DNA of 64,000 nucleotides, taken from NCBI GenBank assembly GCA_025435555.1, contig JAIWWG010000107.1:31217-95216 (forward strand), written 5' to 3'. Both the position numbers and the translations under genes were made by a program. Origin of the DNA: Chytriomyces cf. hyalinus JEL632 (taxonomy: Eukaryota; Chytridiomycota; Chytridiomycetes; Chytridiales; Chytriomycetaceae). This document shows, in pieces, positions 1 through 64,000 of this stretch. How positions within the stretch are numbered: position 1 is the stretch's first letter; each line of letters begins with the position of its first letter. Under the pieces are notes generated by a model. The model did no database searches. It was not told where the DNA came from and saw only the letters and a program-made list of their open reading frames with translations.

Positions 1-1266
1 GTCGAAAACGACCTGCAAATCGTCCAGCCAGTCGAAAACCACCTGCCCCCACGAACAGCTTACCAGCACTTTGCTTTGATTGCCGAAGGAGCTGAGCTAC
101 GGGCCTACGACCACGAAATCCTGTCCTCCCGCAACAGACATGACTTGACGTGCGTCTTTGCCAGTCAATGGGACTGGAACATGAACTGCAACAGCCCACT
201 GGAATGGATCCTCCTGTACCTCCGAAACTACGCCGCACTGACCCAAGGAGATGAAAACGAGTTTGAAGAGGCCGGCGTTCCCAACCTGCCTGAACAAACC
301 CTCCACTCGGCCTTCTACCTGCTGGACTCACTGATAGTCCACCAGACCGCGGGGTACGCACCGTACAGCCTCCTTGCTGCGGCAGTCTTCAAGGCAGTGA
401 CGGTCGATCTACTTCCCGTCGAACAGCGCCAAATTGATGCAAGCCTCAAGTATACGGGTTACATAGACACGGAACTGAATGCCGTAACCAAGCACATTCA
501 AAAAAGCTTCCCACACTACATGCACGCAATTCCAGCACTTCCCGGTGGCACAATCATGGACCAGGGCGAATTCATGATTGCGTTGGCGCCAATTCCAGCC
601 GACGCACCAGAGCCGGTGGCACCAGTTGGCCCGATCGAATTGACAGAGGAGGAGATGGCAGCGGCGACTGTCATGCTGATGGAATCGGATGCGTGGAAGG
701 AGGATGATTGGGACGGGGAATTGATTGAGGGGGAGGAATTGGTTGTGCAACCCATTGCGGTGGATGCACCATACCCAAGGGAGCCAACTGGGGTCATTGT
801 AGAAGCATGGGAGGCGGAGGAGATTGCAGCCGCAACTGCTCAGTTTCTGAAGTCGGATGCTTGGATGGCGGACGAGGATTGGGATATGGAGATGGAGATG
901 GAGGAGGAGGAATTGATTGTTCAAAGAATTCCGGAGGACGACCCATACCCAGTGGATCCAACCGGGATGGTCGTGGCCCCATGGGAGGAGGCAGGGTTTG
1001 CAGCCGCGACTGCCAGGCTTTTGGAGTCGAAGGAGTGGATGGAGGATGAAGATTGGGACATGGATGCGGAGTACGCCGCTGCAACTGCGGAGTTGCTTGC
1101 AGAGGATTGGGAGGACGTGGAGGAGGGCAAGGAGGAGGAGGAGGCGGAGGATGAAGATGCAGTCTACGCGGCAGCAACGGCCGAGTTACTGGCGGAGGAC
1201 TGGGACGATGGGATGGAGGTTGATGAGGGGGACGAGATGGATTGGGAGGAGGAGACGGATCTGTGA
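1..1266 (+). CDS. Cyclin-like protein, C-terminal part (5' end outside window)
   Basis: The frame is open from base 1 to the TGA at 1264-1266, so the gene begins upstream. The first ~130 codons resemble the end of a cyclin box and a second cyclin fold: a W-D-W-N-x-N-x-P-L-E-W stretch (compare the W-x-L-N-x-P-T-P-x-x-F-L segment of A/B-type cyclins), then Y-S-L-L-A-A-A-V-F-K, like the helix at the start of cyclin C-domains. From about codon 210 the protein becomes very acidic and repetitive, with five imperfect copies of an A-A-A-T-A-x-x-L-x-x-D-x-W-x-x-D-x-W-D type unit, the first three about 60 residues apart. A role in binding a cyclin-dependent kinase is inferred from this weak family likeness; the tail could equally belong to an unrelated acidic protein. 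No intron is needed within the visible part. Confidence 0.5.
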   Translation, partial: VENDLQIVQPVENHLPPRTAYQHFALIAEGAELRAYDHEILSSRNRHDLTCVFASQWDWNMNCNSPLEWILLYLRNYAALTQGDENEFEEAGVPNLPEQTLHSAFYLLDSLIVHQTAGYAPYSLLAAAVFKAVTVDLLPVEQRQIDASLKYTGYIDTELNAVTKHIQKSFPHYMHAIPALPGGTIMDQGEFMIALAPIPADAPEPVAPVGPIELTEEEMAAATVMLMESDAWKEDDWDGELIEGEELVVQPIAVDAPYPREPTGVIVEAWEAEEIAAATAQFLKSDAWMADEDWDMEMEMEEEELIVQRIPEDDPYPVDPTGMVVAPWEEAGFAAATARLLESKEWMEDEDWDMDAEYAAATAELLAEDWEDVEEGKEEEEAEDEDAVYAAATAELLAEDWDDGMEVDEGDEMDWEEETDL

Positions 1267-2244
1267 ATGCATCGCAGGTTCGGGGGGCTGGGACGGATTG
1301 GAGGATGGAAGGGTGGAGGGGTTTCTGGGTGGATCAAGCTTGGCAGTGCTCGATACGGTGAGCACTCTCGCTTTTCATCAGGCTCAACGCTAACTTCACT
1401 TTATTTGTGATCAACAGATTGCTAATGGAACGGATTGGAAAGCAACACGGACTGACGGGAAACAAATCGCGCAACTTGGAATCGATGAACTGTGGGCTTG
1501 CCTTGAGGAGCCAGTCTGGCCGCGGTGTCTCTTTGGAATCTGCTTACCGAAGGAGGGTTTTTCGGCTGGGTTGGTCTCGGCAAAACGAGGTTGAACACGG
1601 TGAGGTTTATTTTCAAACTTGGAACGTTCTTTCGACTCAATTATTTTTGCTTCTGTCATCACAAGGATTCTCGATTACAAGTTGCGCGGGCATTGACGGA
1701 TGGATCGGAATCGGAACTGACGGACTGACAGGAACTGACGGTCTTATGAGAACTGGGGGCATAAACGGGAACCGAGGGATTTGAGATAACAGGGGGCATT
1801 TTATGGGGGCATTTATGGGTACTGAGGGATTTTGAGATAACTGAGGGCATGCTTTGGGGGCAACAATGGGTACTGAGGGATTTTGAGACAACTGGGGGGT
1901 ATGCGTGATGGATCGCAGGTCTCGTTTTCGATCCATGGGCGCAAATTGAGATGGGATACAGCTAAGTGACTTTATTTCTCCACGATTCAAAACTAGTAAT
2001 CTCGATTTGGTGGGACATGATTCAGGGCCTCCTCGTTGGCTCCCGCTGGAAACGAGAGCGCGTCGCATGTGCTCTCGGCTAACACTGGATCGACTTTATT
2101 TTATTTTATAGACTTTTTCGGTGGTGGTGTGGAAATAAAGAAGAGTTGCTGTTTAAAAGAACCCTTAATGTCTCGCTCGATATTGCGACTATGTCTCCCG
2201 ACGGTGTGGCACAAGCCATCGTATGATCGTGCCAAAAAAAAAAA
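1267..2244. other. Intergenic stretch between cyclin-like gene and lanosterol synthase
   Basis: No convincing gene. It holds a GT..AG intron-like segment at 1358-1417 (GTGAGC, CGCTAAC, CAACAG) that would join open frames on either side, ending at a TGA at 1592-1594; I could not assign this to a protein. It also holds the 50-bp tandem repeat listed separately. The last 140 bp before 2245 should contain the lanosterol synthase promoter; an A-run lies directly upstream of its ATG. Confidence 0.5.
1757..1905. repeat. Minisatellite, three ~50-bp imperfect units
   Basis: The core ACTGAGGGATTTTGAGATAA recurs with starts near 1771, 1821 and 1872, i.e. a period of 50-51 bp, with G-rich spacers. Shorter GGAACTGACGG-type repeats lie just upstream (about 1700-1742). 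It is intergenic. Confidence 0.7.
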
Positions 2245-4989
2245 ATGCCGGTGAACTTCAACTCGGCCAAAACGGACCCAACAAAATGGCGCCTCGCCGT
2301 GAGCGAAGGACGGCAGACGTGGCACTACCTCGAGGGCGAACACGAGCTTATAAACTGGCCACAAACGGACTTTGACCGGTACTGGCAGGGCCTTCCGCTG
2401 ATTGTAAGCCACGTCTGCTTTGTTTGATGCTGTGATTGGAAATCTCATTGCATGCAAAACAAGAATGAGCAAGAGTTCAAAGCGACGAAGTGCCCGCTGG
2501 ATGCGGCCAGGAACGGATTCAGATTCTACCAAAAGTTGCAGACGCCGGACGGTCATTGGGCTGGTTCGATCATTCTTTGCGCGAGTTCTTCTCTCGCGTA
2601 CTCAACAATGCTTCATTCGCAGGAGAGTACGGTGGCCCCATGTTCCTGATCCCCGGACTTGTCATCACAATGTACATTACCAAAACTGCGTGGAAGCCTG
2701 GACAAGCCGCTGAACTCATCAATTATCTGAGAGCGAGGGCGCACAAAGAAGACGGCGGTTGGGGAATGTGAGTGTCGAATGCCTTGTTTCGTTGATCGTG
2801 ATCTGAATGCATGCTCTTCAAATGCCACAGCCACATTGAAAGCCCGTCCACTGTTTTCGGAACTGCTCTGAACTACGTAGCTTTGAGGCTGTTGGATGTC
2901 CATCAAGATGATCCGGCGTGTGTTAAAGCGCGTGCGCACTTGCATAAGTTGGGTGGAGCAACTGGTATTCCTTCATGGGGCAAGTTTTGGCTGTCGATTC
3001 TGAACGTGTATGAGTGGGAAGGGAACAACCCTGTTCCTCCTGAATTGAAGTGTGTATTTCCTTTCGATTGCGTGAAAGTGCTTGTGTTCGCTGCTGACTC
3101 GCCCTTCTCTACTCCATCAACGACCGCATTCAGCATGCTTCCTTACTGGGTGCCATTTCATCCTGGACGAATGTGGTGCCACACGAGAGCTGTATATATC
3201 CCAATCAGTTACCTTTTTGGAAGGAGGTTCAAGGCTGATCTTGATCCGTTGCTGAAATCGCTGAGAAGTGTGAGCATCACCCTCCAGCCATCTTAATGAC
3301 CAACATCGACTGACTGTCTCCGTTCTTACAGGAGCTGTATGTTCAACCTTACGGGACCATCAAGTGGAGCCAGATGAGAAACAATGTCGCGCCAGTCGAC
3401 TTGTACTCCCCACACACCAAGTTGTTTGATTTCTTGAACGGTGAGGCTGTTTGTTCCACTGCATAATAGCCGCGCAAATTAAAAAGGCCTATGCTTGCAG
3501 AAATTCTGGTCATATACGAAAAGCTCCCAAAATCCCTGATTCGCGAACAAGCGCTGAAAAAAACGCTTGATCAAATCCGCTACGAAGACATCAACACGGA
3601 CTTTCTCGACATTGGCCCCGTCAACAAAGTCATGAACATGCTCATTGTCTGGCTCGTCGATGGCCCAAAATCCGAGAATTTCGCCCGTCACTGCTCCCGC
3701 GTGGACGACTTTCTCTGGAAGAGCAGCGAGGGTCTTCTCATGAATGGTACAAACGGATCTCAGCTCTGGGACACGGCGTTTGCCGTTCAAGCCATGGTCG
3801 AAACTGGACTCGCCGAAGAACCTGAATTCAAAAAGTCGTTGCTGTTGGCGTATGATTTCCTCGATGTCACGCAAATTAAGCGTGACACGATCATTGACCC
3901 CAAAACATGTCACCGCCATATCAGTAAAGGTGCATGGCCGTTCAGTACGCGCGATCAGTCGTACACCGTCAGTGATTGCACTGGAGAAGGGCTCAGGGCA
4001 ACTCTGATGCTGCAAAAGAAAGTGACTTTCCCGAAAGACTATGCCATGAAGAAAATCAGCGACGAGCGACTTTTTGATGCTGTGAATGTTCTTCTTTCGA
4101 TGCAGAATCCGGATGGCGGGTTTGCAAGCTATGAACTTGTCAGAGGGCCCAAGTGGCTCGAATGGTTGAATGCCGCCGAAGTCTTTGGAAACATTATGGT
4201 GGAATACTGTTACCCTGAGTGCACCACCAGTTCGATTCTTGGGCTGGCCGAATTCAGAGAGCATTATCCCAACCACCGCAGGAAAGAGATTGAGTATGCA
4301 TCATTTATTTTATTTAACCCCATAATCTGCGCGTTTATATTGATATCAATATCATGTCATTACAGCGCCACCATTCAAAAAGCCGTCCAGTACATTTTGA
4401 ACGAGCAAAGGCCCGACGGAAGTTGGTACGGCTCTTGGGGCATCTGCTTCACATACGCCGCGGTCTTTGCACTCGACAGCTTGGCCTCCGTAGGCCTGAC
4501 GTTCGAAACAAGCGAACCAGTCCGTCGCGCGTGCGCGTTTCTCGTTTCAAAGCAGCGCGCAGACGGCGGATGGGGCGAGAGCTTCAAGTCCTCTGAGACC
4601 CACCAATACGTGCAACGCGACAGTCAAGTTGTACATACAAGTTGGGCCATGCTAGGATTGATGGCCGCTGGTTATCCTGTCAAGGAAAATTTGTCTCGAG
4701 CTGCTAAGGTGTGTCTTCGTCCATGTTCCAAAGAAATTGAACTGATTTTTCCTTCGTGAATGTACAAGTTGATCATGTCACGTCAGCAACCAAACGGTGA
4801 ATGGCTTCAGGAGGCGATTGAAGGCGTCTTCAATCATAATTGCATGATCAGTTCAGTTTATTTTGTGAACCGCATCCCTCTCCCTGTATTGATCACTCTT
4901 TCACAGGCTATCCAAACTACAAGTTTGCGTTCACGATTTGGGCTTTGGGAGTGTATTCCAAAAAGTATGGCAATGAACCCATTCAGTGA
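2245..4989 (+). CDS. ERG7: Lanosterol synthase (oxidosqualene cyclase), 10 exons, 722 aa
   Basis: The enzyme cyclises 2,3-oxidosqualene to lanosterol, the first cyclic step of ergosterol synthesis, on ER/lipid-droplet membranes. Exons: 2245-2403, 2464-2563, 2623-2767, 2831-3049, 3134-3269, 3332-3440, 3501-4293, 4366-4708, 4769-4850, 4907-4989; they sum to exactly 723 codons, the normal family length. Introns are 56-84 bp with GT..AG ends; the 72-bp intron at 4294-4365 is in frame and stop-free. Visible hallmarks are D-G-H-W-A-G-E-Y-G-G-P near the N-terminus, [14 protein letters not shown], several QW repeats ([21 protein letters not shown]), and the catalytic-acid motif at about residue 448, here D-C-T-G-E where the usual form is D-C-T-A-E. 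The start is the first ATG, directly followed by typical N-terminal sequence. The downstream neighbour on the other strand is IMP3, with a tRNA between. Confidence 0.95.
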
Positions 4990-5086
4990 CCGAAATAAAA
5001 TCACTCAAACTTCCCAATCTTGCTTTGATCCGTACGCGTGCGTCGACGAATCCGGCAGTTTGAATGCTTCCAAAAAGAAAACTGGG

Positions 5087-5160
5087 CGCCCGATAGTGGG
5101 ATCGAACCACTGACCTTGAGGTTAACAGCCCCACGCTACTACCAGCTGAGCCAACCGGGC
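5087..5160 (-). tRNA. tRNA-Asn (anticodon GTT), intronless
   Basis: Read on the minus strand the 74-nt sequence folds as a full cloverleaf. The 7-bp acceptor stem pairs GCCCGGT with ATCGGGC, the D arm begins GGCTCAGCTGGTAG (A box), the anticodon stem pairs TGGGG with CCTCA around the loop CTGTTAA, and the T arm is AGTGG/TTCGATC/CCACT (B box). The discriminator base is G. No intron or encoded CCA is needed. It sits between the 3' ends of ERG7 and IMP3. Confidence 0.95.
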
Positions 5161-5284
5161 GATGTGTTACAAAAAATTTAAGCGTGTATAGTTTATATCC
5201 TCTGAAACAAATATTTCTTACATGGAACCAAATCGTCATGAAAGAGGGGACGGACATGTGGATTACGATGAATTGCATTTTTAT

Positions 5285-6109
5285 TTAAAGATCAAGCAAA
5301 TCAAAATCGTCCAGCTGAAAGAAATGACGCGTGGGGTGTGGGAAGGGGTTGTTAGTGAACATAATTAGAGCGAGAAAAAGAGTAGAGTACCTTGTCGTTG
5401 TATTTCGCAATCTTGTATTTGATGGAGGATCCGTTAACCCAAGTTACGTAGTCTTCCATCTTCCTGGTAACGAGATATGCGGGGTCTGTGACAGTTTCGG
5501 GTCCAACGCGGATGTGGCCCTGTTCGACGTACGTGACAGCGGCCTTTACAGTCTCTGCCATCTTCAAGCGAACCATAACGATAGGAAGCCTCCGTCTTTT
5601 AAGATGCTTGTGTATCAGATAGAGGTTTGAAGAGAAGTTTCGACATTGGCTTTTTACCTGCAGAATGAGGAGACGGACACTTTGTCGCAAAGAGACAGCG
5701 AAGCTTTCGTGTTCACCACGCCCATCTGATACAACTTTTCGAGCAAATCTTCCGTCTTTGTGTCTCTGTAGGGATCGCGGGGGTCCAGCAGTGAGAGCTT
5801 GTTCGCAATCTTTTTGATTTGACCGGCAATTCGATTGTATCTGAAAGCAGCGAGGCATGAAGAAATGAGATGAGTGAGAGTTCGCTGGTTCGGGCGCCCA
5901 TCAAAGGCGGCGGTTGACGTACTTTTGGTACTCCTCCCTGCGGGTGACGTGGTAGCGACGCATGACCTTTGTTTCGTGCAGACTTGAGTCCGTCTTCCAC
6001 TGCAGGAAGTCGACCTTCTTGAGCAGCTTCTTTTCGTGGTACTTGAGCGAGGACTGCGCGAACAATGCATGTTTAGAGTTGGACAGGCTGGACGCAGTTT
6101 ACTTGCCAT
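5285..6109 (-). CDS. IMP3: U3 snoRNP protein IMP3, 5 exons, 183 aa
   Basis: IMP3 is an S4-domain protein of the SSU processome that helps U3 snoRNA pair with pre-18S rRNA in the nucleolus. Exons in transcription order: 6109-6107 (ATG only), 6053-5923, 5840-5658, 5595-5391, 5314-5285. The product matches the family end to end: [14 protein letters not shown] near the start, [18 protein letters not shown], the S4 region [20 protein letters not shown] near the end and the C-terminus K-Y-N-D-K-L-D-D-F-D-L-L. The exon-2 frame has no upstream ATG unless intron 1 begins GC (GCAAGT..CTCTAAAC..GCAG, 6106-6054), which leaves ATG alone as exon 1 and gives the family's usual length. The other introns are GT-AG, 62-82 bp. 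It is divergent from SNU13 across 234 bp. Confidence 0.93.
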
Positions 6110-6343
6110 AAATTTGTGGGTGATATTCTTGATAAAAAAGAAAGAAAGAAAGGCTGACATCCCTTCAAAGTGACCCATGAATGAGTATTGGCTCTGTTTT
6201 CGCAAATCGTTCGACTCTCAGTCTAAATCTTATCTTTTAGTACTGTGCTTCTCTTTATCTTCTCATCATTCTCTTTTTTGTGTCTTTTTGTTCGTCTTTC
6301 TTTTCTTTTTTTTTTTTCTTCTTCTCTGAAATAAATCCCAAAA
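6110..6343. promoter_or_regulatory. Probable bidirectional promoter of IMP3 and SNU13
   Basis: These 234 bp separate the start codons of two divergent genes whose products act in the same U3 snoRNP. The segment is pyrimidine-rich on the + strand toward SNU13 (long CTTT/T runs from about 6240 to 6330) and purine-rich on the IMP3 side. I see no clear TATA box. Coordinated expression is inferred from arrangement only. Confidence 0.55.
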
Positions 6344-6843
6344 ATGGTGAGCTGAGTCCCCTCCGCCTGATATCTGCTGACCGAGCCCTCTTTCCCCAGG
6401 CTGAAAACAACTCCAAGGCTTACCCACTCGCCGATGCTGCTCTGACCAACAAGATCCTCGATCTGGTTCAGCAGGCCTCCCACTACAAGCAGCTGAAGAA
6501 AGGTGCCAACGAAGGTTCGCAACGACATATACTTTCGACGAAACGAATTAGTGACTTACCCATCGATACTCAAACAACAGCCACCAAGACCCTGAACAGA
6601 GGAATTTCCGAGTTCATCATCATGACCGAGGATACTGAGCCCCTTGAAATCTTGCTCCACTTGCCCCTTCTCTGCGAAGACAAGAACGTTCCATACGTGT
6701 TTGTCAAGTCCAAGGTTGCTCTCGGACGTGCGTGCGGAGTTTCCCGACCGGTGATTGCGTGCAGCGTGACGACCAACGAAGGCTCCGAGCTCAAGGCTCA
6801 GATCCAGGCCATCAAATTGCAGATTGAGAAATTGCTGGTCTAA
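6344..6843 (+). CDS. SNU13: SNU13/NHP2L1 (15.5K) RNA-binding protein, 3 exons, 126 aa
   Basis: SNU13 binds the kink-turn of U4 snRNA and of C/D-box snoRNAs including U3, nucleating U4/U6.U5 tri-snRNP and C/D snoRNP assembly. Exons: 6344-6346 (the ATG alone), 6400-6514, 6581-6843; the total is 127 codons including TAA. The translation follows the L7Ae-family pattern throughout: [29 protein letters not shown], then [19 protein letters not shown] and [15 protein letters not shown]. Intron 1 (6347-6399, GTGAGC..CCCCAG) starts right after the ATG; intron 2 is 6515-6580 (GTTCGC..AACAG). Confidence 0.96.
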
Positions 6844-7378
6844 GAAGGGAGACAGAGAGAGAGAGGGAAAGTGTGGGATTTTGGTTCTCTGGTGGAGAAA
6901 AGGGTTTTTTTTTGGCGGGGGGGGGGGGGGGGGGGGGGGGATGGGTCTCTCTTGTTTCACGTACTTCATTCTTCGTCATGTATAGATAGTAATTAATCTA
7001 TTTCTGATGATCCTTGCGAGAGGTGAAGAGTTTTTACAAGTCCTTTTGTTTCGTTTTGCGTGCGTCTTTTTGTGCTCATGAAGAGGACTTGGCCTCGCAC
7101 CCATGCACACACAAGAGAGTGACACAAGGATGAGTTGACTGTCCCTGTCTCCCTCTGTTTCCCTCGACGCAGGTCTGTCTCCCTCAATGCACGATTCTCG
7201 GGCCCTCCCCAGTCTCCATGCTCCACATCAGCACAGGCTGAAGAGCACGCGTCTCGAAACAGAAATACGCTCGAAACAACCAATCACATTCTGCTCCAAA
7301 CACGATTGGTCCACATAAATTTTGTTAAATGTGGAAGAACGTTTGGAACAAAGTCATAAAAAGTAAATTGAAACGAAA
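6844..7378. other. Intergenic region, SNU13 3' side to lectin promoter
   Basis: No gene is seen. It contains the (G)24 tract at 6917-6940 and, nearer the lectin start, CCAAT at about 7280 and its complement ATTGG at about 7305, which may be CCAAT-box promoter elements. Confidence 0.5.
6917..6940 (+). repeat. Poly(G) tract, 24 consecutive G
   Basis: An uninterrupted run of 24 G lies about 75 bp after the SNU13 stop codon, preceded by T8GGC. The length is as given in this assembly; homopolymers this long are prone to sequencing error and replication slippage. It could form G-quadruplex structure in the 3' UTR. Confidence 0.9.
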
Positions 7379-8941
7379 ATGCACGGTTTCAGTCTGGTTG
7401 CCCTCCTCGCAACGCTCCTTGTCTCTGTCGCACACGCCCAGACCGTCGAAGTCAAGGACTCGGATCTGCACGAGATGGAGCATTTCACCCTGCTGCAGCC
7501 GTATGTGGGTGAGAATGAATGCCGCGCTTGCAGATCCCCAAACTCCCGCTAACATATCCTCCCACTCTCTTAAGATGAGTACCTCATGAATAGGTGAATT
7601 ATTGCACCATCATACAACAGCAGCTCCTTCAATAGTTTACATTAACCGCATTCCCTCTCGTCGCTTGTCAGATACTGGGACTTTGGAGCAGGTGTGGTAC
7701 TTTATTCGCGCCTTTGTTCCACATCTCACCGCGACTCTCAGATACATACGTCAACGTGAATCAGTTTGTCCGTCTGACTGCAAACAAACAATCAAAGCGT
7801 GGATGGCTGTGGACTCGTATGGTGAATTCAACATCCAAATTATTTTTTTCGGGAGATATTTCGACAACTCATATTATCATCTCGCATCTGGCCAGCCTGT
7901 TGTGACGCAAAAGTCTTGGGTTGTCGAATTCGAATTTAAGGTTTCAGGCGGAGACCGTTTGTTTGGAGACGGATTCGCGTTTTGGTACACAACCGATCGC
8001 AGAAAGACAGGTGACCATTTATTTTCTGGCGAAGCCCCTTCCATGTGACTCGGAGCAGTGCGCTGTTCGAGCCCACGAAATTTCTGTGGCGGATTCAGTG
8101 CGATCAATGGCTCATAAACTTGCACGCATTTACTCACGCTCAGGTGACGTTTTTGGGAACCAAGACGAATTCAACGGTCTCGGCGTGTTCTTTGATACCT
8201 ATGCCAACGGTCGAAACAGGGTACAAACTTTCGATTGAACTCCAACTTCTCTGGTGTCCAGCCTCAACCAACCATTTCCATACAAAACAGGCCATCTTCC
8301 CATACATCAATGCAATGATTGGTGACGGAAAAACCAAATACGACCAAAGCACAGACGGAAAAAGCAACGAAATTGGTTCATGCACAGCCTACTTCCGCGA
8401 AAAAGAATTCCTCACGCGTGCCAAAGTTGTGTATGTCGAAGACAAGCTGCTCGAACTCTATGTAGACGTTGACGGTTTGAATACATGGAAGCCTTGCTTT
8501 TCTGTCAAGGATGTGACTCTGCCGGAACGTGGATACTTTGGATTCACGTCACACACTGGAGATGCATCAGGTGCAGTCAAGCTGCCTTTCAAGTTTTTGA
8601 TTTTCTTGTCCATTTGACCACCATTTCATTTTTCAATGAATCACACAGACAACCACGATATTATCCGCGTCAATGCATACTCAATCGACAATGAGCACAC
8701 AAAATCGCCTTCGAAACCCGCCCAGGACTATGCGTCATCTGGCGGCAAATCATTCAACACCCCGACCCGGCCGAACGGTAATGTTCCTACCGCCACACCT
8801 GTTGTTGCAAAGAGTGGCGGAAGTTACTTCTGGACGGGGCTCGTTGTCATTATTTGCGTGTTTGTGGTTGCTGGAATTGCGGTTGCGGCCTATGTCGCGT
8901 ATTCAAAAATGAACTCACCGAAGGCGTACAAGCGGTTTTAG
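7379..8941 (+). CDS. L-type lectin, VIP36/LMAN2-like cargo receptor, 8 exons, 337 aa
   Basis: The family members are type I membrane lectins that bind high-mannose glycoproteins and cycle between ER and Golgi. Exons: 7379-7508, 7575-7593, 7672-7691, 7742-7821, 7896-8010, 8144-8220, 8291-8570, 8649-8941 (338 codons). A signal peptide ends in S-V-A-H-A-Q. The lectin domain shows W-D-F-G, the L-F-G-D-G-F-A-F-W-Y core, V-F-F-D-T-Y-A-N (Ca/sugar-binding strand), Y-D-Q-S-T-D-G, I-G-S-C, G-Y-F-G-F-T-S-H-T-G-D and D-N-H-D-I-I. A Ser/Pro-rich stalk, one transmembrane helix (about 22 residues from W-T-G-L-V-V-I-I) and a short basic tail ending K-R-F follow; a C-terminal aromatic residue is typical of ER-exit signals. 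Two internal exons are only 19 and 20 bp. The short luminal stalk without coiled coil favours VIP36 over ERGIC-53. Confidence 0.9.
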
Positions 8942-9433
8942 ACTTGCGCTCAAATTTTTCTTTGTATTTTTTTTTGTTTTTGTCTTTCAAAATACTCCTC
9001 CTGTTCCTTGATCGTTGTGGTTTTTTATTTTGTTTGTTGTGTGGGTAGTAGGACGCGTGATACCGGAATGATGGATGAGAATAAAGATGTACAATCCCAC
9101 TGGCTTTGTTTCTGAATCGCACTCAATTTGTTTCTGGAAGACAAAGAGATTTATCAGCCCCAATTTTATTTTATGTCGTTTGTTTTCGGCTAAAAACATG
9201 CTCCCAGTCAAGGGAAATCAAAGAAAGATAAGAAGATGAACGGCGCAATAGTAGAAAAATAAAGCAGGGGTTAAAAAAGTTTTAAAAAAAAAAACACGAG
9301 TGCAGGTATTTTTAGCACGTTTTGAAAGGAAGACAAGAACGGGACACCAACGCGAAACTAAAAAATAAAATCAAGCATCCACTCTCGCAAAAATCATAAT
9401 TAATACATGACGTTGCCTCTCTCTTTTATCGCC
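8942..9433. other. Intergenic, between convergent lectin and kinase genes
   Basis: A/T-rich 3' flanks of two convergent genes. Poly(A)-like signals are present (AATAAA at about 9079 and 9259 on +; TTTATT on the opposite sense). No open frame here looks coding. Confidence 0.5.
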
Positions 9434-12400
9434 TCATCCTCGAAACGGGCGCATCTTAAGAAACGGATGGTTCAGTGCTTCGGCGGCGGTTATCCTCTCC
9501 TTCGGATCATAAACCAACATCCGCTTCACCAAATCGTAGAATTGCTGCTGCAGAAGCGACTGTGCTCCACCGCCATCCACACTTCCACCACCCATTTGTT
9601 GCAGCTGCAGCGAGGTTGGAATGATTTGCGACAGGGGCCGCATATTCTTGACAAATTTTTTGCTTGCTTTGGGTGTTGCTGAAACGGGCCATTGAAGTGT
9701 GCTCACGTGTGCTGCTGCGGAAGAGCGTGATGACGAGCCGCCGACGGCAGTGTGCTTAAAGAACTTGTAGCTGGGCTTATCCGCAGAGATTGTTTTGATG
9801 AGCGTTTGGGGGAGGGGTCCCAAGACAGCTTGCATCATGGCCAAGTGTTCCACACTGAGTATTGAAGGTAATGTTTAAGAAAATGAAGGAAGGATTAACT
9901 TTATACATTCTACTCAACTTGTCATGAGTCTGGAACAATGCGTCTCCAGTGAAAAATTCCACAAGAATACATCCAATTGACCACTGTGAACCCATGATCG
10001 TTAGCTCCAAAAGGGTTTATGAAGAATTTCCAAGACGTACCATATCACACGGGAACGTCCATCCGAGTCCAAGAATAATCTCGGGCGCGCGGTAGTGCCT
10101 CGTACTCACAACACTGCTGTGATAGTCTTCGTCAAAGATGGCACTCCCGAAGTCAATCAGGCGTAACCGAGGCGCCACGAGTTGTTTGGGACCCTTTGAG
10201 CAAGGAAAAAAAGAAGCAATGAGATTTCATATCGAACATGAAAAATGAACATGAACTCACAGTTCCAATCCGCGCCAAACACTCGTTTTGCTCCAACATC
10301 AGATTCTCAGGCTTCAAATCCGTATGGATAAGACGCAAGTCGTGCATGAATTTGACCGCCTCGCAAATTTGCAAGGCAAATGTTTGAATGTGCGTCATTG
10401 GGAAGGGACTGAAACTGTTGTCCTTCAAAAAGTCAAACAGTGACTGCGCAAGGAGCTCAAACACCATGCAAGTGTGGTTACGATGCTCAAAGTGGCTGAT
10501 CAAGTGGATACAGCGCCTATGTTCGGGTATAGATTAGTATATCGATATGAATCACAAAAAGGGATGAAACGCACTTGAGATTTGATGGATCATGTTTTTT
10601 GAGCGTTGTTAGCACACGAACTTCCACTTTTGCTGCATCACGGTATTTTTGGATGCTGCGAATGATCTTTATCGCCACTTTGACATTTCTTGTACGATCG
10701 ATTGCTTCGACAACCTTTCCAAACGTCCCTTGCCCCAGCAAACGAATGATTTTGTCTGCATCGTTTGTGTAAGAAAAAGTATGAGGACCCCAGACGGTCT
10801 AACACTGAATTGTTATTTTTGATACTCACATCTCGACGTCAAATCTTCGCCACCTCGGACAATGTAATGCCCGTCCTTGTCATCGCAGTCTTGCTGCTGC
10901 TGCGCATAAGCCCCGCTCGGTCCAGCTACATGGGCGACTTGCGGTAAAAGGGGTTGCGCACGCTGCGCATATTGCTGATCATGCGGCGCAGCATGAATCG
11001 GCCGCACCAACTGCTGAATTGCCTTTTGATCGTGGTGGTAATAATGATGGTGGTGGTAATTGCCCAGGAATTGACTGGAACCTCCATTATTGTAATTATA
11101 CGCCATTGACGTTTCAGCCACAGGAGCAGGCAACACTCCGTTATCCAGTTTCCGCTTCTTCCCGCACTCATAGGGGCTTTCGCTGCGAGTCAAATCAATT
11201 ACTTCGCCAGGATTCGGTACCACAGCTGCTGGACCGGGGTAGTGTTGCTGCACTGGATATTGATAGTATTGTTGAGTTGGCTGCGAGTACGGGTGTCTTG
11301 GTAACGCTGGATAATGGGACGATGGCATGGGTGGTGGGAGGTAACGCGATCTCTGCGGCTGAATAATATCCCGCTGCTGACGTTGCGCCGGTTCCACAGC
11401 TGATGGCTGATGCGGCAAGAGTTGCTGGGTCGGCGGAGGTAAATGATGTCTGTGTTCTTGATGTGAGTGCAAGTATGGATGGGCATTTTGATATTGAGGA
11501 TATAATGAGGATACTGATGATATGTCTGATTGTGCATGCGGTTGGTTTCGTCCCTGCTGGTGTTGATTGTAAATCTGGGAGCCAGAGGGATAATGATACA
11601 TCTGCGAAGGTTGCTGCGGTGGTTGCTGCTGCGGGTATGACAATGGAAAGGTATGGTCCTGCTGCTGGATCGGTAAACACGCCGACGGGGTTGCCGTAAA
11701 GTGGTTGCCACTGCTGCCGCCGCTCATTCCATATGAGTTACTGGTACTCTGAATACCATTCAGTAGCGTCATAGGCGACTGTACCGAACTAGTCGCAGTG
11801 TAATCCGAGTACCGAGTTGTATTCAGGTGATTAAACGATGCGGATGTTTGTGGTGATTGTGGGAGATAAGATGAGGGTCCATGTGTTGTGGGATACGAAG
11901 TGGGTGGGTATCCAGGGATATAGTTGGATCCGTTACTTGGTGTAAGGAGTGGGTGATAGTTTTGATGTTGACTCTGATACGTTTGCTGCTGCTGTTGATA
12001 TTGGGGTTCGGTCTGAGTATTTGGCGGATACGAGTACGCAAGATGGTTTGCCGATGTTGACGAGTCGTTGTATCCCGATGAGCAAAACTCGGCAGTGGAA
12101 ATACGCAGCGGCGGAGGGGCACGCTGTTGCGAAGTGGAAGACTCAAAACTGAGCGAGTATTTTGATTGGGTGTTCGTGGTTGGATTCAGATAGTCCGACA
12201 ATGCAGACGGAATGGAAGCGGCAGAGGTGGTTGAGTATTTCGATGCGTCAAAATCGATTTGAGGCATGTTTTTGAAGTTCTTTGTCGATCCATTGTGTTT
12301 CGAAGACGATTGTTGGATGGGCGGAGAGCAGATTGGGTTCACGGTGTTGTGGTACCCAGATTGGAACTCCAGCTTTCTTTTCGTTTGTGAGCGAGTGACT

Positions 12401-12798
12401 CTGCCGGAATCGGACACGATGTTGCTGAATCCGGACTTGCTGTTGGTGGTGTTGAAGGATTTGAACTTGATTGGTGCGTTGTCAAAGAACGGCGTTTCAG
12501 GCGTGAACGCCATGATGGCCAATGATGCGTTCGATTGGCCGGACGGGTTCGAGTGCCGGGACTGCGCCGGCTCGATGGGCAGGGCGAGCAGTGGGTGCCT
12601 GGTCGTCACACACATAAATACGTAATAAAATGGAGGAAATAGGAGAACGGAGGATACTCACACAGGGTCCAGCAGAGAGTGCCCGCCGCCCATTGTATGT
12701 GTCTGAGCCAGTGAGTTGTGGGGTGGTGAGGGGTAGAGCGGCTCCAGCTCGTGTTCCCGCAATGGGTCCTTCTCTTTCTGGTTCGAGGGTGTCTGCAT
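9434..12798 (-). CDS. LAMMER (CLK/Doa/Kns1-type) dual-specificity kinase, ~993 aa
   Basis: LAMMER kinases phosphorylate SR-type splicing factors and other nuclear targets. Exons in transcription order: 12798-12662, 12598-10830, 10755-10575, 10516-10261, 10193-10041, 9983-9919, 9854-9434 (994 codons). The catalytic half has the glycine loop [35 protein letters not shown] and the family signature E-H-L-A-M-M. A C-lobe insertion rich in S/Q/G lies between the signature and the final helices. The N-terminal ~600 residues are low-complexity (Q, H, P, S, Y) with a basic K-K-R-K stretch, probably disordered and nuclear. The start is uncertain: ATG 12796-12798 uses the 63-bp intron 12661-12599; without it ATG 12613-12615 opens the same frame (953 aa), and further in-frame ATGs exist up to 13071. 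Confidence 0.9.
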
Positions 12799-13300
12799 CC
12801 CTGCTGCTGCTGCTGTGAGTGAGGATAATGATAGTGCGGCTGTTGTGGAGTGGGACGGGAGTTGATATGGAAACGGGTCTGAGGGAGAGTTCAGTGTTTC
12901 AATCGTCATCATTTTTGTCCCCTTTTCCATCCCTCCCTTTCTTTGCTTTCTTTCCTTTCTTCTCTCCAACCCTTTTCCACAAAGACAACAATAGGCACGC
13001 CTGTCCGGGGAGAGAGATAGTGGGACTATGACGGTGTGAACACTGTCGTCAGATGCCGCACTATCCGCCACTCGCTCTTGCGAATGATCCGTTACACAAA
13101 TGGGACGACAGCAAAAATTCTATTCGCAGTCATCCACACACCCTCACGGCTTGGATTTGTAAGAACTCAGCCGGAGAACATCTTAAACCAGTCCAACACA
13201 CCGCCTTTACGAACCTCTACATGCTCTCTCAAGCGCACCTTCTCCGCAAACAGCTCTTCCAGCCCTGTTGTTTCCTGGGTTCTCAACATTCAGCATCACT

Positions 13301-14525
13301 TCAGCCACTCAAATTGACTCTCACCGTCGGCGCAAAAAATCGTGGCGACTCCAATTTGACCTCCCCGGCTGCGCTTCCGTTCCAGCTCCCAATGGTCTGG
13401 GTGCCTTTGAAATGGGCAGCCGCCTTTTGAGCAGGCCGTCCCGAATCAAATACACCAATATGTTCTCCCTCATGTTCGCTGTCATTGCTGTCGTCATCTG
13501 AAAGCGAGAGTTGTCTTCGTTTCGCCGTTAGTTCCCCAAGCTGCTTGCCATCTTCCCTCCCCAGACGCATCAACCCGGCGAAAATTCCTTCGTCGATAGT
13601 ATCAGCTTCGCGCTTCATTTGAGTTAGATTCAGGCCAGTCTCATGCACTCCTCGGTGCGATCTTAGACGAGACGAGTTTGATTGGCGCAAGAATGTCGAT
13701 GTCCCTGATGCTGCGTCGAAAGTCATCGATCGCGGATTGTGTGACTGTGATAGGCGAGACGGGCTGGAGCCGAGAGGCGTGGGTTGTCCGAAACTTGGCT
13801 GTATTTGAGGGTTCGAAGAGGATGGCTCAGGAGTTGCCAGCCTTTGTGGTTTTGATGATGTCGCGGCGAGTGATTGCAGTGCATAAATAGATTGGTTGGC
13901 TGAGATGCGTTTGTTGACCTTTGTGAGCTGCGAATGAAGAGTGCCGTGTAGTTTGTGCAGTGAAAACAGTGACGCCAACAACATCTGTTGAAAGATGGTT
14001 CAGGTCAGACTCTTTCGGAGCTCACTTTGTGGCAGACTCAACTGCGAAAGTGGAAACTGCCACGAGGTCCGCAATAGCGATACCGCCGAACTCGACTTCA
14101 GCGATTCCTTCCGTCGCAAAGGATGCCGCGCCAAGAACGAGCATCGGAAGCATGATTAGACAAAGCACGACGATTACAGCACTTCCGCTCCTCCGACGCC
14201 TTTTTGACACTGGTTTCAACACGCCAGCTCCCATCGCATTCTTTGATGTTTCTCGCAGAATGCAAACAACGACAGCAAAGTTGACAAAAAGAAGAAACTG
14301 CGCGATGCGAGGTGGAATGGCCCGACACAGTCCAAGGCGCATGAACGGAATGAACGTTGGCACATTTTTGAACGGCAGCAGATGGGTCCAACTGAATTCG
14401 CATAGAAACGAACTGTGTCTTCCGTGAGGCATTTGATTGCATGCACTTTCGAGGAATTGTGATGCGGTGGCAATGGGGCCGATCATGCTGCACACGACAA
14501 GCAGCCCTTGCATTTTTCGCTTCAT
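13301..14525 (-). CDS. Four-helix membrane protein with Ser-rich acidic tail, ~388 aa
   Basis: I do not recognise the family. Exon 1 is 14525-14043 and exon 2 13984-13301, joined by a 58-bp GTTGAG..CAACAG intron that keeps phase 0. Hydrophobic segments lie at about residues 7-25, 75-95, 115-137 and 147-170; the last spans the splice site, which supports the join. The loop before helix 3 is basic (K-R-R-R-R). The remaining ~200 residues are hydrophilic, rich in Ser/Gln/Pro, with an acidic S-D-D-D-S-N-D-S-E-H-E-G-E patch. It could be the end of a longer multi-pass protein or a tetraspan-like protein. A possible extra 3' exon (13264-13167, 31 sense codons starting L-E-E-L-F-A-E-K) would replace the last few residues if GTGGCT at 13308 serves as donor. 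Confidence 0.6.
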
Positions 14526-14699
14526 GTTTATTTTAGATTCTCAACTTCTTTTCACGCATCGTTAAATCAAAGATCTCTGGCAACACTCTCATGCTTGTTG
14601 GCCCGTTACTAACACCTGATTGGGCAGCAGTCTCAGACTTCTGAAACGTCTGACGCTGAAACAGCAAGCGCAAGCTGTTGTAACGGAAATCAAATCCAT

Positions 14700-15610
14700 G
14701 GCACTTACATCCCTCGCGTTGTTTCAAGACCCATCACTCTTTGGCTACTCGGATGCGTTGCGACCCACCAAGACTGCGTGAACTGCAATGGCTTCAAGAA
14801 CCTCTCTCGTCAACACGCTGTTGAATGCTCTCAAGTCGATCCCCAGGTCTTCCAACAGTTGGGGGTGGTCCGACCAATGACTGCAGCAGAACTAGGACTG
14901 GGAATGACCCAGATCGATCTCTGCCTCCGAAACTCAGCTACGAGGACTCGGCGCAGTTGGCGGTGCTGGCCACTCTCATCGAACAAGTTCGGACTACCTG
15001 CACTGGATACCAACCCATCTACGATGCCTCGGACGCTACTGCGGCTCAAGAAATCGAATTCATCACGCGTGAACTGGAACCCCTCGATGGTGAGGACTTG
15101 GACCACGAAATCCTTGCCCACACTACCCAGCTTGTCGACATGCACTTTGAACCGCTCGCAGCTGTTCTACCTCCTCGAACTCTCTCTCGTCGACCTCCTC
15201 GTGCTCCGCCTGCTCAAGTCGGTGCTCCTGCTCCTCGCGTTCCCCTTCCTGGTGGTCTGGGGATTGGCGGCCGTCCTCGCAGACCCCGCTAGCTGTTGTT
15301 TCTTTCTCTATTGGCCCCATGGTGCGGCCAGGCTGTTGTATACCTGTCGTGCGCTCAAGTCTTTGAGCACCCCACCTCTGTGTGATCTCGCTCCCAACTT
15401 TTCTTTGCCATAACAACCATCCTCTTTTCACTCTACCTTTTTGATACAAGTATCTCTACCGGGTTTTTGTGGTGGGTGGGCCCCTTGTTATGGGTTTTTT
15501 ACCGAGTCACGGTTTTCCCATATCAATGCGCGTTTTTTCTTTCTCGTGATGCACGTCCTTTCCTTCTAAAGCGTATTGGAATAAAACACACTGAAAACGT
15601 TAGGGTTATG
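14700..15610 (+). mobile_element. LINE fragment A: decayed 3' end of a family-I element
   Basis: From about 14,700 the sequence parallels the ORF2 3' end and 3' UTR of the intact family-I element (about 32,828-33,701), including the CCHC-like finger region, but frameshifts split the reading frame and it is clearly older than copies B and D. It has AATAAA near its end and finishes with the tail GAAAACGTTAGGGTTATG at 15610, directly followed by copy B. The left border with host DNA is approximate; no target duplication was found. Bases 14,526-14,699 hold only presumed 5' flank of the membrane-protein gene. Confidence 0.85.
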
Positions 15611-16816
15611 ACCAGACTCCAAGTCCCTGTACGTTGCATCCACGAGGCACAACGAGTTCTGGTCCAGCAACACTGACCTTATGGCCAAGCGCTGGCGGAA
15701 TCTGTCTGTTGATCACCCACTTGTATCCGTTGATCCACTGGTACCCTTTGGCAGGGCTGCGAAACGTGTAGTCTCACTCCCCGACAAGGCAATTGATGAG
15801 TACCACTTTCTCTCTTTAACTTTAATGCTCCGTGCTTCAAAATCCCGTATCGCACAGATTCTACCCGTGCCCAAAACGCGTCATCAACGTCACCCATTGG
15901 TTCAATCTGGTGCTTATATCCCTCGTGTTGTCTCAAGACCCATCACACTGTGGCTCCTTGGCTGTGTGGCAACACACCAAGACTGCGTCAACTGCAATGG
16001 CTTCAAGAATCTCTCTCGTCAACATGCTGTCGAATGTGCTCAAGTGGATCCACAAGTCTTCCAACAGTTGGGGGTGACCAGGCCTATGACTGCAGCAGAA
16101 GTTGGTATGGGGATGACCCAGATCGACCTATGCCTCCGGATCCTCAACTACGAGGAACTGGCGCAGTTGGTGGTGCTGGCCACACTCATTGAACAAGTTC
16201 GGACTACTTGCACTGGATACCACGCCATCTACGATGCCTCGGATGCTACCCCAGCTCAAGAAATCGAGTTTATCACACGCGATCTGGAACCCCTTGACGG
16301 CGAGGACTTGGATCACGAAATTCTCGGACAAGCTACCCAAATTATCGATCTGCATTTCGAACCTCTCGCAGCTGTTCTACCTCCTCGGACCCAAGCTCCA
16401 AGGCCAAGACGGCAAGCTCAAGTCAATGCTCCTCCTCGCGTTCCCCTTCCTGGTGGTTTGGGGATTGGCGGCCGTCCTCGCGGGCCCCGCTAATGTTGTT
16501 TCTCTTTATTCTATTGGTCCCATTGTGCGGCCAGGCTGTTGTATACCTGTCGCCAGCTCAAGCCTTTGAGTGTTCACTGTTTCGTGATCTTCGTTTCCAT
16601 CTTTCTTTCGCCAAAACATCCATCCTCTTTACACTCTACCTTTTTGATATTGACAACATCTACCGGGTTTTTGTGTTGGGTGGGCTCCTGTTTATGGGTT
16701 TTTACTTTGTCAAATCTTTTCCCATCTAGTCATGCGTTTTCTCCTTCTCTCGTGCTGCACGTCCAGTCCTTCTAAAGCGTACCGGAATAAAACCAACTGA
16801 AAACGTTAGGGTTATG
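15611..16816 (+). mobile_element. LINE fragment B: 1.2-kb 5'-truncated family-I copy
   Basis: It begins at ACCAGACTCCAAGTCCC, exactly abutting the tail of copy A, and ends with GTTAGGGTTATG at 16816. It contains the last ~270 codons of ORF2 (15681-16493), with a finger motif C-V-N-C-x10-H-x4-C, then the 3' UTR with a small TAATG-coupled frame. The sequence is close to copies D (21739) and E (32,531 on); its first base matches that of copy D. Confidence 0.92.
15681..16493 (+). pseudogene. ORF2 C-terminal fragment in LINE copy B, 270 aa
   Basis: This uninterrupted frame carries only the region after the reverse transcriptase: a helical segment, the finger H-Q-D-C-V-N-C...R-Q-H-A-V-E-C that may bind the element RNA, and a basic, Pro/Gly/Arg-rich end. 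It has no endonuclease or polymerase domain, so it cannot drive retrotransposition alone. The in-frame ATG is a LINE-internal methionine, so translation is uncertain. Stop TAA 16491-16493 overlaps an ATG. Confidence 0.8.
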
Positions 16817-16817
16817 T

Positions 16818-17108
16818 CGCCATGAAGCCGATATCCGTCAGAAACTCGACGCGAAGCAGATCTTGCTCAGTGATTTCAACCCGTTGGATAGTCCGCCACA
16901 CCAACCGGATGCGAATGAGGACACGATGAAAGAACGCATGTGCGCGCGCCGTGCTGGGGTTTATCGCAGAGCTCGTTTTGCGCTTGTGAAGCAGGCTGCA
17001 CTTGAGGGATGTGACACGGCAATGCAGGCTCGTATCCGAGAACTTGCTGCGCCAAAACAGGGTAATCAGTCAGGATCCAACTCTGAGGAAACTCAGATGG
17101 AGCAATGA
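16818..17108 (+). CDS. Family-II LINE ORF1 (Gag-like), C-terminal 96 residues
   Basis: The frame is open from the element junction to TGA 17106-17108. It is rich in Arg, Lys, Ala and Gln with a central R-A-G-V-Y-R-R-A-R-F-A-L-V-K helix, plausibly RNA-binding. Its stop codon overlaps the ORF2 start as ATGA (17105-17108). The N-terminal part is missing because of 5' truncation. Confidence 0.7.
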   Translation, partial: RHEADIRQKLDAKQILLSDFNPLDSPPHQPDANEDTMKERMCARRAGVYRRARFALVKQAALEGCDTAMQARIRELAAPKQGNQSGSNSEETQMEQ

Positions 17109-20080
17109 TTGAGCACACCAAAATCGGATTTTTGAACGCGCGAAGAAACCTCATCGGTGAAGGACACCACATTGAATCCCTCATGAAACACAAAAAGTTA
17201 GACTACTTAATCCTCGCGGATACTGGGCTCAGAAAATCGGCAACAAACCCTATGAGAAATGTGATAGCAGAAACACGCGGAGAGACTCTCATTGGCGACC
17301 CTGCTCGCGGGGTAACCAAAGCTCGTAATGGGTTGATGATGATCGATGCAACCGGCAGGCAAACGTCTATTTTCGAAATCAGTGATGACGACAGTAGATG
17401 GATGGTAGTCCGCCTTGGAGACACACTTCTAGTTAGCGCGTATTTGGCTCCCTCTGAAGGAGCAGCAACACTTACCGCCTTCGATCTGATGATGACGCGG
17501 CTTCAGCAGCAGAACATCGGATCGCCAATCATTATGGTTGGAGACCTCAATGCTCGCCACATTCGTGTGGGTGATCATAGCACAGTCCCGAACTCTGGCG
17601 TAAATGGTCAACACAGAACGTGGATTGAAAAATGGCTTGATGATGGTGACTGGCTTCGCGTCGACCCGGTCCAGGGGAAATGGACAACATGGAGCACCAA
17701 CGGTGGAAAAGGGATCACTGATCTCGTCTTCGCCAATGGGCCTGGAGCCACGCGCGTTTCGAATTTAACAGTACTGGACAACGAAACCGCGATTGGCTCC
17801 GACCACCATCTCTTGACATTCGAAGTGACCGGTTTGGCTGGCTTTCGAAAACCCCCATTCGAACGCATCAACATCCGTGCTCTGCAGGGCAGAATGGATC
17901 AGTATCGTGAGGAACTTGAGATAAGGGAAGGGGAAATCAACCAAGTACTCACTGCAACAATTGAGGAAATCGAGCATCATCGACTCACGGCCGGACCAGT
18001 CACATGGGAAGACCGCGTCGATATTGCTGACCGTGCTTGGGACCTAGTATCTGACTGGATTCGTTCAGCTGCGAGAAAAACCCTTGGTGTGGTTAAGTTT
18101 CATGGTGGCGCTCTCAAGGCGGATATGATTGAGGACCATCTCAAAGAGCTGATGCGTTGGCGCACTGAAGCCCAGGACGCGATGCTTGAAGCTGGATTGG
18201 ATCCCATCACGCGGAGAGAACGTGCCGGTAAACTTCGGTATATCAACATCATTGTTCGAAAGGCAGCCAAGCGCTCGAGGAAACGTCTCTACAATGCAGT
18301 TACTGACACCAGAGTGTTTGACCCAAGTGCAGAAGCCAAACGGATTGCCTGCCAACGTGCGCGGAGCCTGCGATCCAACTGCGCCCTACGACCGGATAAA
18401 ATGGATCAATACGCGCAACACTTCAAAACAACGTTTGGCTCACCACCTAAAGGAGAGGACCAACCCAACCCCATCGCGCTTGACACAACCAACCCCCGCT
18501 CTCCTCAAACCCCCCTCACAAAAGCATCAGTCGCGGATATCATTAAGGAAGAAAACGTGCATAGTCTGGTCGCATGGATGCCCTCCGGAAAAGCAGCTGG
18601 AGAAGATGGAATACACGGGGAGTTAGTCAAGGGGCCCAAGGACCCGGAGACTGAAATCATTATCACCGCTTACCCCCTCACCCTCGCATTCCGCATCTTC
18701 ACCGCACTTCGAGCAACACCGAACGAGTGGAACGTCGCCAACGTGGCGCTGGTCTACAAAAACAAGGGTGATCAACATGACGTCGCCAATTATCGTCCCA
18801 TATCGCTTACCTGTCGTATTCGGATGGTGTATGAGGGTTGCTTCCGTCATCTCCTTGAACATCGCACTAACTCGTTCACTGACATCGCACAAGGCGGCTT
18901 CCGCCGCAACCGATCTACCCTCGACCAGCTACTCACCCTCCACGAAATCATTGCAGCCCACCCCGATCTCCACGCAGTATACCTCGACATCCAAGCAGCC
19001 TATGACTGTACCAACCGCCCCCTCCTTTGGACAGAAATGTTCGAAAACCCATCAGACCCCAACCCACAGCTTACACACTCAGTCCTCATTCCCATCTTCA
19101 GATGTCTGTTTGACCACAACGTCGCCTGTCTACTTGTATCCGGCTCCAAATCTGCAGATATCCCAGTCACCCGTGGTCTTCTCCAAGGAACACTCTCAGC
19201 ACCTCCCCTCTTCAACATCTCAATCAACTCGCTTCCAGCAACACTCCGTGACCTGTACCAGAATGCCTGTATTCGCGTCGGACCCCACCGCATCAACTCA
19301 CTTCTTTTCGCAGATGACACTACAGTTTTCGCGCGCAACAAACACACACTTCAGCAAATCATCAACACTGTCGCAGAATGGGGTAAGAAGAAGGGCGTCA
19401 CCTGGGCGCCACACAAAAGCGTCGCTGTCGGACCGACCGAGATGCGCATCAAAATGCATGGAATCGAAATAGCGCAAAGAGACAGCACCAGCTACGTAGG
19501 AATGACAATGACAGCCGCAGGAATCGACATGACCGCATCAACATCAAAAAGAATCACCGACGCCAAGAAGACTCTATCCTGGATGAAGGGAAAAGGGTTT
19601 AATGGTTTTGGTTTTCGAACCCTGCACAGTTTATACATGTACCCAGTCTTTATTCGCTCGCAACTCGAATACGGTCTTGCAATTCGTCCGCTCACGACCG
19701 AAGAACTCCAGCCGCTCCAGAAGTTCCAGAACACGTGTCTCCGCATCCTCTACTCAGTACCCACCTCCACATCTATCGCCTCGTTACACCTACTATCATC
19801 AGTTCCCACCATCAAAACCCGCAACCTTATCCTCAACGCTGCCTACTACTACCGTCTACATCAGTCCAACGACACTCGCAACCTCACACTACACACATAC
19901 CGCCAAGGTCTTGAACGCGACCACCGACCCGAATCCACATCGCTCATCAAACACACTCTCGCACACAACCACCACTTCCGATCACTCCCCCGCCTCGCAC
20001 TCATCGTCAATCCACTCATCGCCAACAACCGCCAACCCATGATCATCACACCCCGCGGATCCAGCCACAAGATCCCCTCT

Positions 20081-20854
20081 TGTGAGGATTTGGGTTTTGG
20101 GCTTTGATAGGATTTATTATCTTAAGGTGAATCACAACACAACAAAACAGCTCTCCTTATATACATTTTTGGCTCCTGCAAAATCTCATTGGGCTTTCTT
20201 CAGTTTCACTTTTGAGCCACCCTTTTTTCCATTTCATTTGTCATTTCAGTTCTACAAATGAGATTTGATGTGAAATCATCCATTTTTCATTTTGCAGTTT
20301 GAAATTGCTGAAAAAGTGAGTCAGTGCTGACAATTCATTACTGGCTGACAGTTAAGGCTTGTCAATCATAATTAATAATACTTTTCCAAGTTGATTTCTA
20401 TTTCTTCTTCTTCTGCTTATTTCTCTATAAAGATCAGAAGATAGCTGCATGAAACTGGCAGCAGTGTGGGTTGAACCAGGGACCTGTTGGTCTGTAGTCG
20501 CGAACCTTAACAACTAGGCCAGCATCATATATATTCCAGACAATTACTTTCAACCATCTTTATGCTTGATCAGAGCAAGAATAGTTGAAGTCATGTAGTG
20601 AAATAAGCTATCATCATCTACAAGTCCACACCCTTCATAGAACACGTGTATTCGTGTATTCATTCCTTGTTATAGTATCTACTAGACGTTTACCCTACTC
20701 AATGTCATAAATCATGCCCATATGTATTGAGGTTGGTGGAATGGTGAGGTGCGTGACTCTTCTTTATCTGCAGTAGAGAATAAGAGATGAATCAGGGAGA
20801 CTTAACCTTTATTGAAGTAAACAGTGCTCCATCACTTGAGACTGATATTCAACA
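20081..20854. mobile_element. Solo LTR, 774 bp, TG...CA, 5-bp target duplication CCTCT
   Basis: It starts TGTGAGG and ends TTCAACA and is flanked by CCTCT at 20076-20080 and 20855-20859. Taking out the LTR and one CCTCT makes the LINE ORF2 frame continuous, which fixes the borders. No internal retroelement genes remain, so it arose by LTR-LTR recombination. A second, partial relative lies at 42,365-42,935. A tRNA-like element is embedded at 20,458-20,528 on the minus strand. Confidence 0.9.
20458..20528 (-). promoter_or_regulatory. tRNA-like Pol III promoter inside the LTR (A and B boxes)
   Basis: On the minus strand TGGCCTAGTTGTTAAGG (20521-20505) fits an A box and GGTTCAACCC (20477-20468) a B box, spaced as in tRNA-derived SINEs. 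The same pair occurs in the relative at 42,602-42,549. Either a SINE inserted into an ancestral LTR before it spread, or the LTR acquired a Pol III promoter. No tRNA can be called: the stems are imperfect. Confidence 0.6.
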
Positions 20855-21738
20855 CCTCTGACACAATCGACGAATGGCACCACCAAGACATGCTCACGCT
20901 CCAGCAGAAATCCCAAGCCCGGACATCGAAAATCCTCCCAGTCCCCGCGACCCGCAAGCAGCGCCATGCGCTTGTCATGGCCGGCCCCGCCATCTCCAGA
21001 CCAGTCTCTCGCACCGTCCTCCTATGGCTCCTCGGCCGCATCTGTAACCACCAAGAATGCCGCAAATGCGGCGCCGAACTGTCCCGCCAGCATGGGATTG
21101 AGTGCTCCGGAATTGAACCCGCCCTACAAGCCATCTTCGACAACAATCTCGGACCACCACCAGAACTCATTGCGCATGGAGCCACTATCATCGACGAAGC
21201 CATTAGCAAGCTGGAGTTCAAATCCGGTACCAATGCAAGAATCGAAGCCACTTACCAGGCCATCAACACGATCCGACTCGACTGCGGCGGATATCGCGAG
21301 ATCATTGACGCCAGCACCGCCACGCTCCAGCAGGAGCTCGATGCCGTCTTCGCCGACTACGAGGGCCTGCGCAGCATCCGAACACAAGCAACAGCCATCA
21401 TGAATGCCCATTGCAACCCAGCGAAATTCAAACCAACTTACCGGAGCGGACCATCAAGCACACAAGCGCCCCAGCGTGGAGCGATCCGGAATCGAGGCGG
21501 CCGGCCGCGAGGCCGTGGACGAGGCGGCTGATGAGGCGGACTTGTTCTGTTGTTGCTGGCAGATCGACATCTTTGCTTTTTTTGTCAAATTTTACATTTA
21601 ACCATTTCGGAATTTTTCGTGACTTAGTCGTTTTTTCTTTGTATCTTTACCAAACACGGCCCAAAAAGGGAACCGATTACCATTTCGAAAGCGCGCTTTA
21701 TCCTGCAATAAAGACACACTGAAAACGTTAGGGTTATG

Positions 21739-22944
21739 ACCAGACTCCAAGTCCCTGTACGTTGCATCCACGAGGCACAACGAGTTCTGGTCCAGCAACA
21801 CTGACCTTATGGCCAAGCGCTGGCGGAATCTGTCTGTTGATCACCCACTTGTATCCGTTGACCCACTGGTACCCTTTGGCAGGGCTGCGAAACGTGTAGT
21901 CTCACTCCCCGACAAGGCAATTGATGAGTACCACTTTCTCTCTTTAACTTTAATGCTCCGTGCTTCAAAATCCCGTATCGCACAGATTCTACCCGTGCCC
22001 AAAACGCGTCATCAACGTCATCCATTGGTTCAATCTGGTGCTTATATCCCTCGTGTTGTCTCAAGACCCATCACACTGTGGCTCCTTGGCTGTGTGGCAA
22101 CACACCAAGACTGCGTCAACTGCAATGGCTTCAAGAATCTCTCTCGTCAACATGCTGTCGAATGTGCTCAAGTGGATCCACAAGTCTTCCAACGGTTGGG
22201 GGTGACCAGGCCTATGACTGCAGCAGAAGTTGGTATGGGGATGACCCAGATCGACCTATGCCTCCGGATCCTCAACTACGAGGAACCGGCGCAGTTGGTG
22301 GTGCTGGCCACACTCATTGAACAAGTTCGGACTACTTGCACTGGATACCACGCCATCTACGATGCCTCGGATGCTACCCCAGCTCAAGAAATCGAGTTTA
22401 TCACACGCGATCTGGAACCCCTTGACGGCGAGGACTTGGATCACGAAATTCTCGGACAAGCTACCCAAATTATCGATCTGCATTTCGAACCTCTCGCAGC
22501 TGTTCTACCTCCTCGGACCCAAGCTCCAAGGCCAAGACGGCAAGCTCAAGTCAATGCTCCTCCTCGCGTTCCCCTTCCTGGTGGTTTGGGGATTGGCGGC
22601 CGTCCTCGCGGGCCCCGCTAATGTTGTTTCTCTTTATTCTATTGGTCCCATTGTGTGGCCAGGCTGTTGTATACCTGTCGCCAGCTCAAGCCTTTGAGTG
22701 TTCACTGTTTCGTGATTTTCGTTTCTACCTTTTATTTGCCAAAACATCCATCCTCTTTTCACTATACCTTCTTGATATTGACTATCTCTACCGGGTTTTT
22801 GTGTTGGGTGGGCTCCTGTTTATGGGTTTTTTCTCCGTCAAATCTTTTCCCATCTAGTCATGCGTTTTCTCCTTCTCTCGTGCTGCACGTCCAGTCCTTC
22901 TAAAGCGTACCGGAATAAAACCAACTGAAAACGTTAGGGTTATG
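21739..22944 (+). mobile_element. LINE fragment D: 1.2-kb 5'-truncated family-I copy
   Basis: It begins at the same element base as copy B (ACCAGACTCCAAGTCCC) and ends with GTTAGGGTTATG at 22944. It contains the 270-codon ORF2 C-terminal frame 21809-22621 (finger present), then the TAATG-coupled small frame 22621-22857 and AATAAA near the end. It differs from B by few substitutions in the ORF2 part, more in the 3' UTR, where it is closer to E. Confidence 0.92.
21809..22621 (+). pseudogene. ORF2 C-terminal fragment in LINE copy D, 270 aa
   Basis: Same content as the frame in copy B: post-RT region with H-Q-D-C-V-N-C...H-A-V-E-C and a basic Pro/Gly-rich end, without endonuclease or RT. The frame is intact. 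Its stop TAA overlaps the ATG of the small downstream frame. Confidence 0.8.
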
Positions 22945-25027
22945 GAAGGAACTTTCTCGAAATTGTGTTGTTGTTGTCCAAGCAGCAACCCGCCAACCTG
23001 CAACCACCAACACCAACAGCGCACCGCCAACACTCTCTGCAACTGGCCACCGGCCACCATCCTTCAGTATTAGCTCTCCCGCAGAGATCTACAGTGCTGC
23101 AGAACTCGAGCTCTGGAATCTCGCAAAAGGCCGCCTCGTTTACCCACACTGTGGCAACAGAAAGATCAACGCAGGCGCTGCTGGCAACCCCAACTCTCTG
23201 GGTGCAACCAAACGGTCCCTTGCGTGCAACAAGAACCCTCAGTGCTCCAGGCCCCGGCTTCTGGAATTCTGTCTTGGTCTTGATCACGATCCAGACTCAC
23301 CTACACACGACATCTTCACCAAGGCACAAGCTGTCAAGCAGATCTATACAGATCTGAAATCAGCGCGAAAAAGCGGTCTAGGAATGGCCAGCAAGACTGC
23401 TGGCAAGGGTGCTGCATCCAAGTTGGTGCAGCCAATTCTCTCTTTTTCAAGTGGCAAAGCAGCAACAACATCAGCAACTCCATCAGTTCAACTCGGATCC
23501 TCCCGAAACCTCGTCCAAAGCATAGAGACCACTCCCGCTATGCAGCGGGACTGGTCTCTTGCCCCCTCCTCCTCGTCCTCCTCCTCCCAAATCGATCCTG
23601 TGCAGTCTGAGTCCCCTCTCACTCCCAAGCAGGCCCAGAAACGAGCGCGCGAGTCTGACAGCCCACCCCAGGCACATCAGAACCCCCCGACGGCCCCTCT
23701 AGACGATGCTGCTGTCGAAAACAACGAATTAAATTGCGATCTGAGTGATCTGGCTGCTGTCTTTGATGGCAGTCAGCACAAAGCCCAGATGATCATGAGG
23801 TTTATTCAACGAATCATCAACCAATCGAACCAGCAGCACGGCGAGGCCATCCAGGTGCTACTACGAGACAGGGAATCGAAAATCGCGGAGCAGGAGCACC
23901 AGATTGAGCAGCAGCGCGTCGAAATTCAGGAACTTAGGCAAATCATCGAACATGGAACACCAGCAGCATCGAATGGACCCCCAGCAGTGACAGCACCGGC
24001 AGCGTGGCAGGTCCAGCAGCGTGGTGCTGCACCTTCTCGCGGTGGTAAGCGTGTTGGCCGTGGTGGAGCAGTGGTGGGATCACTGCGGAGCACACCTGCA
24101 ACCAATGGTCCAGCATCATATGCCGCTGCAGTTCAGCAGACGTCCACACCAAACCCAGTTCGTCAGTTCCCATCGTATGCCGAAAAACTCAAGCTAGCCA
24201 AGCAAGAGCAGACAGCAGCAGCTCAAGCAGCCTCCAATCTGGAACTACTGGCTGATCTCAAGAAGCAACAAGAACGTCGTTCCAATCCACCCATTCGTCG
24301 GGAGCCAGTCGAGTACAAGTCCTTCATTATCGAGAACCCACTTGGGAACAGGACACGTTTTGTCCAGAACCCACTGCAGCGCATTCGAAGCATCCTTGCT
24401 GACGAGTACAAAGTCCCTCGCACTATCCGTGAGATCAGCTACATTGGTGCAGCCAAGTCCACCCTCGAGATTTTCATCAAGGTCTCAGACTATGATGATG
24501 CAATCACCAAGCTCTCAACACCCCTCGACCCAAGTCTTCCGTCCATCTTTGTGACATCCAACCTTGCCCAAGTACCAGACCACCGAGTGTTTGGCCTCCC
24601 CCCCCACCTTGCTCCCAGTGAACAGCAGATGGAGGAGGCCCTCATAAGGCGCCGTGCTGTCATGCTGGAACGTGCCTTGCGTGAACGTGTCCCAGTCATG
24701 TGCAGCGTGGCTACATCCAATGTCGACAGCTACTTGAAGAACCGAATCTACACAGCAGCCCTTATCCTATTTGAATCAGGATCCCTCAAACCATTCCTAT
24801 TCCCAAATGACATCTCCCGTACAAATCTCGATGCACTCAAAGCCGCAGCAGACAATTTGATCAGAGACGGAGAACTCCGCCCCCTCGAAGCCTCAGCGGA
24901 GCAAGTTAATCTAGTTGCAAAGCGATGTGAACTCCCCAAAGAGGAAGCAAAGCAGCAAGTCAAGAACTTTATTCGTGCCTTTCCACTATCAGCTCTGGCA
25001 GAGTGTCAAGCTGAAGCAGATTCATGA
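22945..25027 (+). CDS. ORF1/Gag-like protein of G1 (547 aa from first ATG, open further 5')
   Basis: The first in-frame ATG is 23384, but the frame is open back through the junction. That upstream part encodes a Cys/His-rich segment matching the N-terminus of family-I ORF1 (G-N-P-N-S-L-G, C-S-R-P-R-L-L-E-F-C-L), so the true start may have been lost by 5' truncation. In order: N-terminal Cys-rich motif; Ser/Pro-rich linker with K-R-A-R-E; a coiled coil (about 150-190 after the ATG; L-L-R-D-R-E-S-K-I-A-E-Q-E); a Gly/Arg/Ala-rich basic segment; and a C-terminal globular domain beginning Y-K-S-F-I-I-E-N-P-L-G-N-R-T. The same I-E-N-P-L-G-N domain is in ORF1 of E and F. The predicted role is RNA binding and assembly of the retrotransposition particle. 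Confidence 0.8.
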
Positions 25028-25287
25028 TAACCTCGGATTTCCTTTCCTTTCTTTTCTCTTATCTTTTGGTCTTTTCTTTTGATTACGACCAGGCCTGACT
25101 TTCCTCTCTCGCCTGGGATATCCCCCACTTGTCTTCGCTGTTCCCACCCGTCTACCTCAGAAAACTCTTAGTCCATTCATTCTTCCTGAATATCTCCTAG
25201 TTTACGCGTTTTTCCTTGTCGCAAAGCACGTCTGATCCCCCTCGGGGCTGTATTGGAATAAAACACACTGAAAACGTTAGGGTTATG
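22945..25287 (+). mobile_element. LINE copy G1: ORF1-only (Gag-only) element
   Basis: It sits between the tail of D and its own GTTAGGGTTATG tail (25276-25287). It contains an ORF1 frame and a 257-bp 3' UTR but no endonuclease or RT. The ORF1 stop still has the ATGA form seen at ORF1/ORF2 borders of the full elements (25024-25027), followed by a short remnant frame, suggesting derivation by loss of ORF2. The 3' UTR ends GGAATAAAACACACTGAAAA before the tail, as in the other elements, so the RT could recognise it in trans. Confidence 0.85.
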
Positions 25288-26950
25288 GGGAAAGGTTAAG
25301 GAAAAACGCGTGCGGTGCTGGAAAATAGTCCAACAGCCCACCATCGGCCCCTCTAGACGATGCTGCTGTCGAAAGCAACGAATTTAATTGCGATCTGAGT
25401 GATCTGGCTGCTGTCTTTGATGGCAGTCAGCACAAAGCCCAGATGATCATGAGCTTTATTCAACGAACCATCAACCAATCGAACCAGCAGCACGGCGAGG
25501 CCATCCAGGTGCTACTACGAGACAGGGAATCGAAAATCGCGGAGCAGGAGCGTGAGATTGAGCAGCAGCGTGCTCTGATCTTGGAACTCCAGCAACACAT
25601 CGAATATGGAGCTGGCAATGCACCATCAGCATCGAATGGACCCACAGCAGTGCCAGCACCAGCAGCGTGGCAAGTCCAGCAGCGTGGTGCTGCACCTTCT
25701 CGCGGTGGTAAGCGTGTTGGCCGTGGTGGAGCAGTGGTGGGATCACTGCGGAGCACACCTGCAACCAATGGTCCAGCATCATATGCCGCTGCAGTTCAGC
25801 AGACGTCCACACCAAACCCAGTTCGTCAGTTCCCATCGTATGCCGAAAAGCTCAAGCAAGCCAAGCAAGAGCAGACAGCAGCAGCTCAAGCAGCCTCCAA
25901 TCTGGAACTACTGGCTGATCTCAAGAAGCAACAAGAACGTCGTACCAACCCACCCATTCGTCGGGAGCCAGTCGAGTACAAGTCCTTCATTATCGAGAAC
26001 CCACTTGGGAACAGGACACGTTTTGTCCAGAACCCACTGCGGCGCATTCGAAGCATCCTTGCTGACGAGTACAAAGTCCCTCGCACTATCCGTGAGATCA
26101 GCTACATTGGTGCAGCCAAGTCCACCCTCGAGATTTTCATCAAGGTCTCAGACTATGATGATGCAATCACCAAGCTCTCAACACCCCTCGACCCAAGTCT
26201 TCCGTCCATCTTTGTGACATCCAACCTTGCCCAAGTACCAGACCACCGAGTGTTTGGCCTCCCCCCCCACCTTGCTCCCAGTGAACAGCAGATGGAGGAG
26301 GCCCTCGTAAGGCGCCGTGCTGTCATGCTGGAACGTGCCTTGCGTGAACGTGTCCCAGTCATGTGCAGCGTGGCTACATCCAATGTCGACAGCTACTTGA
26401 AGAACCGAATCTACACAGCAGCCCTTATCCTATTTGAATCAGGATCCCTCAAGCCATTCCTATTCCCAAATGACATCTCCCGTACAAATCTCGATGCACT
26501 CAAAGCCGCAGCAGACAATTTGATCAGAGACGGAGAACTCCGCCCCCTCGAAGCCTCAGCGGAGCAAGTTAATCTAGTTGCAAAGCGATGTGAACTCCCC
26601 AAAGAGGAAGCAAAGCAGCAAGTCAAGAACTTTATTCGTGCCTTTCCACTATCAGCTCTGGCAGAGTGTCAAGCTGAAGCAGATTCATGATAACCTCGGA
26701 TTTCCTTTCCTTTCTTTTCTCTTATCTTTTGGTCTTTTCTTTTGATTACGACCAGGCCTGACTTTCCTCTCTCGCCTGGGATATCCCCCACTTGTCTTCG
26801 CTGTTCCCACCCGTCTACCTCAGAAAACTCTTAGTCCATTCATTCTTCCTGAATATCTCCTAGTTTACGCGTTTTTCCTTGTCGCAAAGCACGTCTGATC
26901 CCCCTCGGGGCTGTATTGGAATAAAACACACTGAAAACGTTAGGGTTATG
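25288..26950 (+). mobile_element. LINE copy G2: chimeric ORF1-only element
   Basis: The first ~60 bp (GGGAAAGGTTAAGG...AGCCCACCATC) equal the 5' end of family-I copy F at 37811. The sequence then switches to G1-type ORF1 at GGCCCCTCTAGACGATG (about 25,346) and follows G1 through the 3' UTR and tail (GTTAGGGTTATG, 26939-26950). The N-terminal ORF1 segment is absent. A template switch during reverse transcription, or an internal deletion, would give this structure. Confidence 0.85.
25443..26690 (+). CDS. ORF1/Gag-like protein of G2, 415 aa, N-terminally shortened
   Basis: Nearly the same sequence as G1 from the coiled coil onward; small differences are concentrated in the stretch after the coiled coil. 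The I-E-N-P-L-G-N-R-T globular domain and the C-terminal helix are intact and the stop is again ATGA. The N-terminal Cys-rich domain is missing. The frame is open upstream of ATG 25443 into the chimeric 5' end, so the start is uncertain. Confidence 0.75.
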   Translation: MIMSFIQRTINQSNQQHGEAIQVLLRDRESKIAEQEREIEQQRALILELQQHIEYGAGNAPSASNGPTAVPAPAAWQVQQRGAAPSRGGKRVGRGGAVVGSLRSTPATNGPASYAAAVQQTSTPNPVRQFPSYAEKLKQAKQEQTAAAQAASNLELLADLKKQQERRTNPPIRREPVEYKSFIIENPLGNRTRFVQNPLRRIRSILADEYKVPRTIREISYIGAAKSTLEIFIKVSDYDDAITKLSTPLDPSLPSIFVTSNLAQVPDHRVFGLPPHLAPSEQQMEEALVRRRAVMLERALRERVPVMCSVATSNVDSYLKNRIYTAALILFESGSLKPFLFPNDISRTNLDALKAAADNLIRDGELRPLEASAEQVNLVAKRCELPKEEAKQQVKNFIRAFPLSALAECQAEADS

Positions 26951-27108
26951 GATTCTTTACAAAAAACGAGTGCGGTGCTGGAAATTAGTCCAACAGCCCA
27001 CCATCAACAGCAACAGCTACAGCAACGTCAGACAGTGCTCTCAGTCCCGGCACTCTACTCAGGAACATCTAGGAAGCACATTGGTGCTCTTTCTGGAACA
27101 AAGCAACG

Positions 27109-27472
27109 GTAAGTGAGTGAGTTGTTGTTTACTAACTCCACACTCTCTACACAGACTCTCTCAAATCGAGTCGGATCGATCTCAAACCACTCTGGTTGTG
27201 ATCGCCGGCATCGAAAACCTTGTATCTGCGACAAAGGCGGCTGCCTATCGTCGCGCGTTCTCGTTTTACGTTGGTGCTGTTGTGTGCTGTCAAAGTACAC
27301 CATCCCCAACCAACTCCATCAAAAACCGTCGGACACACTCCAAATCACAGGAGCACGGTCTCGCGGACCTATCAAAACAATCGACGGCGGTGATCACGGC
27401 GTTGTATCGAATTTGAGAGCGCCGGTGAGTGTTCTTTATTTCCTTACAACTCAACACCCCCTCTCTCCACAG
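27109..27472 (+). other. Two intron-like segments in LINE E 5' region
   Basis: Segment 1 (27109-27154, 46 bp) has GTAAGT, a perfect TACTAAC branch site and ACAG. Segment 2 (27425-27472, 48 bp) has GTGAGT and CCACAG. Both recur in copy F (37972-38017 and 38288-38335). Removing segment 1 joins a frame starting at ATG 26948 (its ATG is part of the upstream tail) to an open frame that ends at TGA 27414-27416. Confidence 0.6.
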
Positions 27473-27618
27473 GCGACAGTCCCCCAGACCTGGGATTTAC
27501 TGTCTGACCCCTCTCGCGGTACCCGAATCCAACCGCGCTTTCGAAAACCGGCTGCCACGTTCGCTTCGCGCGCGGCTGGTTCTTCTTCTGTTTCTTTTTT
27601 GTCCGGACAGTCCGGACT

Positions 27619-29745
27619 TTGCAACAAAAAGTGTCCAGTGGCGAACAATACGCACAGGCTGAGAAAGACCTGTGGAAACTCGCTCAAGGCCGTTTATTCT
27701 GTTTCATCTGTGGCAAAGAGAAGCTCTCAGCCGGCGGAACAGGAAATCCCAACGCGCTTGGAGTCAGAAGCACATCGCTTTGCTGTCGACACAACTCCAC
27801 CTGTTCCAGACCACGTCTTCTCAGATTCTGCCTGAACCTGGGAAGTGATCCGAAACTCCAAGATATTGTGGAAAAAGCTAAAGAAGTTCACCAACTTTAC
27901 TTAGATCTTCTTGCGGAGCGGAAAATGGCACCAAAAACTACAACACTTCCAGCTAAGAATCAAAAAGCAATTACATCATGCTTTCCCTCGACACTCACCC
28001 AAAACACAGGTACTTCATCGTCACAAGGAGTACCATGCACACAATCGCAATCTTCCGAGACTGGAGTCCCTGACTCCCTGGATCCAGACGCTGTGTTGGT
28101 CAATGCCACGCAGACGTCGAAACTTGATTCACAGGAGATTATCCTCGCACCAGACTCTCAGATTTCGGACTTTGATGCAGCAATTGACTCAGCCATTGAA
28201 TCACAAACTTCAACGATGGTGTCAAAAACACCATCACGTAAACGCGCACGACCTGTATCGACACCATCGCCTGCCCAGGTGCCACCATCGGCGGCAATGT
28301 CAGACATGGATTTTGACCTTGCTAACTGTCCAGCAAGTCCAACTCCAGCCACAGGCATGGAATCACTCATGGATGAACGTGATGGTGGTGACCACCAGGC
28401 CACCGAAATCGCGGCGCTGTCGGAGATCTTTGGGATTAATGAAGGTAAGGCCAAAAATCTTAACGATTTTTTTAACTCGAAAAACTCGAAAGTTAAAAAA
28501 GACATTACAGCCTCCCTCAAAAGTGAACTTCGAAAAAAAGACGCGATTATCAAACAGCAGCAGCAACGAATCGCGGATCTGGAGGCACTGCTGGAGTCAC
28601 GAATGGCTCCCAGTGACCACGAACTTGTATCGGGCCCGCCGCCGCCGCCAAAACCAACCACGCAACAGATGCAGCCACGGGGATTGAAGATGGGGAGAGG
28701 TGGGGGAGTGCAGCGTAGCTCACGATCGAAGAGCGCTGCTCGGAGATCGTATGCGGCTGCCGCAGCGAAGCCAGCTGCTGGGGATGCTGGAGCTGGGAAA
28801 GGGAAGGAACCAGAAAGTGCACGCGCAGTTTCGAAACCACCCCACAAGCGTCAGCAGCAACCACAGCCGCAGCAGCCCAAGCGCCTGAACTTCGAACAGA
28901 AGGTCAGAGTGCGAAAATTGAATCATATCGCCAATATCCAGACAGCATCAAATGCGGATTTTATCGCAAACTTGAAACTGATCCAGGAAAATCGCGCGAA
29001 TGCACAAACGGCACCAGCTCCTCGGGCGAGTGTCGTTTATCGAAATATTTTTATTGAAAACCCCCTCGGTAACAGCACAGATCTTGTCACAGATCCATTT
29101 GTCAAAATTCGATCCATCTTGTTTGATCTCTACAAAGTCCCCCGGTCTATTCGCGAGATCTCATTTGTTGGCGTCAAAAAGTCTGTGCTGGAGCTGTTCA
29201 TCAGAGACTCGGATCTGGATGAAGCTGTCGCTAATCTGTCCAATCCGGGGAGTGATTTACCAGCAATTTTTATCACCACTAACATCCTCGACACACCCAA
29301 ACACAGAATCTTCGAGAAGCTGAGTGCAAGTCGCATGGAGCAGGCAACCATCCTGCGTCGCGGAATCATGCTCGAGCGTGCGATGCGCCAGGGCGTGAGA
29401 GTGATGCAGGAGATTGCTCGTTCCAATGTCGACGAATTCACAGCATATCAGATTGAGGCTTGTGCAAGTCATATTTATTTTGAAAATAATTTGAACTTCC
29501 AATTCCCAAATTCTGTCACCCGCACTAACTTTGAAGAGAAAAAATCCCAAGCACAGGAACGGCTGCCAGAAACTCCAGAACGGATCAAGTTTCCATTGTC
29601 GGTGCCATCTTCACGTGTTGGTTCGAGTACCTTGTCGCAGTCTGAGCTCATGGCACAGGCAAAGAATTTTGCTTATGCCAGTCTCAAAGCCCGGCTGCAC
29701 AGGAAAATCTGGAATCTTAGCGCAGAATCCGGGGAGTCTCAATGA
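27619..29745 (+). CDS. Family-I LINE ORF1 (Gag-like), ~700 aa, start uncertain
   Basis: The frame is open from about 27,510; no good ATG lies upstream of the conserved N-terminal domain, so the start codon or a splice join is unresolved. Order: a Cys-rich motif (C-F-I-C-G-K-E-K...C-C-R-H-N-S-T-C-S-R-P-R) near residue 35; Ser/Thr/Gln-rich linker with K-R-A-R; a coiled coil (K-K-D-A-I-I-K-Q-Q-Q-Q-R-I-A-D-L-E-A-L-L); a Gly/Arg/Ala basic patch; and a C-terminal domain starting Y-R-N-I-F-I-E-N-P-L-G-N-S-T shared with G1/G2 and F. It ends G-E-S-Q with TGA in the ATGA overlap. An A5 run at 27,624-27,630 is A4 in F, which moves the upstream frame. Confidence 0.8.
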   Translation: MQQKVSSGEQYAQAEKDLWKLAQGRLFCFICGKEKLSAGGTGNPNALGVRSTSLCCRHNSTCSRPRLLRFCLNLGSDPKLQDIVEKAKEVHQLYLDLLAERKMAPKTTTLPAKNQKAITSCFPSTLTQNTGTSSSQGVPCTQSQSSETGVPDSLDPDAVLVNATQTSKLDSQEIILAPDSQISDFDAAIDSAIESQTSTMVSKTPSRKRARPVSTPSPAQVPPSAAMSDMDFDLANCPASPTPATGMESLMDERDGGDHQATEIAALSEIFGINEGKAKNLNDFFNSKNSKVKKDITASLKSELRKKDAIIKQQQQRIADLEALLESRMAPSDHELVSGPPPPPKPTTQQMQPRGLKMGRGGGVQRSSRSKSAARRSYAAAAAKPAAGDAGAGKGKEPESARAVSKPPHKRQQQPQPQQPKRLNFEQKVRVRKLNHIANIQTASNADFIANLKLIQENRANAQTAPAPRASVVYRNIFIENPLGNSTDLVTDPFVKIRSILFDLYKVPRSIREISFVGVKKSVLELFIRDSDLDEAVANLSNPGSDLPAIFITTNILDTPKHRIFEKLSASRMEQATILRRGIMLERAMRQGVRVMQEIARSNVDEFTAYQIEACASHIYFENNLNFQFPNSVTRTNFEEKKSQAQERLPETPERIKFPLSVPSSRVGSSTLSQSELMAQAKNFAYASLKARLHRKIWNLSAESGESQ

Positions 29746-32700
29746 TTGAGACAACGTTTGCTTTATTAAATATTAACAAAAACCTCATAGGCTCGAAAGC
29801 ACTGCAAGTAGACCAGCTTATCACTAACTTTTCGATTACTTTTTTCGCACTAACTGAACACACCCTAGCTAGGAACGACACCTGTCCTCTCAAGGGCGTG
29901 ATTTCTGAATCACGGGGTGAATCCCCACACATAGATCGGCTGGGGCGTGACGGGGTGCTCATCGCACGCACCGATGATCGCTTCACCACTAAATCCATCG
30001 CAGAACACAATGACGGTCGCTGGTGTGTCTCGCTCATTGGGGACATGGTGGTCATTGCTGTATATCTTGCGCCTCGCTTGGGGGCACAAGACCTTCTTGA
30101 TTTCGATATTTTTATTACTTCCATTACACAGCTGTATCCCAATGCGCCAATGATCCTCATGGGGGACTTCAATGCTCGGGACCAGCAATTCGGAGACCAC
30201 GCCAACTGTCAAGACCCTGTGCGGCGCGACTGGATTCGAACCCTGGTCAATGACGGGTTTTGGAACTTTGTGGCGCCAACTCAGGGGAAATGGACATCTG
30301 TCACGGAAACAGGTCATGGAATCCCCGATCTCGTTTTTGTTAATGATGTTGGTAAAAACCGGGTCTCCAACCTCCAGGTGCTTGAACATGATTCAACTGT
30401 CTTGTCGGATCACCGCCCCATCATCTTCACGGTTTTGTATCCAGACGGTCTCGAAAAACCACCATTCACGCGGACGAACGTCAGAAACCTCCTCGCAAAT
30501 TGCGAGGACTTTATTTCGAACTTGGTTCCCCGCTGCATCGCAATTTCGCAACTTATTGATGCGGAGTTGGTGAATGCAAACAATAAACGCGTCGAAAATT
30601 CCCCAATTCTTTGGGAAGATCGCCGTGTTATTGCAGGTAAAATCGCGACGGAGATTTCGACAGCTCTGGTGGAGTCAGCACGCGAAACAGCGGGAATTTT
30701 GCAGTTTCGAGGCGGTTGTATCCATGCGCCAATGCGCGAGTCTCACGTTGCGCAGATCAGATCCATTGTTGTTGAAGCCTGCCGAAACGCGTCGGAAAGT
30801 GCTGTGGGATCTGTTGGCCATGCGGTTCTTTGGGCGCGTGCTCGAAAATGGAAAGTCATTCTTCGTCGTGCTGAATTACGCTCACGAAAACGTTTATTCA
30901 ACAAAACAGCGGACGAACGCTTGTACGATCCAGCCGGTGAAGCCAAGCGACTCGCGAACGCAAGACATAGACGGAACAGGTCCCACTGTGGGTTGGATCC
31001 CAACCACATGGACAACCACTGCGCGTATTTTTCCACAACTTTTGGTGCCCAACCAACGGGTACCGATCAGCCGGATCCTGGTTCCCTGGAGATGACTGAC
31101 CCCACCCAGCCCATGGTTCCCCTCGAATACGCAAGCATTACCCCCCTTTTTTCTGAAGAGGACATCGCGGAAGTCTTGAGATGCCAACCACGTGGGAAAG
31201 CAACAGGAGATGATGATGTGTATGGGGAGATGCTGGCCTATTCGGCTGAGGAGCTCAAGGAAGTCATGTGCGAGTTTTTTCGACTGCTGGTGATACTGCG
31301 TGTAACGCCACCACAGTGGGGGAAGGCAAATGTGGCACTTGTCTGGAAAAACAAAGGAGACAAGATGGACGTTGCAAACTACCGACCCATCTCCCTTATC
31401 TCGCGTCTGCGTATGGCTTTTGAAGGGTGTTTGCGACCCAAAGTCATGGTACTAACTCATAGGATGCTCGACGTGGCTCAAGGTGGTTTCAGGCCACAAC
31501 GTTCAACGATGGAGCAGGTTTTCAATCTTCATGAACTGATGGTTGCTAATCCTGCCATGGTGACCATCTTGATGGACATCATGGCGGCTTATGATTGTAC
31601 TAATCGACAGTTGCTCTGGAGTGATCTGGCCACCAACCCATTGGACCCACATCCGGAGTTGACAAGGGGAGTCTTGATCCCCATTCTTCGTTCTTTGTTT
31701 GATCATTGCGTTGCTCACCTTTTGATCTTAGGACACAAAAGTCAAGGCATCCCAGTGCTTCGTGGTCTACTACAAGGAACGGTTCTGGCTCCTCCTTTGT
31801 TCAATGTCTCGATCAACACACTCCCCGGGGGTCTACGTGCCAATTTCCAAGCACGTTGCTTCAAAGTTGGCCCACTGGCTGGACCCAGATTTGATATCAA
31901 CTCGCTTCTTTTTGCTGATGATACTGCTAACCTTGCTAGAATCGATACCGCGCAAGCCCAAGTCGACTTCTGCGTGGCATGGGGCCGTCGTCGGGGTACC
32001 ACATTTCGTGCTGACAAGACATTTGTGCTGGCAAGGGACCCAATCCGGCTCACATTGGATGGTGTAGCAGTCCAACAAGTTGATTCAGCTGAGTACCTCG
32101 GGGTTTCAATGTCGTACCAAGGTGTTGAAATGACTAAGCAACTCGAAAAACGCTGCAGTGATGCCAAGAACACTGCCAACTGGCTCCGGTCCAAAGGCAT
32201 GAATGCATACGGCTTCCGGTACCTTCAGTCCCTCCGTTTGTATCCAGTCTTCATTCGGTCTCAGTTGGAGTATGGCATGTGTCTCCGCCCCCTCTCGGAC
32301 GCGGAAGCACACATGGCCCAACTCGTTCAAAACCAGGTGTTGCGTTTTATTTTTTCTGTTGCTCGAAACACTTCGATTTCAGCACTTCACCAGGTATCCT
32401 CGGTGACACCCATCGCTGCAAGGGCCAAGATTCTCAATGCTGGGTTTCTCTGGCAGCTCCACCATTCCACTGACGAGTCCAACCTCACAGTCCACATGTA
32501 TCGGATGTTACAAGCTCGGATGCTGCACCCACCAGACTCCAAGTCCCTGTACGTCGCATCCACGAGGCACAACGAGTTCTGGTCCAGCAACACTGACCTT
32601 ATGGCCAAGCGCTGGCGGAATCTGTCTGTTGATCACCCACTTGTATCCGTTGATCCACTGGTACCCTTTGGCAGGGCTGCGAAACGTGTAGTCTCACTCC

Positions 32701-33413
32701 CCGACAAGGCAATTGATGAGTACCACTTTCTCTCTTTAACTTTAATGCTCCGTGCTTCAAAATCCCGTATTGCACAGATTCTACCCGTGCCCAAAACGCG
32801 TCATCAACGTCATCCATTGGTTCAATCTGGTGCTTATATCCCTCGTGTTGTCTCAAGACCCATCACACTGTGGCTCCTTGGCTGTGTGGCAACACACCAA
32901 GACTGCGTCAACTGCAATGGCTTCAAGAATCTCTCTCGTCAACATGCTGTCGAATGTGCTCAAGTGGATCCACAAGTCTTCCAACGGTTGGGGGTGACCA
33001 GGCCTATGACTGCAGCAGAAGTTGGTACGGGGATGACCCAGATCGACCTATGCCTCCGGATCCTCAACTACGAGGAACCGGCGCAGTTGGTGGTGCTGGC
33101 CACACTCATTGAACAAGTTCGGACTACTTGCACTGGATACCACGCCATCTACGATGCCTCGGATGCTACCCCAGCTCAAGAAATCGAGTTTATCACACGT
33201 GATCTGGAACCCCTTGACGGCGAGGACTTGGATCACGAAATTCTCGGACAAGCTACCCAAATTATCGATCTGCATTTCGAACCTCTCACAGCTGTTCTAC
33301 CTCCTCGGACCCAAGCTCCAAGGCCAAGACGGCAAGCTCAAGTCAATGCTCCTCCTCGCGTTCCCCTTCCTGGTGGTTTGGGGATTGGCGGCCGTCCTCG
33401 CGGACCCCGCTAA
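29742..33413 (+). CDS. Family-I LINE ORF2: APE endonuclease-RT-finger, 1223 aa
   Basis: Uninterrupted and apparently complete. The APE-type endonuclease (1-~235) has L-N-I-N-K-N, G-D-F-N-A-R-D at ~140 and S-D-H-R-P-I-I-F at ~222, the usual Asn/Asp/His residues. The RT (about 480-830) has N-Y-R-P-I-S-L-I, Q-G-G-F-R-P-Q-R-S-T, L-L-Q-G-T-V-L-A-P-P and F-A-D-D at ~724. The C-terminal region has C-V-N-C-x10-H-x4-C at ~1054 and a basic Pro/Gly-rich end. No RNase H is seen. Target-primed reverse transcription is the expected mechanism. The last 270 codons are what copies B and D retain. Clade (Tad1-like or other) cannot be settled by eye. Confidence 0.92.
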   Translation: MIETTFALLNINKNLIGSKALQVDQLITNFSITFFALTEHTLARNDTCPLKGVISESRGESPHIDRLGRDGVLIARTDDRFTTKSIAEHNDGRWCVSLIGDMVVIAVYLAPRLGAQDLLDFDIFITSITQLYPNAPMILMGDFNARDQQFGDHANCQDPVRRDWIRTLVNDGFWNFVAPTQGKWTSVTETGHGIPDLVFVNDVGKNRVSNLQVLEHDSTVLSDHRPIIFTVLYPDGLEKPPFTRTNVRNLLANCEDFISNLVPRCIAISQLIDAELVNANNKRVENSPILWEDRRVIAGKIATEISTALVESARETAGILQFRGGCIHAPMRESHVAQIRSIVVEACRNASESAVGSVGHAVLWARARKWKVILRRAELRSRKRLFNKTADERLYDPAGEAKRLANARHRRNRSHCGLDPNHMDNHCAYFSTTFGAQPTGTDQPDPGSLEMTDPTQPMVPLEYASITPLFSEEDIAEVLRCQPRGKATGDDDVYGEMLAYSAEELKEVMCEFFRLLVILRVTPPQWGKANVALVWKNKGDKMDVANYRPISLISRLRMAFEGCLRPKVMVLTHRMLDVAQGGFRPQRSTMEQVFNLHELMVANPAMVTILMDIMAAYDCTNRQLLWSDLATNPLDPHPELTRGVLIPILRSLFDHCVAHLLILGHKSQGIPVLRGLLQGTVLAPPLFNVSINTLPGGLRANFQARCFKVGPLAGPRFDINSLLFADDTANLARIDTAQAQVDFCVAWGRRRGTTFRADKTFVLARDPIRLTLDGVAVQQVDSAEYLGVSMSYQGVEMTKQLEKRCSDAKNTANWLRSKGMNAYGFRYLQSLRLYPVFIRSQLEYGMCLRPLSDAEAHMAQLVQNQVLRFIFSVARNTSISALHQVSSVTPIAARAKILNAGFLWQLHHSTDESNLTVHMYRMLQARMLHPPDSKSLYVASTRHNEFWSSNTDLMAKRWRNLSVDHPLVSVDPLVPFGRAAKRVVSLPDKAIDEYHFLSLTLMLRASKSRIAQILPVPKTRHQRHPLVQSGAYIPRVVSRPITLWLLGCVATHQDCVNCNGFKNLSRQHAVECAQVDPQVFQRLGVTRPMTAAEVGTGMTQIDLCLRILNYEEPAQLVVLATLIEQVRTTCTGYHAIYDASDATPAQEIEFITRDLEPLDGEDLDHEILGQATQIIDLHFEPLTAVLPPRTQAPRPRRQAQVNAPPRVPLPGGLGIGGRPRGPR

Positions 33414-33649
33414 TGTTGTTTCTCTTTATTCTATTGGCCCCATTGTGCGGCCAGGCTGTTGTATACCTGTTGCCAGCTCAAGCCTTTGAGTGTTCACTGT
33501 TTCGTGATTTTCGTTTCTACCTTTTATTTGCCAAAACATCCATCCTCTTTTCACTATACCTTCTTGATATTGACTATCTCTACCGGGTTTTTGTGTTGGG
33601 TGGGCTCCTGTTTATGGGTTTTTTCTTCGCCAAATCTTTTCCCATCTAG
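33413..33649 (+). CDS. Small hydrophobic frame after ORF2 (78 aa), TAATG-coupled
   Basis: Its ATG overlaps the ORF2 stop as TAATG. The 78-residue product has two to three hydrophobic stretches (M-L-F-L-F-I-L-L..., V-F-V-L-G-G-L-L-F-M-G-F). The same length is kept in copies B (16493-16729) and D (22621-22857) despite several substitutions, most of which change residues. It may be chance T-rich 3' UTR; no homologue is known to me. Confidence 0.3.
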   Translation: MLFLFILLAPLCGQAVVYLLPAQAFECSLFRDFRFYLLFAKTSILFSLYLLDIDYLYRVFVLGGLLFMGFFFAKSFPI

Positions 33650-33704
33650 TCATGCGTTTTCTCCTTCTTTCGTGCTGCACGTCCTTTCCTTCTAAAGCGT
33701 ATAA

Positions 33705-33797
33705 TCTACTGAGTTTGTCGATAGTCAAGACGATGTTGCCATGTCTGTGTCCAATCTGGATCTTGGTCCCGCGGCTGACGCCGCCGACCAAGAATGA
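33705..33797 (+). CDS. Family-III LINE ORF1, last 30 residues
   Basis: The frame is open from the junction and ends in A-A-D-A-A-D-Q-E with TGA 33795-33797, which overlaps the ORF2 ATG. It is too short to show a domain; it is called because the overlap matches the arrangement in families I and II. Confidence 0.5.
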   Translation, partial: STEFVDSQDDVAMSVSNLDLGPAADAADQE

Positions 33798-36700
33798 TCA
33801 AAATCGCATTTTCGAATCTCAACGGGCTGTCTGGCAAAGCCGAAGAAGTCCTGAGATTCAAGTCTGCGCAATCTGTTGACCTTTCTTTAATGGTGGAAAC
33901 GTGGCTCTCCCCAACATCCTCCATTCCTTTTCGACCACACCTATTTAATATCACAAGTACAAACACGGAGGCAATTGCGGGAGGTCGGCGCAATTTTGGC
34001 GGCATTTTGGCGTTCTCAACTGCAACTCTCTCCCCCCAATTCCGAGTTATCTATGAAGATCCCTTGGGGTTCTATTGCGCAATGCGCATCTCTGATCTTA
34101 TCCTCATCACTGCCTACATCCCCCCCTCTGCTGACAATCGGGTAATCGGGGACATGCTTCAAAAAGCGGAAACGTTATCTGAAGGCTTTACGTTGCGTTG
34201 TCTTTTGGTTGGCGATCTGAACGCACGGATGACGGATGCTGGTGATTCACTCACAAACACACGTGGAACGTATATGCAGCAGGAACTGTTCAACTCTGGA
34301 CTTGCGCTTCAAATCCCGGAGTCTGGGAAATGGACGTCGTGGGCTGGTGGTGGTCGAGGGATTCCGGATGTTGTACTCTCGAGCTTCCCAGTCTCTAACC
34401 TCACAGTTCATGAAGGCGAGTCACTTGGAGGTTCGGACCATCGGCCGCTGACATTTTCTGTGCCACTGGATGTCGAAACCAAGCCCAAGTCTTTTGCGCG
34501 CTGGAATGTTCGTCGCCTCACAACTGCCAAATACCATCAGCGTTTTGCTGAGGAGCTGGAGTCCACGCAGCAGGAGATCATGGATCAACTGGAATTGCTG
34601 CGAACACGCTTGGAAAGCCCTGCTGTGGGATACGTTGCGGGTGTATCACAGTGCGATGCACACACCGTGGCACCTGCAGTAGGCGCCAACCCTCCGGGAA
34701 GTACTTCCCATGCTTCTCTTGATCCTGTTACTCACACTGCGGATTGCCCCAGAGCCACCACTCACATGTCTGACAGTCCTTCTCAGTCCGCTGGTCCATC
34801 CCACTCCCATCCACGTTCTGTCGATGCTCCCAACCCATCTACGCAGCAGGACATGTGCTTATGCCTGGAATTGCTGCGAACGAGCTTTGAAAGCCCTGCT
34901 GTGGGGTACATCGCGGGTGTATCACAGTGCGATGCACACACCACGGTACCTGCAGTAGGCGCTCCCCTCCCGGGAAGTACTTCTCGCTCCTCGCTCTTGA
35001 ACAATACTCACACACCAAACCGTGCTAGAACTCAAGAGTTGATCAACAAGGCCTGGGAACACTTCCTGTCATGGGTCCGAAATGCTGCGTCAAAGTCAAT
35101 TGGTGTCCTCCAAGTCTCTGACCATCTGCCATCGGAGTTTTGGACTGATGAGCTTGAACAAAGTCGGGACAACGTGCAGCAAGAACTTGCGAACGTGCAA
35201 CAGGAAATCGAGCGTGGCCAGTTGTCTCGTCTCGAAATCAAACGCCTTGCTTCCGAACTGACCAACACTCAGCGTGCTTACCGGGCGGATCTGACCACAC
35301 GCAAGCGCGTGCTCTTCGAAGATGCTGTCGATAAGCTCACAGTCCCACAAAACATGTCCTCGTTCATGCGCATGGTAAAAGGAGCCAAGTCGCGAAAAGA
35401 CCGCACTGTCTGCAAACTGGACCCGGCGAAAATCAATGAACACGCTGCCCATTTTCGAACTACCTTTGGAGCACCTCCGACTGGACATCCCCAACCTGGA
35501 CCCCCTGCGCTTGAGGAAATCCAGTCGCGTCCAACTCAGGAAGTCTTCAACCCGGATGCGATCATGTCTGCGATTGCTGGACTCCCACTCGGAAAGGCTA
35601 CTGGATCCGATGGAATTCCTGCTGAACTCATCAAAGCCGGTGGCGATCTCATGGCTGACGTTCTCAGTGTTTTCCTGCCCATGGTCCATGCTGCTGCAAC
35701 TATTCCATCTGACTGGAGGAAGGCGCTCATTGTGCCAGTCTTCAAGAAGAAGGGATCTGATCAGGACATTGCAAACTACCGACCCATTGCACTGACAAGT
35801 ACGATACGACGACTCTACGAGCGGCTGCTTGTTCCTGAACTTGGACCCGTAATGCAACAACTCGATGACTTTCAAGGTGGCTTCAGACCCGGTCGGTCCT
35901 CGCTCGATCAAGCCATGGTTCTCCACGAAACCCTGAACACCAATGAACATGCTTCGACTATCCTGCTAGACATCAAAGCGGCATATGACGAAGTTGATCG
36001 ACGGGTTCTTTGGCAAATGCTCACACAAGTCTTTGGCCTGGATGAATTCATGCTTGCACGGCTCCAGGATCTTTTCAATCACAACTCGTGCTGTCTGGTG
36101 GTGGCTGGCGTGATTAGTGATCCGATTGACAACGAACGAGGTCTTTTGCAGGGTGCTACTCTGTCCCCGATTTTGTTCAACTGTCACATCCATGGTCTCT
36201 CAATTCGGCTACGTGCTCCTGGAATCCCGCGAATTCGAATCAACGGTATCCATCTCAATAACCTCCTGTTTGCAGACGATACGTCCTTGGTAGCTGCAAA
36301 TCAACATGATCTCGCAGTCCTGCTCCGAACGTGTGAGGAATGGTCCAACACTGTCGGCATCCGGTTCTCGCCATCCAAGTGCATCTATCTCGGTCCTGTT
36401 CCAGCACAGCGTGATATACCTCTCAAGCTCTACAACGTGGACCTTCCATCCCAGCAATGTGCCCCGTATCTCGGCATCCCTTTTGGTCAACACGGAATCA
36501 ACTGGGCTCTGCTGGCAAAGGAACGAACATCAAAAGCGCGTGGTGTCATTGTGGCGCTGGCGTCGGTAGGTATGAATGCAATGGGCTGGGCTCCTGCAGC
36601 TTCTGTTACTATCTACAGGAGTTTCATTCGGCCGGTTCTTGAATATGGCATTGCTCTCAAGCTCCCATCCGCGTCCACACTCAAGTTGTACGAGTCGGTC

Positions 36701-37615
36701 CAACGTCTTGCACTACGGACTCTCACATCAACACCCCGCAACACGTCCACTGCCGCTCTCCACAAGCTGCTGCAAGTCGAACCATTCAAACACCGTGCTA
36801 CCGAGCTCAATCTCATGTGGTCCTCCCGATTGCATAACTCAACTGATCGTTCTATCCCGGCTGTTCGTTTCTGGCGCGGCGCTCTGCTTGGTGCTGACAA
36901 ACCATTTCAGGAATGTCTTCCCCGCCTTGCTCGCTCCAACCCACTTGTGACTCATGTGGATGCTAAATGGATTGATTTTCGACAGCAACCACTGGTTCCC
37001 CCACCTCCAGCTGAAGTTCCGTTCCGGTACCCTCCGAAGCCAAAACAAGCGCTGTCTGACAATGCTCGCAAGAAGCTGCGCAAGGAATCCATCCTCAACT
37101 TGAACAACAACCTGGACACCATTGCTGGCGCAATCCAAGTCGAAACCAAAGACCCAGTCCGGCCGTATCTGACTGCCTGCAAAGGAATCGACCGCAAAAC
37201 ACGCAACAACATCCTTCGCTGGACTCTTGGTGCCGTCACCCGACACGAACCGTGCCTCAAGTGCAACGACGTACTGACCCGATCCCATGCTGCTGACTGC
37301 TCCGGTGCCACTGCCTTCCTGCGAATCAACCGCGAAACACTTGCACCCCCTGTCGGCCGCATGACATGGTTTGACACAATCCTGAATGAAGTCCGGAACA
37401 CACCGCCCTCTGAAATTGACTCATACAATGACGTCTCTGCTGCTGTAGCACTCATCTACACCGAATGTCGCCACCTCCAACAGCAAGCCAATGGCTACTG
37501 GGCCGAGCCAGATGCACCCGCACGACCACTGCCGCCTCGAAGACCGCGAAATCGCATATCTCAACCCGGGGGAGCCCCGCTTGGGCGACCACGGCAAAAC
37601 CCGGAGCCTGGATAA
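33794..37615 (+). CDS. Family-III LINE ORF2: endonuclease-RT-finger, 1273 aa
   Basis: Intact frame. The endonuclease has F-S-N-L-N-G-L, G-D-L-N-A-R-M at ~139 and S-D-H-R-P-L-T-F at ~214. The linker between endonuclease and RT carries an in-frame tandem duplication of 276 bp (92 codons; repeat starts at about 34,591 and 34,867, each with L-E-L-L-R-T and G-V-S-Q-C-D-A-H-T). The RT shows N-Y-R-P-I-A-L-T, Q-G-G-F-R-P-G-R-S-S, L-L-Q-G-A-T-L-S-P and F-A-D-D at ~826. The C-terminal finger is C-L-K-C-x8-H-x4-C at ~1153. It is roughly 50 residues longer than the family-I protein, largely because of the duplication. Confidence 0.9.
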   Translation: MIKIAFSNLNGLSGKAEEVLRFKSAQSVDLSLMVETWLSPTSSIPFRPHLFNITSTNTEAIAGGRRNFGGILAFSTATLSPQFRVIYEDPLGFYCAMRISDLILITAYIPPSADNRVIGDMLQKAETLSEGFTLRCLLVGDLNARMTDAGDSLTNTRGTYMQQELFNSGLALQIPESGKWTSWAGGGRGIPDVVLSSFPVSNLTVHEGESLGGSDHRPLTFSVPLDVETKPKSFARWNVRRLTTAKYHQRFAEELESTQQEIMDQLELLRTRLESPAVGYVAGVSQCDAHTVAPAVGANPPGSTSHASLDPVTHTADCPRATTHMSDSPSQSAGPSHSHPRSVDAPNPSTQQDMCLCLELLRTSFESPAVGYIAGVSQCDAHTTVPAVGAPLPGSTSRSSLLNNTHTPNRARTQELINKAWEHFLSWVRNAASKSIGVLQVSDHLPSEFWTDELEQSRDNVQQELANVQQEIERGQLSRLEIKRLASELTNTQRAYRADLTTRKRVLFEDAVDKLTVPQNMSSFMRMVKGAKSRKDRTVCKLDPAKINEHAAHFRTTFGAPPTGHPQPGPPALEEIQSRPTQEVFNPDAIMSAIAGLPLGKATGSDGIPAELIKAGGDLMADVLSVFLPMVHAAATIPSDWRKALIVPVFKKKGSDQDIANYRPIALTSTIRRLYERLLVPELGPVMQQLDDFQGGFRPGRSSLDQAMVLHETLNTNEHASTILLDIKAAYDEVDRRVLWQMLTQVFGLDEFMLARLQDLFNHNSCCLVVAGVISDPIDNERGLLQGATLSPILFNCHIHGLSIRLRAPGIPRIRINGIHLNNLLFADDTSLVAANQHDLAVLLRTCEEWSNTVGIRFSPSKCIYLGPVPAQRDIPLKLYNVDLPSQQCAPYLGIPFGQHGINWALLAKERTSKARGVIVALASVGMNAMGWAPAASVTIYRSFIRPVLEYGIALKLPSASTLKLYESVQRLALRTLTSTPRNTSTAALHKLLQVEPFKHRATELNLMWSSRLHNSTDRSIPAVRFWRGALLGADKPFQECLPRLARSNPLVTHVDAKWIDFRQQPLVPPPPAEVPFRYPPKPKQALSDNARKKLRKESILNLNNNLDTIAGAIQVETKDPVRPYLTACKGIDRKTRNNILRWTLGAVTRHEPCLKCNDVLTRSHAADCSGATAFLRINRETLAPPVGRMTWFDTILNEVRNTPPSEIDSYNDVSAAVALIYTECRHLQQQANGYWAEPDAPARPLPPRRPRNRISQPGGAPLGRPRQNPEPG

Positions 37616-37810
37616 TCAACCGCCAAGCCCGAACTGACCATACGTATCTTATTACCTTTACCGATCATCTGTTTTCTTAACATTTCCGCACTCTACTTCT
37701 GATTCTTTGGAGTTTCTGAACTTTTTTTGAATGATTTTTGCTATCTTTCAACCCCGCACTTGTGTTACTGTGTAACTTGATTAAAAGAAACTGAAAACGT
37801 TAGGGTTATG

Positions 37811-40800
37811 GGGAAAGGTTAAGGAAAAACGCGTGCGGTGCTGGAAAATAGTCCAACAGCCCACCAACAACAGCAACAGCTACAGCAACGTCAGACAGTG
37901 CTCTCAGTCCCGGCACTCTACTCAGGAACATCTAGGAAGCACATTGGTGCTCTTTCTGGATCAAAGCAACGGTAAGTGAGTGAGTTGTTGTTTACTAACT
38001 TCACACTCTCTACACAGACTCTCTCAAATCGAGTCGGATCGATCTCAAACCACTCTGGTTGTGATCGCCGGCATCGAAAACCTTGTATCTGCGACAAAGG
38101 CGGCTGCCTACTGTCGCGCGTTCTCGTTCTTTGTTGGTGTTGTTGTGTGCCGTCAAAGTACACAATCACCAACCAACTCAATCAAAAACCGTCGGACACG
38201 CTTCAAATCACAGGAGCACAGTCTCTCGGACCTATCAAAACAATCGACGGCGGTGATCACGGCGTTGTATCGATTTTGAGAGCGCCGGTGAGTGTTCTTT
38301 ATTTCCTTACAACTCAACACCCCCTCTCTCCACAGGCGACAGTCCCCCAGACCTGGGATTTACTGTCTGACCCCTCCCGCGGTACCCGAATCCAACCGAG
38401 CTTTCGAAAACCGGCTGCCACGTTCGCTTCGCGCGCGGCTGGTTCTTCTTTTGTTTCTTTTTTGTCCGGACAGTCCGGACTTTGCAACAAAAGTGTCCAG
38501 CGGCGAACAATACGCACAGGCTGAGAAAGACCTGTGGAAACTCGCACAAGGGCGTTTATTCTGTTTCATCTGTGGCAAAGAGAAGCTCTCAGCCGGCGGA
38601 ACAGGAAACCCCAACGCGCTTGGAGTCCGAAGCACATCGCTTTGCTGTCGACACAATCCTACTTGTTCCAGACCACGCCTCCTCAGATTCTGCCTGAACC
38701 TGGGAAGTGATCCAGAACTTCAGGACATTGTCGAAAAAGCTAAAGAAGTTCACCAACTTTACTTAGATCTTCTCGCAGAGCGGAAAATGGCACCGAAAAC
38801 CACAACGCTTCCAGCTAAGAATCAAAAAGCAATTACATCATGCTTTCCATCGACACTCACCCAAAACACAGGTACTTCATCGTCACAAGGAGTACCATGC
38901 ACACAATCGCAATCCTCTGAGTTTGGAGTCCCCGACTCCCTGGACCCAGACGCTGTGTTGGTCAATGCCACACAGACGTCGAAACTTGATTCACAGGAGA
39001 TCATTCTCGCACCGGACTCTCAGATTCTAGACTTTGATGCAGCAATTGACTCCGCAATCGAATCGCAAACCTCAACGATGGTGTCAAAAACGCCATCACG
39101 TAAACGCGCACGACCCGTATCGACACCATCACCTGCCCAGGCGCCACCATCGGCGGCCATGTCAGACATGGATTTTGACTTTGATAATCGTCCAGCGAGT
39201 CCAACTCCAGCCACAGGCATGGAATCACTCGTGGATGAACGTGATGGAGGCGACCACCAGGCCACCGAAATCGCGGTGCTGTCAAGCATTCTTGGGATCG
39301 ATGAAGCTAAGGCTGAAAAACTTAACGATTTTTTCAACTTAAAAAACTCTAAAGTCAAAAAGGATATTACAGATGCATTGAAAAAGGAGATCAAAAAGAA
39401 AGACGCCCTGATTAAACAGCAGGAGCGCCGCATTGCTGAACTGGAGGCACTGCTGGAGTCTCGTGTAACTCCCAGTGACCGCGACATTGTATCCAGACCA
39501 CCACCCCCACCGCAGCCATCAGCACAGCAGATGCAGCCACGTGGACTGACAAAGGGACGTGGCGGTGGAGTGGCAAGACGTTCACGATCAAAGAGTGCTG
39601 TTGTTGGCACTTACGCTGCTGCGGCAGCAAAGTCGGTCGTGGGAGTTGCTGAAGACGGAAAAGTGGCGGAACGCGAAAACGCGCGTGCAGCCTCGAAACC
39701 AAGGCAGCAGCAACATCAACGTCAGCCAGCTCAGCCACCAAAGCGCCTGAACTTCGAACAGAAGTCCAGAGTGAAAAAATTGGATCGTATCGCGAACGCT
39801 CAAACAGCAACAGGCGAAGACTTCCTGGCACACCTGAAACGCGTCCAGGAAGCCCGAGCCAATCCCACCTCTGAGCAGACCACCCGGGCGAGTGTTTCTT
39901 ATAAAAACATTTTTATTGAAAACCCGCTCGGTAACAGCACGGATCTTGTTACAGATCCATTCTTCAAAATCCGGTCGATTTTGTTTGATATCTACAAAGT
40001 CCCACGTACAGTTCGGGAGATTTCATTTGTTGGTATCAAAAAGTCGGTGCTGGAAATTTTCGTCAAAGACTCGGATCTGGAGGAAGCAATCAACGCCTTG
40101 TCCAATCCGGGGAGTGGTCTTCCAACTCTCTTTATTACGACTAACCTTCTCGACACCCCCCAACACAGAAGACTGGAGCACGCAAATCCAGCAAGAGTCG
40201 AACGGTCGGTGATCTTGCGTCGTGGCATCATGCTTGAACGCGCAATGCGTCAAGGCATCACAGTGATGCAGGAGATTGCACGGTCTAACGTGGACGAGTA
40301 CATGGCCTTCCAAATTGAGGCCTGTGCTTGCCACATTTATTTCGAAAATAACTTGAATTTCGAGTATCCAAATTCAATTAACCGCGACAACTTTCTTGAG
40401 AGAAAATCCCAAGCACAGGAGCGCTTACCAAGCACACCGGAACGGATGCCGTACCCAATCGAGATCCCACCCAAGCGAGTTGGAGCGCACCAACTCTCAC
40501 ACGGGGAGCTTATGGCGCAAGCCAGAAACTTTCACCGTGCGAGTCTCAAAGTGCGACTCTTCCGCAAGATTTGGAACCTTAGCGTTGAATCTGGGGAGTC
40601 GCAATGATTAACACAACCTTTGCATTATTAAATATTAACAAAAACCTCATAGGCTCAAAAGCTTTGGAGATCAACCACCTTATTACTAACTTATCAATTG
40701 ATTATATAGCACTAACTGAACACACTCTAGGTACCAGAGATACATGTCCCATCCGGGGCGTTATCTCTGAATCACGCGGCGAATCGCCGAATTTATATAA

Positions 40801-42364
40801 AGGGGGGTGCGACGGTGTGCTGATTGCACACACGAATGACCGCCTCACCACCAAATCTGTCGCCGAACATGAGGAAGGCCACTGGTGTGCCTCGTTGATT
40901 GGCGACATTGTCGTTATTGTTGCTTATCTGGCCCCACGTCTTGGGGCACTTGAACTAACTTTATTCGATGACTTTCTTCTCTCCATCGACCAGCTGTATC
41001 CAAATGCGCCAAAGATTCTGATGGGCGACTTCAATGCACGTGATCGCCAGTTTGGTGACCATGCGGACTGCAGTGACCCTGTTCGGAAAGACTGGATTCG
41101 GAACTTGGCTAACGAAGGATACTGGAGCTACGTCAAACCTACCTCTGGGAAATGGACGTCTGTCACGGAAACAGGTCATGGAATCCCTGACCTTGTTTTT
41201 GTTAATGATATTGGTAAAAACCGGATTTCGAACTTACAGGTGCTCGAACATGACACAACTGTCATGTCGGACCACCGACCAATCATCTTCACTGTGTCAT
41301 TCCCGGATGGCATTGAGAAGCCCCCATTCACACGCACCAACATCAGAAAACTGAGCGAGAAGCGCAACGACTTTATTACGACATTGGTTCCTGGTATCGA
41401 AGCCCTCGAGGGTCAGATCAACACCGAACTTGCCCGAATCGACGCCAAACGACGGGAAAATGAGGCACTTACGTGGGAAACGCGTCGAAACATCGCGGAA
41501 AAATTTGCGACCGCGATTTCGACACTTTTGGTGGATGCGGGACAATCAGCAGCAGGAGTTATTCGATTCCGAGGCGGTTGTATCCATGCACCAATGCGCG
41601 AGTCTCACGTTGATCAGCTCAAACCCATCGTACTTGAAGCCACCAAACGTGCTTCAGAGAGTGTTGTTGGATCCATCGGTCATGCAGTCTTGTGGGCACG
41701 CGCTCGAAAATGGAAAGTCGTCTTGAAACGTGCAGAATTACGCTCACACAAACGCCTTTTCAACAAAACTGCAGATGAACGTCTTTACGATCCAGCCAGG
41801 GAAGCTAAGAGAATCGCGAATGCAAGACATAGACGGAATCGGTCCCACTGTGGTTTGGATCCGGACAATATGGACAACCACATGGCCCACTTTGCTACCA
41901 CCTTCGGCGCACCACCCACAGGAACAGATCAGCCGGATGCAGCTTCGATGGACGCTACAGATCCAGCCCAACCGCTGGTCCCCCTCCCCTATGTTTCCGT
42001 ATCCCCTCTCTTCTCTGAACATGACGTCGAGGAAGTCATGCGCTGTCAACCACGGGGGAAAGCCACCGGCGACGACACGGTGTACGGGGAAATGCTGGCC
42101 TATGCGGCTGAGGAGCTACGGGAAATGATGTGCCAGTTTTTCCGACTGTTGGTGATACTGCGTGTAACGCCACCACAGTGGGGAACAGCAAACGTGGCGC
42201 TGGTGTGGAAAAACAAAGGAGACAGGATGGACGTTGCCAACTACCGTCCCATCTCCCTCATTTCGCGTTTACGGATGACCTTTGAGGGTTGTCTACGGCC
42301 AAAAGTCATGGTACTTACTCATAGGATGCTTGACGTTGCCCAGGGTGGTTTCCGGCCACAGCGG
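37811..42364 (+). mobile_element. LINE copy F: family-I element with intact 5' end, 3'-deleted
   Basis: It follows the III tail and begins GGGAAAGGTTAAGGAAAAAC, the same 5' end seen at the start of G2, so this is probably the true element 5' terminus. It contains both intron-like segments (37972-38017, 38288-38335), ORF1, the ATGA overlap (40604-40607) and ORF2 up to the RT motif Q-G-G-F-R-P-Q-R, where homology stops at 42,364 and LTR-like DNA begins. The loss of the 3' half fits a deletion or recombination, not normal LINE truncation, which removes 5' ends. Confidence 0.9.
38292..40607 (+). CDS. Family-I LINE ORF1 in copy F, up to 771 aa
   Basis: The same domain order as ORF1 of E: Cys-rich motif (C-F-I-C-G-K-E-K...C-C-R-H-N-P-T-C), linker, coiled coil (K-K-E-I-K-K-K-D-A-L-I-K-Q), basic patch, I-E-N-P-L-G-N-S-T domain, G-E-S-Q end. 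Because an A-run is one base shorter than in E, the frame continues upstream to about 38,292 inside the second intron-like segment; no ATG marks the start. Many substitutions against E preserve the frame, as expected for a coding region evolving in separate lineages. Confidence 0.75.
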   Translation: MFFISLQLNTPSLHRRQSPRPGIYCLTPPAVPESNRAFENRLPRSLRARLVLLLFLFCPDSPDFATKVSSGEQYAQAEKDLWKLAQGRLFCFICGKEKLSAGGTGNPNALGVRSTSLCCRHNPTCSRPRLLRFCLNLGSDPELQDIVEKAKEVHQLYLDLLAERKMAPKTTTLPAKNQKAITSCFPSTLTQNTGTSSSQGVPCTQSQSSEFGVPDSLDPDAVLVNATQTSKLDSQEIILAPDSQILDFDAAIDSAIESQTSTMVSKTPSRKRARPVSTPSPAQAPPSAAMSDMDFDFDNRPASPTPATGMESLVDERDGGDHQATEIAVLSSILGIDEAKAEKLNDFFNLKNSKVKKDITDALKKEIKKKDALIKQQERRIAELEALLESRVTPSDRDIVSRPPPPPQPSAQQMQPRGLTKGRGGGVARRSRSKSAVVGTYAAAAAKSVVGVAEDGKVAERENARAASKPRQQQHQRQPAQPPKRLNFEQKSRVKKLDRIANAQTATGEDFLAHLKRVQEARANPTSEQTTRASVSYKNIFIENPLGNSTDLVTDPFFKIRSILFDIYKVPRTVREISFVGIKKSVLEIFVKDSDLEEAINALSNPGSGLPTLFITTNLLDTPQHRRLEHANPARVERSVILRRGIMLERAMRQGITVMQEIARSNVDEYMAFQIEACACHIYFENNLNFEYPNSINRDNFLERKSQAQERLPSTPERMPYPIEIPPKRVGAHQLSHGELMAQARNFHRASLKVRLFRKIWNLSVESGESQ

Positions 42365-42412
42365 TTATCAATTAAAATCAATATCCCCACAGTGGGTAAG
42401 GTTATTGATTAA
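40604..42412 (+). pseudogene. Family-I LINE ORF2 in copy F, truncated within RT
   Basis: Endonuclease (G-D-F-N-A-R-D, S-D-H-R-P-I-I-F) and the first RT blocks (N-Y-R-P-I-S-L-I, Q-G-G-F-R-P-Q-R) are intact. After 42,364 the frame enters unrelated DNA and stops at 42,412, so the F-A-D-D block and finger are missing. It could not encode an active polymerase. Confidence 0.88.
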
Positions 42413-42935
42413 TTGCTTGACTGGCTGGACATATTAGTCATACAAAAGTAGCAATAGAATACTTTTCCAAGTTGATTTCTATTTCTTCTTCTTCTGCTTA
42501 TTTCTCTATAAAGATCAGAAGATAACTGCATGAAGTTGACAGCAGTGTGGGTTGAACCAGTGACCTGTGGGTCTTTGGTCGCGAACCTTAACAACTAAGC
42601 CAGAATCATATAAATTCCAAACAATTACTTTCAACCATATTTATGCTTGATCAGAGCAAGAATAGTTGAAATCATGTAGTGGAATAAGCTATTGTCATCT
42701 ACAAGTCTGCACCCTTTATAGAATACGAGTATTCGTGTATTCATTCCTTGTTATAGTATCAACTAGACGTTCACCTTACTCAATGTCATAATTCATGCCC
42801 ATATGTATTGAGGTTGGTGGAATGGTGAGGTGCGTGACTCTTCTTTATCTGCAGTAGAGAATAAGAGATGAATCAGGGAGAATTAACCTTTATTGAAGTA
42901 AACAGTGCTCCATCACTTGAGACTGATATTCAACA
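42365..42935. mobile_element. Partial, diverged LTR related to the solo LTR at 20,081
   Basis: From about 42,450 to 42,935 it follows 20,370-20,854 closely, ending at the same TTCAACA; the left part is weaker or unrelated. It contains the same tRNA-like A/B boxes (42,602-42,549, minus). It directly abuts the interior of a Copia LTR at 42,936 and the deleted LINE F at 42,364, with no target duplication, so this is a rearrangement point. Confidence 0.75.
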
Positions 42936-43329
42936 ATTTTATGCAGTTTTGGGTGGCACATTGGTTTGTCATGCATCCGGACCGGAAAGGAATGTTTCCG
43001 ACGTAGAAACGAGGGTTACTGGTGTAAAAACGAGGGTTACAGGCGAAATTGCGCAATCCACCAATCAGAAGGGATCAGAAGAGCAAGAATCGTGGGACAT
43101 GAGGGCATGCACTGGGGCACGCTGCTGAACAGCCTGGAAAAGGGATATAAGAAGGAGTTTTTGTTTTAGTTTTTCTCTTTAAGTTGTTATCTCTGATCTG
43201 GCTGTGCACACAACTAACAGTTGCTGTGTTTAAGGTATTAAAGAAGTTGTTATCTCTGATCTGGCTGTGCACACAACTAACAGTTGCTGTGTTTTAGTTT
43301 GGTAGAAAGGCCTCATAGAAATTCAAACA
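42936..43329 (+). mobile_element. Copia I 5' LTR, left end missing
   Basis: It matches the right ~70% of the full LTR at 61,231-61,786 and ends AATTCAAACA. It contains an internal 63-bp tandem duplication (AAGTTGTTATCTCT at 43,181 and 43,244) that is present in every copy of this LTR. The left end was lost at the join with the other LTR. Confidence 0.88.
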
Positions 43330-43343
43330 CGTTATCAGCACCA
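43330..43343 (+). promoter_or_regulatory. Copia I primer-binding site (tRNA-Ile half-molecule type)
   Basis: CGTTATCAGCACCA directly follows the LTR and is complementary to TGGTGCTGATAACG, which resembles the anticodon arm of eukaryotic tRNA-Ile (TGGTGCTAATAACG, from memory of the family) with G in place of A34. A34 is inosine in that tRNA and would pair with C. Copia-group elements are known to prime from an internally cleaved tRNA. The identical site is at 48956-48969 in Copia II. Confidence 0.5.
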
Positions 43344-43392
43344 GCTGGCCTCATCTACCGTTCCAAACACCTGTTAAACGCAGTCCTGAGCA

Positions 43393-44225
43393 ATGTCTGA
43401 CTCCGACGGTGCCTACAAATCGATCCCTGACGTTGATGCTACGCTGGCAAAGTAGCTTGTCTTCAAACTGAAGTTCAGGACCTGCTTGGAGGGCAGAGAT
43501 CTTCTGTACATCATTGACAGAACTGCTGCAGAGGATAATATTGCTCCTACGAAGGAAACCGACGCTGCCAGGACACTCAGATTGGAACAACTACGTGATA
43601 GACGAAAGAAGGATGCCCTGGTTCGATCCCACTTGATCAGCAAAATCGATTCATCAGTCCTGGGTCTTATTGGGGATCTACCAACTGCCAAGGAAATGTT
43701 CGATGCTCTGGGAGCTCAATTCAATCTGTCTACTGCTTCAACTTCAATGGCTCTTCTCAAATGGCTTCTGGAAACAAAATTCCGACCGGGAGAAGACATG
43801 TCAAAGCACCTGGCTTTGATGATTGACACTGCCAACATGATTAAGGCAGGAAATGCATTCACAATCGATAAACTGCTCATTGTGAGCATTCTGATGTCAC
43901 TAAAGATTTCACGCTGGAGATATCAAAAGACGGCTACTGGAACGTGCTACTGAGGTTGGCAAGGGCAAGTCCAGGAAACCGCATTCTGAGACTCCTACCG
44001 CATTTTACGTCGGTAGCAAACCTGGTAGTGGCAGGAAATGCTTTGCATGCAGTAAAGCAAACCATTACATCAAGGACTGTCGGAACAAGGCTGCTGTTGA
44101 CCGTTACAAGTCCGAAAGAGCCAAGAAAGACTCTGGCAGAGAGTCTGGTTCAGGTGCCAACAAGGAAACAGGGAACTACGCGTTTTCAGCGTTCTCTGTG
44201 GAACAATCAGACCAAGAAGCGGGTG
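43393..44225 (+). pseudogene. Copia I gag, broken
   Basis: ATG 43393 opens M-S-D-S-D-G-A-Y-K as in Copia II. A TAG at 43,453-43,455 interrupts the frame, a deletion near 43,903 removes about 60 bp relative to Copia II, and the Helitron at 44,226 cuts the region after the zinc knuckle (C-x2-C-x4-H-x4-C near 44,040-44,085, frame displaced). The UBN2/Gag-like helical part (43,486-43,890) is otherwise readable. Confidence 0.8.
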
Positions 44226-44514
44226 TCCTTTTTAGCTTGCTGTAAAGCTAGAGCAATTTTTCTCCGTAACACTTTTTTTCCCGCCGCTACAGGAAACACG
44301 CTAGCTTCCTGACACAGGAGGATCACTTATTGTTCCTGCTGTGACAGGAAACACGGGAGTTTCTGTGCCAACTGAAGTATTTTCGTACTTCAAGTTCTGT
44401 ATAATAAACACCAGTTCAAAAACCAAATACATCCCATTATCCCCATCCTCAGTAATTCATGATTGCCTTTACAAAACTGCTGAACGGCAATGCACCATTG
44501 CCCTTCACAGAATT

Positions 44515-44640
44515 TTATCTGCTATTGTATCCGGCGTTTTGAAAGATGGCAGATTCTGTTACGGAACCTGCGTTTTAAAAAACGGCAGATTCCGTTAAGT
44601 GAACCTTTAAAACGCGGGTTCCCTCAACAGAATCTGCGGT
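44515..44640. repeat. Palindromic CGG/CCG-TTTT repeat units inside the small Helitron
   Basis: Units of the type GGCGTTTTGAAA, GCGTTTTAAAAAACGGCAGA and AACGCGGGTT lie here and again near 44,960. The same unit forms the minisatellite at 55,670-55,845 and appears at 59,705-59,800 and 60,738-60,765. Confidence 0.6.
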
Positions 44641-45224
44641 TTTTTACCCGCGTAAGTGTTGGACAGGTGCAGTTAACACAGATTTCTGTGACCGGACAGG
44701 CGCAGTCTTCTTGATTGTTTAATTTGAGGTAGAAATCCTGGAGGAAACCACGGATGAACTTGTGCCAGCGTCACTAGACCACTTGTAAGTTTGAAACATC
44801 AGGGTTTACGAGGGCACACTATGAATCCGTCGAACTCTGGTTGTATGAATGCACTCTAAAAACAGGAAAAAAATGGGACAGAATCGGGACAGAATCGGGA
44901 CATAAACGGGACACGAAAAAAGTGGGCGAGGACATTTATATGAAATCTGCTGTAAGGGAACCCGCGTTTTTAAAGACGGCGGATGGGATTGTCCACCGAG
45001 CATGGCTGATATTTGTTATATTGACTATGTAGAACTGTACCATCCAATCAAAACCAAAGGCAAAGATGTTGATCATTGGGTTAAAACTCTTTGTCTGAAA
45101 GGAAGGTCCTCATCATAACTGGATGTCAGCTACCTAATCTGGCAAGACCTTTGAGCGAGGATGAATTGATCATCTACTACGAAAGTTAGTTAATTCTGTT
45201 CAAGCCCCATCATTCACTAGACGG

Positions 45225-45665
45225 TCTCCTGTTTCATCCAGGTATGCCAAAGGATCTCTCATAAGATCTGAAGTTCTTGAACGGTGGTGTTTTGAAGGGA
45301 CCAAGGGTGCGTCCAGCTTTGCATTCGTCAAGGAGGTTCTTGGTAAATTTCTCCGGGAATTGAAGCGCAATTTTAGCATTGGGTCCGATTTTTTGTGAAC
45401 GTGGGCCAGAGTAACCAACATCAACTCCATACTTTATTGCATTGACAACATCACAAATTAGAGCTTGGTTGGGGTAGCCAGAAAAAACCTCTTGCCAAAC
45501 AGTGGCATCAAGGGGGGACTTGGGGAGATGTAAAGAAGGGTGGCTTGAAATAAAAGAGGCCAAAGGTGGCCCTGAGGAAAGTGGCTGAGAAAGGTTGGTG
45601 TTGGGTTGAGGTGGAGGTGTGTGGTTGATTGGGAGCACTGAAGCAGATGGAGTAGATGAAGTCAT
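45225..45665 (-). pseudogene. Captured fragment resembling the pre-RT region of DIRS-type elements
   Basis: On the minus strand a ~140-codon frame reads, after a Ser/Pro leader, Y-G-V-D-V-G-Y-S-G-P-R-S then A-G-R-T-L-G-P-F-K-T-P-P-F-K-N-F. This is the pattern found just upstream of reverse transcriptase in DIRS/tyrosine-recombinase retroelements (I-G-Y-x-G-P-R ... G-R-I-x-G-P-F-x-x-P-P). The frame ends before any RT motif. Lying inside a Helitron, it is best read as captured host or transposon DNA. Confidence 0.55.
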
Positions 45666-45912
45666 CTCTCTTTCTTATGCAAACAAGTTCCGGCCAACAT
45701 CATCAACAGTTGTAGAAATGTTGAGACTCATTGACAAAGTTGAGATGCCACCTTACGCTTCTTCTCGCATGAGATCTGCTTTTCTGTCCTGGACTAATGA
45801 GCAGAAACACTATGGCTCTTCATTACTAGAATGATAAAATACTTTCATGTCATAATATCGTTTATGTATATAAGCTAAAAAGGTCCAGGCGTACCACCGT
45901 ACGCACCCCTAG

Positions 45913-48419
45913 TCTGGTACAAGGATGCAGGTGCTTCCAGGCACTACACGTTCCAGCGCAAAATTCTGAGCAACTACCGACCAGTGCAAGACTCTGTGCA
46001 GCTTGCAGACAGGAGTTCTCTTGAGATTCAAGGTGTTGGAAGCATCACCTGCAAGACTTCTGAGGGAAACACTGTTACTCTTCAGGAGGTGTTTCATGTC
46101 CCCAAGATGAAGGTCAATCTTCTTTCCACTGCGCAATTGGACAAGAAGGGTATTGAAGAACACTGTCTGAACAGTGTCACGACTTTCAAGCACAAGGGGA
46201 ACACAATCTTCACGTCCAAACGCGTTGGAAACCGCTGGATCATGAACTGGCAGGTTCAGAATGCCGCTGCCAGCTCAAATAACGCGTATTTAGTTGCTGA
46301 CAAGCTGTGGCACCGACGGTTCTGCCACATTGGCTATTCCACACTGAAGCAAGTAGCTCAACATGTTCATGGAATGAGCTTTGGTAAAGACTCCCATGAC
46401 CATGAGACCTGTGAAGCCTGTACTCTCGGGAAAGCACAACGTAAGGTGTTCTCTCCAACTGGAAATCCACATGCTAAACATCCAATGGACCTGTTGCATC
46501 TAGATTTCAACATTGTGAACATTCCTGGTCGAAATGGCGAGCTAGCAGTACTTGGAATGACTGATGACCACTCAAACATGCGGTTCATGTTCCCAATGAA
46601 GCGGAAATCCAGCCGCGACGTTGTGGAAGTCCTTAAAAGCTGGCTACCTTGGGCTGACCGCGTCACAGGCCGCATGGTAAAGGCTTTTAGGCATGGAGAT
46701 GAAAAGGAACTGACTTTGGGTCATTTCAAGGCTTACTGTGACGAGCATGGCATTGAGCAGCAGATGACTGTGCCATATGAACACGAGCAGAATGGCACTG
46801 CAGAGGTCACGAATCGCGTAATTACCACTCTGGCACGAACTACACTCATTGAGAGCGGTCTACCAAAGAGCTACTGGCCAGACGCGATTTTGACAGCTAC
46901 CTTTGTTGCCAACAGGAGCATGGCTCCAGACAAGTGTGCTACCTGTGTGGAAGAGTTCACAGACGTCAAACCCGACGTTTCCATGCTTAGAGTGTTTGGT
47001 AGTCGCTGCTGGGTCAAGGTCCCAGTTGAGAAAACCGGTGGGAGCCACAAACTTGATCCAAGAAGTCTCCCAGGACGATTTCTGCGTTATGAGAACTATG
47101 GTAGTGCTTACCGTGTTCTGCTGGACGACAAACGCGAGGTCGTTGCTACCAGTATCATGTGGGATGAAGGAGCTACCGGTAGACATGCAGAAGTACCGGA
47201 AAACATGTCGTTTGAGCGAGCTAGAAGCTCTGAAGTGCTGACAGCTCCAGAATTCGATTCTGACTCTGAGGATGATATTCCAATCCCAGAAGTCATAACG
47301 GTTCAAGAACCATCCCCTGAAGTTCCAACGGTTCCAGAACGCGTACAGCAAGCTCCTGCGGTGCCAGAACCACCGCCACAGACTCATGACAGTGACAGTG
47401 AGTTTGACCAAGACATGCCAAGTACACCACCTTCCCTGCGGCCCCAGCGAATCAAGCGTCCCCCAGGTGAATGGTGGAAGCTGGACAACAGGAAGAACGT
47501 GCATTACGCGTTTATGACCATGGATGCAGCATTGCAAGGTCCAGATGCTCCAAAATGGAAAGCAGCGGTTGAAAAGGGAGTTGACGAACTTCAAACACTT
47601 CAATGCCTTTGAGCTTGTGGATCTGCCACCGGGGAAGAAGGCAATTGGGAGCAAGCTGTTTCCCAGCATCAAGAAAGACGGTACTTTTAAAGTGCGTGGT
47701 GTTACCAAAGGATTCACCCAGATTGAAGGGGTTGATTTCACCAACACTTTTGCTCCTGTTGCAAAGGCACAAGCCATACGCGTTTTTCTGGTCGTGTGTA
47801 ATGCCAGAGGTTGGGTCATTCTTCAAGGCGATGTCAGAGCCGCGTTTCTGAACAGCAAGCTGGAGGAAGAAGTGTACATGCTTCAATTCAAAGGCTTTGA
47901 GGAAGAACTGAATTCTCCTGGCAAACCACCATGCGTTTACAAGCTTCTCAAGGCTTTGTATGGGACCAAACAAGCTGGCAGAGCTTGGAGAAAGCGGCTA
48001 GCCAACTTCCTGCTCAAGAATGGATTCAAAACCTCTCATGCATGAGCAATGCATCTTCTTCAAAGGCAGCTGGGACAAAGATTTGGTTCTGGTTGTAGTC
48101 TGGGTTGATGATGTATTAGCAGCTGGAGACAAGAGCAGTCCCATCCTTCAAGATTTCTGCACAGTATTCAAGCAGGAGTTTGAAGTGGAAGATCTTGGCT
48201 ACCTGGAAAGCTACATTGGCATGCATGTGCAGCGCGATTTGCAGAGCAAGAAGCTGTACATCAGTCAAGAAAGAGCTCTTCAAGAGGTTCTACTGCAGTT
48301 CCAAATGCAAGACTGCAAGCCAAGAGACACCCCGCTACCTTCTGGTTTGGTATTTAGGAGAAACACCGACCTCCCAGAGACTGACAAGCCCTACAGACGC
48401 TTGGTAGGCTGTCTGATGT
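45913..48419 (+). pseudogene. Copia I pol (protease end, integrase, RT), frameshifted
   Basis: Readable in three frames: 45984-47612 (protease tail; integrase with zinc finger H-x-R-x-x-H-I-x23-C-x-x-C and catalytic core L-D-F-N...T-D-D-H...E-Q-N-G-T-A-E), 47,580-48,045 and 48,020-48,419 (RT with V-W-V-D-D-V-L). An extra G near 47,578 and an indel near 48,032 shift frame compared with Copia II. It is cut at 48,419 by Copia II and resumes at 53,222 after the GATGT duplication. Confidence 0.9.
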
Positions 48420-48955
48420 TGTTCAAATTCGGATCCTGGAAGTGTTGGAGTTGTTGGAGTTAATACCAGCAGCAGGATTGCGTCCATAAGCACCAAAACT
48501 CACAGAAATGCAGGGAATGGGGAGTTGAGCATTTTGGAGTATTCTGAGAGTGTTGTGAATGACTTGGAGCTGGGAAGTAGCGCATTTTATACGGTTTTGG
48601 GTGGCACATCTGTTTGTCACACTTTTGGATCGGAGAATAAGGGTTTTACTGGAAAAAATGAGGGTTACAGATAGAAACCGGAGTTAAGGACGAAAAACCA
48701 GGGTTACAAGAAGCGGCAGACTGAAATTCGTGGGACAGGAGGAGATGGTTGCTGAACAGCCAGAAAAGGGGATATAAGAAGGAGTTTTTGTTTTAGTTTT
48801 TTTTCTTTAAGTTGTTATCTCTTATTGGCTGTGACACACAACTAACAGTTGCTGTGTTTAAGGTATTAAAGAAGTTGTTATCTCTTATTGGCTGTGACAC
48901 ACAACTAACAGTTGTTGTGTTTAAGTTGTAGGAAGGCCTCATATAAATTCAAACA
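48420..48955 (+). repeat. Copia II 5' LTR, 536 bp
   Basis: Starts TG, ends CA, with an internal 60-odd-bp tandem duplication (AAGTTGTTATCTCTTATTGG) and ATATAAG at about 48,772 as a candidate TATA-type element. Confidence 0.93.
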
Positions 48956-49017
48956 CGTTATCAGCACCAGCTGGCCTCATCTACGACTGTAAACACCCTT
49001 GCACACGTTCCTGAATC

Positions 49018-52000
49018 ATGTCTGACTCCGACGGTGCCTACAAAGCAATTTCTGACTTTGATGCTACCCTGGCAAAGTGGCCTGTGTTCAGGCTCAAGTT
49101 CCGAACCTATCTGGATGTCAAAGCATCTGGTTTTGATGATCGACACTGCCAACACAATCAAGGCAGGAAACGCGTTTACTGTTGATAAACTGCTCATTGT
49201 GAGCATTCTGATGTCACTGCCGGATTCTGGGGACTGGCAAACAACTGTGGAGTCGTTGAAAACTCTCAATGATAACGATCTTACGCTGGAGAAGATCAAA
49301 AGACGGCTACTGGAACGTGCTACTGAGGTTAGCAAGGATAGATCCAGGAAACCAAACTCGGACAAGGCTACTGCATTTCATGTCGGTAGCAAGCCTGCAA
49401 ATGGCAGGAAATGCTTTGCTTGTGGCAAGCTGAATCATTACATTAGGGACTGTCGCAACAAGGCTGCAGTTGAACGTTACAAGTCCGAAAGAGCCAAGAA
49501 AGACACCAGCAAGGAGTTTGGCACAAGCAACAACAAGGAATCGGGGAATTACGCGTTTTCAGCATTCTCTGCAGAACAACAAGACCAAGAATCGGGGATC
49601 TGGTACAAAGATGCTGGGGCTTCAAGGCACTACACGTTTCAACGCGAAATCTTGAGCAACTACCGACCAGTTCAAGACTCTGTACAGCTTGCAGATAGAA
49701 GTTCTCTCGAAATTCAAGGTGTTGGAAGCATGACCTGCAAGACTACTGAAGGAAACACTGTCACTCTGCATGAGGTGTTCCATGTTCCCAAGATGAAGGT
49801 CAACCTTCTCTCCACTGCGCAATTGGACAAGAAGGGTATTGAAGAACACTGTCTGAACGGTGTGACGACTTTCAAGCACAAGGGAAACACAATCTTTACA
49901 TCCAATCGCATTGGAAATCGCTGGATCATGAATTGGCAAGTCCTGGAAGCCACAAGTCCAAATAACGCGTATTTAGTTGCTGACAAGCTGTGGCATCGAC
50001 GATTCTGCCACATTGGTTATTCTACCCTGAAGCAAGTGGCTCAACATGTTCATGGAATGAGCTTTGGCAAAGACTCTCGTGATCATGGGCCCTGTGAAGC
50101 CTGTAATCTGGGGAAAGCACAACGTAAGGTGTTCTCTCCAACTGGAAATCCACGTGCTAAACATCCAATGGACCTGTTGCATCTAGATTTCAACATTGTG
50201 AACATTCCTGGTCGAAATGGCGAGCTAGCAGTACTTGGAATGACTGATGACCACTCAAACATGCGGTTCATGTTCCCAATGAAGCGGAAATCTGGCCAGG
50301 ACATTGTTGAAATCATCAAGAACTGGCTACCTTGGGCTGAGCGAGTCACAGGCCGCAAGGTAAAGGCTTTTAGACATGGAGGTGAAAAGGAACTGACTCT
50401 GGGTCATTTCAAGGCTTACTGTGGTGAGCATGGCATTGAGCAACAGATCACTGTGCCTTATGAACACGAGCAGAATGGTACTGCAGAGGTCACTAATCGC
50501 GTAATTACCACCCTGGCAAGAACAACACTGATTGAGAGCAGTCTACCAAAGAGCTACTGGCCAGACGCGATTTTGACTGCTACTTTTGTTGCCAACAGGA
50601 GCATGGCTCCAGACAAGCGTGCTACCTGTGTGGAGGAGTTCACTGATGTCAAACCCGACGTTTCCATGCTTAGAGTGTTTGGTAGTCGGTGTTGGGTCAA
50701 GGTCCCGGTTGAGAAGACTGGTGGAAGTCACAAACTCGATCCCAGGAGTCTCCCAGGTCGATTCCTGCGTTATGAGAACTATGGTAGTGCTTACCGCGTG
50801 CTCTTGGACGACAGACGCGAGGTCATTGCTACCAGTGTCACCTGGGATGAAGGAGCTACCGATGGAACCGAAAAAGTGCCAGAAATCACACCGTTGGATC
50901 AAGCTAGCAACTCTGGAGTGCAAGAAGCTCCTGAACCCAATGATTCTGACTCTGAAGACGACATTCCAGTGCCAGAACCTCCAACAGTGCCAGAACCAGT
51001 TCAAGAAGCTCAAGAAAGCAGTTCAGATGATGATGTGGCACCTGATACACCCCCTTCACTGCGTCCCAAGCGAAACAGACGTCCTCCAGGTGAATGGTGG
51101 ATTCTGGACAACAGGAACAGCATCCATTACGCGTTTATGACCATGGATGAAGCTTTGCAAGGTCCAGATGCTCAGAAGTGGAAAGCAGCTGTTGAAAAGG
51201 AGTTGACCAACTTCAAGCACTTCAAGGCCTTTGAGCTGGTTGATCTACCACCGGGGAAAAAGGCAATCGGGAGCAAGTTGTTTCCAAACATCAAGAAAGA
51301 CGGTACATTCAAGGTCCGTGGTGTTGCCAAAGGGTTCACTCAGATCCAAGGAGTGGATTTCACCGACACTTTTGCTCCTGTTGCAAAAGCACAAGCCATT
51401 CGCGTTTTTCTGGTCATTTGCAATGCCAGAGGCTGGGTCATTCAACAAGGCGACGTTAGAGCTGCGTTCCTGAACAGCAATCTTGAGGAAGAAGTGTACA
51501 TGCAGCAATTCAAGGGCTTTGAAGAAGAACTGAACCCTCCTGGTCAACCACAACGCGTTTACAAGCTCCTCAAGGCTCTTTATGGTACCAAACAAGCAGG
51601 ACGGGCCTGGAGAAAGCGATTGGCAGAGTTCCTGCTCAAGAATGGATTCAAGCCTCTCATGCATGAGCAATGCATCTTCTACAAAGGCAGCTGGGACAAA
51701 GATTTGGTTCTGGTTGTAGTCTGGGTTGATGATGTGTTAGCAGCTGGAGACAAGAGCAGCCAAATCCTCCAAGACTTCTGGAGAATGTTCAAGAAGGAGT
51801 TTGAAGTTGAGGATCTTGGTTACTTGGAAAACTACATTGGTATGCATGTCCAGCGCAACTTGGAGAACAAGAAACTGTTCATTAGTCAAGAAAGAGCTCT
51901 TCAAGAGGTTCTACTCCAGTTCAACATGCAAGACAGCAAGCCAAGGGACACCCCACTGCCATCTGGATTGGTCATGAAGAGAAATACCGAGTTGCCTGAA

Positions 52001-52684
52001 ACTGACAAGCCCTACAGAAGCTTGGTTGGTTGTCTGATGTACCCAATGATCTGGACAAGGCCAGATATCGCGTTTGCAGCAAGCCAGCTTGGGCAATTCA
52101 GCAGTGGAGTTACTGATGAGCATTGGCAAGCGGGAATGGAGCTACTCAGGTTTATTCAAGGCAGCAAGAGCTTGGCTTTGGAATACCAGTTCAGGGGGAG
52201 CTATGACTTGGTGTGCTACACTGATGCAGACTGGGCAAATGATTTGCAAACTGCAAAGTCGGTGTATGGCTACATCTTCTTCTTGGATGGCAATCCTGTG
52301 TCCTGGAAAAGCAAGAAGATCCAGAGTGTATGCACTTCAACTACCCACAGTGAGTTGGAAGGCTTCTTTCACGCAGCTCAAGAAGGTCAATGGCTGTCTG
52401 GTCTCCTCCATGAACTTGGAATCATCAAGGAGAAGAAATTCAAGATCTTCTGTGACAACAAGGCTGTCCTGGACATTATCACAAGTGAAAAAGCTCTGGA
52501 GAGAACAAAGCATCTCATTGTCAAGGTAGAATTCCTCAGGGAACTCATCAGAAATGGAACATCCCAACCAGAACAAGTCAAGTCTCAAGACAACACTGCA
52601 GACATTTTTACCAAGAGTCTGGGCAAGAATTTATTCAGTAGACATCAAGCTGGATGTGGTTTGGTGGCTTTGGACGAGGGGGAG
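49018..52684 (+). pseudogene. Copia II gag-pol: gag deleted internally, pol intact
   Basis: ATG 49018 opens M-S-D-S-D-G-A-Y-K; after Y-L-D (about 49,115) roughly 0.3 kb of gag present in Copia I is missing and the frame shifts. From about 49,118 one frame runs through to the 3' LTR (stop at 52,925-52,927): rest of gag with zinc knuckle C-F-A-C-G-K-x2-H-x4-C; protease with D-A-G-A-S-R-H; integrase with H-R-R-F-C-H-I, C-E-A-C and the D-D-E core; RT with G-D-V-R-A-A-F-L and V-W-V-D-D-V; RNase H with Y-T-D-A-D-W-A and a T-K-H-L...D-I-F-T-K end. As in other Copia elements, gag and pol form one frame. It would need Gag in trans. Confidence 0.9.
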
Positions 52685-53221
52685 TGTTCAAATTCGGATC
52701 CTGGAAGTGTTGGAGTTGTTGGAGTTAATACCAGCAGCAGGATTGCGTCCATAAGCACCAAAACTCACAGAAATGCAGGGAATGGGGAGTTGAGCATTTT
52801 GGAGTATTCTGAGAGTGTTGTGAATGACTTGGAGCTGGGAAGTAGCGCATTTTATACGGTTTTGGGTGGCACATCTGTTTGTCACACTTTTGGATCGGAG
52901 AATAAGGGTTTTACCTGGAAAAAATGAGGGTTACAGATAGAAACCGGAGTTAAGGACGAAAAACCAGGGTTACAAGAAGCGGCAGACTGAAATTCGTGGG
53001 ACAGGAGGAGATGGTTGCTGAACAGCCAGAAAAGGGGATATAAGAAGGAGTTTTTGTTTTAGTTTTTTTTCTTTAAGTTGTTATCTCTTATTGGCTGTGA
53101 CACACAACTAACAGTTGCTGTGTTTAAGGTATTAAAGAAGTTGTTATCTCTTATTGGCTGTGACACACAACTAACAGTTGCTGTGTTTAAGTTGTAGGAA
53201 GGCCTCATATAAATTCAAACA
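52685..53221 (+). repeat. Copia II 3' LTR, 537 bp
   Basis: Preceded by a purine tract; differs from the 5' LTR at two positions that I can see. The pol frame reads about 80 codons into it before stopping. Confidence 0.93.
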
Positions 53222-53844
53222 GATGTACCCCATGATCTGGACAAGGCCAGATATTGCGTTTGCTGCAAGCCAACTTGGACAATTCAGCAGCGGAGCTACT
53301 GATGAGCACTGGCAAGCAGGAATGGAACTACTCAGGTTCATTCAAGGCAGCAAAAGCTTGGCACTGGAATACCAGTTCAGGGGGAGCTATGACTTGGTGT
53401 GCTACACTGATGCAGACTGGGCAAATGACTTGCAAACTGCCAAGTCTGTTTATGGCTACATCTTCTTCTTGGATGGCAATCCTGTTTCTTGGAAGAGCAA
53501 GAAGATCCAGAATGTGTGCACTTCAACTACCCACAGTGAGTTGGAAGGATTCTTTCATGCTGCACAAGAAGGCCAATGGCTGTCTGGACTACTCTTTGAA
53601 CTTGGAATCATCAAGGAGAAGAAGTTCAAAATCTTCTGTGACAACAAGGCTGTACTGGATATCATTACCAGTGAAAAGGCTCTTGAAAGGACCAAGCACC
53701 TGATTGTCAAGGTTGAATTCCTCAGGAAGCTAATCAGGAATGGTACTTGTCTACCAGAACAAGTCAAGTCTCAAGACAACACTGCCGACATTTTTACCAA
53801 GACATCAAGCTGGATGTAGTTTGGTGGCTTTGGACGAGGGGGAG
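53222..53844 (+). pseudogene. Copia I pol, 3' part (RT end and RNase H)
   Basis: Continues Copia I after the nested Copia II, beginning at the duplicated GATGT. The frame M-Y-P-M-I-W-T-R-P-D-I-A-F...Y-T-D-A-D-W-A...D-I-F-T-K is intact to a small deletion just before the end (K-T-S-S-W-M then TAG), compared with K-S-L-G-K-N in Copia II. Confidence 0.92.
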
Positions 53845-53939
53845 TGTTCAAATTCGGATCCTGGAAGTGTTGGAGTTGTTGGAGTTAATAGCAGCAGTAG
53901 GAATGCGTCCATAAGCACCAAAACTCACAGGAGTGCAGG
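53845..53939 (+). mobile_element. Copia I 3' LTR, first 95 bp only
   Basis: It starts TGTTCAAATTCGGATCC after the purine tract, and its sequence is closer to the solo LTR at 61,231 (GCAGCAG..GGAATGCG, GGAGTGCAGG) than to Copia II. Homology stops at GAGTGCAGG (53,939) and Helitron Rep sequence follows. Confidence 0.9.
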
Positions 53940-56672
53940 CGATATTGATCTTCTTACCGAGTGCAGAAATCTTCATCTGACAGCTTTTCTCGAAATTCTA
54001 ACGATGTTCGTGGAAGGCCGTACAACGACCCCACCATGTGGAAATGAAGGTCGCCTTTCTTTTGAGTTTCCGCTGATGTGGTAAACCAACGCACAACCCC
54101 CAAAAATCCGCCTCCGCGAGTTGGCGCCCGGTATTTGAAATTCCATCCCAAAAAATGTTCAAGAAAAACCATAAACATTCTTCTTGCATTGTCAGCACAT
54201 TCATACGAGTTGTTATTGGCGCTTTTTTCACGATCATTTGAATTTGGCGTTGAAGTTGTTTGTAGCTGGATGTGTTTCGCCATTGACTAACTTGCAGTTG
54301 ATTGCCAGTGCCCATGATCTTGAAGAAGCAGGAGAAACCGTTATGAACACGTTTGCTGTTCCAAGACGTCTTTGGATGCCAAATGCGACATGCAAATGAG
54401 CTGATCGAGATTCATCTGAGCCAATGAATGCTCGCAAGCCTGGGATGATTTTCTTTTTGATGTCAAGCAACTGATTAACCTCCCAATGCGATTGCAGTCT
54501 TCCAGTATTTGCATATGTTCGTAGCATGTGCGAATATTGTTAGGCGTCCAGGTGCCAGCTTGAAGTGTAGACTTTCGTAAGCTCATGGAAAGGTACTGCT
54601 TGGTAAATGCTTCATTGGTAGCAATGTAATCGTAAATGATGGCTGTGAATCCCCAATGCTCCTGGAAATTCCCTGCGTACAGTTTCAGGCATCTCTTTGC
54701 CCAACGCCGTGGTGAGAGTTGCACGTCTCTATCCATACTTGGCCCTCCAAGGCCAAACGGCATCAAAGTAGGAAAGAACAAAGGAATGTTGGCAAGGTTC
54801 CTTGCTTTAGATAAACGCGAAGCGCGAAAGACTGCATAATCAGCGCTCCCGTCGTCTTGGGGTTCGGCTTGTGATTGTTCCACATTCGGATTGCCTGTTG
54901 AAGAATGCAGGATGTGGGCGGTAGCTTCCTCAAAGGCAGTATCAGCACATCCAGTATTGTAAGTGGTGTGATTGAGCATTTGAACAAGGCGCTCGTTTAC
55001 CGGGACTGAGCTTGTGTCAGTTCGATCAATATGCCCTGTAGAACCAGCCAGTTTGTACAATAGGACCAAATGTAAACATCGGTTTACCTTCACCAAAGTC
55101 ATAATTTCCAGCAGCTGCTGGCCTAATTAGATCTGCGTGTTCCTTGTGCCATTTGTGGTGCTTCTCAAAGAATGACAAGAGGTCTCCAGCAAACTTTTGG
55201 ACAGAGTACCTGGCCTGCATCTGAGCAAATTCTTCAGTTGCAAAGGAACCAACAAAAGTTACTCGAAGGTGATCCCAAGGCATTGCTGGTAAATGCCGCA
55301 GGACTGGTTGGTCAAACACAGATATGTAGTGGTGAGACTTGATGGTTTTTCGGGATGAATTCCCAATCACAGATGACAGATAAATACATGGTTGCATCAA
55401 ACTGACAACTGATTCAGTTGTGCGGGAAACATTGACGAATTCAGCTGGAAGGTATCCAATCCAATTTCCGTTTGCAATGGCCTCGGCAGGTTTTTTGGGA
55501 GATAGCGATGTAGAATTCTCTCCTGAAATATGCTATAGAACGGATTAGGGACCATTATGAGATTGGAGGGATGCAGCAGTGATACCAATCCGCCGTTTTT
55601 AAATCGGTGGATTCTGCAACGGGAGAATAGGATTGACAAGATGGAAAGGATTCCTCCGATTTGAAAAATGGTGGATTCTTTTAAGGGAACCCGCGTTTTA
55701 AAAAACGGCGGATTCTTTTAAGGGAACCCGCGTTTTAAAAAACGGCGGATTCTGATAAGGGAACCCGCGTTTTAAAAAGTCGGCGGATTCTTTTAAGCAA
55801 ACCCGCGTTTTAAAAAACGGCGGATTCTGTTAAGGGAGAATAGCAGCGGACACTCGCATGAAGATAAGGTGAGAAGTAGGTAACAGAATTATTGCTACCT
55901 TCCAACATTCCGGGCACATGGCTATTTGCATCATATCTTTCTGCACTGGTGCGAATACTCCCGGAGTTGCTTCATAAAATGTATCGTCCATGTCATTTTT
56001 CCAGTGAACAGGATACTGCAAGTTATCGACCTTTACGTAGAATCCACTTCGGCTCAACAGCAGTCCACAAAGACGTTCGTCAAATTCCGACACGTCGTAC
56101 ATTTGTACAAGCTTGGCATCCAACGATTTCATCACTTGGTCATCAATTTTAAGGATCCGCTTTAGATTCTGTTGAAAGTTGCGCAAAAATACAACATTGG
56201 TTCACTTGCCAAACACTTCAGAAGGACATGTACTTACAGCAACAAATGGTTCAGCGTGAACATATGTTAAATTCGATTTAACATACCCACAGTCACAAAC
56301 AAGGCAACAATGTTTGGTCATGTTCTGATACGATAGTGATTTTGCGCACTTCAAATAGAGTTCCTCTTCACGACGCTGACAGCCAAATTGATATTCATTG
56401 TCCAGTGTTTCCAATTCCTCCCGGTCATAGACGCATGTTTTGTGGGATTGGCTGTTTTTCTTTTGATATGCTATTCTATGGGAGGCTGTGTTTCGGGATT
56501 GTATCTCTCTTAACGCGGCTGTCGATTGTTTGGCTCGACATGCTTGAACTCGAAGTCTTGTTGCCGCGCAGAGTTTACTCGGAGACTGTTTACTGACGCG
56601 CCCCGGCTTGTGAGGCTTATTAATAGTCCTTGCTAGAGTTCGGTACACGTCATCTGTTCCAATATGACCCAA
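53940..56672 (-). pseudogene. Helitron Rep-like gene, frameshifted and 3'-truncated
   Basis: Reading minus: M-G-H-I-G-T-D-D-V-Y (56,672) opens a Cys-rich segment (C-C-L-V-C-D-C-G, later C-P-E-C-W). A split Helitron-N domain follows in several frames: D-R-T-D-T-S-S-V-P-V-N near 55,020, F-P-T-L-M-P-F-G-L-G-G-P near 54,750, H-W-G-F-T-A-I-I near 54,655. The Rep motif A-E-T-Q-K-K-G-D-L-H-F-H-M-V is at about 54,060-54,036, with the HUH residues at 54,046-54,038. At least three frame changes and the minisatellite at 55,670-55,845 interrupt it. The Rep tyrosine motif and Pif1-type helicase are absent, so it is not functional. Confidence 0.85.
55670..55845. repeat. Minisatellite of ~37-bp units with an internal palindrome
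   Basis: Four units start near 55,685, 55,722, 55,759 and 55,797. Each contains CGCGTTTTAAAAAACGGCGG, an interrupted palindrome able to form a hairpin, followed by ATTCTTTTAAGGGAACC or a variant. Degenerate half-units flank it from 55,590. It lies within the decayed Rep gene. Confidence 0.9.
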
Positions 56673-56983
56673 GGTACCAACTGCATGGTCGGGTATTTGA
56701 ATGTCAGCTGTGTTGTTGGAAAAAGATTATCCCACCGTTGTTATAGAAATTGCCGGCCTCAGCAGCTGCTAAATTTGGCCTGTTAGGAGGTTGCACTGTT
56801 CTGAATAGAGATCGCATATGGTTTAAGAAAGTTTGGAGGACGGTTCTTTATGTGCAATTCAACAGCAATTTGGGGTTAAAAAAAAATTCAGATTAAATAA
56901 AAAAATTGACAAGCCGCCATCAGTAGTAAAAAAACTCCCAAATCAATCAATTATAATAACCCCGTCCTCTTCCCTCACCTCCT

Positions 56984-58872
56984 TCAGCAGCCGCTTTGAC
57001 AGAAGCTTATCCAGGAACCATTGCGGAACCTCGTACGAAGTTCCCTCCCATTGAACCGCGCGAGTGTAAATGTCTCTGAGGCGTCGTCATGGGTCTTGTC
57101 GTCGCCTGCATCGGAACCTTCCAAATCCCGGCTTTGTCTTTTCGAGGCTTTTTTCCTGGACTTCACGACACTGGCAGAGGAGGCGGATTCACCAGTGGAG
57201 GGACCAGGCACCGGAAAGGGGGGAGCGGATTGGCCAGCAGTACCGGCAGTTCCTGAGGTGTCTTCAGCTTCAAGCTCAGCTTGCTTCAGTTTCTGGGCTT
57301 CGAGTGCTTTGGCGGCTTTGGCAATGACCTCACCTTCGTACTTGGTGATCAGGGGAGGGTCGTCGCGAAGCAAGAATCGAGTGATCTGTTCTTCTGTCCC
57401 CGACTCAACAATCAATTGCCGCTGCTCGACAACCTTTTTTCCCTTTCTGCCGGTTCCCTTGACTGACATGACCTTGCCTTGCTTTTCCTGGCAGTACTTG
57501 GCAAGCCAAAAGAGGAGGAACTCGCTGTTGGTCGACCTCAGCTTGGCGTCTTTGCTGGACCGTCCGAACTTGCCGTCACATCTGCTCAAAAACAGGCGGC
57601 GCAAAAGTTTGTGAACCGCCCTGCAAAGATTGGGAAAAGTTCAGAACTTTGACCAATGATAGTAAATAATTGAGAATCTCACTGAGAAGCATCGTTCAGA
57701 AGGTACGACAGCCGCAATACCAGGTCTTGGTCACTCTGCAGTTTTTCAAAGTCAACAATCTGCTTGAAGCAATCAAGCTGAAGGATGTCTGGGAAGCGGT
57801 TGAGGTTTGTCTTGAAGGTGGCCAATGCAGTCCTGCTGACAGGTTTTGGAGGGAACGCTGTGGAGTAGTCCGAACAGCACTGCTTGTCAGCTAAATCCTG
57901 CTCTTCCGGAGTCTCAGGAGTTTTGGCAATAAAGGTCCTGTTGCACATTTTGTCAGCTGGAGGTGATGAATATTGTAATTTCAACGTCTTACCGGTAGAA
58001 GAGCTGGGTGATGCAGAACATGGCCGGTCCGTACTCAACTGACAGCTGAGTTAGCTCGTCACCAGCCTTGTTCAACTGCCGTACAGGTTCCATGACGACC
58101 GAGATGAAATTCGGCAGCAAGCCGAGCGATGGGTCAATGTTCTGCAATCTGCTGGCATTGAGGATTTGGTAGAAGACGTCAGAGACGGTCTTATTGGGTT
58201 CATTGTACAGCCGGTCGATGGTGACGTTCAGGTTCGTGGTCGTCATTTTGAGAACTGATCTATTGGCATTTCCAGCATTTTAGAAATCGCCGGATTCTGC
58301 ACCTGCAAAGAAAAGTGAACTTACTCATTCTGCAATCACCTGCCAGTAATGGGAGCGCCAAGGGCCGCTTTGTTGTGACTGCTTCCACAATGATTGTCGG
58401 GACTGGGCGGAGGTGAAAATCGGTGCCCCTGCCCACTCGGACCTACCGACAGGTGGACTTCCAACATCCCCTTCCCTTACATCCCCTTCCCTTTGATCAA
58501 GCTCCGTTTCACGGTCCGAATCGTCATGCACACTGCTTGACCGATCAGAGGATTCATTGCGTGGTTTTCGAATGCGACCTTCTCTGGTAGGAGAGGCACC
58601 TGAATCATAGAAACATTAGCGACGGGTCATGGGAGACGTATGGCTCAAAACCGTCAATGATTACCTTTCGAGGAGGTCGTGGACTGTCTTGGAGAAGGTG
58701 TTCTCACCCCCTTCTCCCATCCAGGTTCGTTTTCCGTTTCAACGGAGTTTTCCTGGGTTCGGTTGGAACGTCCCTCTTCGTCATGGGCGGCCAACGACAA
58801 TGCTCCACTCTCCTTGCGATTGACAGCAATACGACGGCGTTTGGATGCAGTAGGAATTTCAGATCGTGTCAT
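56984..58872 (-). CDS. Unknown protein, 6 exons, 530 aa, inside the Helitron-like region
   Basis: I do not recognise it. Exons in transcription order: 58872-58665, 58599-58447, 58402-58325, 58254-57993, 57937-57683, 57620-56984; they sum to 531 codons with consistent phases, and introns are 44-70 bp with GT..AG. The first ~120 residues are basic and acidic low-complexity with K-R-R-R. The middle is an alpha-helical, Leu/Phe-rich region (about 150-370; Y-G-P-A-M-F-C-I-T-Q-L-F-Y, L-R-L-S-Y-L-L-N-D). The end is Lys/Ala/Ser-rich with K-S-R-K-K-A-S-K-R, suggesting a nuclear, nucleic-acid-binding protein. A shorter start at ATG 58244-58246 gives the last three exons only. The gene is divergent from the 326-aa gene. 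It is open and looks maintained, unlike the Rep gene beside it. Confidence 0.6.
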
Positions 58873-59392
58873 ATGTTGGATTTGAGAGCAATACCAATAT
58901 TTGATTGCCCGGCTGATGACGACATGACAATCGTGGATTGTGAATTTGAAAATTTGATCAGAGGAGGTGATCATCTTATACGGAACAATTCAGGGGTGTG
59001 GGAAAACAAACGTGTGGGAAAGTGGGTCCTTGTCCAATTGGGTCTTCGCGTCTCTCAAAATCTGATAGGTCCATGTTCCAGTCTGTCTGGTCATGCTACT
59101 CAAACAACATTTTGCTGTCGTTGCCATCGGGTGGCTCGCAACTCCGACTGGTTTAGTGTGACGTCGTTCCCGCATCAATTTGAGCATCAGGCAATCGCCA
59201 CACCAGGAACAACATCATCCATCGCCTTACAGAGAACGCAGATATTGGTTCGCACCGAAAATTGAAAAGAGGTTTGGCTATGGATGCAATTTTGATTGAT
59301 GTGGCAAGTGAAGTGGCATTGCTGTGTAACAATTGGAAGAGATGTTTGGAAATAAATTTTTTACAAATTTTCTCTGATTAAAACTCTCACGC
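58873..59392. promoter_or_regulatory. Shared upstream region of two divergent unknown genes
   Basis: These 520 bp separate the start codons of the 530-aa (minus) and 326-aa (plus) genes. There is AATAAATTTTTTAC near 59,350. A minus-strand frame at 58,990-59,187 could be an extra exon but has no supporting splice partner that I could place. The divergent layout suggests co-regulation; this is inference. Confidence 0.4.
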
Positions 59393-60655
59393 ATGGGCTT
59401 GTTAACCCCACGGTGCTTAAATAGCAACACCATTCCCACCGGATTGTTATTCAAAATATCGCAACAGAACTCAGCTGAAATCAAAGACCACCTGCAAGCT
59501 CCTCTTGAAGGTCCAGCGTTTCCGCAGTTGCTCACCGACATATGTGAAACTTTGAAAGCAAAGCGCGGCGTGGTTGCAAATGGAGTCAGCTTGAGTGACT
59601 TTACGCGTTCCCCGTCATCCTACGGTGTTTCGTACTTTGCTGCCGAAAAGATGGGAGGTGAGATTCTGCCCACATTTTATTGTTCACTTCCTTTCCTGCG
59701 ATTTCAAAAACGGCGGATCTTTCATCCTATATTCCCTATCACCTCCTGCATTTTTGATATTTCCGCTTTCAGAATCCGCCGTTTTCTAAAACGCCGGATC
59801 CATCTTCCAAAATATTTCTTTTCTACCTCCGCTTTTTTAACTATTCTATCACAAAATACACCAGGGTACATTGTTTCGACTTTGAATGGAGACAAGGCAG
59901 TTCCTGCGACGTTCCTTTTCCCTGCAATGGTTTTGAACGAGAGCAATTTGATTTTCGCTCCACCCCGTGCAGACTCCTCCTTCTCTGTCGCCCGAATGTA
60001 CTGTCAAATCTTGTGTGACGAGGTGACGTTGGCTGGATTCCAGGCTTGGCTGGGAAGCGGGACCATTTTGAAAGACAGCCAAATCGTCAAGGGCAAACGA
60101 TTTGAGTTTGGAACTGGCTTAATCCCTGGTACCACCGACCATAGGCTGTTCACGCGGTTCAGCCGCACCTACGGTAAACATTTATTCGTATTATATTCGT
60201 TTTATTCTGCACCAGTTTAACTTTTATGACTCAGTGTCCCCACTCAAGGTCCTTCAACCCCATCGCGTGGTCCCAGAAGCCAGTTTGGCACGCCTTCTCG
60301 TACGCAAAATCAGACTACTCCCGGTACCCCTTCCCGCAGCAAGACTGAGCCACCTCGGCCATTTGTGATGGACGCCAAGACCCCCAAACCTTTCATCCCG
60401 TTGTATGACTGTCGTACTGAGCCATTTGACTTAAAGGACCTGAGCAAGAATTCCCAGGTTGCACCAAAAGTCTGCCCTGGGGACATCGTTCTCATTTCTG
60501 CCTGTGTCCAAATTCATAAGTCAATGGGTTGTGTCGAGGTGGAGGTATCCTTTCCTCCAAACTTCGTGGTCTTGTTCGAGAGAGGTACCAAGCTGGAGGA
60601 CTTGCTCGCCTTCCCTACCAAGCCAGTCTTAACTGTCAAGGGGGATGACTGGTGA
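59393..60655 (+). CDS. Unknown protein, 3 exons, 326 aa, inside the Helitron-like region
   Basis: Exons 59393-59657, 59865-60173, 60249-60655 (327 codons). Not recognised. The N-terminal two thirds look globular (beta-rich F-L-F-P-A-M-V-L-N-E-S-N-L-I-F). A Thr/Pro/Ser/Arg linker with repeated G-T-P-S-R follows. The C-terminal ~100 residues, P-G-D-I-V-L-I-S-A-C-V-Q-I and V-S-F-P-P-N-F-V-V-L-F-E, have the alternating pattern of an OB-like barrel; some Helitrons carry RPA-type single-strand-binding proteins, so a ssDNA-binding role is possible but unproven. Intron 1 (207 bp) is long for this genome because it holds two copies of the Helitron palindromic unit; intron 2 is 75 bp. Confidence 0.6.
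59658..59864. repeat. Palindromic repeat units inside an intron
   Basis: AAAAACGGCGGATC (59,706) and AATCCGCCGTTTTCTAAAACG (59,771 on) are opposed units of the family seen at 55,670-55,845. They lie inside intron 1 of the 326-aa gene, between GTGAGA and CACCAG. Confidence 0.7.
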
Positions 60656-60734
60656 ACCGGTTGACTGTTCTGTGTTTGTCCAGGGATAATAAATATTTTT
60701 TCAATTGGATTTCAATTGGACTTATTTCCGAAGT

Positions 60735-60913
60735 ATCCGGCGTTTTGAAAAACGCCGGATACAATAGCAGATACAATAGCAGATCTCCTGTATTTCCTAG
60801 CAGGAACAATAAGTGAACCTCCTGTGTCAGGAAGCTAGCATGTTTCCTGCAGCGGCCGGAAAAAAAGTGTTACGGAGAAAAATCGCTCTAGTTTTATAGC
60901 AAGCTAAAAAGGA
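60735..60913 (-). mobile_element. 5' terminus of the Helitron-like element
   Basis: Read minus from 60,913: TCCTTTTTAGCTTGCTATAA..., matching 44,226 onward for ~115 bp, then a GC-rich inverted repeat (GTATCCGGCGTTTTGAAA and its complement, 60,736-60,765) also shared with the small element. The preceding minus-strand base is A, as expected for Helitron insertion at A|T. Confidence 0.8.
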
Positions 60914-61230
60914 TTACAGGCTAAACTTCAAATGCGCCCAGGCTCCCTGCCAACACGCCAACGCGCTTTATTCGGGGAGACGTCATAGGTTTTATCGTAA
61001 AAGCTCAAATGGCCCGATTTCCAACTGAACCACCCAATACAAAAAAATAACATAAATCTTGCGTGCAACCCCTCCATTCATAACGGGCCCAACCATCATG
61101 ACGTCGTCCCCCAAGCAATGACCAGACCCACGGGATATTGCGGGTCCAATCGAACCAGTTGGTGGCCATCATCCAGACCCGGTGCTTGAAGATATGGACG
61201 CTGACGTAAGGCTTGCAGCACCCCACTTTT
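60914..61230. other. Unassigned DNA between Helitron 5' end and solo LTR
   Basis: No gene called. A minus-strand open frame (61,228 down to 61,005) with many Trp residues (N-W-F-D-W-T-R-N-I-P-W-V-W) could be a remnant exon of a host gene, but I find no splice partner or family. Confidence 0.4.
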
Positions 61231-61786
61231 TGTTCAAATTCGGATCCTGGAAGTGTTGGAGTTGTTGGAGTTAATAGCAGCAGCAGGAATGCGTCCATAA
61301 GCACCAAAACTCACAGGAGTGCAGGAAATGGGGAGTTGAGCATTTCCGAGTATTCTGAGAGTTCTATGAATGATCCGGAGGTGGGAAGTCGCGCATTTTA
61401 TGCAGTTTTGGGTGGCACATTGGTTTGTCATGCATCCGGACCGGAAAGGAATGTTTCCGGTGTAAAAACGAGGGTTACTGGTGTAAAAACGAGGGTTACC
61501 AGCGAAATTGCGCAATCCACCAATCAGAAGAGATCGGAAGAGCGAGAATCGTGGGACATGAGGGCATGCACTGGGGCACGCTGCTGAACAGCCAGAAAAG
61601 GGGATATAAGAAGGAGTTTTTGTTTTAGTTTTTCTCTTTAAGTTGTTATCTCTTATTGGCTGTGACACACAACTAACAGTTGCTGTGTTTAAGGTATTAA
61701 AGAAGTTGTTATCTCTTATTGGCTGTGACACACAACTAACAGTTGCTGTGTTTAAGTTGTAGGAAGGCCTCATATAAATTCAAACA
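61231..61786 (+). mobile_element. Full-length solo LTR of the Copia family, 556 bp
   Basis: It runs TGTTCAAATTCGG to AATTCAAACA and includes the 60-odd-bp internal tandem duplication. No primer site or pol follows. It is closer to Copia I than to Copia II. The flanking pentamers (CTTTT / AAATA) do not match, so it is not a simple solo LTR in its original site. Confidence 0.9.
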
Positions 61787-61889
61787 AAATACAAGCTAAA
61801 CAACAGGCAGTGCAATCTTGAAACACGCAAAGCTTTATTCATGCTTTGTTGTGGTACTTGCGCCTCTTTCATCATCGTATGAACGTGTG

Positions 61890-62439
61890 CTAAGTTGGTT
61901 CTACCCGTTCGTTTAACGCAGCCCATAAGCATGGCTCGCTGCACACGGCTTCCAAGCGACAGCAGGCGGTCTGATACCATGGGACTTTAGCCGTTTTGGG
62001 GGGTGGGTTGCCGTTGAGATGAATGAAACGTGCATCTGATGCCGATTCGGCAAGGTCCGCCAGGAGCGTCAACGGTGAGAGAATGGAGTGATGCAGGGAG
62101 GTGCCAAGCACGAGCACCAAACGTTTCTTGGCCTTCGGTGGGAGTACTACGTCGATTCCGTTGACTTCTGAGGCAGAGATGGTTGGATCGTCCATGTCGT
62201 CGCAGGTCTTAGAATTGCGATACAGGCCTTCTGATCCACAATAGTCCGCCAAGCCGGATGCAGTTGAAACACCTGCCCCTGCCAAAATAATTATCTTCAT
62301 GGCATTTAGCAGTTTCTTCTTTCAGCAGAGATTGGCTCACCTGGTCGGCCCATTGAAGACATTCGATCAAGTCAGAAACCAGGGTCGCTGTTTCAGGCGA
62401 TGCCGGGTATTTGATTCCGAGGGATGACCAATCGCACAT
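61890..62439 (-). CDS. Reduced SIR2/sirtuin-like protein, 2 exons, 167 aa
   Basis: Exon 1 62439-62341, exon 2 62294-61890, 46-bp intron (GTGAGC..CTAAAT..GAAG). The product has the sirtuin NAD-binding start I-I-I-L-A-G-A-G-V-S-T-A-S-G-L and, near the end, L-V-L-V-L-G-T-S-L and I-H-L-N-G-N (sirtuins: G-T-S-L ... I-N). Between them the family's Q-N-x-D, catalytic H-G and the four zinc-binding Cys are absent, and the usual D-F-R-S after the GAG loop is D-Y-C-G-S. At 167 aa it is well below a ~250-aa sirtuin core. It may be a pseudogene that lost its central exons or a Rossmann-only derivative; deacetylase activity is not expected. Confidence 0.65.
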
Positions 62440-62791
62440 TGTGTTGGTGTTGGTTCGTGTCAACTGCTTCCTGCTTTTGTTTAGTGCCTGTGGGAGTGAT
62501 CGAACCATTACTCACCTTTCTTCGATCATTCGATAGACAGGCGATCTGCGCCCAGGTTTGCCCAGTATGAACGGCGATGGGTCATCGTTATGAGTGGTCT
62601 TGTAATGTTTGGCATGTGAACGGCGGAACTCTGTTTGCGACACTGTCCACGTGCAGCCGACCGATGGGCAGGAAATCTGCGTGTCTTTATTGATGAGTTC
62701 ACGGTTGCCGTTGCATTACCTGCCATACCTTTGCGGCGCATGGCTTGCGTTTTCCGCGTCGTTTCATTTTCGATATCTTCGTTTTTATTAC
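62440..62791. other. Upstream region between the SIR2-like gene and the 206-aa gene
   Basis: Divergent genes are separated by about 350 bp. A + strand frame opens from 62,609 into the 206-aa gene but its N-terminal extension is Cys/Phe-rich and unconvincing. No clear promoter motif was found. Confidence 0.35.
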
Positions 62792-63468
62792 ATGACTGAT
62801 CACGTTGAAATGACAGATGACGGACGGCCACAGACGGATGAGCATGATGCTGCACGAATCAAGGATTTGTGCGAGGCCAATGAGTCTTGTGCTGAGGATA
62901 CTGACAGCATGTCGGGACTCGAAGACCAAGAGACGTTGATCCGAATGCATAGCTTGGTGCAATCGAACTTTGTCAGGAGCTTTGTTTCAAAGCATCAGAA
63001 GGTCGAAGGGGTTGCGGAATGGTTGGGGTTCGCTGTGTCGCCATCAAACAAGCGGACGCATATCAAACGTGCGGTAAGTGCGCTTGTCTTAAATGGCACG
63101 CAAACTTGTATTTATATTGCACTTGGCAGGATGGTGATACACACAAGACAGTTTTAATGAAAGCGTTTCAACGCGGAACCGACAGTCATGCGAAGCCAAA
63201 GACATTGCAGGCGAAATACCACAAAATTTATGAATGGGCCAAGCAATGTGCAGAGCAGGAGAACCTGACGGTGGAACAGGTGGTGGCGAAGACGGACTTT
63301 GGTAAATGTAAAGGCCTTCTTAATTGGCGAATCCCTGCAGCGGCGGTAATTGTTGAGCAGAGGCCATCGCAAATTAATCCAATCGTTCCATCATCCACCT
63401 TCAAGAAGATGAAGAAACGACGGCGTATCATGGCTAGCAAGGTGGCTGTGAAATTGCGTGTAAATTGA
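62792..63468 (+). CDS. Unknown basic protein, 2 exons, 206 aa
   Basis: Exon 1 62792-63073, exon 2 63130-63468, joined by a 56-bp GTAAGT..GGCAG intron in phase 0. Not recognised. The N-terminus is acidic; the centre is charged and helical (F-V-R-S-F-V-S-K-H-Q-K-V-E-G-V-A-E-W-L-G; Y-H-K-I-Y-E-W-A-K-Q-C-A-E-Q-E-N). The C-terminus is very basic (K-K-M-K-K-R-R-R), suggesting nuclear or nucleic-acid binding. An optional 39-bp in-frame intron (GTAAAT..CTGCAG, about 63,301-63,339) may remove K-C-K-G-L-L-N-W. Context: next to mobile-element remnants. Confidence 0.55.
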
Positions 63469-63525
63469 TTGATGTTTTATAAAGTCATAATAAAAGTGGT
63501 GCAATTTCGAAAATTTTATTAGAGG

Positions 63526-64000
63526 ATGACGGTTTACGATACTGCACGCCGCCAGGCCATCCTTGCGAAAGATGACGATGAAGCCATCAAATACCTGGAG
63601 GATGCAGAGCAGACCTTGGCTACAGACGAAGATGCCGTGGTGTTGACGCCTGGCGCATTTGGCAGTCAGACTTTTGTTTCCCAGTTTATTGCGAACATGC
63701 TCAAGAGACTCAGCGCCCTTCCAAGGACTCGGAGTCGAAAGCAGGTTGTTGCAGATGCTTTTCCGTGTGGGGCCGTTGCTGAAGCAGGTACATTAGATCA
63801 GTGAATCTGCCACCACAACCTCAAGCGAACCGCAATCTTTGTCCAGACGACCCAGAGATTATGATGATATCTCCAGCGACGACGAACAGATTGTTCTAAG
63901 CGTGCGGGTGATCGAAAACGCCGCCTCTGCTTCAAAAGCCCAATGGATCAAAAATGCAAAAGGTGTGTATGCTCCTGTCCCAACGGCCTAAACCATGTGC
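63526..64000 (+). CDS. Unknown acidic protein, 5' part (continues beyond window)
   Basis: ATG 63526 opens M-T-V-Y-D-T-A-R-R-Q-A with an acidic helical start (D-D-D-E-A-I-K-Y-L-E-D-A-E-Q). The simple frame stops at 63,802-63,804. A 52-bp GTTGTT..CATTAG intron (63,745-63,796) would connect to an open frame to 63,962 (R-R-P-R-D-Y-D-D-I-S-S-D-D-E-Q-I-V-L-S-V-R-V-I), where GTGTGT starts a further intron running out of the window. The exon-2 frame looks coding (acidic Ser/Asp patch, then a strand-like segment). No family recognised. Confidence 0.5.

Follow-up and report, generated by a model that had tools for sequence, protein, structure and literature searches.

A head-to-tail array of APE-type LINE units that end in a common 21-base tail, a possible target for one another's insertion

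Results

We analysed a 64,000-nt stretch of fungal DNA (the window), in which nine non-LTR (LINE) units follow one another head to tail in one orientation, from ~14701 to 42363. The preliminary description had counted at least nine directly abutting units in the same orientation, and this arrangement is borne out. Lanosterol synthase and copia elements are also present in the window. The units, all on the + strand, are termed A to H and P.

The leftmost unit A (14701..15610) is the 5′-truncated 3′ end of an ORF2 with its 3′ UTR and a tail, termed X; its left side is devoid of X. Unit A is 81% identical to the 3′ region of units B, D and G, the match starting at 14704, and its ORF2 remnant carries one 1-bp frameshift. 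Unit B (15611..16816) comprises a 5′-truncated ORF2 C-terminus (protein P0007, 98.6% identical to residues 938–1230 of P0003), a 3′ UTR and X, and at the DNA level is 98.2% identical to unit D and 97.5% to unit G. Unit D (21739..22944) is truncated at the same 5′ point as B and has a different left neighbour. Both had been described as ORF1-only units, an assignment that we reject: each is the 5′-truncated 3′ part of an ORF2 of the G family with its 3′ UTR. The rest of that claim, a tail found across three ORF2 families and on ORF1-only elements, holds, the latter being units E and F.

Unit C (16817..21738) carries a second ORF2 lineage (P0001), is 5′-truncated within ORF1 and ends in X. Its ORF2 is interrupted by a solo-LTR-like insertion (TG...CA; 20081..20854, no strand assigned) with CCTCT on both sides (20076–20080 and 20855–20859), one of three 5-mers common to both insertion edges, picked for its position. 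Unit E (22945..25287) is ORF1-only (P0006), with a 3′ UTR and X. Unit F (25288..26950) is a chimera in which ~57 bp of a G/H-type 5′ end are joined to the remainder of an E-type ORF1, again with tail X. Unit G (26951..33701) has an H-like 5′ end, ORF1 (P0008) and ORF2 (P0003, APE endonuclease and RT), and is without its last 35 bases, X among them, so that junction G|P (33701/33702) has no X. Unit P (33702..37810) represents a third ORF2 lineage (P0002), 5′-truncated near the end of ORF1 and ending in X. Unit H (37811..42363), of the G family, holds ORF1 (P0004) and the start of ORF2 (P0005), and is cut at 42363 within the RT domain, with its tail out of view. The listed frames are open in B, D, E, F, G and P, and in H up to its cut.

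The three ORF2 lineages that X terminates, besides the ORF1-only units, share 29–42% amino-acid identity with one another. Pfam Exo_endo_phos_2 and RVT_1 were found in P0001, P0002 and P0003; an APE-like endonuclease followed by RT in ORF2, with a separate upstream ORF1 (in G, H and E), is the organization of APE-type LINEs. Units C, G, P and H have ATGA where ORF2 starts. The ORF1 proteins (P0004, P0006 and P0008) gave no Pfam match, and the ORF1 fold model was poor (pLDDT 45). The best nine fold matches of the endonuclease model were L1, R1Bm and TRAS1 endonucleases, with AP endonucleases close behind. In sequence, the ORF2s matched L1 ORF2p or its endonuclease variants and exonuclease III types in PDB, and one further chain named only RNA-directed DNA polymerase. 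The fold matches, spread over L1, R1 and TRAS1 endonucleases, do not discriminate between named LINE clades for the ORF2s. The coding regions of G and H have a dN/dS of ~0.17–0.18, so selection has acted on the proteins of this lineage.

Tail X (ACTGAAAACGTTAGGGTTATG) is 21 bases long (ACT plus an 18-base tail) and identical in all seven copies, located at 15590..15610, 16796..16816, 21718..21738, 22924..22944, 25267..25287, 26930..26950 and 37790..37810. The 18-base tail has seven exact occurrences, all on the + strand (15593, 16799, 21721, 22927, 25270, 26933 and 37793), against a chance expectation of 0.03 with up to 3 mismatches allowed. No other 21-mer in the window, with both strands scanned, matches X at more than 14/21 bases, and the copies are confined to unit ends. 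An identical tail on seven units, with the next unit at the following base, had been proposed; the data agree and extend the identity to 21 bases. Likewise, the 3′ UTR bodies differ as described, the strong match being limited to the last 32–38 bases. Between family pairs these bases match at 91–100%, with the exception of P and C (21 bases). When the last 260 bases of C, E and P are compared with those of the other families, strong similarity is restricted to the final 21–38 bases. Units E and A show an extra weak collinear match upstream of the shared end (29 bases, 79%, E 0.008). In most pairs the 32–38-base shared end has no sharp edge at 21 bases; together with the match between E and A, it fits a common inherited tail and is not in itself evidence that X is a target. 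Units A and B share further identical runs of 28 and 21 bases, so the identity of X between these two proves little.

An AATAAA/ATTAAA heptamer lies 31 bases upstream of the next unit's first base in six of the seven cases and 32 bases upstream in the other. This spacing suits a TATA box and a poly(A) signal alike. All seven X joints pass straight from X to the next unit, with no poly(A) or A-run. When the terminal 75 and 110 bases of the seven units were folded, no overall RNA structure common to them emerged. A weak hairpin within X (CUGA-AAACG-UUAG) forms in the last 31 bases of all seven (−1.2 to −3.1 kcal/mol); X being invariant, the hairpin is beyond a covariation test, and we draw no conclusion from it. 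As to X being part of a known RNA gene, a window-wide Rfam search at gathering thresholds gave only a tRNA (5087–5160).

Seven of the eight internal junctions carry X, the following base being the start of the next unit. Within this one array they form five distinct types at the same base, namely X|B=D, X|C, X|E, X|F=H and X|G, and cover units with the common G/H 5′ end as well as the 5′-truncated B, C and D. Random insertion into the array would hit the base after X with a probability of ~2.5e-4 each. The earlier proposal of precise insertion just 3′ of an X-type site is supported by these five junction types at the same base between unrelated element bodies, and within this array there is good support for preferential insertion at the base after X. 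We infer the preference from this single array, and gene conversion could be an alternative source of the identical X copies.

Exact joints between a tail and a 5′ end would also arise if the RT, on reaching the 5′ end of one RNA, had jumped to the 3′ end (X) of the next, giving concatemers in one or few insertions with no site specificity. Such end-to-end jumps by LINE RTs are reportedly known from work on R2. Template jumping accounts for the missing X to the left of A and for G|P, as a jump at an internal site, and unit F joins two element types within its body, as template switching does. However, it requires that RNAs of several lineages take part in a single event and that several jumps follow one another, and the frameshift in A, set against the open frames noted above, hints at different ages. 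We consider it quite unlikely.

Units B and D share their truncation point and have unlike left neighbours, with C exactly between them, at X. Of the 17 D=G sites, 14 fall within a conversion tract of B (979–1098); outside it, on an interpretive reading of the site table, five polarised sites join B and D and one joins D and G. The shared origin of B and D next to unlike neighbours, and the tract in B, are what would be seen if units inserted elsewhere had been gathered by crossing over or conversion at X. Recombination between tails can copy X|unit joints, however, but not generate five kinds of joint that coincide at one base; we hold it to be a very unlikely source of the array.

The elements had been proposed to target either telomeric repeats or each other's tails; the second alternative gives the best fit, whereas the first fares poorly, tandem repeats being absent and the left flank gene-bearing. 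Neither TTAGGGTTAGGG nor CCCTAA occurs in the 64-kb window, and no unit has the tandem telomere repeats beside it that mark telomere-repeat-targeted LINEs. The missing repeats lower the case for membership of that group, not for a telomeric origin, because MoTeR joints as short as AGGG are on record. The left (5′) flank of the array holds host genes, which counts against telomere targeting because MoTeR polarity places the chromosome end on that side (PMC7367193).

X contains TTAGGGTTA, an exact match to YTAGGGTTR, the site of human Trf1/2 (PMC8305976). With this match, X may have a telomeric origin. X would then be the trace of a target in telomeric repeats entered as by SART/TRAS or MoTeR: besides YTAGGGTTR, X includes GTTAGGGTTA, a 10-base match to (TTAGGG)n, and a MoTeR joint may consist of no more than AGGG or a single TTAGGG, with identical spacers made by copying in one MoTeR array (PMC7367193). 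Identical spacers and missing repeats are therefore compatible with telomere targeting. Yet here all seven spacers are identical despite the different units that they connect, and the bases that adjoin, ACTGAAAAC and TG, have no telomeric character; we regard insertion into telomeric repeats as very unlikely.

Terminal addition, in which units are joined to a chromosome end with the 5′ end outward and the array is internalised later, would produce the head-to-tail order, the 5′ truncations, the ORF1-only partners and the presence of TTAGGGTTA in X. The AATAAA/ATTAAA box before the next unit also recalls the promoter reported in the 3′ UTR of HeT-A (PMC4700185). Against this stand the host genes in the left flank, a window free of telomere repeats and the seven X joints free of poly(A). 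Unit A, expected to be the youngest, carries a frameshift that sits poorly with addition from the left, although a defective source could explain it. We regard this route, too, as very unlikely.

The 18-base tail had no exact match in IMG/VR, and the 21-base X had none in GTDB contigs. P0003, P0002 and the ORF2 alignment gave no confirmed relative in IMG/VR, the RT alignment gave none in GTDB contigs, and the plasmid search returned one weak match to a bacterial record (24.8% identity). These collections cover prokaryotes, viruses and plasmids, and blanks in them say little about eukaryotes.

Discussion

The reading that we favour, with slightly better than even confidence, is a nested array of APE-type LINEs that landed on the tails of resident LINEs, with X as tail, address and target duplication in one. 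The ORF2 endonuclease would nick a resident X, and X at the 3′ end of the incoming RNA would pair, as we envisage it, with the bottom strand of the target X, so that reverse transcription would be primed at the 5′ edge of X. A second-strand cut at the 3′ edge would leave X on both sides and renew the target at each insertion. ORF1-only and truncated units would use the proteins of intact relatives, and recombination with gene conversion would later reshuffle units, as between B and D and in the tract in B. Junction G|P and the left side of A, both devoid of X, run counter to this scheme.

A bolder version, which we hold to be unlikely, is that X is a 21-base cassette shared by three or more old LINE lineages and by the ORF1-only satellites of these. 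It would act as landing pad, guide for RNA–target pairing and core promoter (AATAAA-like box at −31/−32, start after X). Any unit between two X copies, even the truncated B and D, would then be transcribed and moved exactly from X to X with the pad renewed, and the TTAGGGTTA core may recruit a telomere-type Myb protein.

If tail-to-tail insertion is true, (i) separate LINE lineages use one common self-renewing address; (ii) the array is a safe haven for LINEs and a sink that spares host genes; and (iii) the identity of the tail accounts for which non-autonomous units are able to ride along. Such a tail, which has a Trf-type site but is devoid of telomere repeats, might mark a midpoint between ordinary and telomere-bound LINEs. 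Our literature search, in which X itself was not a query and sources were available in part, met no such array in APE-type fungal LINEs; one may still be in print.

LINE accumulations near telomeres, to which the array bears a likeness, are formed by Zepp1 of Chlorella and GilM/GilT of Giardia. We know of no tail common to several lineages in either. These elements are named in PMC10088271. HeT-A, TART and TAHRE of Drosophila likewise form a head-to-tail telomeric array, with a promoter in the HeT-A 3′ UTR, but lie at chromosome ends with their poly(A) tails toward the centromere (PMC4700185, PMC10088271). Within the window the array here does not lie at an end, and its joints are without poly(A); 3′ poly(A) attachment to a chromosome end finds no counterpart in the seven X joints, none of which has an A-run. 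As with the ORF1-only units here, gag-only HeT-A accompanies RT-bearing partners.

SART1 and TRAS1 of Bombyx share the two-ORF structure, and the TRAS1 endonuclease fold is among the best matches of the endonuclease here. They use a telomere-like target, with which short telomere-like RNA bases are proposed to pair once it is nicked, but their insertion sites lie inside tandem TTAGG repeats and they carry a poly(A) tail (PMC7265360); the array here shows neither.

Fungal arrays in a single orientation are formed by MoTeR1/MoTeR2 and FoTeRs (PMC7367193, PMC12857005), and MoTeR2 has 3′ sequence in common with MoTeR1, comparable to tail X (PMC7367193). Their joints carry telomere or telomere-like repeats and lie at chromosome ends, although internal MoTeR relics exist, and FoTeRs and MoTeR1 encode a restriction-like endonuclease, in contrast to the APE type here (PMC7367193, PMC12857005). 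Pfam and fold matches place an APE endonuclease in the array, where the MoTeR, CNL1 and R2 group has a restriction-like enzyme.

CNL1 of Cryptococcus neoformans also forms fungal LINE arrays of full-length and truncated copies, which are subtelomeric, and prior work is said to report preferential insertion into its own copies (PMC12810828). It belongs to the R2 superfamily, close to MoTeR, and its precise target is undefined (PMC12810828); the array here, unlike CNL1, combines ORF1 with an APE-type ORF2, contains several lineages and has a defined tail. The same source leaves it open if CNL1 is directed to telomere repeats, to its own sequence or to both (PMC12810828), and X would offer a concrete, testable case of that question.

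Organization and coding content of the array

The preliminary description had claimed at least nine LINE units in one orientation, and this was borne out: non-LTR units A, B, C, D, E, F, G, P and H follow one another, in the same orientation, from 14701 to 42363. Units A (14701-15610, leftmost), B (15611-16816) and D (21739-22944) are 5′-truncated 3′ ends of the G family. Units C (16817-21738) and P (33702-37810) represent further ORF2 lineages with truncation within ORF1, E (22945-25287) and F (25288-26950) are ORF1-only, G (26951-33701) carries ORF1 and ORF2, and H (37811-42363) carries both, with ORF2 broken off inside the RT.

In C, G and P, ORF2 encodes an APE-type endonuclease and an RT, and identities between these proteins over aligned stretches are 42% (C-G), 29 and 32% (P-G) and 29 and 30% (C-P). 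In each of the units C, G, P and H, ORF2 begins within an ATGA, and the ORF1 stop falls inside this overlap; the stop was seen by direct reading in G and H and was deduced from the frames in C and P. The 5′ ends of G and H agree except for the first ∼20 bases. Their dN and dS values (0.13 and 0.77 for ORF1; 0.18 and 1.07 for the aligned part of ORF2) indicate that the G family has been under selection for protein function; E and F (dN 0.024, dS 0.044) have diverged too little for much inference on selection.

The ORF1 frames of E (23150-23272), G (27700-27831) and H (38562-38693) have in common a cysteine-rich stretch, upstream of a Met that is a possible start. A Pfam scan gave no match for the ORF1 proteins of H, E and G (P0004, P0006 and P0008, respectively). 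Internal repeats occur in ORF2 coding regions at 32001-32035 and 34562-34983; the latter (∼146 bp, 84%) makes P ORF2 larger between endonuclease and RT.

An invariant tail at the unit joints

Seven identical tails, each followed at the next base by another unit, had also been described; this held, and the identity reaches 21 bases. The tail X (ACTGAAAACGTTAGGGTTATG) is identical in 7/7 copies, and its 18-base part GAAAACGTTAGGGTTATG has seven exact copies in the whole window, all on the + strand (0.03 expected with ≤3 mismatches). Unit ends are the sole locations of X in the window, the best other 21-mer on either strand matching at 14/21 positions. At seven of the eight internal junctions the next unit begins directly after X; at the eighth, G|P, the last 35 bases of the G-family end, X included, are absent. 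AATAAA-like heptamers lie upstream of the next unit, at -31 in six of seven cases and at -32 in one.

The joints are of five distinct types (X|B=D, X|C, X|E, X|F=H and X|G). One random array insertion would fall exactly after an X with a probability of 7/27,663 (∼2.5e-4), and five joint types at X are not chance, even given common ancestry of some units. An assembly error may lie behind the array, although the varied joints speak against a simple collapse.

The 3′ UTRs of A and B differ at 77/319 aligned sites, and at that rate 21 sites would all stay unchanged with a probability of 0.003. That A and B have X in common is nevertheless weaker evidence when taken by itself, because they share other identical runs of 28 and 21 bases; it is the agreement across lineages that carries weight. 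When the 3′-terminal 260 bases were compared at high sensitivity, C, E and P matched A, B and each other strongly at the very end only (32-38 bases, 91-100%; the P-C terminal match was 21 bases), and the remaining matches were short and weak (best, C-A over 12 bases and E-A over 29 bases at 79%, both with E-value 0.008). The elements thus have a common 3′ end of ∼32-38 bases, the final 21 invariant.

History of the units

The B protein is 98.6% identical to G ORF2 residues 938-1230, and B and D have a common truncation point (G position 32531). Among 32 substitution sites in a comparison of B, D and G, 12 unite B+D, 17 D+G and 3 B+G; 14 of the 17 D+G sites fall in 979-1098, which we read as a conversion tract in B. 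Outside it, with A as polariser, our own reading of the alignment gave five B+D sites and one D+G site. Their left neighbours differ (A for B, C for D). The simplest account is that B was duplicated and C then inserted exactly at X between the copies; possibly, B was instead copied into the C/E joint.

C contains a solo-LTR-like insertion (TG...CA) flanked on both sides by CCTCT, one of three shared 5-mers. Its right part (20377-20854) recurs, at 94%, at 42458-42935 just right of the array. Compared with B, D and G, unit A shows a frameshift of one base, and it may be the oldest unit or derive from a defective source.

F is a chimera of ∼57 bases of G/H-type 5′ end and E-type ORF1, as would be expected of template switching. 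Template jumping as the origin of the array is the strongest rival to insertion onto existing tails, since it requires no target site and also accounts for F, for G|P and for the absence of X left of A.

Flanks and telomeric sequence

The left flank carries host genes (one for lanosterol synthase, others with matches in Pfam to L7Ae, S4, legume-like lectin and protein kinase), so no chromosome end lies within 14 kb on this 5′ side; the right side is less clear. Copia elements lie there, with several copies and LTR-like pieces in 42936-62000. One copia ORF (48947-52927) has RVT_2 and integrase, and two pieces, at 48420-48955 and 52685-53221, are 99.6% identical. A 36-37-base tandem repeat unit (GCGTTTTAAAAAACGGC-like) occurs at two places separated by ∼11 kb, 44534-44606 and 55660-55837; inverted pieces lie close by. 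Beyond the copia elements the sole hit was a Sir2-like ORF near 62 kb, sub-threshold in Pfam (19 bits vs. a cut-off of 24); the other two ORFs scanned in this part, 54341-55126 and 60230-60655, gave no Pfam match.

Both TTAGGGTTAGGG and CCCTAA are absent from the window, and seven of its nine TTAGGG lie inside X. We do not firmly reject a telomere link, because one account of MoTeR records joints as short as AGGG and identical spacers in copied arrays (PMC7367193). X also holds an exact match, TTAGGGTTA, to YTAGGGTTR, given as the human Trf1/2 site (PMC8305976); on this match, X may have a telomeric past or be a means of recruitment by a telomere-type protein.

Proposed insertion onto existing tails

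In this one array the joints are precise and in one orientation, and they involve several element bodies with common and truncated 5′ ends. We favor insertion onto existing tails, X serving as tail, address and target duplication. The endonuclease would cut at the edges of X, X of the element RNA would pair with the target, and ORF1-only units would move in trans. Precedents are found in a proposal of RNA-target pairing for SART1 (PMC7265360) and, for self-insertion, in a report on CNL1 (PMC12810828).
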